DNA from: Bacteroidota bacterium
Lineage (GTDB): Bacteria > Bacteroidota > Bacteroidia > Chitinophagales > Chitinophagaceae
Reading direction: 5' to 3'
Assembly: GCA_013286425.1 (NCBI GenBank)
Contig: JABDFS010000008.1
Coordinates: 1 to 37,122 of the forward strand
DNA: 37,122 nt
The position numbers and the translations under genes are program-made. Below, one piece after another: positions 1-37,122 of this stretch; the first letter of the stretch is position 1, and every line of letters starts with the position of its first letter. Under the pieces are notes generated by a model. The model made no database searches and was not told the DNA's origin. It was given only the letters and a program-made list of their open reading frames with translations.

Positions 1-1281
1 AGATGGATGCGTACCAATAAGATCGAGCATACGTAATAATTCAGCCTTGTGATTTTCCCTGCTTTTAAGGCTGGACCGATGCGGGCTTGGCACTTCAACC
101 CAAAGTAATAGACCCAGTTTATCCGCAAGATTATATACACGCGGGTCAACACCTGCAATATGAATACGCACCAGGTTGCATCCAAGTGCTTTCATTGCAA
201 GCATGTGCTGTTTTACCTGGTCGTAAGTGGATGTGGCCGGCTGGTATAAAATTCCATCAAGATAAATTGCTTTGTTATTGAGATAAACACAACTGCCATG
301 CGCTTCAATTTTACGTAAACCGAAATAAGATTCAATCTCGGCAGCGTAACCATTCACATCGGTTAGCTTTGCTACTAACCGGTAGAGGTGAGGGTTTTGC
401 GGTGACCATAATTCTGCCTCCTGCAATTCCAGTACCAGGCGTTGCTGTTTTTGCCCCGCTTCAAGCTGCAAAGGAAAATCAGATGCAGCAAGTGGTATAT
501 CATTTTCCTGTTTTCTATTATATATTTCAAGTCTTACAGTATATGCGCCGGAATCGTGTATACGTGTTGTAATATTAAACCGCACAAGATTATCTTCTAC
601 ATCAGATACAACACCAATGCGGCTTCTTAAACGATTGCGCTCTACCTGCTCCAGCCATACACTGCGTACTGCCCCTGAATATGTTTGATACCATATACCA
701 CCACGTTTATACACATTGGATTCCTGCTTGCCTCTTGGCAGATCGGCATCCATTGTATCTGTTATACGTACAGTGAGGCGGTTAACAGTTTGCAGTGTTT
801 GCTGGTTTAATTCATAGGAAAAAGAGGTGTATTCGCCCAGGTGTATTGCTTCACCTTCGATCGTTTTTAAAAGAACACCATTCAGCCAAACCTGTGTTTC
901 ATAGCCACAGGCGCCAAAGGTTAACTGCAGCATAGAAGGTGCACTATTTGATGTAAAAACAGGTAATGGAAAATCCCGTTCATACCACACTATCACTTTA
1001 TCGTGCCAGGTAGTTTCTTCCTTTATGCTTTTTGCTTTTGCTATATGATGTTCAATTGAGCCTGGCCAGTTTGCAGTATTTGTATAAGTATGGGTAAGAT
1101 ACCATTTTTCATTTAAACCTGCATCCTGTTCATCAAGTGAAAATTTCCACTCACCATCTAATAGTATTGGCGTATTGTGCCTTAATACAGCACGGGGTAA
1201 AGGATTTACAAATTCATCTTCTGCAAATAATTCTTCTTTGCTGTTGGACGTGCTGTAGTTTGTATGCGATGCTGAAGTCAT
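1..1281 (-). CDS. Glycoside hydrolase family 2 protein, 5' part only
   Basis: The gene starts at an ATG at 1279-1281 on the minus strand and stays open for 427 codons to the window edge, so its C-terminal part lies outside. The order fits GH2: an N-terminal jelly-roll sugar-binding domain (a stretch reading GACGYETQVWLNG near residue 140), an immunoglobulin-like middle domain, then the start of the TIM barrel (LGCNLVRIHIAGVDP, then LLLWVEVPSPH). The catalytic Asn-Glu expected just after the last visible residues (LIGTHPS) is off the edge. There is no signal peptide: the start is MTSASHTNYS, so the enzyme is probably cytoplasmic or the start is misplaced. Members include beta-galactosidases, beta-glucuronidases and beta-mannosidases; the visible part does not settle the substrate. 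It is divergent from the glycosyltransferase operon. Confidence 0.85.
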   Translation of the reverse strand, partial: MTSASHTNYSTSNSKEELFAEDEFVNPLPRAVLRHNTPILLDGEWKFSLDEQDAGLNEKWYLTHTYTNTANWPGSIEHHIAKAKSIKEETTWHDKVIVWYERDFPLPVFTSNSAPSMLQLTFGACGYETQVWLNGVLLKTIEGEAIHLGEYTSFSYELNQQTLQTVNRLTVRITDTMDADLPRGKQESNVYKRGGIWYQTYSGAVRSVWLEQVERNRLRSRIGVVSDVEDNLVRFNITTRIHDSGAYTVRLEIYNRKQENDIPLAASDFPLQLEAGQKQQRLVLELQEAELWSPQNPHLYRLVAKLTDVNGYAAEIESYFGLRKIEAHGSCVYLNNKAIYLDGILYQPATSTYDQVKQHMLAMKALGCNLVRIHIAGVDPRVYNLADKLGLLLWVEVPSPHRSSLKSRENHKAELLRMLDLIGTHPS

Positions 1282-1737
1282 ATTAATTGTATGTGAATGA
1301 TCTATCTATCAATAAACATACGACTTTCATTTTTATCAGTGTTTACTTTACTACGGATGAGAGCATTTCATACATGCTGCGTATAAAAGAAATTAAAGAA
1401 TTATAACCCTGGCTATAGCCGCTTATAGTATCTGTGAGAAAAAAATTGCTTTATAAAATTTTATTGTTGCTTTCAACAATAACTACGAGTTATATTAATT
1501 GCCAATTAACATTTCACAGAATAGTACATGAGTTATCTACTGTGTCAGATAAACCTGATTTATCATATGAGACGTATTAAAAAATAAACACAAATTGTTA
1601 TGAGGAAATTGGTACTCATGAAAAATGAAGCGATTAAAAAAAATGCAATGTCTGATTAAAACAACACCATTTTAGCGCTTTTTAACTGTGGCATTATTAT
1701 TTCTTTCAGATATCCATACGCTATACTTCAAAAGCCT
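1282..1737. other. Intergenic region between divergent genes
   Basis: This 456-base AT-rich spacer separates the divergent GH2 gene and the glycosyltransferase operon, so it must hold promoters for both. I see no open frame worth calling and no strong hairpin. The sequence TATACTTC at about 1721-1728 loosely resembles the Bacteroidota -7 element (TAnnTTTG), but it sits too close to the start codon to be convincing. Confidence 0.5.
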
Positions 1738-2868
1738 ATGACTATAATTTGTTTTTCACATTTGCGTTGGAATTTTGTTTATCAACGCCCCCAACACCTT
1801 CTTACAAGGTTCGCAAAAACGTATGTGGTTTATTATATAGAGGAACCATACTTTAATGAAGAGAATGATAGAAATGCAATAACTGTAACAGGAGAAAATA
1901 TTCATGTTGTTATACCACATATGAACCAGCATGATACCCGGGATATTCTTGTAAGACAGTCTGAATTATTAAAAGATCTGCTGCAGGAAGAGCACATTAG
2001 CAATTATATTTTTTGGTATTACTCGCCAATGATGTTTATGTTCAGCAAACAGTTTCATCCATCTTTAACTGTATATGATTGCATGGATGAATTATCTGCT
2101 TTTAAGTTTGCACCGCCACAATTAAAGGAAGCGGAGCGAGAACTTTTTGAGAGAGCTGATGTTGTATTTACAGGTGGTTTTAGTTTATTTAATGCAAAGA
2201 AAGAGTTGCATCATAATATTTATCCTTTTCCCAGCAGCATAGAAAAAGAACATTTCGCAAAGGCAAGAATAAATAATCAGCAACCAGCAGACCAGGAAAA
2301 TATTCCTTATCCCCGTTTAGGTTTTTTTGGTGTTTTGGATGAACGCTTTGATATAAAACTTATTCGTGAAGCAGCAGAAAGAAAACCAGACTGGAATTTT
2401 ATTTTCCTGGGACCTATTGTAAAAATTGATGTGCATGATTTACCGCACAATAAAAATATATATTACCTCGGGAGTAAATCGTATAGCGAATTGCCGGCTT
2501 ATATAAGCGGATGGGATGTTGCATTAATTCCTTTTGCTATTAATGAAGCAACAAAATATATCAGCCCTACAAAAACACCGGAATACCTGGCAGCAGGCAA
2601 ACCGGTTATTTCAACAGCTATAAAAGATGTTGTATGCCCTTATGGTGATGAGAACCTGGTAAGCATTATTCATTCTTCAGAAGAGTTTATCAATGCAGGC
2701 GAAAAAATACTTCAGCAGCATAATAACACAAAATGGCTTAAACAGGTAGATGAATTTCTTGCTGAAAATTCATGGGATAATACATTTAATGATATGAATT
2801 CAATCATTAAAAAAACATTACACAATAATAAAAATTATATACTCAAAAAAAAGGAAATCTATGTTTGA
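1738..2868 (+). CDS. Glycosyltransferase, GT4/GT-B-like
   Basis: This 376-residue protein begins MTIICFSHLRWNFVYQRPQH, the start typical of a Bacteroidota glycosyltransferase type that binds its acceptor near the N-terminus. The C-terminal half carries the nucleotide-sugar site of the GT-B fold: SPTKTPEYLAAGKPVIST, with the glutamate at about residue 281. No membrane segment or signal is visible, so it should act at the cytoplasmic face. It is the first gene of a three-gene operon; its stop codon overlaps the start of the UDP-galactopyranose mutase gene by 8 bases. By context I infer that it uses UDP-galactofuranose or extends a galactofuranose-containing glycan. The donor is not proven by the sequence. 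Confidence 0.82.
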   Translation: MTIICFSHLRWNFVYQRPQHLLTRFAKTYVVYYIEEPYFNEENDRNAITVTGENIHVVIPHMNQHDTRDILVRQSELLKDLLQEEHISNYIFWYYSPMMFMFSKQFHPSLTVYDCMDELSAFKFAPPQLKEAERELFERADVVFTGGFSLFNAKKELHHNIYPFPSSIEKEHFAKARINNQQPADQENIPYPRLGFFGVLDERFDIKLIREAAERKPDWNFIFLGPIVKIDVHDLPHNKNIYYLGSKSYSELPAYISGWDVALIPFAINEATKYISPTKTPEYLAAGKPVISTAIKDVVCPYGDENLVSIIHSSEEFINAGEKILQQHNNTKWLKQVDEFLAENSWDNTFNDMNSIIKKTLHNNKNYILKKKEIYV

Positions 2869-4042
2869 TTTTGTAATTGCAGGAGCTGGTTTTGCAGGAA
2901 GCGTATTGGCGGAGAGACTTGCATCACAGGCAAACAAAAAAGTTTTATTAATAGATAAAAGAAATCATATTGGCGGAAACACATTTGATTATTATAATTC
3001 CGATGGAATTTTAGTACATAAATACGGGCCGCATATTTTTCATACCAACTCCCGTAACGTGTTTGATTATTTAAGTATGTTTACTGAATGGAGGCCATAT
3101 GAACATCATGTACTGGCAAGTGTGGATGGGCAGCTTGTACCTATTCCTATCAATCAAAATACTGTGAATTGTTTGTATGGTTTGGATTTAACCAGCGAAG
3201 AAGTGTCTGCATTCTTTTCAGGAAAGTCAGAAAAAAAATACCCTGTTAAAACGTCTGAAGATGTAGTGATAAACGCAGTAGGAAAGGAATTGTATGAAAA
3301 GTTTTTTAAAGGATATACAAAAAAACAATGGGATCTGGATCCGTCTGAACTGGATGCATCTGTTACAGCAAGAGTGCCAACAAGAACAAACCGCGATAAC
3401 CGTTATTTTACCGATATATATCAAAGCATGCCTTTGCATGGTTATACCAAAATGTTTGAAAATATTTTAGCGCATCCAAACATTAAAGTGATGCTGAATA
3501 CATCATACGAAGAAATTAAAAATGTTATTCCGCATGTATCATTGATATTTACCGGAGCCATAGACAGTTATTTTGACTATTGTTATGGCAGGTTGCCTTA
3601 CCGGTCATTAGAGTTTAAATTTGAAACACATGATGCAGATTTTATTCAATCAACCGGAACGGTAAATTATCCCAACACACAGGCTTATACACGCATAACC
3701 GAATTCAAATATTTAACCGGTCAGAAGCATGCGAAAACATCTGTAGTGTATGAATATCCAAAGGCTGAAGGTGATCCGTATTATCCAATACCAAGGCCCG
3801 AAAATAATAAAATGTATAAAAAATACGAGACACTTGCCGAAACTGTGCCACATGTATATTTTACGGGCAGGCTCGGTACATACAAGTATTATAATATGGA
3901 CCAGGTAGTAGGGCAGTCCCTAACCTTATTTAAAAGAATCATGCAACAGGAGGCCGCAACAGAACATAAGATAGCGGGCGCTGGTATAGAAGCCAAACTT
4001 GTTAATTTAAAGTATAATCCGAATGGTTCAACAACAGAATAA
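2861..4042 (+). CDS. glf: UDP-galactopyranose mutase
   Basis: This is a flavoenzyme that interconverts UDP-galactopyranose and UDP-galactofuranose, the precursor of galactofuranose in surface glycans. The 393-residue length matches the family. The N-terminus has the FAD dinucleotide motif (VIAGAGFAGSVLAERL, residues 5-20), followed by GGNTFDY and KYGPHIFHT, which are signature segments. The middle has YTKKQWDLDPSELD and VPTRTNRDNRYFTD, which carry substrate-binding arginine and tyrosine residues. The C-terminal FAD-contacting segment reads YYNMDQVVGQSL. An A/G-rich AAGGAAAT just before the ATG at 2861 supports the start. The gene overlaps both neighbours (8 bases upstream, 20 downstream), a sign of translational coupling. 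Confidence 0.95.
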   Translation: MFDFVIAGAGFAGSVLAERLASQANKKVLLIDKRNHIGGNTFDYYNSDGILVHKYGPHIFHTNSRNVFDYLSMFTEWRPYEHHVLASVDGQLVPIPINQNTVNCLYGLDLTSEEVSAFFSGKSEKKYPVKTSEDVVINAVGKELYEKFFKGYTKKQWDLDPSELDASVTARVPTRTNRDNRYFTDIYQSMPLHGYTKMFENILAHPNIKVMLNTSYEEIKNVIPHVSLIFTGAIDSYFDYCYGRLPYRSLEFKFETHDADFIQSTGTVNYPNTQAYTRITEFKYLTGQKHAKTSVVYEYPKAEGDPYYPIPRPENNKMYKKYETLAETVPHVYFTGRLGTYKYYNMDQVVGQSLTLFKRIMQQEAATEHKIAGAGIEAKLVNLKYNPNGSTTE

Positions 4043-5195
4043 TCCTTTTAATACTTTCTGGATGGCGGGTTTTGAATGCACGGATAAACTAAATGCATTT
4101 GGAAACCGGGTTGACTTTTTACAAACAACCGGTCATCTTGACCTGATTGACGAAGACTATAAACGGCTGCACGATTTTAATATTGCAACCGTTCGTGAAG
4201 GCATAAGATGGAGCCAGGTTGAGAGGCGACCATATGTGTACGATTGGTCAGCCGTAGCCACAATGATAAAAGCAGGAAAAAGCAATAACATTCAGCAGGT
4301 ATGGGATCTTTGCCATTTTGGTTTTCCTGATGATCTTACGCCCCTTCACCCCATGTTTGCACGAAGGTTTGCAGCTTTATGCAAATCGTTTGTACGCTTT
4401 TACAGATGTTTAAGTCCGAAGGATACTTTAATTATTATACCGATAAATGAAGTAGGTTTCATTTCGTGGCTTGGCGGTGAAGTTTGCGGTACAACGCCTT
4501 ATTGCAAAGGCTATGGATGGGAAGTAAAATATAATTTAATGCGTGCTTACATTGAAGGCATTGAGGCCATAAAAGAAACAGATGCATCGGTACGCATTCT
4601 TACTTCAGAACCACTAACAAATATAGTCGCTCAGTTTTATGCCACGCCTGAACAAAAAGCCGATGCTATTCTTAAGCATGAATACCAGTTCCAGGTTACA
4701 GATATTTTATGTGGGCGAATGTGCCCTGAATTAAGGGGAAAGCCTGAATACATCGATATGATCGGATTAAATTATTACTACAATAACCAATGGGTATGTG
4801 ATACGCTTGAAAGCCTGATCTGGAAAAATGATCCACTTGACGAAAGATGGAAACCATTGAATAATTTAATTACCGAAGTTTATCATCGGTATCACAAATC
4901 AATTGTTATAACAGAAACAAGTCACCCGGAAGAAGACAGGGCTTTATGGATTAATATGATAGCCGAAGAATGTGCGTCTGTTTTAACGAATAACATTCCT
5001 TTGTTTGGTGTGTGTATTTATCCAATAATTGACAGGCCGGATTGGGATGATCTGATCACATGGCATCATTCAGGACTCTGGGATATAGCTGTTGAAAAGA
5101 AAAGCCTTGAAAGAATTTTATACCACCCAATGGCAGAAGCATTGAAAAGTGCTCAAAAAGCAATTAAAGGTATTTTAATACCTGAATCTATATGA
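4023..5195 (+). CDS. GH1-like family glycosidase (clan GH-A)
   Basis: This 390-residue protein looks like a clan GH-A TIM-barrel hydrolase. It has a strand-4-type Asn-Glu (PINEVGF, N142-E143) as likely acid/base, LNYYYNNQW near 249-257, and VITETSH with E298 as likely nucleophile, about the expected distance apart. The start (TFWMAGFECTD) and the VREGIRWSQVE segment resemble the beta-glucosidase-like proteins found beside UDP-galactopyranose mutase genes in Bacteroidota. There is no signal peptide, so it is probably cytoplasmic. It overlaps the mutase gene by 20 bases and is the last intact gene of the operon. It may act on the glycan built by the operon or on its lipid-linked intermediates; the substrate is unknown. 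Confidence 0.75.
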   Translation: MVQQQNNPFNTFWMAGFECTDKLNAFGNRVDFLQTTGHLDLIDEDYKRLHDFNIATVREGIRWSQVERRPYVYDWSAVATMIKAGKSNNIQQVWDLCHFGFPDDLTPLHPMFARRFAALCKSFVRFYRCLSPKDTLIIIPINEVGFISWLGGEVCGTTPYCKGYGWEVKYNLMRAYIEGIEAIKETDASVRILTSEPLTNIVAQFYATPEQKADAILKHEYQFQVTDILCGRMCPELRGKPEYIDMIGLNYYYNNQWVCDTLESLIWKNDPLDERWKPLNNLITEVYHRYHKSIVITETSHPEEDRALWINMIAEECASVLTNNIPLFGVCIYPIIDRPDWDDLITWHHSGLWDIAVEKKSLERILYHPMAEALKSAQKAIKGILIPESI

Positions 5196-5294
5196 AATAC
5201 AATATTGCCCGGAACAAATCTGAAAAGAGTTGGGATTGTCCTGGTCTGGTTCACGTTTTGATTTAAGCTTTGACAACAACTTAATAGAATAGAC

Positions 5295-5581
5295 ATGGCT
5301 GAGTTTTTATCCAATTCTTCTCTAACCTTTATCACCTGGATTACAGCGGGCGTGTTAACAGCAACGTCAATGATGCCGCATGTATTCAAAACTTAAAAAC
5401 AAAAAAGGCAGAAAATGTATCCCTGCTCATGCTGATTATTTTGATCATCGGTATTATACTTTGAATAGTGTATGGAATTTTAAAAACAGATATCCCCATC
5501 ATTTGTACCAATGGTTTTTCATTACTTGTCAATCTCAATATGCTTTTCCTGCAAGAGAAATTCGGAGAAAATAAAAAATGA
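5295..5581 (+). pseudogene. SemiSWEET (MtN3/PQ-loop) sugar transporter, degraded
   Basis: From ATG 5295 one frame reads MAEFLSNSSLTFITWITAGV, then LTATSMMPHVFKT, and stops at a TAA. Shifting frame at about 5386-5400, the next segment reads KKAENVSLLMLIILIIGIIL, a TGA, then IVYGILKTDIPIICTNGFSL and VNLNMLFLQEKFGENKK, ending at TGA 5579-5581. Together these make a three-helix protein of about 94 residues, the size of bacterial SemiSWEETs. The TGA sits where the family has a tryptophan (L-W-x-x-YG), so a TGG-to-TGA change plus one frameshift would explain the damage. It follows the glycosidase operon by 99 bases and was perhaps once its sugar transporter. Sequencing error is an alternative, but two independent lesions make that less likely. 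Confidence 0.8.
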
Positions 5582-5878
5582 AGGGCTAAGTTAATCAGCC
5601 GGGCGCCATTTCTTATTTTCTTAACCTGTTGCAAAACTTTTTCGGTTGCCTGCATGTGAACCCCTGCAGCCAACCACATGCTATCAATCGGCAGAGCACC
5701 AACATAAACTTTAAAAGATATAGAAAAAAATACAGAAGAAATGGTCATTAAAAATAAATAGACTTAAACAGGGTGAACACTAACTGAACCTAATTAACAC
5801 AGGTATGCATCACTTACACACATTTCTTCATTCCTTAAAAAAGAACCTTGCAATGTAATCTAAGCCAAGGATTGGAGT
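5582..5878. other. Intergenic remnant DNA
   Basis: About 300 bases hold no gene I can defend. The minus strand has an open stretch from 5748 downwards (starting MTISSVFFSISFKVYVGALP, then a charged helical part). It has some protein-like character but runs on antisense to the SemiSWEET pseudogene, so at most its first 50 residues could be a gene remnant. Confidence 0.4.
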
Positions 5879-6007
5879 TTACAACAACTTTTGGTATACT
5901 TTTAATATAAGGCTTACAGCTAAATACAAAACTATTGCTTTGGCCAGGCTAAATGAAGGTGGCGGGGTTTCAGGCGGTGTTGCCGCTGATATCTTCTTTA
6001 TATTCAT
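5879..6007 (-). CDS. Small proline-rich single-pass membrane peptide (42 aa)
   Basis: This short frame reads MNIKKISAATPPETPPPSFS, then LAKAIVLYLAVSLILKVYQK-LL and a TAA stop. It has a basic N-terminus, a proline-rich stretch (residues 11-17) and one hydrophobic helix (about residues 21-37) ending in a basic tail. This is sensible composition for a small membrane protein, and the AT-rich upstream DNA suits a Bacteroidota start. It lies 171 bases beyond the 3' end of the histidine kinase gene on the same strand. I do not recognise a family. It could be a chance frame, but the ordered domain pattern argues otherwise. Confidence 0.5.
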   Translation of the reverse strand: MNIKKISAATPPETPPPSFSLAKAIVLYLAVSLILKVYQKLL

Positions 6008-6114
6008 AGTAGTTACTAATTTATTAGAATTTTTTTTAGAACACTGAAATTTATAAACAGGAACATCTGATTGTTTTCCTGTATTAAAATCGAAACACGT
6101 TTCGTAAAGCGTAT

Positions 6115-6188
6115 AAGCCGGTAATTGTTCCGCGGAAGGTGACGGAGATTAAGTCAATGGAAGAGAATACTCTAAACCTTACCGGCTT
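6115..6188. repeat. 10-bp inverted repeat at the 3' end of the kinase gene
   Basis: AAGCCGGTAA at 6115-6124 and its exact complement TTACCGGCTT at 6179-6188 are separated by 54 bases. The right arm overlaps the last codons and stop of the histidine kinase gene. In RNA the arms could pair as a 3'-end structure. There is no T-run after it, so it is not a classical terminator. Confidence 0.45.
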
Positions 6189-7780
6189 TTTGGTAAAAAA
6201 ATGTTGAATGTGGCGCCATTGTTCAAACCTGATCTTGCAGTAAGATTTCCATTGTGATTAATTGCGATCTTTTTGCATATAGCTAACCCGATTCCTGTGC
6301 CTTCATATTCTACTGTACTATTCAGGCGTTGAAAAATGTCAAATATAATGTCAGCGTTTTCCTGGTTGAAACCTATACCATAATCTGAAACCTGGATAAG
6401 ATAGTATTCCAATGATTGGTTTAGATCTTTATACTTCGAAAGCGCTTCCTTTGATAAAGTTTTACCTGTTATTTCAATTACAGGTGCAGTATCCTTTTTG
6501 CTGAACTTTAATGCATTTGAAACCAAATTGCCAAACAATTGATTCATTTGAAGGGGGATCGCTGCAAGAACGGGTAAGTTTTTGCTTTGTATAACCGCCT
6601 GTTTTTCTTCAATTAATAATTCAAAATCGTTTTTTATATTTTCTACAATATCTGCAAGGTTAACCTGTTTAAACTGTTCTCTTTCCCGGGATAATTGAGA
6701 AAAAGACAACACATCCCGTATTAAGGCCAGCATTTTATGAGAGGCGGCTGCTATTTTTTTAATATAAGTAGCCGAACGTTCATCTACTGCTACTAAATTT
6801 TTTTCCAGCATTTGTGTATACGTGAAAACTTTTCTTACAGGCTCCTGCAAGTCATGCGAAGCTATGTAAGCAAATTGCTGCAGTTCTTTATTATTTTGTT
6901 GTAACCGCTGGTTTACTTCTGCTAATTCCCGTGTTCTTTCCGCTACTTCAGACTCAATATTATGCCTGTTTGTTACCTGCTTTGTTACATCTATGGCTAC
7001 CGCTATAATACCAGAAATACTATTGTCAACTTCACGAATGGGCTCATAAGAGAAATTTACAAACACATTTTCCCTTTTACCATTGCGTGGCAATACCACA
7101 GGCAGCTCATTTGCTGTAAACGAATCACCGGTTATAAAAACATTTGACAGTAATTCTTCATAACCCTGGTTTTTTGCCTCCGGAAGTGCTTCAAAAACCG
7201 GTTTGCCAATTATATCATCACTGCCCCTTCCCCAAAACTCAAACATTTTTTCATTGGCAATTTCAATTATAAATTCTGCCCCTCTGAATATGCACATGGC
7301 TACAGGAGCCTGCAGTATTATATTACGAAGTGCATGTTCATTGTCTTCAATCTTTTTTTGCGCCCTTACCCGTTCGGTGTTCTCCACTACCCATATTGCT
7401 ACTTTTTGAGTTGTTCCATCCTCACCTTTTATCGGGTCGTACACAAAAGTTACGTTTATGTAATCCGGTTTTCCATCGCGAATAAGCATCAATTCTACTT
7501 CATCGGCAGTGAATTTAACACCTTTATCCACCACATCCTGCAATGCTGTTTCGTAATACGGAGCAGCTTCAGCAAAAGTATCCCAGTAGTAGCTGCCCAG
7601 GATCGTTTTATAAGGCTTACCCGCAACCTGAACAAAGCGTTCATTTAAAATTTCTGCAACTAATGTTATTGCATTAATAATGCAAATACCGATCGGAGCC
7701 TGTTCAACCAATTTCTGAAAGCGGCTGTTGCCATGATCTATTTCTTTTTGTTCTTCATTCAATGAAATTTCGTCCGGCAT
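6179..7780 (-). CDS. PAS/PAS sensor histidine kinase, soluble
   Basis: The 533-residue protein has two PAS folds (about residues 20-140 and 148-268), a short coiled coil (272-300), a HisKA dimerisation domain and a HATPase domain. The phospho-accepting His is H309 in FAYIASHDLQEP. The ATP site shows the N box (LFGNLVSNALKFS, 415-427), the G1 box (VSDYGIGF, 464-471), the F box (IFDIFQRL) and the G2 box (GTGIGLA). No transmembrane segment is present, so it senses a cytoplasmic signal, probably a small ligand, redox state or light through the PAS domains. It lies 40 bases downstream of a lone receiver-domain gene on the same strand, which is its likely partner. The cues and outputs cannot be read from the sequence. 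Confidence 0.9.
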   Translation of the reverse strand: MPDEISLNEEQKEIDHGNSRFQKLVEQAPIGICIINAITLVAEILNERFVQVAGKPYKTILGSYYWDTFAEAAPYYETALQDVVDKGVKFTADEVELMLIRDGKPDYINVTFVYDPIKGEDGTTQKVAIWVVENTERVRAQKKIEDNEHALRNIILQAPVAMCIFRGAEFIIEIANEKMFEFWGRGSDDIIGKPVFEALPEAKNQGYEELLSNVFITGDSFTANELPVVLPRNGKRENVFVNFSYEPIREVDNSISGIIAVAIDVTKQVTNRHNIESEVAERTRELAEVNQRLQQNNKELQQFAYIASHDLQEPVRKVFTYTQMLEKNLVAVDERSATYIKKIAAASHKMLALIRDVLSFSQLSREREQFKQVNLADIVENIKNDFELLIEEKQAVIQSKNLPVLAAIPLQMNQLFGNLVSNALKFSKKDTAPVIEITGKTLSKEALSKYKDLNQSLEYYLIQVSDYGIGFNQENADIIFDIFQRLNSTVEYEGTGIGLAICKKIAINHNGNLTARSGLNNGATFNIFLPKSR

Positions 7781-7820
7781 CTTAATTTAATTAGTAAGTA
7801 TACTTAAAAAATTGTGCCCG

Positions 7821-8207
7821 TTATTTATACAAAATTCTTTGAAGTACCAGTTCCAGTTCAGAAAAGTTTTCAGGTTTTGAAATGAAGTCTATAGCCCCGG
7901 TTTGTTTTGCCTGTTCAATTGCTTCCGGTGCAGATGTAGTTGAGTACATAATAACGGGTATATCTTTCAGACCATCCTGTTTTTTCAGTTCAGAGAGAAA
8001 CTGAAATCCATTCATTAATGGCATATTTATATCAAGGAAAATAAGTTCCGGTGTTACGGCTTTTTGCCGCAGCAATTGCAGTGCTTTAAGACCATTTTCA
8101 GCAGTTTTCAGATCTACATCAGAAGAAATATTTTCAAGCGCAGCCATGAAAATCTCATGGTCATCCACATCATCATCAACCAATAACAGCGATTTATACA
8201 GAAGCAT
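7821..8207 (-). CDS. CheY-like single-domain response regulator
   Basis: The 128-residue protein is a receiver domain only. It shows the acidic pocket (LLVDDDVDD, D11-D13), the phospho-acceptor D59 in LIFLDINMP, the switch residue S89 (VIMYSTTS) and the conserved lysine K111 (ISKPENF). There is no DNA-binding output domain, so it signals by protein contact or acts in a phosphorelay. It is the first gene of a two-gene unit with the PAS kinase downstream. The extra acidic residues in the first loop and the loop before helix 2 are typical of the receivers that sit beside soluble PAS kinases in Bacteroidota. Confidence 0.92.
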   Translation of the reverse strand: MLLYKSLLLVDDDVDDHEIFMAALENISSDVDLKTAENGLKALQLLRQKAVTPELIFLDINMPLMNGFQFLSELKKQDGLKDIPVIMYSTTSAPEAIEQAKQTGAIDFISKPENFSELELVLQRILYK

Positions 8208-8247
8208 TAAACGAAAATATATAAATTGTTTTTTGCTTAATAACGAT

Positions 8248-8361
8248 TTAACTTAATAAGCGTGTAACAGTTTTGTCTTTTTGAATAATAATTCTATGAA
8301 GTTGTGATAATAATACCTGCCGCTCTTCCGGTTGGGTTAATATAAATTCTGAAATTGACAT
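8248..8361 (-). pseudogene. N-terminal stub of a DUF1801-like protein
   Basis: A 37-codon frame reads MSISEFILTQPEERQVLLSQ, then LHRIIIQKDKTVTRLLS and stops. This looks like the beginning of a DUF1801-type protein, in which a helical start of the form EF-x-x-QP-x-ER leads into KDKTV before the conserved core. The core is missing, so I read it as a truncated remnant upstream of the response regulator gene. The assignment rests on recall of the family pattern, not on a search. Confidence 0.4.
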
Positions 8362-8672
8362 ACTTCGATATTTTTAAAATTTCCACCGGCTAACTTTTAA
8401 GCCTTGCTGCTGTACCAGCATTTGTAATGCCCAAACCAGAGTTGAAGCCTGACATTATATGGATGATGAAGATATGAACCAAAGCTTTAAAGATTATTCG
8501 CAATCAGATGAAATTACAAATCCCGATGCAATGTGTTTGAAACCCCGGCTACAATCATTGTGATGCATTTACTCATTTTAAAAATGATAACTATGAGTTG
8601 GGATTACTACTGCCGGTACTTGCTTATGATAAATTGGTGGTAAATAAACCTTTTCAACAGTGATTGATATTT
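8362..8672. other. Intergenic DNA with possible degraded coding fragments
   Basis: On the plus strand a 34-codon frame at 8459-8563 (MDDEDMNQSFKDYSQSDEIT) is followed in another frame by CDAFTHFKNDNYELGLLLPV and a further short stretch, ending just before a strong terminator hairpin. A terminator needs a transcript, so this stretch was probably once a gene that has decayed by frameshift. I cannot name it. Confidence 0.35.
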
Positions 8673-8705
8673 AAGACCACAATATTGTGGTCTTTTTTTA
8701 TTTTG
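8673..8705 (+). terminator. Rho-independent terminator
   Basis: AAGACCAC-AATATT-GTGGTCTT at 8673-8694 is a perfect 22-base palindrome followed by TTTTTTATTTT. It ends any plus-strand transcript coming from the remnant region upstream. It lies before, not inside, the next gene, which rules out the TTG start at 8664 for that gene. Confidence 0.85.
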
Positions 8706-8711
8706 CAGGCA

Positions 8712-9062
8712 ATGATAAAATTTTTACAAGGAATTCACCCAGTAATGTTTGTTTTGGTTGCAACTATCTTCGAAGTAGCAGGGGATGCAATAATTAGAAA
8801 ATGCATTTATGAATATTCAGGTACTGCGCGAGTTATTTTCTTTATGATCGGGGCAGCATTTCTTTTTTTATATGGCTTCACTTTAAACTTAGCGCCAGTT
8901 GAATTTAAACAGATTGTCGGTATCTATATCGCTACTCTTTTTATTGTTTGGCAGGTTGGCAATTATATAGCTTTTAAAACTTTACCAAACGTATCAATTT
9001 TAATTGGCGGTGCGCTTATTGTCACCGGAGGCTTGATTGTTACCTTTTGGGAAAGCAAATAA
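8712..9062 (+). CDS. Small four-helix membrane protein, SMR/DMT-like
   Basis: I start this gene at ATG 8712 because the longer frame from TTG 8664 would run through a terminator hairpin. The product is 116 residues (MIKFLQGIHPVMFVLVATIF...) with four hydrophobic segments and no large loops, the size and topology of small multidrug resistance or related drug/metabolite transporter proteins. The first helix carries an acidic residue (FEVAGDAIIR), as the first helix of SMR proteins does with its functional glutamate. The last helix ends GGLIVTFWESK. I infer a dimeric inner-membrane transporter of unknown substrate. It stands alone between a terminator and a 392-base spacer. Confidence 0.6.
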   Translation: MIKFLQGIHPVMFVLVATIFEVAGDAIIRKCIYEYSGTARVIFFMIGAAFLFLYGFTLNLAPVEFKQIVGIYIATLFIVWQVGNYIAFKTLPNVSILIGGALIVTGGLIVTFWESK

Positions 9063-9454
9063 TTTTGTCCTAACTCCTAAATTGTTACTTAAAAATTTCT
9101 GATAATGCCAAGGCTGCTATTATCCCACAGCGGACGCGTGCAACTTCGCCACATGTATTTTAAAGCTTTCCTATAACGCTTTTAGCAAACAAAGAAGTTG
9201 ATAAACTCCGGGATAAACAAACGAAGTTGCAAACTTCGCCTGGTGAGCACTTAAGCTTCAGCAACAATTCAATCTTTCGGAACTGTTTTCTATAGAACTT
9301 TATTGTCACATTCACTTATCTATCAATCTCTTAGCCGGGGTACTGTTACCCCTGTTACCCTTTTTGCTTTACCTGTCATTGTAAGTTGCACCCGGTTTCA
9401 TTACACGTGTAGGAACATTAAAAACAATTTTTTCAAATTTAAAAACTTAGAATT
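9063..9454. other. Intergenic region with degenerate hairpin repeats
   Basis: The spacer contains a hairpin, CGAAGTT-GCA-AACTTCG (9222-9238). Just upstream lies a decayed copy of the same motif (AACAAAGAAGTTGATAAACTCC, split here as AACAAAGAAGTTG / ATAAACTCC, about 9186-9208), and a related GTGCAACTTCGCC lies near 9140-9152. They look like a decayed palindromic repeat family. No gene is visible; a plus-strand frame covering 9303-9698 is a shadow of the next gene. Confidence 0.5.
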
Positions 9455-10210
9455 ATGGCTCAGCAAACAGGAACGGTTACCCTGCAAGGTACGCTTGGTA
9501 ACCTTACATTTTTTAAATCGCAGGACGGCTACATGGTTAAGATCAAGAGCGCTGTTTCCAAAGACAAGATCTTATCAGATGACCGCTTTGCAAGAACCCG
9601 GGAAAACATGGCTGAATTTGGAAATGCAGGCGCATCGGCTAAAACCCTGCGTATGCCTTTTAACAGTGTTCTTCAGCAATCTGCAGACAACCGGATGATA
9701 AGCCGCCTGCTGGCGCTCATGCTTAAAGTAGTACAAAGTGATACTATTGGTACGAGAGGAGAACGTACGGCAAAAAACGGCGACCTTTCGTTGTTGGAGG
9801 ATTTCGATTTTAACAATAAAGGCATTTTAAATTCCACCTTAACCTGCCTGTATGATCTTACCTACACAAGGGTTACCGGTAATGTAGTTTTTGATCTGCC
9901 TTCCTTTATTCCAACACAGGTTATTGCAGCCCCAAAGGGCACCACACATTACCAATTGCAACTGGCAGGTGCACCGGTAGACCTGGATGCAATTAAAAAC
10001 CCGGCACAGTTTATACTGTCATCCATACTGCCATGGGATAATGCAAATACTGCAGCTTTGAATTTATCGTTGTCGTTGCCGGCAGCATCCACTTTACCTG
10101 TTTTTGTTTTATTACAGGTGCAATTTTACACAAAGGTGAATGCAGACTATTACGTGCTTAACAATGGTGCATTCAATGCATGTGCGATAGTTAAAGTTGA
10201 CCTTCCATAA
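9455..10210 (+). CDS. Conserved Bacteroidota hypothetical protein (251 aa)
   Basis: The protein begins MAQQTGTVTLQGTLGNLTFF, then KSQDGYMVKIKSAVSKDKI and DRFARTRENMAEFGNAG. I recall this start pattern (G-T-x-G-x-x-x-F-x-K-S-x-D-G-Y, then F-x-R-T-R-E-N) from uncharacterised proteins common in Bacteroidota. There is no signal peptide and no membrane segment. The middle is helical and basic, the C-terminal part is beta-rich and hydrophobic (residues 140-251). An A-rich leader (AAAAACTTAGAATT) precedes the ATG. It is followed 14 bases later by a 56-codon membrane peptide gene and then a terminator, so the two probably form a small operon. Function unknown; a virion-like or cargo role is only a guess from the pairing with a holin-sized peptide. 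Confidence 0.75.
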   Translation: MAQQTGTVTLQGTLGNLTFFKSQDGYMVKIKSAVSKDKILSDDRFARTRENMAEFGNAGASAKTLRMPFNSVLQQSADNRMISRLLALMLKVVQSDTIGTRGERTAKNGDLSLLEDFDFNNKGILNSTLTCLYDLTYTRVTGNVVFDLPSFIPTQVIAAPKGTTHYQLQLAGAPVDLDAIKNPAQFILSSILPWDNANTAALNLSLSLPAASTLPVFVLLQVQFYTKVNADYYVLNNGAFNACAIVKVDLP

Positions 10211-10224
10211 AACAATGCACTTTG

Positions 10225-10395
10225 ATGGAGGAGTTTAAACATACTGGTTATTCAGCATGCGGTGGCATTATCTTAACCATTATAGGCATTTCGGGTGAGG
10301 ATATTGTGAAAACAACGGTGCTGGGTATTATTGGTACTGCTGTTAGTTTTTCAGTATCTGCATTGTTAGGAAAGTTTTTCAAAAAAAGGCGATAA
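10225..10395 (+). CDS. Small membrane peptide (56 aa), paired with the upstream gene
   Basis: The frame reads MEEFKHTGYSACGGIILTII, then GISGEDIVKTTVLGIIGTAV and SFSVSALLGKFFKKRR, ending TAA at 10393-10395. It has two hydrophobic stretches (about 12-23 and 32-49) joined by a short acidic loop (SGED) and a strongly basic tail, so a hairpin membrane topology is likely. Size and layout resemble small holins or membrane toxins, but no family is recognised. It starts 14 bases after the 251-aa gene, and a rho-independent terminator lies 24 bases after it, which supports a real co-transcribed gene. Confidence 0.6.
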   Translation: MEEFKHTGYSACGGIILTIIGISGEDIVKTTVLGIIGTAVSFSVSALLGKFFKKRR

Positions 10396-10418
10396 AAATT
10401 GCGGTGCAGAAATTTTAA

Positions 10419-10449
10419 GAGGCTGGCCCTTTTGGGCAGCCTCTTTTTT
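10419..10449 (+). terminator. Rho-independent terminator
   Basis: GAGGCTGGCCC (10419-10429), loop TTTT, then GGGCAGCCTC (10434-10443) pair with a single bulged base and are followed by six T's. It closes the 251-aa/56-aa unit on the plus strand. Confidence 0.88.
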
Positions 10450-10450
10450 A

Positions 10451-10983
10451 TGCCATCTATTTTATTTTCGCTCAAGGCCCTTGGCCTCGCTCATACATTG
10501 CTTTTGCCACTTTCTTTTATCTCAAGCATATTGTTTTTTATTTGTCTCGATAAATACTTTGCAATTCTTAAAAAAAAGAAAGCAGCCAAAGAAAATTACT
10601 CGCGATGTCATCTGTATTTTTAAAGTGCCCGTGAATGCAAATCATTTCAAGGACAACATGATCGCTCCGCGCATTTATTCACTTATCTATGTTTTTCAAA
10701 AGTGTTCATGAATACTGGATATTTCTCCTTGCCAGCGCGCTCCCTCCGTGCAGCATTCTTTCTGGCAGTGCTTAGCTACTTTCTGTGCTACTTTAACCTG
10801 TTTGAAACAGAATCAACACTAAGCGGCCTGGTATCAACCAACAGATAAAGATTACCTATAAGTAAAGTGTTTTAATTAAGGTTGGCATTATTTTAGTACT
10901 AACAGGAATATCCCCGAAATAAAATCCAATTTCCTTTAAAAAAGTAGCATACCAACGTTTGCTACTTTTTTAATTTTTGGAAT
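10451..10983. other. Intergenic region, no firm gene
   Basis: The only frame of note is at 10708-10848 on the plus strand (46 codons, starting MNTGYFSLPARSLRAAFFLA, then VLSYFLCYFNLF), with one hydrophobic segment. It has no supporting context and may be chance. A terminator-like hairpin lies at 10938-10971. The longer frame at 10399-10623 runs through the terminator at 10419-10449 and is not accepted. Confidence 0.4.
10938..10971. terminator. Terminator-like hairpin just ahead of the 91-aa gene
   Basis: AAAAAAGTAGCA (10938-10949) and TGCTACTTTTTT (10960-10971) are exact complements around a 10-base loop. It could end transcripts in either direction. It sits 12 bases before the ATG of the next gene, so it may instead act as a leader attenuator for that gene. 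Confidence 0.7.
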
Positions 10984-11259
10984 ATGACTAACAAAACTGT
11001 AAGATTTATATTACCTCTGCGAGGTAAAGAATACTCAGGCTTCTGCAGCGAGAAAAATATTGATGAACATTCGAAACATTTCTTTGTTCATATCGGCACA
11101 GAAAGCAGAAGTATTATTGTGGCTGAACTGAACTACACTAAAAATATGTGGAAATTTGACCAGGGTGAAAGGTTTATCAAAATCGGAGAGCTAAATTCAG
11201 AAGAAGGCAGTTATGTTGCTGAATATTTAGGGAATGTTGTTGTTAATTGGTTCAAGTAA
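10984..11259 (+). CDS. Hypothetical protein (91 aa)
   Basis: The product starts MTNKTVRFILPLRGKEYSGF and ends VAEYLGNVVVNWFK. It is soluble, mixed alpha/beta in character, with no signal peptide or membrane segment and no motif I recognise. Aromatic and charged residues are spread evenly, which suggests a folded domain. It is flanked by the hairpin at 10938-10971 on its left and converges with the MarC-family gene on its right. Codon use looks like its neighbours. Function unknown. Confidence 0.6.
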   Translation: MTNKTVRFILPLRGKEYSGFCSEKNIDEHSKHFFVHIGTESRSIIVAELNYTKNMWKFDQGERFIKIGELNSEEGSYVAEYLGNVVVNWFK

Positions 11260-11308
11260 GCCTTATTTAAATTGCTTTTAAAAGTGCAATACCGGGATTC
11301 GCGTAAAC

Positions 11309-11983
11309 CTACGCGTGTATTAATGCCCTTATTCCATTTACAGCTATCTGCAAACCCACACAGAATATCAGGAAAGCGCTGATGCGGTTCAATACATTTT
11401 CTCCTTTGGAGCCAATGTATTGTATAAGTGTTTTAGTATTAAGGTAGAAAATGTATATCAGCACACACATAACAATAATGGCAATAATAAGCGCACCGGT
11501 ATTCATAAGATAATCCTTCATATTTTCATGCGTGCTGCGGGCGCCCAGGGTAAACAATACCGAGATAGTGCCGGCGCCTGTGGTAACAGGAAATGTAATG
11601 GGATAAAAAAGTTTATCCTGCAGCGTATCAACATTAACGGCTTCTGCTGTATGTTCAGCCTTTACCTGCCGCTCGGCTGAATTGTTGCCGGCAGACAAAA
11701 ACTCCCATCCCATTTTACAGATCATAATACCACCGGCCAGTTGTATAACCGGTATAGATATTCCAAACAGCTCCAAAATCCAGTGTCCGGCAAATAAGGT
11801 TATCACACAAATAGCAAAAGCATACAACGCAATTTTTTTTACCGCATTCTTTCTTTGTTTTCGTGTCAGGTTATCAAAATAAGGATTTAAAATAAATGCC
11901 GTACCAACAGGGTTTACCACCGGGAACAAGGTTATGATACCTATAAACACAAGGTGAACTACATATTGATAATCTTCGTGCAT
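11309..11983 (-). CDS. MarC family integral membrane protein
   Basis: This 224-residue protein belongs to the MarC/UPF0056 family: six hydrophobic helices with the family segments FPVVNPVGTAFIL (residues 20-32), a second hydrophobic block with LAGGIMICKMGWEFL, and ITFPVTTGAGTISVLFTLGA, which is the second copy of the re-entrant-like motif (PxxxGPGxI type). A charged loop of about 30 residues lies between helices 3 and 4. The original link to multiple antibiotic resistance was not upheld for E. coli MarC, and the transported substrate is unknown. It is a single gene on the minus strand. Confidence 0.9.
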   Translation of the reverse strand: MHEDYQYVVHLVFIGIITLFPVVNPVGTAFILNPYFDNLTRKQRKNAVKKIALYAFAICVITLFAGHWILELFGISIPVIQLAGGIMICKMGWEFLSAGNNSAERQVKAEHTAEAVNVDTLQDKLFYPITFPVTTGAGTISVLFTLGARSTHENMKDYLMNTGALIIAIIVMCVLIYIFYLNTKTLIQYIGSKGENVLNRISAFLIFCVGLQIAVNGIRALIHA

Positions 11984-12011
11984 ACTATAAAATAAAGCAA
12001 TTTAACCCGGA

Positions 12012-12224
12012 ATGATAAAAAACAGAACGCATAATTTGATTATTACGATTATTCAAAAACGCGATAAGCACCGCATAAAAAAGACTGCCAGGAGTATTTT
12101 ACCGTATGTCTCCTTGCTGTGCTTTTGTGAGGAGAAGGATTGCACTTCGGTTACCTTAAATGTCTGCTGTGCCAAGGCTTTATCAGAGAATATTGCGGTA
12201 AAGAAATTTACAGTACTGAAATAA
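12012..12224 (+). CDS. Possible small Cys-rich protein (70 aa)
   Basis: The frame starts MIKNRTHNLIITIIQKRDKH and ends SENIAVKKFTVLK with a tandem stop TAATAA, directly followed by a terminator hairpin at 12226. It has five cysteines in its second half (LLCFCEEKDC...NVCC) and a very basic first half. No family is recognised. The match between stop codon and terminator is the main support. The start could be internal, and it may also be a remnant. Confidence 0.35.
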   Translation: MIKNRTHNLIITIIQKRDKHRIKKTARSILPYVSLLCFCEEKDCTSVTLNVCCAKALSENIAVKKFTVLK

Positions 12225-12225
12225 T

Positions 12226-12255
12226 AAAAGGCTGCCCGGAAAGGGAAGCCTTTTT
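12226..12255. terminator. Terminator hairpin
   Basis: AAAAGGCTGCCC and GGGAAGCCTTTTT (12243-12255) pair with one mismatch around a 5-base loop. The T-run is better on the plus strand, but the AAAA on the left could also serve the minus-strand YSC84 gene, which ends at 12313. Confidence 0.75.
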
Positions 12256-12312
12256 ATCTGTAGAACTGTATTAAGAATGAATGGCCCTATGTGAATGCCT
12301 TATCGCAGCGGT

Positions 12313-12855
12313 TTAAAATGCGGTATACTTGAATTTCTGCCCGCCCACTGTAGCTTCCGCCATCAGGCCGCTAAGATCCTCGGTAAACACCGATACGCCA
12401 TCGGTATATTTTGCATTTTTTGATGCACCCGACTTTACTGCAACGGCTGAAACCTGCGCACTAAACTCTAATTTGCTTTGTTTCATGCGATCTAACGCAT
12501 CCTTGTTTTCAAAAAAAATAACTTCCCTGTAAGTTTGTCCGCCTACCTGGGCACCCACCGTAACCTGGCCCGTTTTTACCACACCTATCGATTTTCCTTT
12601 TTCATACAGAATGCCATCGCCGCCCGAACCACCTACTATAAAGCCGCCTTTGCCAATTTTGTGGAAAATAACATATCCGTAGGAGGATGCAAAAAGATCG
12701 GACATAGAAGGATCTGTTTTAATAAATGCCGCTTTTGCATCCCTGCTTTCGGAAAGTAATTTTTCGGCATCTTTATCCTGTGCGAGGAGCGTATGCGGCA
12801 CCATATAAGCTACAAATGCTAAAAGCGCCAGTCTTACTAATTTAGTTTTTTTCAT
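12313..12855 (-). CDS. YSC84-like (SYLF domain) secreted protein
   Basis: The 180-residue precursor has a signal peptide (MKKTKLVRLALLAFVAYMVP, cleavage after about HTLLA) and one SYLF/YSC84 domain. Typical segments are visible: SYGYVIFHKIGKGGFIVGGS (about residues 59-78), GDGILYE, and VTVGAQVGGQTYREVIFF, ending in VGGQKFKYTAF. In eukaryotes this domain binds phosphoinositides; bacterial members are exported and of unclear function, with lipid binding a fair inference. Members of about this length are common in Bacteroidota. It is a lone gene followed by a terminator. Confidence 0.88.
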   Translation of the reverse strand: MKKTKLVRLALLAFVAYMVPHTLLAQDKDAEKLLSESRDAKAAFIKTDPSMSDLFASSYGYVIFHKIGKGGFIVGGSGGDGILYEKGKSIGVVKTGQVTVGAQVGGQTYREVIFFENKDALDRMKQSKLEFSAQVSAVAVKSGASKNAKYTDGVSVFTEDLSGLMAEATVGGQKFKYTAF

Positions 12856-13103
12856 ATTTAATATTTTATATCAGTTTTTGATGAGACATTTCCCATACTA
12901 ACATAATAATGCTTCTATAATCAAAATGCCTGCCGTTACTTTACCTTAATGCTTTTCCCGTGTTTTTGTTTGCAAAAATTACATCCGGATCAAGGAAATT
13001 GTGCCAGGATTATTACATGTTTATTTGCACTCATGTTTTACCAGGGATATATTGATGGAAAGAAAAGAATAGCTGCAGATTAGTTTCTCCTATTATTTAC
13101 CAC

Positions 13104-14120
13104 TCAATGCTTATGTTTTCCAAGGGCTATCTTTTTTGAAAAAATAATGCGGTAATTTCCTACAGGTACAATAAAATCATCAAAAAAGTAATTCCCTTTT
13201 ACCCATAAATCGGTGGCAGCCCAGTTTACACTTATATCCCAGGAATCGCTGTTATAACCTGCAGATGCTTTATAAATTACAGACGGATTTATCACGGTCC
13301 TGCTTTTTTTATCATCCATATTTTCAACCGTTGAAAAATTAGCCTGAACATTGCCAATAAGGGAGCCGGTGATGTAAAAATGTTTTGCCATAACCAGTGT
13401 ATAAGCATATCCTCCGCCAACACCTACGCTGAAAAAACTTATATTATTAATACCGGCAGCCTCGGGAAAAGAATTTTCAATCTTCTCCGGTACCAGCGAA
13501 CTATCACCTTTTATCTGGCCATAGTAAACCAATCCTCCCAGCAACAGGGAGCCTGCAGATTTCTTTTGCCACTCATTTTGCGTAAACGCTGCATTGTAAG
13601 AAAACCGCTCCGGGTTCATCACACGGTAGCCTGAAACTCCGAGAAATAATTGTTTCACGTCCGGCCTGTAATAATAAGCACCGGGGTTATCCGCTGCATA
13701 ACCTTTTTGCTCAATGTATAAGCCTTTGTGGTCTAGTGCAAGAAGATCCAGCGCCCATTTATGCGGGAAGAAATGAGCCTGCAGATCAATACTTTTTGTT
13801 TTGCCTTTTGCATCGTTGCCATTGTTCAGAAAACCAAAACCATAAGCAAGATTTAAAGTAAGGTTGTTATAGGTAGCACCTATACCCATGGTTAACAGGG
13901 TATTTGGCTTGTAGTCAATATCCTGTCCGCCATTGGCAGCAGGTAAAGTAAAAGAGGTGTACTTCTTTGAAAAATAAAAGCGGCCAACAAGTGTATGAGG
14001 ATAAGTTACAAAATAAGCTGTATCATGATTTAACGGTTTTTGAGCTTTAGTAAAAGAAGGATTTAATAAAGCAAAAAAGAGCATAATCAGTAAAGGGAAA
14101 AAAAAGCCATTGTATTTCAT
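13104..14120 (-). CDS. DUF4421-like outer-membrane beta-barrel protein
   Basis: The 338-residue protein has a signal peptide (to about residue 26, ending TKA-QKPL). Alternating hydrophobic and polar residues with aromatic ends follow, as in an outer-membrane beta barrel (LTLNLAYGFGFLNN, WALDLLALDHKGLYIEQKGY, FYITGSLIGNVQANFST). The N-terminal part (GRFYFSKKYTSFTL, then DYKPNTLLTMGIGATYNNL) and overall length agree with DUF4421, a Bacteroidota family of unknown function. It is a single gene, divergent from the T9SS protein gene. The family call is from recalled pattern; the barrel call is firmer. Confidence 0.68.
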   Translation of the reverse strand: MKYNGFFFPLLIMLFFALLNPSFTKAQKPLNHDTAYFVTYPHTLVGRFYFSKKYTSFTLPAANGGQDIDYKPNTLLTMGIGATYNNLTLNLAYGFGFLNNGNDAKGKTKSIDLQAHFFPHKWALDLLALDHKGLYIEQKGYAADNPGAYYYRPDVKQLFLGVSGYRVMNPERFSYNAAFTQNEWQKKSAGSLLLGGLVYYGQIKGDSSLVPEKIENSFPEAAGINNISFFSVGVGGGYAYTLVMAKHFYITGSLIGNVQANFSTVENMDDKKSRTVINPSVIYKASAGYNSDSWDISVNWAATDLWVKGNYFFDDFIVPVGNYRIIFSKKIALGKHKH

Positions 14121-14285
14121 TGATGTTTATAATGTTAATACCATGCCATAATTTATTAATCATTTATGTAAACAACTTTTCCATGCAATGACTATATAAA
14201 AAAACTGCCCAACAAGTATCAGTAAACTATTTTTTTGCACAAAATCAATAGTTTAGTCGCATTATTTAAATCATAAATCTTTTAA

Positions 14286-15881
14286 ATGAAAAAATGTTTA
14301 CACTCATTCTTCATTGCTTCTCTATTTACAGTTTCAGCAACAACACTTTGGGCACAACCAGGTTCATTGGACAAAAAATTCGGTGACAACGGATTTGTAC
14401 TTAGCAACGTTGGTAACCCTAACAACAGTATTGGCTACGATGTGGTAATGCAGCAAGACGGAAAAACCGTTGTAAGCGGTAAAGCACAAATATCTTCCTC
14501 TATACAGGCTGCCATCCTGATGCGGTATAAAATAAACGGGAAGCCGGACAGCAGTTTTGGTAAAAACGGAGCCGTTGCCCAATCATTTACCAACCAGTTT
14601 GATAATTTCTCCACACTAAAAATTCAACAAGATGGAAAACTTGTTGCAGCCGGCCTCAGCATCCGCCATGATACAGATTTTGTTTTGTTTGCACGGTATA
14701 ATACGAATGGAAAGCCTGATAACAGCTTTCGTACCCAAACTACGGCAATAAAATATTATGGATTTGGAGCAGTAGCAACTGATATTGTAATACAACCCGA
14801 CAAAAAAATCCTGCTGCTCATCAACAATAACCAGGACATTACTTACCTGGCACAAACACAGGTAGAACGTTATAATGAAGATGGCACCATTGATCAAAGC
14901 TTTGGAACCAATGGTAATTTTACTTACACCGGTAATTTTTGGTTCACCAAATTCACAACCGACAAATCTGGAAGGATCATTTGCATGAGCGGCGATGCAG
15001 GCATCACCAATCTTATGCGGTTATTACCTAACGGAAAACCTGACAATACATTTGGAATAAACAGCATTGCAACTACCCAGGTTAGCCCGTATGACGGTAG
15101 CCAGAATTTAATTGCCCAGCCCGACGGCAAGATCATTGTTGGCGGATTTTTGCAGGCATCCAATTTTGTAGATAACCTGTTTTCAGTTTACCGGTTTAAA
15201 ACAAATGGCAGCCTTGACAGCACGTTTAACGGAACAGGAATCAACAGCACCAAAATAAATGGTATTGATTATGTTTATGACGTTTCCTTACAGCAGGATG
15301 GCAAACTCATTGCTACAGGTTATACCGTTTCTCACAGCGGTTCACCCTACATTGCGCTTATGCGTTATAACACGCAAAATGGCCACACAGATTCAACCTG
15401 GGGCAATAATGGTGTAGATACTGTTTCAATAACATGGGATGGCAATAATTATTCTTATGCCGTGGCGGCAGCTATTTCTGATGATGGCTCCAGGATAACG
15501 GTTACAGGCCAGCAGGGTGGCAAGAACTTCAGGCGAAATGAGTTTTTAACAGCAAGGTTTATTTTGCCTGGCGCCATGTCATTGCAGGCAATTGCCTCCT
15601 CAGCAAATGATCTTGAGGTTAATAAAGCCGGCGTTGCATTGGTATATCCCAATCCTGTAAAAAATACTGCAACCATTTCTTTTAGTCTGGAGGAAAGTAC
15701 AGCTGTACATGTAAGCATAATAAACATGCAGGGACAAACCTTATCAACTATCTATAATGGCTATTTAAACAAAGGCAATCAAACGCTCAGGGCCAATGTA
15801 AGCGGCTTACCTTCCGGTACTTATAACGTATTAATACAGGCAGGAAGTAAAAGCAGTTATATAAAACTGGTTAAGTTATAA
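14286..15881 (+). CDS. Secreted delta-60 repeat protein with T9SS sorting domain
   Basis: The 531-residue precursor starts with a signal peptide (to about residue 23, LWA-QPGS). It contains roughly seven copies of the delta-60 repeat, each with a pattern like NGKPDSSFG...(N)G and a following V-x-x-QxDGKxxxxG (for example QQDGKTVVSG, QQDGKLVAAG, QPDGKIIVGG, QQDGKLIATG), giving a beta-propeller-like fold. From residue 453 the C-terminal 79 residues are a type IX secretion sorting domain (VYPNPVKNTATISFS...PSGTYNVLIQ...IKLVKL). The protein should be exported to the periplasm by Sec, then carried across the outer membrane by T9SS with the tail removed. Its ligand is unknown. No T9SS core genes are in this window. 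Confidence 0.93.
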   Translation: MKKCLHSFFIASLFTVSATTLWAQPGSLDKKFGDNGFVLSNVGNPNNSIGYDVVMQQDGKTVVSGKAQISSSIQAAILMRYKINGKPDSSFGKNGAVAQSFTNQFDNFSTLKIQQDGKLVAAGLSIRHDTDFVLFARYNTNGKPDNSFRTQTTAIKYYGFGAVATDIVIQPDKKILLLINNNQDITYLAQTQVERYNEDGTIDQSFGTNGNFTYTGNFWFTKFTTDKSGRIICMSGDAGITNLMRLLPNGKPDNTFGINSIATTQVSPYDGSQNLIAQPDGKIIVGGFLQASNFVDNLFSVYRFKTNGSLDSTFNGTGINSTKINGIDYVYDVSLQQDGKLIATGYTVSHSGSPYIALMRYNTQNGHTDSTWGNNGVDTVSITWDGNNYSYAVAAAISDDGSRITVTGQQGGKNFRRNEFLTARFILPGAMSLQAIASSANDLEVNKAGVALVYPNPVKNTATISFSLEESTAVHVSIINMQGQTLSTIYNGYLNKGNQTLRANVSGLPSGTYNVLIQAGSKSSYIKLVKL

Positions 15882-15923
15882 TTCTTGTATAAAAAAGCTT
15901 TCAATCGTTAAGCTTCTCCTGGG

Positions 15924-15991
15924 TACCGGTCTGACGCCTGTATGCGCCTGACCGGCAGCACTCCGGCCAGGCGCCTTAATGCCGTCAGACC
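15924..15991. repeat. REP-like palindrome, copy A (left of RAYT)
   Basis: A nested palindrome: outer arms GGTCTGACG (15928-15936) and CGTCAGACC (15983-15991) are exact complements, and inner arms GCGCCTGACCGG (15944-15955) and CCGGCCAGGCGC (15963-15974) pair with one mismatch around CAGCACT. The first 50 bases (15924-15973) are identical to copy B on the other side of the transposase gene. Confidence 0.88.
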
Positions 15992-16027
15992 AATAATTAT
16001 TTTATTTTTAGGCAGAAATATAGTGTT

Positions 16028-16617
16028 ATGCAATTCGAACCCTACAAAACCTATCATGTTTATAACCAGGGCAACAACAAGCAACGAATCTTTTTTACAA
16101 ACAATAATTACTTATACTTTTTACAAGCTTACAGAAAACTTGTTGCTCCTTATACAGAAACACTGGCATATTGTTTAATGCCGAATCATTTTCATTTTCT
16201 TATTAGTACAAACCAGTGTTCAATACAATCTTTACAGGTTGGCAGCCTTGTATTATCGCAATTATCGAATGGCATAAGAATTTTATTGAGCAGTTATGCA
16301 AATGCTATCAACATTCAATAACATACCACAGGATCGTTATTCAGGCAAAAAACAAAAGCCAAATTGCTTGAAACCGGGTCTGAAAATTACCCGTTCATTG
16401 CTTTCAACTATATTCATCAAAATCCGTTGCATCATAAAATAGCGGATCGCCTGGAAGATTGGGAATATTCTTCCTTTAAAGATTATGCAGGGTTAAGAAT
16501 GGCAATTTGTGCAATCAAAAACTGGCAAAGAAGTTAATTGATATCGACTGGAAAAATTTTATGGCTGCAACCTATGAACAATATGCTAATAAAAATTTTA
16601 TAGAGACAATTTTTTAA
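16028..16617 (+). pseudogene. REP-associated tyrosine transposase (RAYT, Y1/HUH family), inactivated
   Basis: The frame from ATG 16028 reads MQFEPYKTYHVYNQGNNKQR and keeps the HUH metal motif (LMPNHFHFLI). A TAA at 16319-16321 breaks it after NAINIQ. The same frame continues HTTGSLFRQKTKAKLLETGS and FIAFNYIHQNPLHHKIADRL, with the catalytic tyrosine expected in the FNYIHQNP segment, then EDWEYSSFKDYAGLR. At about 16496 one base is missing, and the other frame gives NGNLCNQKLAKKLIDIDWKN to a TAA at 16615-16617. Repairing both lesions gives about 197 residues, the normal size of a RAYT. RAYTs cut and move short palindromes at their own ends; near-identical palindromes sit on both sides here. Both key active-site segments survive, so loss is recent. 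Confidence 0.9.
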
Positions 16618-16689
16618 TACCGGTCTGACGCCTGTATGCGCCTGACCGGCAGCACTCCGGCCAGGCGGCTTAATGCCTTTAGGCCGGTA
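16618..16689. repeat. REP-like palindrome, copy B (right of RAYT)
   Basis: It begins on the base after the RAYT stop codon. The sequence is identical to copy A for its first 50 bases and again for CTTAATGCC after one substitution. The outer arms here are TACCGG (16618-16623) and CCGGTA (16684-16689). Confidence 0.88.
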
Positions 16690-16690
16690 T

Positions 16691-16786
16691 TTATGAAGCT
16701 CCCGCAATTCTTATTTCTTCTCCGTTAAGCCATGAAGCATATATAACAGCATCAATTTTTGGTTGTATAAAAGCAACCCATTGTTT
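16691..16786 (-). pseudogene. Short C-terminal remnant, possibly a short-chain dehydrogenase
   Basis: On the minus strand a 32-codon stretch reads PKQWVAFIQPKIDAVIYASW, then LNGEEIRIAGAS and a stop at 16691-16693, with a stop codon directly before it. The ending (ASW-x-NGE-x-IRI-x-GA) resembles the last strand of short-chain dehydrogenases. It sits between REP copies B and C, so the gene may have been broken by element movement. The identification is weak. Confidence 0.28.
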
Positions 16787-16811
16787 TGGTTATTGCTGAT
16801 ACGGCAAAATA

Positions 16812-16842
16812 GCGGTCTGACGCCTGTATGCGTCTGACCGTA
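16812..16842. repeat. REP-like palindrome, copy C (half element)
   Basis: GCGGTCTGACGCCTGTATGC and GTCTGACCG form the left half of the element seen in copies A and B. The arms CGGTCTGACGC and GCGTCTGACCG pair with one mismatch around CTGTAT. It sits 12 bases beyond the stop codon of DUF1254 gene A and may act as its 3' hairpin. Confidence 0.8.
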
Positions 16843-16854
16843 CCCAACCATTCA

Positions 16855-18282
16855 CTACTTTCCTTTTACCACAGGCGGCGGGTTCCAGCTTCCATTTATC
16901 ATTTCGTCCTTTGGCCAATATATACGGAGCAACAAATTGAAAGGCCCGCCGGGAGAAGGCAGCCAGTTATTTTCTTTGTCTTTCCCCGGGTTATCTTTCT
17001 GAATGTAAATATCAATCGAGCTATCCGCATTTTTCTTTAGTGGATTCCTGTCGCCGATAGCAAAACGGTTGATCGGGTTAGTGCATAAAAAACCCTCGTT
17101 ATCATATACAGTCAGACTCCAGAAAGCCCTGGCCGGCGGTGCCTGGCCTTTATCAAAATGCAAAACATAATTATGTTTTGAACCATCATACGGTTCGCCA
17201 TCAGCATCAACTTTTGAAGCCGGGTATGAAGCATCTGCGTCCAGGTTAGCGCCTAATCCACCAAAAGCAACGCCTGCACGGAATGCGTACCTGGTGCCAT
17301 AATTTCCTAATCCACGATTGACGCCCCACCCGTTTATTAATTTAACATTGGAAAGCGTTTGCATATCCATGTCATTTTTTGCCGAGGCGGGTATTGTTTT
17401 TAAAGCATCCTGTACTGTTGAAGAAAATTTAGAGGCGTCAAAAGTTGCCCCGGGGGCAATGCCCAACGGTGCTAACCTTTTCATGAAGCCTGCATCAGCG
17501 TCAGAGGGTGGATTATCCAGCATCAGCTTATTCAACAGATTGAAATAGTCTGATGCAGACATTCCCAGTGCAATATCATTAGGCGCCTTTTTAGGAAGGG
17601 TTGAATCAATCCTGCCTGCAGGAAGCGTATAAGTTTTGCCATAGGCACTTAACGGAACCAGTTTATATCCTTCCTGTATCTTTTTTACCACAGTAGCACC
17701 ATCCTGTGCACTGTTTACCTGTGTGCGACCCAGCATCCATACAAGATCTGTAGGTGATTTTACCTGTTGCATGCCTTTGGGTACTTCACCGTTCCATTTT
17801 GGCCCGGTGATCAGGTAGGTTTGCGCCTCTGTTCCGGTAGTTCTTTTCCCGGGACTGAAAAATACATTTGTCCATGCATCCAGCATTGGAAAGAGATAAT
17901 ACCTGCCATTGGTGTTGGGCAGATTTAAAACAAGCGGTTCTTTCCCCAGGTCAATATTTGCAGATGAATAATATGTATCGTTATTAGGGCGCACTACCAC
18001 ACGGAATTTATCATCAGGAAACTGGTTGGCATTGGCTAACTGGTTCACCGGCGCCATCATTTTTTGCGGCATGGGTTTATCTGTGTTAGTACTCATCTGC
18101 TGGGTAATTTTCATAATAATGAGCGGGAAACCGAATTCGTAAGCCTCCTTAAGCGTTTGAACAGTTCCCGTATCACTGGCTGATGCAGTATTCGCTGTTT
18201 CTTCTGAAGAAGATTGCTTTGAAGTTTGATTACAAGCTGCAAATGACAGTACTGCAATAAATAGAAAGAGCGTTTTTTTCAT
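16855..18282 (-). CDS. DUF1254/DUF1214 lipoprotein, paralog A
   Basis: The 475-residue precursor has a lipoprotein signal (lipobox LSFAAC, C17, followed by NQ). A Ser/Thr linker of about 25 residues leads to an N-terminal DUF1254 domain (EAYEFGFPLIIM at 46-57; RPNNDTYYSS at 98-107; NGRYYLFPMLDAW) and a C-terminal DUF1214 domain (YVLHFDKGQAPPARAFWSLT, then VYDNEGF; NRFAIGDRN; NWLPSPGGPFNLLLRIYWP). The domains belong to COG5361, whose activity I do not know. Strongest resemblance in the window is to paralog E: both have GRTQVNSAQDG and PGKRTTGT. It is the last gene of the unit starting at 24801, 24 bases after the amidohydrolase gene. Lipid-anchored in the periplasm or outer membrane; surface display is possible. 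Confidence 0.9.
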   Translation of the reverse strand: MKKTLFLFIAVLSFAACNQTSKQSSSEETANTASASDTGTVQTLKEAYEFGFPLIIMKITQQMSTNTDKPMPQKMMAPVNQLANANQFPDDKFRVVVRPNNDTYYSSANIDLGKEPLVLNLPNTNGRYYLFPMLDAWTNVFFSPGKRTTGTEAQTYLITGPKWNGEVPKGMQQVKSPTDLVWMLGRTQVNSAQDGATVVKKIQEGYKLVPLSAYGKTYTLPAGRIDSTLPKKAPNDIALGMSASDYFNLLNKLMLDNPPSDADAGFMKRLAPLGIAPGATFDASKFSSTVQDALKTIPASAKNDMDMQTLSNVKLINGWGVNRGLGNYGTRYAFRAGVAFGGLGANLDADASYPASKVDADGEPYDGSKHNYVLHFDKGQAPPARAFWSLTVYDNEGFLCTNPINRFAIGDRNPLKKNADSSIDIYIQKDNPGKDKENNWLPSPGGPFNLLLRIYWPKDEMINGSWNPPPVVKGK

Positions 18283-18306
18283 ATTGAGCGTATTGATTTT
18301 ATTTTA

Positions 18307-20025
18307 CTACTTTTTGTAAATCGTTTTACCTTCCTTGATTGTTTCTGCAACCTTTATGTCTTTTATTTTCATCGGGTCAACCTTCAACGGGTTTTGATCA
18401 AGAATCACAAGATCAGCGAGTTTACCTGCTGTCAAACTGCCTTTACTGTTCTCTTCAAAATACTGATGCGCTGCATTGATGGTTATGCATTGCAAAGCCT
18501 GGTAAGGCGTTACCCTTTCATCCGCACCGAGCACAACACCGCTGCGCGTGGTCCTGTTCACTGCAGTACATACCACCATCATCTGGTCTATGGGAAGTAC
18601 ATTAAAGTCTGTATGGTTTGTTGCCGGTATCCCCATTTTCAATGCGGTATTTAACGGGCTTATAAATGAAGCCTGCTGTATGCCCCTGTTTTTAATATGT
18701 GCATCGCCAAAGAAAAAAGTATGCTCTGTGTACATAGAGGGAATCATGTTATACTGCCTGTATTTTTCCAATTGATCTTTGCGCACGAACTGCGAGTGAA
18801 TGATGGTAGTCCTCCTGTCAGCAGCACTATCATTGCCACTGGCGTACCGGTGTGCTTTTAAGATCATATCAATGGCTGCATCACCATTACCATGCACAAT
18901 AGTTTGTATATGCTCTCCGTATAACCATTTAAGCCAGGCGTTGAGTGAATCCTGCGGAAACGTTGGTGATCCCACCCAATTCTTTTCACCGCCCGGTCCA
19001 CCCGTTAAATAGGGCGTGGTAAAGAAGGCAGTTCTTCCCTGCGGCGATCCATCCATCGTAATTTTTACGCCACCTATCTTCAGGCGGTTGTCATATTTAC
19101 CAAATTCAGAGAAAGGATGCCCGGTTAATATGCTTCTTAAATCAAGAATAAAAGGGTAAGCAACTACATCAATAAACAAAGCATTGTGTTTGGCACCATT
19201 TTCCAATATATCAAGGTCTGCTTTATGTGTAGCGCCTTCCTGTGCTGTGGTTACGCCTGCTGCCGCATAGATCATTTGCCCGTCTTTCAACTGCTGCAAC
19301 TGCTGTTCCGGTGTAGGTTTGGGAAGGCTTGAAAATACAGGCAGGAAAGCAGTCTCCATTATTAAACCATAAGGTTCATCTGTTTCCGGGTGGCGTACAA
19401 TAATGCCGCCTTCCGGTGTAACCGTATTTGCAGTGTAACCGAATTTCTTCTGCGCCAAAGAATTTAATACGCCGCCGTGCAACGACACATGTATAACCAT
19501 TACAGGGTTACCAGGAAATGCTTTATCAAGATCATCGCGGTTTAGCAATCTTCCATTTGGCATTTGCGTATCGTCGTAACCATAGCCTATGATCAATTCT
19601 CCTTTTGGAATATTTTTAGTTGTTTGAAAATCTTTTAGCGCTGCAATAATTCCATCCACATCTTTTCCTGTACCCACCGGCGGCGGCGAACAATTTGCCT
19701 GCGATGCCATGGATAAAGAATTGATAAAATGCCCGTGCGGATCAATAAAGCCCGGCAGTAATGTTTTGCCCTGCAGGTCATTCATTACGGTGCTGTCCCC
19801 TTTCATTTTTTCCGCATCCGCTTTATTGCCCACGAAAACTATTTTGCCATCTTTTACGGTAATAGCTTCAACATAAGTGGCGCTGTCGCCTTCCATAGTT
19901 ATAATATCGCCGTTGTAATAAATGGCATTTGCCGCATCTGTTGCAGCAACATGACTGGTTACACTGTTACAGGCGCAAAGCAATAACCCGGCATAAATAA
20001 TAAGCAGTTGTGGTAGCTTTTTCAT
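18307..20025 (-). CDS. Amidohydrolase (YtcJ/Amidohydro_3-like) lipoprotein
   Basis: The 572-residue protein has a lipoprotein signal (LLLCAC, C19). It belongs to the amidohydrolase 3 group of metal-dependent hydrolases: an N-terminal strand domain (AIYYNGDIITMEGDSA), then the metal motif PGFIDPHGHF (91-100; H97 and H99), later His-bearing strands (VHGNGDAAID; IIHSQFVR), the final metal Asp region (ATNHTDFNVLP) and the closing strands (GKLADLVILDQNP). Such enzymes hydrolyse amide-type or related C-N bonds, most with unknown substrates. Cytoplasmic relatives are usual; a lipid anchor is less common and fits the export of everything else in this island. It lies 24 bases before paralog A and 106 bases after paralog B, so it is part of the same unit. 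Confidence 0.9.
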   Translation of the reverse strand: MKKLPQLLIIYAGLLLCACNSVTSHVAATDAANAIYYNGDIITMEGDSATYVEAITVKDGKIVFVGNKADAEKMKGDSTVMNDLQGKTLLPGFIDPHGHFINSLSMASQANCSPPPVGTGKDVDGIIAALKDFQTTKNIPKGELIIGYGYDDTQMPNGRLLNRDDLDKAFPGNPVMVIHVSLHGGVLNSLAQKKFGYTANTVTPEGGIIVRHPETDEPYGLIMETAFLPVFSSLPKPTPEQQLQQLKDGQMIYAAAGVTTAQEGATHKADLDILENGAKHNALFIDVVAYPFILDLRSILTGHPFSEFGKYDNRLKIGGVKITMDGSPQGRTAFFTTPYLTGGPGGEKNWVGSPTFPQDSLNAWLKWLYGEHIQTIVHGNGDAAIDMILKAHRYASGNDSAADRRTTIIHSQFVRKDQLEKYRQYNMIPSMYTEHTFFFGDAHIKNRGIQQASFISPLNTALKMGIPATNHTDFNVLPIDQMMVVCTAVNRTTRSGVVLGADERVTPYQALQCITINAAHQYFEENSKGSLTAGKLADLVILDQNPLKVDPMKIKDIKVAETIKEGKTIYKK

Positions 20026-20131
20026 CGTGTTAGTTTTATGGTATTGTTCCCAGGTATTTAAGTGTGTAATATATATTTATTCTGCTGTGCCGAATTACCC
20101 AATTGCGAACTTTCACACCACTTGCTATTCA

Positions 20132-21631
20132 CTACTTTACTTTTACCACCGGCGGCGGATTCCAGTTTCCATCTAAAACAGTTTGTTCCGGCCAGTAACA
20201 TCTTACATACAGGGAGAAAACATCTTTAGGAGCAGGCAGCCAGTTGCTCATTTTACCTGCATCCGGCGGCGTGCTTTGCACATATAATGTAAGCGAGCCG
20301 TCAGGATTTGTTTGAAGGTTTTTATTTTTTGTACCGAGCGAATACCTGTTCAACTGATTCGGCACAAAAAAATGCTCCTTGCTGTATATCGTAAGCGACC
20401 AGAATCCTTTTACCGGAGGTATTTCGCCTTTTGCAAATGTTACGGTGTATTTATTACTTCCATTCAATCTTGTGCCTGACGAATCCAGGTCCTGGTAAAA
20501 ATATTTTGTTTCATTAGGCTTGTTGACAAAAATGTTTGCCTTGGCACAGGCAGCTCTTGTGAGATAATCCACTCCAAACTGCGCCCCGTTGCTCTGTGTA
20601 GTCCAGTTATTTTTTACAGGGTATCCCACGTTTACAAACTGCAACAGAGGTGTTATAAGATTTTGTTCAGCGTCAACAGCCGCCATCTTCGCCGCTTCTT
20701 TCAATTTTGGATTTTTGTTTATTGCATCCAACAGGCCATTCACCTGGGCATACCATGCTTCTTCTCCTGCCTGGGGCGGAACTTCCTGCAGAATACCGGG
20801 AAGCTGATCAAAAAAAGTTTCGGGACTTACCCATTTGGTTTCCCCTCCACCTGAATTATCCGGTGGTGTGCTTTTGGTTTTTGACCAGTCTGTTATTTTC
20901 ATTTTGCCGTCGAACTCACTCAGCGGGTACTGCGTGATTTGATTGATCAATGTCTGCACTGCTGCTTTATCAGCAGGATCATCTGTCTGGAAAACACGGG
21001 GGGCAACAAACCCTAATGCAGTTGAACTTTTGAATACGCCCGCTATGCCATCGGGGACTTTGCCATTCCAACCCGGACCTGTAAACAGGTAAAAACCGGG
21101 TTTTGAATTGTACATTTTGCCAAGCCTGGCAAAACCATCAGTTCTTTCATCTGCCACCTGGTACACCCAGAAACGGTCGCCAAAATCCGGCACCTGGATC
21201 ACTACCGGTTCCTTGCGCAGGTCAATTGAACCAGCTCCATACACTACATCCTGGTTGGGACAGGCTACGATTCTTTGTTCCGCCTTCATGTAATCGGTGA
21301 GCATGCACATTCGATTGATCGGAGCCCCCGGTATTACACCACCTACATACATAGGTTCTTTTAACTGGTTAAACGTAGCCACCCTGTTATGCACATTTAC
21401 CAATGGCCAGGCCCACAGGTAGATAACCTTCGTCATGCTTTTTACATATTCTTCTGTCATCACGGTATTAGGCACCGGGCCGGACGGCATTTGTTTACCC
21501 GTGCTGTCCGATACAATAGCAGCATTGACAGAAGTTGTATCGCTGGGTGAAGCGCTACTTTTTGTTGTTGTATTTTGATTGCAGGCTGTTATTATCAGCG
21601 GCAAAGCAACCAGGAGGATTTGTTTATGCAT
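20132..21631 (-). CDS. DUF1254/DUF1214 lipoprotein, paralog B
   Basis: The 499-residue precursor carries a lipobox (LIITAC, C17). Mature part: a linker of about 30 residues, PNTVMTEEYVKSM, DUF1254 segments (YLWAWPLVNVHNR; CPNQDVVYGAGSIDL at 124-138; GDRFWVYQVADERTDG), then DUF1214 segments (YTVTFAKGEIPPVKGFWSLT; NRYSLGTKN; NWLPAPKDVFSLYVRCYWP). It is clearly the sister of paralog D, sharing the PNTVMT start, CPNQDVVYG and the length. Its 3' end (NPPPVVKVK plus the stop and AGTGAAT after it) also resembles the 3' end of paralog A, so tail exchange or shared ancestry is likely. It lies 64 bases after paralog C. Confidence 0.9.
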   Translation of the reverse strand: MHKQILLVALPLIITACNQNTTTKSSASPSDTTSVNAAIVSDSTGKQMPSGPVPNTVMTEEYVKSMTKVIYLWAWPLVNVHNRVATFNQLKEPMYVGGVIPGAPINRMCMLTDYMKAEQRIVACPNQDVVYGAGSIDLRKEPVVIQVPDFGDRFWVYQVADERTDGFARLGKMYNSKPGFYLFTGPGWNGKVPDGIAGVFKSSTALGFVAPRVFQTDDPADKAAVQTLINQITQYPLSEFDGKMKITDWSKTKSTPPDNSGGGETKWVSPETFFDQLPGILQEVPPQAGEEAWYAQVNGLLDAINKNPKLKEAAKMAAVDAEQNLITPLLQFVNVGYPVKNNWTTQSNGAQFGVDYLTRAACAKANIFVNKPNETKYFYQDLDSSGTRLNGSNKYTVTFAKGEIPPVKGFWSLTIYSKEHFFVPNQLNRYSLGTKNKNLQTNPDGSLTLYVQSTPPDAGKMSNWLPAPKDVFSLYVRCYWPEQTVLDGNWNPPPVVKVK

Positions 21632-21695
21632 GAATGATCATTTATTCTTTTTTTTAAATTTTGTGTTTTTACAATTCCATGTTTATAATTCATCA

Positions 21696-23108
21696 TCACA
21701 TCTTCTTTGGCAGCGGTGCTTTCCACGTACCATTGGTTACCGTTTCAGCCGGACCATATAACCGTATCACATAATTGAAAGGGCCCTGTGCAGGTGTGGG
21801 CAGCCAATTCGCCTCTTTATCTTTTCCGGGTGAAGTGGATTGCAGGTAAATATCAAGGCTGCCATCGGCATTATATTTTAAACCTTTTGACCTGTCACCG
21901 ATTGAATACCGGTTGATGGGATTGGTTGCAAGAAAACGTTTGGGTATTGTATACAATGTAGTGCTCCAGAAGTATTTTACGGGCGGAATTTGCTCTTTGG
22001 AAAAGTGCAATACATATTCCTGACCTCCCATCAGCATATTGCCTGCATCATCTTTGATGCTGCCCACATACACAGCCTCAATTTTGGTATTACCATATAT
22101 TCCCATTGCTGCCGCCGTGGCCTGTTTTATATAATCATTTTGCAGGTAGGCACGGGTGCCGAAAATATCCATCGAACTGGTAGTATTGTCTATACTTGTT
22201 TTCAGTGCTTCCATACCATCTTTTACGCCTTCATTTATGGCCGCCAACTCTTCTTTGGAATAGGCGGTGCTGTCAAACGGTTTGCCTGGTGTGATCCCTA
22301 TTTTGGCAAATCTTTCCCTTAGTCCTGTTTCACCGGGATCAACAGAAGTATATTGTAATAAAACATTCAACACACCAATAAAAGAAGCGCTCATATAATC
22401 GCCTTCCTTCCATGCAGGCAGGGGAAGGGCATATTGTTTATGATCCGGCGCAGGCTGTTTGGTAAATTCATGCAGCGGAGTAAGCATATATTTTGATTGA
22501 ATACTTTTTACGTTGGCCATATCTGTTTCATTCATCAGCTCGGTACGGCCCAGTATGGTAACAATATTGGTTTCGCAATGAAATACAGAATCAATCCCTG
22601 CAGGCTTGTCGCCTTTCCAGCCTGGCCCGGCTATCAAATATTTTCCAGCCTTATTCCCCGTTGACCTTGCGCCGGCATAAGCAAAATTGTAAGTATAGAG
22701 ATCAATAAGCTGCATCACATAATAGCGTTCAGCAGGCACTGCGGGTAATTCCAGCACTATTGGCTCATCACTCAGATCAAGTATCGCCCAGGAATAGGGT
22801 GTATCATCGTTTGGGGTTACGATGCTGGTGTCTTTATCGGTAAACATTTTGGCATAATGCTTAAAACGGTTAAAACCGCCTGCATTTGCCGGGAAATCCT
22901 TATCGAGTGCATACAGGTAAATGCTCTTGTAATTGTAGAACATGGCATACCCGTATATCCAGGCTTCTTTGGCGATCGCGCGTGCCGAATCCATAGCTAT
23001 GCCAGCGCCCGTTGCGGTTGAATCAGAAGACGCTGTTGTTGTATTTGAGTTGTTGTTACAGGCTGCCAAAAGCAGCACCGGTAATAAAGCAATGATAATT
23101 TTCTTCAT
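21696..23108 (-). CDS. DUF1254/DUF1214 lipoprotein, paralog C
   Basis: The 470-residue precursor has the lipobox LLLAAC (C17). DUF1254 signs are AKEAWIYGYAMFYNYKSIYL, TPNDDTPYSWAILDL (98-112) and AERYYVMQLIDLYTYNF. DUF1214 signs are YVLHFSKEQIPPVKYFWSTT, NRYSIGDRSKGL and NWLPTPAQGPFNYVIRLYGP. In place of the usual YWP ending it has YGP, shared only with paralog F. The signal peptide is nearly the same as that of paralog D (MKKI-I-LPVLLLAAC), pointing to duplication of at least the 5' end. No other paralog is clearly its partner, so it is a separate subtype. It is 199 bases downstream of D across a repeat-bearing spacer, so it may have its own promoter. Confidence 0.9.
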   Translation of the reverse strand: MKKIIIALLPVLLLAACNNNSNTTTASSDSTATGAGIAMDSARAIAKEAWIYGYAMFYNYKSIYLYALDKDFPANAGGFNRFKHYAKMFTDKDTSIVTPNDDTPYSWAILDLSDEPIVLELPAVPAERYYVMQLIDLYTYNFAYAGARSTGNKAGKYLIAGPGWKGDKPAGIDSVFHCETNIVTILGRTELMNETDMANVKSIQSKYMLTPLHEFTKQPAPDHKQYALPLPAWKEGDYMSASFIGVLNVLLQYTSVDPGETGLRERFAKIGITPGKPFDSTAYSKEELAAINEGVKDGMEALKTSIDNTTSSMDIFGTRAYLQNDYIKQATAAAMGIYGNTKIEAVYVGSIKDDAGNMLMGGQEYVLHFSKEQIPPVKYFWSTTLYTIPKRFLATNPINRYSIGDRSKGLKYNADGSLDIYLQSTSPGKDKEANWLPTPAQGPFNYVIRLYGPAETVTNGTWKAPLPKKM

Positions 23109-23116
23109 AGTTTTTT

Positions 23117-23152
23117 ATTTCTGATTTCTGATTTTCTGATGTCTGATTTTTC
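23117..23152. repeat. Short direct repeats, TTTCTGAT-type
   Basis: Four near-copies of an 8-9 base unit (TTTCTGATT, TTCTGATTT, TCTGATG, TCTGATTTT) lie 9-44 bases upstream of the paralog C start codon. A related TTTCTGAC lies upstream of paralog D. They may be slippage-type or operator-like repeats; they are too simple to interpret. Confidence 0.4.
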
Positions 23153-23211
23153 AATCTCCAGCCTTGAACCTTGAATCCTAAATCATATCAAAGTTTTGTT
23201 TTGCTTAGTGA

Positions 23212-23275
23212 AACTTTGTGCCTTCGCGCCTTAGTGGTTATTTTTAAGCCACGAAGCCACAGAGGCACGAAGAAC
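23212..23275. repeat. Dispersed palindromic repeat, copy 1
   Basis: TTTGTGCCTTCGCGCCTTAG followed by TGGTTATTTTTAAGCCACGA and GGCACGAAG forms an imperfect inverted repeat in which the GTGCC and CTTCG words of the left arm recur complementarily in the right. A related copy lies at 28482-28545. Repeats of this kind (CTTCGTGCCTT...AAGGCACGAAG) are widespread in intergenic DNA of several bacterial groups. The function here is unknown; it could fold at the 3' end of the paralog D transcript. Confidence 0.6.
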
Positions 23276-23307
23276 AGATTTACAATTCACCCATGACCAT
23301 TCAACAT

Positions 23308-24801
23308 TCACTGCTTCATCAATGCCGGCGGTACATATCCATTCACCATAGATTGCTCCGGCCAATATGCCCTTAGCAACAAACCGAATTTAGCTGTTGG
23401 AGTGGGTAACCAGTTGGCAGCTTTGTCACCCGCTGGTTTGGTATGTTGCAGGTAGAGTGTTAATGAACTATCAGGATTAAATTTTAAATCTTTATTCTTG
23501 GTACCAAGTGAATATATTTTATCAGGATTCTGGTAAAAGAAGTGATTGGCATCGTATACCGTTAATGACCAGAATCCCTTTACTTTGGGTATTTCATCTT
23601 TACTGAAAGTTATGGTGTAACCTGAAGTGCCACTCAACTCTTTGCCACTGCTGTCCAAATCCTGGTTATAATAAATGGTTTCGCTCGGTTGATTTACAAA
23701 GATGTTGCACCTGGCTGCGGCAGTGCGGCTTAAGTAATCAGTTCCCCAGGAAGCGCCATTCTTCGTGGTATTCCAGTAATTACCTACCGGTACACCTACA
23801 TTTTTAAACTGGCGTAATGGATCAATCAATTCTTTTTCCGCATCTACTGCTGCCTTCACCAAGGATGAATATAAACTACTATCTTTTTTTACCGCATCCA
23901 TTACAGCCTGGAATTGTGCATATAAAGGTTCCTCACCTTTTAAAGGCGATACTTCCTGTAATACAGCCGGAAATTCTGCAAAGAATTTTTCAGGGATCAC
24001 AAAAGAAACTTCTTTACCTCCTTCGCTCTTGTTGGGGTCGGGAAAAGAAGGGATTTTTGTCCAGTCTTTTGTTTTTATAGTGCCGTTATATTCGCTTAAT
24101 GGATAAATATTCAGTTTGCTGATCACTTCACGCACTGCTGCTTTATCAATTGAATCATTTGTAACAAAAGTACGGGGCAGTACATAGGCTACACTTGTAG
24201 GTGAATAGAACACCTGATTTATTCCTTTGGGAATATCACCTTTCCAACCCTCTTTGGCAATCAAATAAAACCCGCTTTTACTGCCATACATACTTCCCAA
24301 TCCGCCGATTCCGTCCGTACGCTGGTTACCCATTTGTATCACCCAGAAACGGTTGCCAAAATCCGGCACCTGCACTACAACAGGCCCTTTATCCAGCAGC
24401 ATAAAGGAAGCACCGTACACTACATCCTGGTTAGGACAGGCTACATAACGTTGGTCGGGAGTAATATAGTCAGCAAGCATACATAAATACCCAAGTGGCG
24501 CAACCGGAACCGCGCCGCCGTTCAAACCCGGTTCAGGGATCTGTGACATTACCAAAACGCGGTTGTGCAGGTTTACGAGTGGCCAGCCCCAGAAATACAT
24601 CTGCTTGCCCATCTGATATACATAAGCCGGAGTCATTACGGTATTCGGCATAGGGCCCTTAACTGATGAACTGGCTGTATCCAGTGTACTGGTATTATTA
24701 CCAGTAACCAAAGTATCTGTATTACTATTTTCTGTATTGGTTTGCTGTGCACATGCTGCAAGCAGCAGAACCGGTAAAAAAACAATAACGATTTTTTTCA
24801 T
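23308..24801 (-). CDS. DUF1254/DUF1214 lipoprotein, paralog D
   Basis: The 497-residue precursor has lipobox LLLAAC (C17) and starts the unit D-C-B-amidohydrolase-A. After a Thr/Ser/Asn linker come PNTVMTPAYVYQM, FWGWPLVNLHNRV, CPNQDVVYGASFMLL (122-136) and GNRFWVIQMGNQRTDGIGGL of DUF1254, then YTITFSKDEIPKVKGFWSLT, IYSLGTKN and NWLPTPTAKFGLLLRAYWP of DUF1214. It is the sister of paralog B in length and in nearly all motifs. Compared with A, C and E it has an extra segment of about 20 residues between the first helix and the PNxDxxY motif (APLGYLCMLADY). The 5' spacer of almost 300 bases to the next remnant probably carries the promoter. Confidence 0.9.
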   Translation of the reverse strand: MKKIVIVFLPVLLLAACAQQTNTENSNTDTLVTGNNTSTLDTASSSVKGPMPNTVMTPAYVYQMGKQMYFWGWPLVNLHNRVLVMSQIPEPGLNGGAVPVAPLGYLCMLADYITPDQRYVACPNQDVVYGASFMLLDKGPVVVQVPDFGNRFWVIQMGNQRTDGIGGLGSMYGSKSGFYLIAKEGWKGDIPKGINQVFYSPTSVAYVLPRTFVTNDSIDKAAVREVISKLNIYPLSEYNGTIKTKDWTKIPSFPDPNKSEGGKEVSFVIPEKFFAEFPAVLQEVSPLKGEEPLYAQFQAVMDAVKKDSSLYSSLVKAAVDAEKELIDPLRQFKNVGVPVGNYWNTTKNGASWGTDYLSRTAAARCNIFVNQPSETIYYNQDLDSSGKELSGTSGYTITFSKDEIPKVKGFWSLTVYDANHFFYQNPDKIYSLGTKNKDLKFNPDSSLTLYLQHTKPAGDKAANWLPTPTAKFGLLLRAYWPEQSMVNGYVPPALMKQ

Positions 24802-25101
24802 GATGTTTTTATGTTTGATTTCTGACTTTATTATTTCGATTTTTTATATTAAACAGCTTTTGCAATTGAACAGACACTTTCCCATACTGTCTTCAGCCAT
24901 TAAGGTGATTTTATTTTAAAGCTTTGGAAGAATTTTTTTGATACATAAACAATAATTATTTTATATTAATTCCGGATCCGGGAAGAAGAAATTAATTGCT
25001 TATAAACACTTACACGATTGCTTACGCCGGAATAACGATCAATCTCTAACGCCCGCATTCATCTCAATCAGTCATTATTTTTTAACTTCAAATCACTTAA
25101 A
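24802..25101. other. Intergenic region upstream of paralog D
   Basis: An AT-rich 300-base stretch without a credible frame. It lies between the start of paralog D (minus strand) and the start of the plus-strand pseudogene at 25102, so it probably holds divergent promoters. No clear Bacteroidota promoter pair was found by eye. Confidence 0.4.
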
Positions 25102-25590
25102 ATGAGTACAAAACGTATCTCAGCCAGCATTCCTGGCGATGTAATCACATAGGTTACCACAGCACTAAACCAGGTTAGAACCTTACTGCAACCTTACCTG
25201 CAAAGCCTTACCGTAGATGAACGGCACGACCTGCCCGGGATGAGCGACAATTGTTCAGCTTTGTTTCCAAAACCAATTCTTATTGCATCAGCAACCCGGA
25301 ATTTATTCCATCTTTCATGGACGGGCCGGAATCAGGCAAAGATTTCAAAGCAGTAAGCGCCCTGAAACCACTGCCTGATGTTGTTAACCAGGTAAGGGAA
25401 ATCTTAGTGATACTGTATTGCCTGCAGGTAGTGAAGCTTTTCTTGCCAGCCCTGCATAATATGCCAATGTTCAAATGTTTGCTAAAAGAGGAGAAGCCAA
25501 TGCCCAACCAATAGTGGAAGATCTGCATGGCCGTTTTGCCGTACGTCGCGTAAAGCCGTTGCACCTGCTTCTACTGCTGCAGCTAAATAA
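25102..25590 (+). pseudogene. Conserved Bacteroidota hypothetical protein, multiply broken
   Basis: From ATG 25102 the sequence reads MSTKRISASIPGDVIT, a TAG at 25150-25152, then VTTALNQVRTLLQPYLQSLT and VDERHDLPGMSDN. It shifts frame near 25250 to FSFVSKTNSYCISNPEFIPS, shifts again near 25407 to SDTVLPAGSEAFLASPA, meets a TAA, continues YANVQMFAKRGEANAQPIVE and DLHGRFAVRR. A last shift near 25553 restores AVAPASTAAAK and TAA at 25588-25590. The reconstructed protein of about 160 residues resembles a helical Bacteroidota family I know only as hypothetical. At least five lesions make sequencing error unlikely. It is the only plus-strand gene trace inside the 20-kb minus-strand island and ends in an intact terminator. 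Confidence 0.78.
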
Positions 25591-25610
25591 AATGCACAGC
25601 CGTAATAAGC

Positions 25611-25648
25611 AAAAAACCCGGATTGTTTAAAGCAACCGGGTTTTTTTA
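25611..25648 (+). terminator. Rho-independent terminator
   Basis: AAAAAACCCGG-A-TTG (25611-25625), loop, then CAA-CCGGG and seven T's. The long A/T-flanked stem is a classic Bacteroidota terminator. It belongs to the broken gene ending at 25590. Confidence 0.88.
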
Positions 25649-25663
25649 TTGCCGGAATATGAA

Positions 25664-25736
25664 CGTTCGCACTTTGAGCCCGGAACTTTGAGCTTTTAGT
25701 GCGAACGATGGGGCTTTTAGTCCGGAATTCCGGACT
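25664..25736. repeat. Cluster of palindromes
   Basis: CGTTCGCACT (25664-25673) and AGTGCGAACG (25698-25707) are perfect complements. Between them ACTTTGAGC occurs twice (25671-25679 and 25685-25693). Then AGTCCGGAATTCCGGACT (25719-25736) is a perfect 18-base palindrome, followed by CTAAACCCGGAAG. The words TTTTAG, TTTGAG and CCGGAA recur throughout, so it looks like a compound element built from one decayed motif. It lies 60 bases downstream of the stop codon of paralog E. Confidence 0.8.
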
Positions 25737-25795
25737 CTAAACCCGGAAGTAGGGAAATCGTTTGGAAACCCACCTGCACAACAATTGAAAGCAGG

Positions 25796-27229
25796 TTATT
25801 GCACAACCTTTACCGGGGGTATCTTCCAGTTCCCATTTAAAAAAGATTCTTTAGGCCAGTAAAGGCGCATGGTAATACTGAATGCACCTTTGGGCGCAGG
25901 AAGCCAGTTTGGTTCTTTATCTTTTGAAGGCATTGCATTTTGTACATAAATATCAAGCGAACTGTCTGCATTGTATTTTAAGCTATTGCGGTCACCAATG
26001 GTATAACGGTTGATGGGATTATCTATAAGCAATTCATCAGGGCCATACATGGTGAGCGACCAGAAAGCGTTGGCAGGAGGTGTTTGCCCTTTATCAAAAT
26101 GGATGGTATATTTTTTAGCGCCATCCAGGTTGGCGCCTGTTTCATCTAGCTGGCAATTAGGATAACAAGCGTCTGCATTCAGGTTTGCTCCCAGGCCTAT
26201 CAGCGCTATCAAAGCCCTTACTGTATAATTGGTGCCATAGCTGCCTACACCGCTTCTTGTTACATTCCAGTTATTTTCAATATTGCCCACCTTGCTTGCA
26301 AATGCCCTTAACTGCTGATGTACATCTGCCGGAACAGTTTTTAATGCTGACTGAGTGGCGCTGTCGAAAGCTGAAAGATCGAATTGTTTCCCGGCTCCGA
26401 TCCCGATGGCAGCTAATTTATTCAGCAAGGCGCTGTCATCCTGCGGAGGTGGATTTTTCACCATCAGCTCATTCAATAAATTAAAGAAGGTGGTAATGTC
26501 CATGTTTTCAACAAAAACAGGAGGCGCTTTGGTAATGCCGGTATCAACTGTATTTTTTGCAGGTTTATAGTTTGTGCCCCATTTACTTAAAGGCGTAAGC
26601 GTATAGCCATCCTGTATTTTATACACTACATCTTTACCATCCTGTGCACTGTTTACCTGTGTTCTGCCCAGGATCCAAACCATATTGGCAGGGGCCTTTA
26701 CCTGTTGCATGCTATCGGGTACCTTCCCGGTGAAAGAAGGCCCTGTAATTAGAAATTTACCGGCCCCTGTTCCGGTAGTTCTTTTACCGGGTGAAGCAAA
26801 TACATTGGTGTAAGCATCAAGCATAGGCAACAGGTAATATCTTCCTTTTGTGTCGGGAACGGTAAGTACCAGCGGTTCCTGTGAAAGATCAAGCCATGCG
26901 CTAGAATAATAAGTATCGCAATTGGGTTTTACAACCGCTTTGAAAGTAGCATCAGGAAAAGAACGAAAATGCCCGAACTGGTTAATCGGCGCAAATACAT
27001 TGTTCCAGGCAGGTGCTTCAACGTTTGTGGTAGAATGCATGGTCTCATACATTAATACCAGCGGGTAGCCATAAATATAAGCTTGTTTTGCAAGCGATAC
27101 AATAGAATCCTGTGATAAACTGTTGCTGGCAGTTGTGTTTGAAGCATGTTGGTTGCAACTGAGCATTGCAATAGCAGTTGTAAAGAAAAGACCTGTTAAA
27201 AGGGAGTGTTTTTTTAATAGAGATTTCAT
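25796..27229 (-). CDS. DUF1254/DUF1214 lipoprotein, paralog E
   Basis: The 477-residue precursor has a longer signal than its paralogs (MKSLLKKHSLLTGLFFTTAI, lipobox AMLSC, C25). DUF1254 features are AKQAYIYGYPLVLMYETMHS, KPNCDTYYSSAWLDL (101-115) and GRYYLLPMLDAYTNVFASPG with KRTTGTGAG. DUF1214 features are YTIHFDKGQTPPANAFWSLT, NRYTIGDRN and NWLPAPKGAFSITMRLYWP. It is the sister of paralog A (both share GRTQVNSAQDG, PGKRTTGT and the same length), although they are separated by about 7.5 kb. It lies 103 bases after the DUF502 gene and probably shares its transcript. Confidence 0.9.
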   Translation of the reverse strand: MKSLLKKHSLLTGLFFTTAIAMLSCNQHASNTTASNSLSQDSIVSLAKQAYIYGYPLVLMYETMHSTTNVEAPAWNNVFAPINQFGHFRSFPDATFKAVVKPNCDTYYSSAWLDLSQEPLVLTVPDTKGRYYLLPMLDAYTNVFASPGKRTTGTGAGKFLITGPSFTGKVPDSMQQVKAPANMVWILGRTQVNSAQDGKDVVYKIQDGYTLTPLSKWGTNYKPAKNTVDTGITKAPPVFVENMDITTFFNLLNELMVKNPPPQDDSALLNKLAAIGIGAGKQFDLSAFDSATQSALKTVPADVHQQLRAFASKVGNIENNWNVTRSGVGSYGTNYTVRALIALIGLGANLNADACYPNCQLDETGANLDGAKKYTIHFDKGQTPPANAFWSLTMYGPDELLIDNPINRYTIGDRNSLKYNADSSLDIYVQNAMPSKDKEPNWLPAPKGAFSITMRLYWPKESFLNGNWKIPPVKVVQ

Positions 27230-27332
27230 TTGAGATCATTAAAATTGATTGATGAACATTTATTTATATATAAAGGTAAGTGCTTAAACCCGCTTTGGGT
27301 TTCCGGTAAGTATTGTGATGCATTTCTTTATT

Positions 27333-27938
27333 TCATTTTACCGTAAAGTCTTTTTGTATCTTCCCTAATCCCACACCGAGGTTATTAACTGCTGTTCTGA
27401 AAGCTTTCATATCTGTATGCCGGCCCACTGTTACTTTATCTGCGGGAAGCACCCATACAGTACCTTCTTTTGTGTTGCCCGCCACCGGCATAAAAACAAC
27501 CAGCCTGCCATCGGGCATTGTTTCCATTAAAAACCCGGGCTGCTGTACTTCATTCACATTTATCCAGGCCGCACTCTCATAGGGCAGCACTTCATCTTTT
27601 GGCTCCAGTTTAGACAAGGCCATTTCGCGGTAAACCGAATACCCGGGTATATGTGCCATCATTTTTTTATCAAGCCACCTGCTGACAGATTTGAAGAAGC
27701 TGACCCGTACAAGATAACCGCACAGCATACAGAAAATGATCAGGCTGATGGCACTAATGATGGTGCCGCCGGAAATACCGATAAAGCTTTTCAGACCAAA
27801 TAAAGCGGCGATCCTGGTGGTAAAACCGGTGAGGTACTGGAATATTTTGGTCAGTAATACTATCAACACCACTAATGGCAATAAAAAAATAAGCCCGGCA
27901 ACAAAAATATCCCGGATCTTCTGAGCTGTTTTTTTCAT
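27333..27938 (-). CDS. DUF502 family inner-membrane protein
   Basis: The 201-residue protein has two transmembrane helices (about residues 12-34 and 58-80) and a soluble C-terminal domain. Family segments include FVAGLIFLLPLVVLIVLL, IPGYSVYREM and PGFLMETMPDGRLVVFMPVA, followed by TVWVLPADKV. DUF502 (COG2928) proteins are inner-membrane proteins of unknown role found across bacteria and plants. Lying between paralogs E and F it may link the periplasmic lipoproteins to the inner membrane, but this is only context. It starts the unit DUF502-E; a 735-base spacer lies upstream. Confidence 0.9.
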   Translation of the reverse strand: MKKTAQKIRDIFVAGLIFLLPLVVLIVLLTKIFQYLTGFTTRIAALFGLKSFIGISGGTIISAISLIIFCMLCGYLVRVSFFKSVSRWLDKKMMAHIPGYSVYREMALSKLEPKDEVLPYESAAWINVNEVQQPGFLMETMPDGRLVVFMPVAGNTKEGTVWVLPADKVTVGRHTDMKAFRTAVNNLGVGLGKIQKDFTVK

Positions 27939-28259
27939 ACAGTATAGTTTAAGTTTTGGATGAATAGTATGCAGATAATGCCTTTGCAGGTTAGTATGTT
28001 AAAGGTAAAAAAACAGGTTTTGGTTTCAAAATATTTTACCTGCTGCAACCTTCCTTTGTTGTAAAGCATCGTCTGCTGAAAGGGATACTATGCGCCCACA
28101 TCTTTTAAAGCATTGATTCAGAACAACTTCTTCTGAAAATTATACAATAACTCATTCTTTGCAACCAACTGGCAGAACCTTACTATAGTTCGGCGAGTCT
28201 CCTGTTCAGGAGATACCTAAGAGCTTATTTCTACGAAATATAGCCGTTATAACTTCGGT

Positions 28260-28332
28260 AGTTGTTCGATGTAATAGATCGAACAAGTATCGAACAACTA
28301 TCGAAGAAGTATCGAACAACTATCGAACAAAT
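28260..28332. repeat. Five 11-bp tandem repeats with an inverted copy
   Basis: Five directly repeated 11-mers run from 28278 to 28332: ATCGAACAAGT, ATCGAACAACT, ATCGAAGAAGT, ATCGAACAACT, ATCGAACAAAT. Seven bases before them lies AGTTGTTCGAT (28260-28270), the exact reverse complement of units 2 and 4. The spacing of one helical turn puts the units on one DNA face, as in arrays bound by regulators or replication proteins. It is about 325 bases upstream of the DUF502 start. Confidence 0.85.
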
Positions 28333-28481
28333 GAACTTGTTGGTACCTTGTCTTATACTTCCAGGTATGAACAGTCTTTTCCCGAACAAGATTTTTGGTA
28401 AGTTGAAAAGAAGTAAACAAAACTTATGGGTACATAATAGTTCCTGAAAAGGACTATGCCGGACACAAAATTTTGTTTTTA

Positions 28482-28545
28482 GTGAGCCCTTGCGCCTTCG
28501 TGCCTTAGTGTTTTCGTAGTTTAAAAATAACCACAAAGGCCCGAA
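28482..28545. repeat. Dispersed palindromic repeat, copy 2
   Basis: CTTGCGCCTTCGTGCCTTAG, then TGTTTTCGTAGTTTAAAAAT and AACCACAAAGGCCCGAAG. It matches the element at 23212-23275 in order of words (CGCCTTCG, GCCTTAGTG, TTTAAAA, CCACAAAGG, CGAAGAA). The two copies are diverged but clearly related. Confidence 0.6.
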
Positions 28546-28673
28546 GAATAAGTTCACAATTCAATGTGCAATTCGCAATGTTCAATTGAAGAAACACTTA
28601 AATGAATGTTGATGATTGAATGTTTAAAAATTGAATCTTATGCAAACAGCATAAATTCACCATTCACCACTTA

Positions 28674-30128
28674 CTACTTCACCTCTTCTATATCTCCCAT
28701 CTTCCACGATTTATCATACAGTGCTTTCTGAGGGCCATAGAACCGCGCAAGTACTTCGAACTGTCCTTTGGCATCTGTAGGTATCCAGTTGGATTCACCA
28801 CCTGATGGAGGCGTAGGCCCGAAGTAGATGTCAACAGAACCATCGCTGTTTTTCTGAATGCCCGGTGTTTGTGATGAACGCCCCATCCATTTTGCATCGC
28901 GGATGAATGTATGTGTGTCACGGTTATACACGGTCATTGACCAATACTGCGTGACCGGCGCATTGGCAGGTACAATCAGTTTATACTGTTTGCTTCCGTC
29001 AAACGGTTTTCCTTCTTTATCCTCTATCGTCATCAGGTAATATTGCGACTCACCAATATGTTTTGCACTGAAAAATGCCATCGTGTAAACCATGCCGCGG
29101 TTATCTACAGGATAGGAATCCGGAACATTGAAATCGTGGATAAGGCTTTGATGTGTTTCTTCAGTAGCGGGGAAAAACCAATGTGCGCCTTCATAATAAG
29201 GCGGCATTGATTCATAGGTGTTGTCCAGCCATGCTTTTGCATCTTTGACAGCCTGGTTCAAAATCTCCTGCGTTCTTGCATCTGGGTTAAACGGTTTGCC
29301 TCTTTCAATACCAATGGTCTTTAACGGGTCGATCATTGCCCTGTCGCGCTCCAGCCAGGGTTCTGCCTGTATCATTTCATTGAGCGATTTGAAGAAATTT
29401 ATATCATATGGAATAGTGGCATCGAACACAATATTACTTGCATCCACATAGGCAGTTTGCGGCGGATTAGCAGCCTGTGACAATGGGTAAACTTTGAGGT
29501 GCTTTGAATACCGGATGGCTGCTGCCAGGTCGGCATCGCTGCCGCTTTTAAGCACCGAACGGATGAGTGCATAGCCCTGGTAAGTGTTTGAAGCAAGGGG
29601 AATGTAACCTTTAGGCACTTTATTAGTGTCGTAACCCGGGGGCAGGAAGAGATATTTACCGCCCCTGCCTTTGTCAACACCGCCCGGCCCGATATCTTCA
29701 ATAGCTGCCTGCCAGTAGTTCATCACACTGCCGTTCAGGCGCCCGCTGTCAGCAGGAGGAACCTCCAGTACAACCGGCCCAACATCTTTTGTATTGAAGA
29801 AAGGCATAAGGTAGATCACATCGGGATTGGGTGTGAGTGTCTGGTTTTTCCAATCCAGCAGTTCCGGCCAGTACAGTATTTGATTAAAGCCGCCTTTCAG
29901 TTTATCTGCCATTTCCTGGTACATGAGCTGGTAATTAACTGCAGGCATTCCCCAGATTACGGCCTCCATGGCACGGCTGTAGATCACCTGCTCCTGTATA
30001 TTGGCAGGTTTGAAAACTGCCGATGATGTTGTTGTGTCTGTGCCTGCTGTTTGTGTATTGCTGCCTGCGTTTTGATTGCAGGCTGCCAGCAGCAGGATCA
30101 CAATGAACGGGAAGAGCTCTTTTTTCAT
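28674..30128 (-). CDS. DUF1254/DUF1214 lipoprotein, paralog F (divergent)
   Basis: The 484-residue precursor has lipobox LLLAAC (C17). It keeps the core motif as TPNPDVIYLMPFF (99-111) and the DUF1214 end (YKLIVPANAPVTQYWSMTVY; NWIPTDAKGQFEVLARFYGP), but differs elsewhere. The start is VIWGMPAVNYQLMYQEMADK, and the GRYYxxPMLD segment of the others is replaced by NGSVMNYWQAAIEDIGPGGV, followed by GRGGKYLFLPPGY. It is the most distant of the six. It lies 73 bases after the outer-membrane protein gene and is probably co-transcribed with it, in contrast to the other paralogs, so it may have a distinct partner or ligand. Confidence 0.9.
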   Translation of the reverse strand: MKKELFPFIVILLLAACNQNAGSNTQTAGTDTTTSSAVFKPANIQEQVIYSRAMEAVIWGMPAVNYQLMYQEMADKLKGGFNQILYWPELLDWKNQTLTPNPDVIYLMPFFNTKDVGPVVLEVPPADSGRLNGSVMNYWQAAIEDIGPGGVDKGRGGKYLFLPPGYDTNKVPKGYIPLASNTYQGYALIRSVLKSGSDADLAAAIRYSKHLKVYPLSQAANPPQTAYVDASNIVFDATIPYDINFFKSLNEMIQAEPWLERDRAMIDPLKTIGIERGKPFNPDARTQEILNQAVKDAKAWLDNTYESMPPYYEGAHWFFPATEETHQSLIHDFNVPDSYPVDNRGMVYTMAFFSAKHIGESQYYLMTIEDKEGKPFDGSKQYKLIVPANAPVTQYWSMTVYNRDTHTFIRDAKWMGRSSQTPGIQKNSDGSVDIYFGPTPPSGGESNWIPTDAKGQFEVLARFYGPQKALYDKSWKMGDIEEVK

Positions 30129-30201
30129 ATTGTGTTTTGATAGTTATAAAAAGAACAGGTAATTAATGCTTTTAAAGTTAAATGAACACCGGGCTTATCC
30201 T

Positions 30202-31014
30202 TTAAAAAACAAAGATCACGACACTCCTGATACCAAAAGCCGGCCTTAAACCTTCGGGCCCTGCCAACGGTATTCTTGGCCCGATGGCCATCTGAATGGG
30301 CTGTTTGCCTATTTTGGTAATACCTGAAATAACAGGATTTAAAAACAATAAGGTTGTGTTCGCCTGCCAGTTCTGTGTAAACTCCATATTGCCGCCAAGG
30401 CTTGCGCCACTGGAAAAACTGTGTGAAAAGAAAGGTTGTACAAATAACTGGCTTACGTCCTGCCGGTTTTTATCACCTGCTACTGACCATAGCTGGTTTA
30501 GCAGGAAACCGAAGGTGTTGCCATGACCCTGTTTAAGTGCCAATGCCGTTGGGCCCACGCCAAATTTTTTAGTTCCGAGATAATCATTGGTAGCAATAGG
30601 TATAAGCAAGGCAGGACCTACACCCCATATAAAACCATTTTTTGGGTGTGCAGAGGTAAACCAGGCGCTTGCGGTGGCATCACTTAAACCAAACTGCTGT
30701 GTATTTGGGCCGGTAATGTCCCGTTGCGCCACGATGGGTATTATATACCTTGTAATAAGATTAAGATTACCGGTTAGTTTAAATGGAATAACCGGCTGGA
30801 AATTCAGCGTATTCTTTGATCCGTTATTTGGCCCGATGCCCCAGTCGCTGTTGTTTTGGAAAGGCACACTGATCATACTGGCAACAGGATTGGATAATTT
30901 ATCTGCCAGTTCCTGTGCGCTGGCGCCTGCAGGTGCAGGTTGTTGCTGGGCCTTAGAGAAAAAAGGTACAAGAATAAGCAAGAAGATCGCGCATTTTTTG
31001 GTCAGTTGTATCAT
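30202..31014 (-). CDS. Outer-membrane channel-like protein (Phenol_MetA_deg/neuromedin U-like)
   Basis: I choose the ATG at 31014, giving a 270-residue precursor with a good signal peptide (MIQLTKKCAIFLLILVPFFS-KAQ); an upstream ATG at 31074 would bury the signal behind 20 polar residues. After a short Ala/Pro/Gln linker the sequence reads QELADKLSNPVASMISVPFQ, then NNSDWGIGPNNGSKNTLNFQ, the start seen in proteins annotated as neuromedin U or as the MetA-pathway phenol degradation family. The rest is amphipathic beta strands ending in a strand with terminal Phe (SVVIFVF), as outer-membrane barrels do. It probably forms a pore for small, perhaps hydrophobic, molecules. It is followed by paralog F in the same unit. 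Confidence 0.8.
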   Translation of the reverse strand: MIQLTKKCAIFLLILVPFFSKAQQQPAPAGASAQELADKLSNPVASMISVPFQNNSDWGIGPNNGSKNTLNFQPVIPFKLTGNLNLITRYIIPIVAQRDITGPNTQQFGLSDATASAWFTSAHPKNGFIWGVGPALLIPIATNDYLGTKKFGVGPTALALKQGHGNTFGFLLNQLWSVAGDKNRQDVSQLFVQPFFSHSFSSGASLGGNMEFTQNWQANTTLLFLNPVISGITKIGKQPIQMAIGPRIPLAGPEGLRPAFGIRSVVIFVF

Positions 31015-31390
31015 GAAATGGTTTTTATGATCGTGATATGTAAGTGCCGCCCTGTTAAGTGTATCAACAGGCATAATGTTTTTAAATTTAAATTAGTGAC
31101 ACTTCTCAACACAGGTTTTCGCCAGTATAAGGCTTATTTTTTTGATGTTTGAAGCCGGTATATAGCTGTAATTGATTTAAATGGCAGGAGCAAAGCACAA
31201 CCATTTGCCTGTCATGCTCAGCCTGACCGGGCATCTCATTCTTAAAAGCTTCGGAGAGAACTTCATTATGAGATTCCCACTTTCCCGAATAGCGGGAGAG
31301 GCCGTGGGAATGATGGCGACGAGGTTATTGATATACAGAGTTTAAAATGGCAGGTATAAAGCATAACACATGCTCATCATGCACAGCTCT
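31015..31390. other. Intergenic region with inverted repeats
   Basis: Around 31210-31315 the sequence GTCATGCTCAGCCTGACC...GCATCTCAT...ATGAGATTCCCAC...GTGGGAATGAT forms nested inverted repeats: ATCTCAT/ATGAGAT and TTCCCAC/GTGGGAA with an inner CCCG/CGGG. This style of element (GTCATGCTGAG...GGGAATGAC) is a common intergenic repeat in Bacteroidota. It lies just beyond the 3' end of the HAD gene's upstream neighbour and before the promoter of the outer-membrane protein gene. No gene is visible. Confidence 0.55.
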
Positions 31391-32401
31391 TTACGGATAT
31401 ATCTTTTTCCAGTCATGCTGCATATCTACAATTGTCCATCCATATTTTGGCGCATCATCAAGGCCTTTTTCCAGTTTACCAATGGGCGAGCCGCGATCAT
31501 ATTTCCATTCCCTGGCGGAATCAGTATGATGCACAATAATTTCCATGTGCGGCAATGCATTAGTACTGGTAAACTGCAGCATCTGGTAATCACCATCAGA
31601 ATTGCCTGCTGCGAATACCGGTTTTTTGCCGATATGCTGGTAAATGCCAACAGGTTTACCTGGGCCATCATCCATAAACTCAAATTGAGGCAGGCGTTGT
31701 ATGCCTGTTGAATCGTAGCTCACCTTAAATGAACTGCCGATCACCTGTTGCGGCGGAATACCATAGGCTTTTTCGGCCCATGCCCGCATGAAGGAAATAT
31801 CACCACCCGAAACAATATAAGTTTGAAAGCCATTGGCACGCATGTATTGCAGCAGTTCTACCATTGGCTGGAAGATCATTTCCGTATATTTTTTATGGGT
31901 GACGGGATTGGTTGCGGTATCTGCCCATTCTTTTACAGATTTGTCAAAAGCATCCCCGTTCATACCACCAAAAGTGGCGCCCATTATAGTAAACAGACCT
32001 TTTTCACCTGAAGACAGCACACCTTTTAAATTACCTTCCAATACAGATTTAAAAGGTTCTTTAGTTTTCCATTCGGGATGTTGCGGCGCCACCTGTTTTA
32101 TCTTATCGAAAGAATAAAAAAGCTGAAAATACAGGGGCTGCTCGCTCCACAACGTACCATCATTATCAAAAACGGCAATGCGGTCACCGGCAGGAATAAA
32201 ACCGCTGCTGCCTTCTTTTGCGGCATTGGTTACATAATCAACCAATGACCTCTTTACATTACCATCATTCCATGAAGGCAGAGGATCGGCATTATTTGCC
32301 GTTACTGTTGTTGTAGTGGTGTCAGTGTTGCCTGTTTTATCAGGTGCGGGATTGCAGCAAAAGAACAGGAAGGCAATCATTGTTATGGTTAGCTTTTTCA
32401 T
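31391..32401 (-). CDS. HAD-superfamily phosphatase lipoprotein
   Basis: The 336-residue protein has a lipoprotein-type start (FLFFCCN, Cys at 15 or 16) and a HAD hydrolase domain. Motif I is VFDNDGTLW (77-85) with D79 and D81, motif II is the Ser of IVSGGD (196-201), and motif IV is AAGNSDGDYQM (264-274). A cap-like insertion of about 110 residues lies between motifs I and II. Such enzymes hydrolyse phosphate monoesters, often phosphoserine-like or sugar phosphates; export suggests a scavenging or surface role. It lies 76 bases downstream of the sulfatase gene, so two ester-cleaving enzymes (sulfate and phosphate) are paired. Confidence 0.9.
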   Translation of the reverse strand: MKKLTITMIAFLFFCCNPAPDKTGNTDTTTTTVTANNADPLPSWNDGNVKRSLVDYVTNAAKEGSSGFIPAGDRIAVFDNDGTLWSEQPLYFQLFYSFDKIKQVAPQHPEWKTKEPFKSVLEGNLKGVLSSGEKGLFTIMGATFGGMNGDAFDKSVKEWADTATNPVTHKKYTEMIFQPMVELLQYMRANGFQTYIVSGGDISFMRAWAEKAYGIPPQQVIGSSFKVSYDSTGIQRLPQFEFMDDGPGKPVGIYQHIGKKPVFAAGNSDGDYQMLQFTSTNALPHMEIIVHHTDSAREWKYDRGSPIGKLEKGLDDAPKYGWTIVDMQHDWKKIYP

Positions 32402-32477
32402 CTTTTGTTAATTTAAAAAAATACATCCCGTACTGTATATTCCGGGATGTATTCATCAGAACAAAATAATTTTTAAA

Positions 32478-34046
32478 TTAATTTCCACCCACCGGTGCGT
32501 GTGCTTTTAATATCTGGCTGTTTATTTGATTTATTTCATCTTCAACCCCATCAACTGAGAAGCTGGCAGGTAATTGAGATGGCGGATAATCTTTGAATGT
32601 TTCCAGGAATAAAACAGCATGGTAACCTAACCATCCGACCAGGTAAGCATTTTTAAAAGTCCAGTCGTAATATTGGTCAGAAACAATGTCTGCCCTTTCG
32701 TAGGGATCCATTCTCAGGTTAAATATTTTAGGTACCCTGTAAGTGGTAAAGGGGTCAGCCCAAACAGGGAATCCACCCGGAGCAGGCTGCTCACGAAATA
32801 CAGCTTTCCAGTTTCCATGGCGGATGCCAACTATCTGTGCGTCATCATTAAAATAAATAAATTCATCTCTTGCACTGGAATCTGATTTGCCTGTAATAAA
32901 GTCCAGCTGGTTATAACCATCCAGGTGAACTTTAAAGGTTTTACCGCTTACAGATGTTCCTTTTAGAAGGTCATTTTTAATGGTTGTGTTTCCTGCGGCT
33001 GCCAGTAAAGTAGGAAACCAGTCCAGGCCTGAAAACATACCATTGGTTAAACCACCTGGTTTAATATGGCCGGGCCAGCTTACAAATGCAGGCACACGGT
33101 AAGCGCCTTCCCAGTTGGTATTTTTTTCACTGCGGAAAGGAGTGGTGGCAGCATCGGGCCAGCTAAACTGGTTAGGCCCATTATCTGTTGTAAAAATCAC
33201 AATGGTATTATTTGTAATTTTCAGGTCATCCAATGCCTTCATCAGTTTGCCTACATCTCCGTCCATTTCCAGCATACCATCCGCATAATCATTACCAGGC
33301 ATCCCGCTTTGGCCCTGCATAGAGGGGCGTATATGTGTAAATGCATGCATGTGGGTAAAATTCATCCAGCTAAAAAATGGCTTGCCGTTCTGCACCTGTC
33401 TCTTCATAAAATCAATACAGGCAGCGGTAGTTTCATCATCAATGGTTTCCATCCTTTTAGCAGTCAACGGACCTGTGTCTTCTATCTTGCCGTCTGCAAA
33501 CGTATGTAGTACGCCACGAGGTGTGTTAGACCTTGTATACGCTGTATCCTCCTTTGGCCAGTAAGGACGTTCCGGTTCTTCTTCCGCATCAAGGTGATAC
33601 AGGTTTCCAAAAAATTCATCAAAGCCATGATTGGTAGGAAGAAACTGATTTTTATCACCTAAGTGATTCTTACCAAACTGGCCACACATATAACCCTGTG
33701 GTTTTAATGCCTGTGCAATAGTAATATCACGGTCCTGCAAACCCACCGGCGCACCGGGAATGCCCACTTTAGATAGGCCCGTACGTTTAGCGCATTGCCC
33801 GGTAATAAAAGTAGAACGGCCGGCAGTACAGCTGTTCTCTGCATAATAATCTGTGAACATAAGCCCTGAATGAGCAAGTTTGTCAAGGTTAGGGGTAGTG
33901 TAACCTACAATACCCATTCCATAAGCGCTGATATTGGTGATACCCACATCATCACCAAAGATTACGAGGATATTAGGTTTTGATTGTGCCTGCAGCAGCG
34001 ATACAAAGCTGATACAGATCAACAGCATTAAACTTTGTTTTTTCAT
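32478..34046 (-). CDS. Secreted arylsulfatase-type sulfatase (family S1)
   Basis: The 522-residue precursor has a signal peptide (to about residue 20, LLQA-QSKP). It is a type I sulfatase: KPNILVIFGDDVG (23-35) with metal ligands D32 and D33; the catalytic motif NSCTAGRSTFITG with C73 in the C-x-A-x-R form that is converted to formylglycine; GKNHLGD (125-131); THMH (231-234); FTTDNGPNQ with D288 and N289; and SEKNTNWEGAYRVP with K308. It hydrolyses sulfate esters in the periplasm or outside the cell. Conversion of the cysteine needs a maturation enzyme (FGE or anSME), which is not in this window. It is flanked by the HAD phosphatase and a helical periplasmic protein. Confidence 0.93.
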   Translation of the reverse strand: MKKQSLMLLICISFVSLLQAQSKPNILVIFGDDVGITNISAYGMGIVGYTTPNLDKLAHSGLMFTDYYAENSCTAGRSTFITGQCAKRTGLSKVGIPGAPVGLQDRDITIAQALKPQGYMCGQFGKNHLGDKNQFLPTNHGFDEFFGNLYHLDAEEEPERPYWPKEDTAYTRSNTPRGVLHTFADGKIEDTGPLTAKRMETIDDETTAACIDFMKRQVQNGKPFFSWMNFTHMHAFTHIRPSMQGQSGMPGNDYADGMLEMDGDVGKLMKALDDLKITNNTIVIFTTDNGPNQFSWPDAATTPFRSEKNTNWEGAYRVPAFVSWPGHIKPGGLTNGMFSGLDWFPTLLAAAGNTTIKNDLLKGTSVSGKTFKVHLDGYNQLDFITGKSDSSARDEFIYFNDDAQIVGIRHGNWKAVFREQPAPGGFPVWADPFTTYRVPKIFNLRMDPYERADIVSDQYYDWTFKNAYLVGWLGYHAVLFLETFKDYPPSQLPASFSVDGVEDEINQINSQILKAHAPVGGN

Positions 34047-34113
34047 GATTGGTTTTTTAGAATTTAAAATGTACGACTGGTAACCCTGTTGCCAGCCCCT
34101 GTAAAAAATATTA

Positions 34114-34605
34114 CTAAGGAGTTTGCATTTTGCTTTTGTCTAATTCGTCAATAAACGGAACATCTGTCATCACTTTTGCCCTTACCAGCGTTTGCAGGTA
34201 TACTTCCAGCTGGAATAATTTAGCTGCGCTTCTTCCGCCGGTTATAGCACTGAATTTTTTAAGATAAGTTTGATACAGCGTTGTGTACTGGGCATCATTT
34301 GCCAGTGTTTTTGTAGCGAGTTCGGTTGCCTTTGCATCAGTAAGTTTATCGTAATTATCTGCGTATTGCTGTATTATATTAATCCGTGCTTTACCCAATG
34401 CTTTTCTTTTGCCTTCATATTCATCATATAATTTCCAGAAGGCAACACTGTCTTTTGCCGGCACCTGCATGTATTGGCTTACCAGGTCTTTTTTAGTTTT
34501 ACCAAATGCTGCCTGTACCATGTCGATATCTTCGTTGTTGCTTTGTGCCATCAACGAATTAAAACTGAAGAAAACGCATGCTGCAATAATTAATGTTCTT
34601 TTCAT
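34114..34605 (-). CDS. Helical periplasmic protein (163 aa), unknown function
   Basis: The precursor has a signal peptide (MKRTLIIAACVFFSFNSLMA-QSNN). The rest is almost entirely helical and rich in Lys, Asp, Ala and Gln, with heptad-like spacing (VAFWKLYDEYEGKRKALGKA; YTTLYQTYLKKFSAITGGRS). The pattern is reminiscent of Spy/CpxP-like periplasmic helical chaperones, but the LTxxQ motif is not present, so I give no family. It sits 67 bases upstream of the sulfatase gene and 30 bases downstream of the large repeat protein gene, in one transcription unit. Its likely place is as accessory partner of one of them. Confidence 0.7.
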   Translation of the reverse strand: MKRTLIIAACVFFSFNSLMAQSNNEDIDMVQAAFGKTKKDLVSQYMQVPAKDSVAFWKLYDEYEGKRKALGKARINIIQQYADNYDKLTDAKATELATKTLANDAQYTTLYQTYLKKFSAITGGRSAAKLFQLEVYLQTLVRAKVMTDVPFIDELDKSKMQTP

Positions 34606-34635
34606 AAAAGTGGTTTGATATTAATGTTTGATAGA

Positions 34636-36831
34636 TCAACGATGAAATCTTCCGCCACCGCCCCGGAAACCTCCGCCGCCATGCTGGAAGTTCTGAAAGC
34701 GCTGTGTTTGTACCTGGCCGCGCTGGCGATTTTGAAATGACTGATTAAGTTTATCTCTTGTTTCTGAATTCAGGTTAGCAGGCTTTTGCCAGGTATTACC
34801 TTTTACATTCTGGCTCCAGCTCCCATCGGCATTTTTTCTATATACATTGCCGTCTTTGCCGGCAAATGTTCCGTTCTTTCCATTCACTACCTTAGTTCCG
34901 TTGGGGCCAATAACACCCGACTGCCCGTTGGCTGTTCTGTAGCCCACAGCAGTTCCGTTTGCTGTGGTAACATGTCCTGTCTGCACCCATTGATTGCCTC
35001 TTCCTGCAACAGATGTTCCCCATTGTGCATAAGGGCTATGCCCCTGGCTGGTTCCGGCATAGCCACCCGTCCACGGATTGTACCCTCCGGCTACTGTTCT
35101 GCCGTTATTCCAACCCTGTACCGTAGCAGCGTGGCCATATCTTCCCGTTGCGGGGTTATACCCTGCAGCGGAACGGGCATAGCCATAAGGGCCGTAATAA
35201 GCGCGGCCTGCTGCCCATCCACCCGTCCACGGATTATACACGGCTCCTGCACCCCAGGCGCAAGGCCATGGATTATAAAAAGGATACATCATTCCCGGGC
35301 CCCACCACATGAACGGCGGATAATACCAGCCTGTGCCGTATGCTATGCATGCGCCAACAGCCGCACCGAAAATAAACATGCCAAGATACCCTGCAGTATA
35401 ACTGCTTTCAACGGTGGTTTCCGTTGCATTGGTTTGAGTAACGTATGTTACGTTGTATACCGGTGAACTTGCCGGAATGGAATATATCTCTTTGGGAATT
35501 GAATCGGCTACTTTCCACGGACCGTTAGGATTATCAGCTATAAACCAGATAGCATTGTCGCATAAATAATATATGTTGGCATCTTTAATTACTCTCGATT
35601 GTGTATTGGCTGCATATTCAAGCTGAGTTTGTTCTATGGGTTTGAATTGCGGGTCGCCGCTGTAAGTAACTTTTACTTTGGCTTCTACCTCTGCTTTGCT
35701 TACAACTGCTGTTGTAGGAACCTGCGCCAGTAACACTGCATCATTGGCTTCAATGGTTCCGGGAACAGATGAAAGCACATGCGCCTTTTCTGAATTTTCA
35801 GGTACTTTGGAGAAATCAGCAGGCATCTCATTGCTGGTGAAAGTCCACGGTCCTTCCGGCGAAGCGGCGCGGTACCATCTGCCTGAAAGCAATACATAAA
35901 ACTGCTTTGTTGTATTGTCCAGGAAAAGATCATTGTCTGTATTGGCTACATATAAAAGATTTGTACCACTGATCTTTGAATACACGGGCGATCCCTTCAA
36001 CAAGATCATTTCTGCAGGCTTATCGCTGAAAAATATTTTAGGAACAGCGATTGATGTTGCCGGTGGAGGGACCATCTTTTTAACTGCATCAAAGTTTTCT
36101 TCTGAAGGCAGCCTGTTCATGTCTTTCGGAAGTGTTTTTGTTTGCACCCAACCTGATTTATAATCTTTTGAAGTGAGCCAGGCATTGTTCAATAACAGGT
36201 AATAATCTTTTTGTTTTTTATCGTAAAAAATATCCCAGTTTGTGTTTACAATAAATTCAAGGTTTGTTTTTTCGATTGGCGCCATCAATGCTGAATCACC
36301 TTCCACCATTACTATAATTGCAGGAGCAGTGCTGTAAAATATTTGTGGCGGATCATTTTTAATATCAACTGCCTGTGCCGCAGATTTTTCTTTATCCATA
36401 TCCGCTATGATCCTGTCAAGCGAAACAGGATCTCCCCCGGTTGGCATTATCTTCCTGAAAAGATCTGTCATCAGCTGAACGGAATCGGCTCCCAGTGAAG
36501 GGAACCTTACATCGTTAGCCTTAACATCACGGATAAAAACAGTTCGGTTATCTTTATCAACGATCGTATTGCATTCTATGGAAGCCACTCCTAACACCTG
36601 TTTTCCATTTTTTGGCGTAAGTGAAAAAGCCATCTCAGCGGTTAGATCTTTATAATCTTTCCAGTCATCAATCTGAGGCTGGTAATAAATCAATGCCGAA
36701 CCATCTTTTACAACCTGTCTTGGCCAACCTGCATCCTGAACGGTACTTTGTGCAGCAAGCCTTTTTACTGAAGCGAGAAAACAAATCATCAGTAAAAAGA
36801 CAGGTATAAACGGAGCAAGGTTTTTTTTCAT
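34636..36831 (-). CDS. Large exported repeat protein with Gly/Tyr/Trp-rich tail
   Basis: I choose ATG 36831 (731 residues), which opens a clear signal peptide (MKKNLAPFIPVFLLMICFLA, cleaved near RLAA-QSTV); the ATG at 36855 would add eight polar residues. Three related units follow at about 164-240, 266-335 and 388-450, each with a Tyr/Phe-Ser-x-x-P or similar start, an I-x-x-T-x-L-x-Y/F-x-x-NT segment, and a final strand such as GRWYRAASPEGPW or AIWFIADNPNGPW. A hydrophobic helix (about 479-500) is followed by repeats of YNPWTGG and AxGYNPxTGRYG type, then NGTKVVNGKNGTFAGKDGNV and a GGGGFRGGGG end. Similar proteins have been annotated as carbohydrate-binding family V/XII. It heads the unit with the helical protein, sulfatase and phosphatase. 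It may bind a glycan or form surface material. Confidence 0.72.
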   Translation of the reverse strand: MKKNLAPFIPVFLLMICFLASVKRLAAQSTVQDAGWPRQVVKDGSALIYYQPQIDDWKDYKDLTAEMAFSLTPKNGKQVLGVASIECNTIVDKDNRTVFIRDVKANDVRFPSLGADSVQLMTDLFRKIMPTGGDPVSLDRIIADMDKEKSAAQAVDIKNDPPQIFYSTAPAIIVMVEGDSALMAPIEKTNLEFIVNTNWDIFYDKKQKDYYLLLNNAWLTSKDYKSGWVQTKTLPKDMNRLPSEENFDAVKKMVPPPATSIAVPKIFFSDKPAEMILLKGSPVYSKISGTNLLYVANTDNDLFLDNTTKQFYVLLSGRWYRAASPEGPWTFTSNEMPADFSKVPENSEKAHVLSSVPGTIEANDAVLLAQVPTTAVVSKAEVEAKVKVTYSGDPQFKPIEQTQLEYAANTQSRVIKDANIYYLCDNAIWFIADNPNGPWKVADSIPKEIYSIPASSPVYNVTYVTQTNATETTVESSYTAGYLGMFIFGAAVGACIAYGTGWYYPPFMWWGPGMMYPFYNPWPCAWGAGAVYNPWTGGWAAGRAYYGPYGYARSAAGYNPATGRYGHAATVQGWNNGRTVAGGYNPWTGGYAGTSQGHSPYAQWGTSVAGRGNQWVQTGHVTTANGTAVGYRTANGQSGVIGPNGTKVVNGKNGTFAGKDGNVYRKNADGSWSQNVKGNTWQKPANLNSETRDKLNQSFQNRQRGQVQTQRFQNFQHGGGGFRGGGGRFHR

Positions 36832-36912
36832 ACACTTAATCTGCGCGCTCTTCATAAAATATTAGATTCAAATCACCAGGATGCACCAGGCAACCGGTGC
36901 AACAATCATTAT

Positions 36913-37068
36913 TCAAATAGCTTTTATGTTTCTTAGCTTTTCTGTTTTTATCTGTATCTCCAAAGCCTGGTTGGCAATTATTCTTTTCAGCCTTTCATTT
37001 TCAGTAACCAGGTTTTTTACTTCCTGCAATATCCTGTAAGAGAGCATCGGCTTTCTTACAGCGTGTTT
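36913..37068 (-). pseudogene. IS3-family OrfA C-terminal remnant
   Basis: On the minus strand a frame open from a stop codon at 37069-37071 reads VRKPMLSYRILQEVKNLVTE, then NERLKRIIANQALEIQIKTE and KLRNIKAI before a TGA at 36913-36915. The leucine-zipper pattern with ENERLKRIIANQALEI is typical of the end of IS3-group OrfA. The expected helix-turn-helix start is not found in the 54 bases left before the window edge, and the expected overlapping orfB does not follow on the lower side, where the island's first gene begins 82 bases away. It is therefore a fragment marking an old insertion beside the island. Confidence 0.45.
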
Positions 37069-37122
37069 TCAAGATGGAAAAAACAACTGGTATCTGATAA
37101 AAAAGAACCGAAATCCAATTAC

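Follow-up and report, generated by a model that had tools for sequence, protein, structure and literature searches.

Gene content and layout of the island

The window, the whole 37,122-nucleotide stretch of DNA that was analysed, contains an island of 13 intact minus-strand genes between positions 16855 and 36855 (Table 1). Six of these genes encode complete DUF1254+DUF1214 lipoproteins. In agreement with the first-pass annotation, which had listed six full-length paralogs, all six are intact and have PF06863 and PF06742 in a single protein, far above both Pfam cut-offs. They are the only DUF1254 matches in the 64%-complete assembly scanned, and all lie on one contig. The amidohydrolase, HAD, sulfatase, helical and repeat-rich genes that had been placed on the same strand were likewise recovered from Pfam matches and sequence. 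The description of a one-strand island holds for every intact gene; the gap between DUF1254 genes e and d contains a decayed plus-strand gene-like stretch.

Table 1 Genes of the island, listed in the direction of the minus strand
Feature	Positions	Strand	Remarks
Repeat-rich exported protein, 739 aa	34636..36855	-	Internal ATG gives 36831
Helical exported protein, 163 aa	34114..34605	-	Homologues in G177, G131, G277, G082
Exported type I sulfatase	32478..34046	-	DD, CTAGR, KNH, DN, K motifs
HAD lipoprotein	31391..32401	-	DNDGT, SGG, GNSDGD motifs; close to structure 4ovy
Barrel-like exported protein	30202..31074	-	Without Pfam family; start may be internal ATG near 31014
DUF1254+DUF1214 lipoprotein f	28674..30128	-	Both Pfam domains
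DUF502-like membrane protein	27333..27938	-	Weak match
DUF1254+DUF1214 lipoprotein e	25796..27229	-	Both Pfam domains; structure modelled
DUF1254+DUF1214 lipoprotein d	23308..24801	-	Both Pfam domains
DUF1254+DUF1214 lipoprotein c	21696..23108	-	Both Pfam domains
DUF1254+DUF1214 lipoprotein b	20132..21631	-	Both Pfam domains
Amidohydro_3 lipoprotein	18307..20025	-	Homologues flank DUF1254 gene in G367 (L087)
DUF1254+DUF1214 lipoprotein a	16855..18282	-	Both Pfam domains

From the repeat-rich protein gene to DUF1254 gene f, the intergenic gaps measure 30–316 bases. They are followed by gaps of 735 (f/DUF502-like), 103 (DUF502-like/e) and 994 bases (e/d), and the final block has gaps of 24–199 bases. 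These sizes suggest three or four transcription units, which accommodates the four proposed earlier; a scan of the island with one Bacteroidota-type promoter pattern returned 0 matches (2.09 expected by chance) and lent that division nothing further. Eight lipoprotein-type N-termini were read by eye, on the six DUF1254 proteins, the amidohydrolase and the HAD protein. This count equals that of the lipoboxes first reported, one of which, the FFCC of the HAD protein, is not a textbook lipobox. The GC content of the island (0.433) exceeds that of its flanks (0.378 and 0.387), and its third-position GC overlaps that of neighbouring genes, so composition gives only mild support for transfer.

Properties of the lipoproteins and their partners

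Residues N103, Y108, R189, Y374, W390, R455 and Y457 (protein e numbering) are kept in all six DUF1254 proteins, and the remaining positions of 43 listed family-conserved residues vary sporadically in each. The six paralogs represent old subfamilies that have come together here, as opposed to a recent local expansion. A model of protein e, of modest confidence (pLDDT 69), matches 3u07 with a Z score of 27.1 and an rmsd of 3.5 over 377 residues. This entry is one of the solved DUF1254/DUF1214 structures of VPA0106 and VPA0735 (3u07, 2p3y, 3vb9), which are titled as uncharacterised. Matches of the DUF1254 half to CBM-like folds were weak (Z about 5) and were set aside. A tested DUF1254 function was not found in the available portions of the open-licence literature, and DUF1254 never appears there together with the word sulfatase (a search that leaves arylsulfatase-type words unmatched). 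In the portions of the sources consulted, a Caulobacter DUF1254 gene is iron-responsive and labelled phosphatidylserine decarboxylase in an expression table, a Bradyrhizobium gene stands in an NnrR list, and other labels are an HNH-nuclease context and the mobilome. As far as these excerpts go, the iron response and the NnrR listing do not point to sulfur.

The sulfatase matches PF00884 above the cut-off, retains the C/S-x-P/A-x-R motif together with the metal and Lys/His residues, and groups with proteobacterial sulfatases. This grouping and the age of the DUF1254 subfamilies suggest that the island was horizontally assembled. An FGE-family (formylglycine-generating enzyme) lipoprotein gene is present in the same genome, outside the island. 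The HAD protein matches PF12710 above the cut-off with its HAD motifs present, and residues 39–336 align with the HAD hydrolase 4ovy at E 6e-105. For the gene labelled DUF502, the match to PF04367 scores 15.2 bits against a cut-off of 23.8 (E 0.02); a homologue in another Bacteroidota genome (G177) does reach DUF502 at E 9e-8. The protein is here called DUF502-like. The G177 homologue lies beside HAD, as does a weaker one in the G173 cluster. The label of a MetA-like outer-membrane channel was abandoned: the protein (P0009) matches no Pfam family, Phenol_MetA_deg (PF13557) included, and hhalign against a cluster ‘transporter’ of the Phenol_MetA_deg type returned a probability of 1.6. On this sequence evidence the safer description is a barrel-like exported protein. 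The repeat protein is a homologue of a rhizobial ‘SH3 domain-containing protein’ minus the SH3 part, with 37–38% identity along its length to four rhizobial proteins. Neither it nor the helical protein matches Pfam at E 0.001; the helical homologues of Table 1 lie near DUF1254 or sulfatase-HAD genes.

Recurrence in other genomes and alternative readings

In G177, HAD, DUF502-like, barrel-like, sulfatase and helical genes lie within 25 kb of one another, together with five DUF1254 genes and an FGE gene. Across the 13 genomes with a close HAD homologue, the sulfatase directly adjoins HAD in 11, a conserved pair seen in the island and in 10 of the 12 others; in the two exceptions, G177 and G195, a sulfatase-family gene still lies <6 kb from HAD. 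DUF1254 occurs in 11 of these 13 genomes, as opposed to 17 of all 395 (Fisher P 1e-15, with no correction for relatedness). Of 12 weaker HAD matches, four were followed up (G252, G149, G346 and G176), and none of the four has an adjoining sulfatase. The recurring core is the sulfatase and the HAD lipoprotein, with the barrel-like protein in some cases, joined by DUF1254 genes or FGE in some genomes. In some genomes no DUF1254 gene lies next to the pair (e.g., G082, G277, G261, G386). The earlier view of DUF1254 proteins as the diversified core holds only in part, given that they are old subfamilies and that the pair can occur on its own.

Viewed from the DUF1254 side, 11 of the 34 Bacteroidota loci outside the window have a sulfatase within 10 kb, where 1.25 were expected; phmmer hits at E 1e-9 counted as local sulfatases, the expectation derives from Pfam counts at E 1e-15, and a contig or fetch boundary cuts some of the loci short. 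No sulfatase was found within about 10 kb of the other 23, nor within about 10 kb of 14 of 19 plasmid regions chosen by a DUF1254 match alone, of which the unannotated L117, L118, L121 and L123 were compared only with a panel lacking alkyl sulfatase. DUF1254 is therefore not tied to sulfatases alone. Near DUF1254, the genus-mate G006 carries five genes resembling sulfatases, together with one alkyl sulfatase and a homologue of FA_hydroxylase, and G375 has SusC/D-like genes, sulfatases, an alkyl sulfatase, FA_hydroxylase, a rhodanese-thioredoxin and a PF03601 transporter. Outside Bacteroidota, DUF1254 neighbours include an arylsulfatase with a sulfate ABC transporter (S. medicae) or a putative sulfate exporter (R. 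johnstonii), an alkyl sulfatase (A. pusense), two arylsulfatases with a transporter and a short SUMF1-type gene (Roseobacter litoralis), and SulP (Rhodococcus). The recurring core, together with the alkyl sulfatases and sulfate transporters at these loci, points to organosulfates rather than to glycans or aromatics in general. Synechococcus plasmid pANL carries a DUF1254 gene with cysK, a cysteine desulfurase and SrpI; the name srp denotes sulfur-regulated plasmid genes. In PMC13125312, 28 of 29 changed pANL genes fell, the DUF1254 gene included, so its drop is no evidence. The first-pass annotation had made its proposal depend on co-occurrence beyond this genome, and the G177 set, the 11 adjoining pairs, the excess at the 34 loci and some Pseudomonadota plasmids with overlapping gene sets all provide it.

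The genes may nevertheless form two unrelated units, a conserved sulfatase-HAD-barrel-DUF1254f unit on the right and DUF1254/amidohydrolase on the left, placed side by side by chance or transfer. The two largest gaps split the block, the amidohydrolase-DUF1254 group of G367 has no sulfatase within 10 kb in a region that does not include the right flank, and DUF1254e orthologues in L019–L021 occur with no other island gene over 12–17 kb, two of these three near the point where a contig or locus ends. We regard this arrangement as rather unlikely, because the 25-kb G177 region brings sulfatases, HAD and DUF502-like genes together with more than one DUF1254 subfamily, and because in G032 (L049) only 0.75 kb separates a close sulfatase from a gene of the DUF1254a type.

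If the enzymes served envelope maintenance or modification, with sulfated or phosphorylated molecules of the cell's envelope as their targets, this would account for the MscS-like gene that precedes HAD in G177 and for the DUF502-like and repeat proteins, which have no known catabolic role. The MoxR, VWA, BatD and mechanosensitive channel (MscS) genes of the rhizobial versions could also indicate envelope maintenance. The SusC/D-like genes, alkyl sulfatases and sulfate transporters near DUF1254 elsewhere suit uptake better, and the patchy distribution, with 5 positives among 58 other near relatives, is ill-suited to housekeeping, which makes this explanation quite improbable. Nothing found supports the surface-modifying system that had been offered as the second option.

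A PUL-type locus for sulfated polysaccharide would fit G001, G375 and G261, where DUF1254 is paired with sulfatases and SusC/D-like genes (by similarity to the L060 pair), and would fit the SusCD operon with GH97 that lies about 6–11 kb upstream of the island on the same contig. It is, in our estimation, very unlikely: no SusC/SusD pair occurs within 16855–36855, Pfam finds no glycoside hydrolase in the island, and the alkyl sulfatases and fatty-acid hydroxylase family member of related loci suggest lipid-like substrates.

Proposed organosulfate system and comparison with known systems

We propose, with about even confidence, that the island was assembled horizontally and encodes a system for organosulfate hydrolysis in the periplasm, anchored to the outer membrane. 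This proposal draws on the intact motifs, the recurrent clustering with sulfatases, the sulfur genes in some loci and the FGE-family gene in the genome. It narrows the uptake and breakdown system first suggested, for which the recurrence in Bacteroidota and on some Pseudomonadota plasmids speaks. The location, substrate, role of DUF1254 and order of steps that we infer are as follows. A sulfated, probably amphiphilic compound would cross the outer membrane through the putative channel of the barrel-like protein, and the DUF1254/DUF1214 lipoproteins on the periplasmic face may bind the compound, present it or alter it chemically. Once a formylglycine-generating enzyme encoded outside the island has matured it, the exported sulfatase would remove the sulfate. 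The remainder could then be trimmed by the HAD lipoprotein, acting on phosphate, and by the amidohydrolase, acting on C-N or related bonds. The freed sulfate would enter cysteine synthesis and the alcohol carbon metabolism.

More tentatively, and with the balance leaning against it, DUF1254/DUF1214 lipoproteins, often paired across subfamilies, may constitute an unrecognised organosulfur-handling class, either binders or a new enzyme working with type I or alkyl sulfatases, for outer-membrane-tethered sulfur scavenging that horizontal transfer would have carried through Bacteroidota and Pseudomonadota, and perhaps into Actinomycetota and Cyanobacteriota as well. For a family with solved structures and no function found in searches, the sulfatase link is a specific, testable hypothesis, and compact clusters were found in S. 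medicae WSM1115 and Roseobacter litoralis Och 149. If true, it would add a part to bacterial sulfur release from sulfated lipids or surfactants in soil and sea. The related blocks in distant bacteria suggest that sulfated compounds are used in a manner that has received little study.

No established name for a set of sulfatase, DUF1254 and HAD lipoprotein turned up in searches, and no open-licence literature was found that joins arylsulfatase, FGE, MoxR and gene cluster. The island sulfatase shares catalytic motifs and near full-length similarity with the FGE-dependent type I sulfatases (arylsulfatase 7aj0, arylsulfatase A), and differs from them in sitting among DUF1254 lipoproteins and a HAD lipoprotein. 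The slf operon of Psychrobacter plasmid pP62BP1 also represents plasmid-borne organic sulfate metabolism, from alkyl sulfate to acyl-CoA; as described in the accessible part of that report (PMC3346939), it comprises an MBL-type alkyl sulfatase, dehydrogenases and a CoA ligase, with no DUF1254, HAD or type I sulfatase. Of five rhizobial regions retrieved with the repeat protein as query, two have neither sulfatase nor HAD. On Agrobacterium pAtAF1_95 and the R. leguminosarum Vaf10 plasmid, the sulfatase is 64 and 67%, the HAD 52 and 50% and the repeat protein 38 and 37% identical to those of the island, respectively, and the Vaf10 plasmid also has a DUF1254 pair. The rhizobial clusters add FGE, MoxR/VWA/BatD, an alpha/beta hydrolase, MscS and a MetA-type transporter, all of which the island lacks, whereas the island has six DUF1254 genes and the amidohydrolase.

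Content and integrity of the island

The first-pass observation that the island consists of thirteen intact genes on one strand, including six complete DUF1254+DUF1214 lipoproteins (a to f), is correct. The window is the initial 37.1 kb of a 54.9-kb contig, and across the 64%-complete assembly the only DUF1254 genes detected are these six. The sulfatase contains its metal, CTAGR, lysine-histidine and DN motifs, and the HAD protein contains DNDGT, SGG and GNSDGD. Seven residues strongly conserved in the DUF1254 family are retained in all six paralogs, with sporadic variation at other conserved positions; thus, none looks decayed. Two first-pass labels need correction: the match behind "DUF502" falls below the family cut-off, and profile comparison gives no support for a "MetA-like" channel, here called the barrel-like protein. 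A model of protein e (pLDDT 69) matches the solved DUF1254 proteins 3u07 (Z 27.1), 2p3y (Z 24.0) and 6ans (Z 12.0); all remaining matches listed have Z below 6 and are uninformative.

Features of the island and its surroundings (nucleotide positions on the contig)
Feature	Position	Strand	Description
Island	16855-36855	minus	Six DUF1254+DUF1214 lipoproteins; Amidohydro_3 lipoprotein; DUF502-like membrane protein; barrel-like exported protein; HAD lipoprotein; exported type I sulfatase; helical exported protein; repeat-rich exported protein
REP-like repeats	15922-16840		33 nt, three good copies, bordering the island on its left
Y1-transposase-like ORF	16028-16321		Short, weak match, flanked by REP-like repeats
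Decayed gene-like stretch	~25100-25600	plus	Interrupted by several stops; genes e and d of the DUF1254 set lie on either side of this 994-base gap
Short tandem repeats	28278-28332		11-base unit; gap downstream of DUF1254 f
Remainder of contig (L060)	37123-54907		Upstream of the first island gene, a sigma-70-family gene at 0.6 kb, followed by a same-strand GH97 and SusCD operon

Co-occurrence beyond the source genome

The conserved co-occurrence that the first-pass annotation proposed to look for is real but partial, and is seen in genomes with a close HAD (E below 1e-90), in the proximity of DUF1254 genes to sulfatases and on some plasmids. DUF1254 is patchy in Bacteroidota: it was detected in 6 out of 59 near relatives and in 17 out of 395 genomes sampled phylum-wide (source genome counted in both). 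A close HAD is present in 13 of the 395, and 11 of these 13 hold DUF1254, an association with a Fisher P of 1e-15 (2e-14 without the source genome) that ignores relatedness. The sulfatase directly adjoins the HAD gene in 11 of the 13, and a barrel-like gene directly follows it in seven. G177 has its nearest sulfatase 5.4 kb from the HAD gene; in G195 the HAD gene reads with one stop, and a distant sulfatase lies 0.6 kb off, beyond a small ORF. G177, from another family, encodes at 259-282 kb an MscS-like protein, HAD, DUF502-like and barrel proteins, a formylglycine-generating enzyme (FGE), two close sulfatases, a helical protein and five DUF1254 proteins.

In G225 and G367 (L061, L064), from genus g63, the order sulfatase-HAD-barrel-DUF1254-DUF1254 matches that of the window as far as its first DUF1254 gene, and the first DUF1254 protein of each belongs in the tree to a sister group of f rather than with f. 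In three genomes of the same genus (G082, G277 and G261; L099-L101), sulfatase-HAD-barrel is immediately followed by a DUF2252-like gene, with Pfam applied to the G277 copy alone; in G225 and G367 this gene seems to stand beyond the DUF1254 pair. Because the pair thus apparently lies between the barrel and DUF2252-like genes, it looks to have been either inserted into a sulfatase-HAD-barrel-DUF2252-like unit or lost from one.

Among 34 DUF1254 loci outside the window, taken from fetched regions, a sulfatase lies within 10 kb at 11, with 1.25 expected from sulfatase counts, and at 23 none was found within that distance. The corresponding P of 1e-8 assumes independent loci, which these are not; by assigned labels the 11 fall in five genera. 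In the genus-mate G006, DUF1254 is accompanied by an FA_hydroxylase-protein homologue, five sulfatase-like genes, an alkyl sulfatase and a TonB-type receptor. In G375, of genus g63, DUF1254 and DUF1214 are separate adjacent genes (L083 and L084 are such g63 loci, with small split proteins), in a run with SusC-like and SusD-like genes (assigned by similarity) and sulfatase, FA_hydroxylase, alkyl sulfatase, rhodanese-thioredoxin and PF03601 genes (assigned by Pfam). The gene order in G261 resembles this cluster, with Pfam run on the G375 copies (L083) only.

When the window proteins were compared with plasmids by tblastn, many rhizobial homologues were located there. In Agrobacterium pAtAF1_95 and R. 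leguminosarum Vaf10, a single cluster holds the repeat protein, a transporter, arylsulfatase, MoxR/VWA/BatD, FGE and HAD, to which Vaf10 adds a DUF1254 pair; in Paracoccus yeei, arylsulfatase, MoxR and HAD are consecutive. Neither a sulfatase nor a HAD gene was seen in two (Pararhizobium and Ensifer canadensis) of the five regions retrieved through the repeat protein. Among the matches listed, 19 of 30 plasmid HAD records have a close sulfatase within ~14 kb by match coordinates, many of these 19 coming from near-identical strains; two further records have a sulfatase only at a distance, and nine are not among the 60 sulfatase matches listed. A DUF1254 match was the sole criterion for choosing 19 plasmid regions. 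Five of them, from R. leguminosarum OyaliB, R. johnstonii, S. medicae, A. pusense and Roseobacter litoralis, carry a sulfatase or alkyl sulfatase no more than ~10 kb away; in the other 14, one of which has SulP, no sulfatase was found. In Rhizobium, a homologue of the barrel-like protein is encoded 4.5 kb away from an arylsulfatase gene. Separately, a 46-kb Synechococcus elongatus plasmid (L126, L125) carries a DUF1254 gene with cysteine synthase, cysteine desulfurase and SrpI encapsulin genes.

Origins of the paralogs and the sulfatase

In a 76-sequence DUF1254 tree built by a quick method, the paralogs are spread over separate groups: b and d share a clade, a and e belong to sister groups, and c and f each stand apart. 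For a, b, c and e, the four with neighbors given, the nearest relative is a protein from another genome, and the clades mix phyla. Judged from these sequences, the island has therefore brought together old DUF1254 subfamilies. The three named loci nearest to protein e belong to MAGs of Chitinophagaceae, Bacteroidetes and Sphingobacteriales. Of 59 locus records with a DUF1254 gene (window included, some overlapping), 26 show two such genes next to each other on one strand. The window sulfatase lies within a fully supported (100/100), otherwise proteobacterial group of a 26-sequence tree, from which closer Bacteroidota relatives may be absent; this grouping suggests transfer of the sulfatase between phyla. 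The HAD tree gave no clear signal for or against such transfer.

Proposed function

An acidic signal following the lipid cysteine marks lipoproteins for surface export. Inspection of the island lipoproteins revealed no obvious signal of this kind, which makes location in the periplasm the simpler reading. The best-supported account is organosulfate hydrolysis, which would take place in the periplasm. The DUF1254 proteins would either bind substrate or be enzymes themselves. Sulfatase maturation in this organism is plausible, since another contig of the source genome encodes an FGE-family lipoprotein matching the FGE of the Agrobacterium cluster (E 2.5e-84). In two other bacteria, the expression data found for DUF1254 genes relate to iron and NnrR rather than to sulfur. 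Neither the island's composition nor the DUF1254-sulfatase link was found in the literature open to searching; the kind of system, sulfatase-centered uptake and breakdown, is already known.
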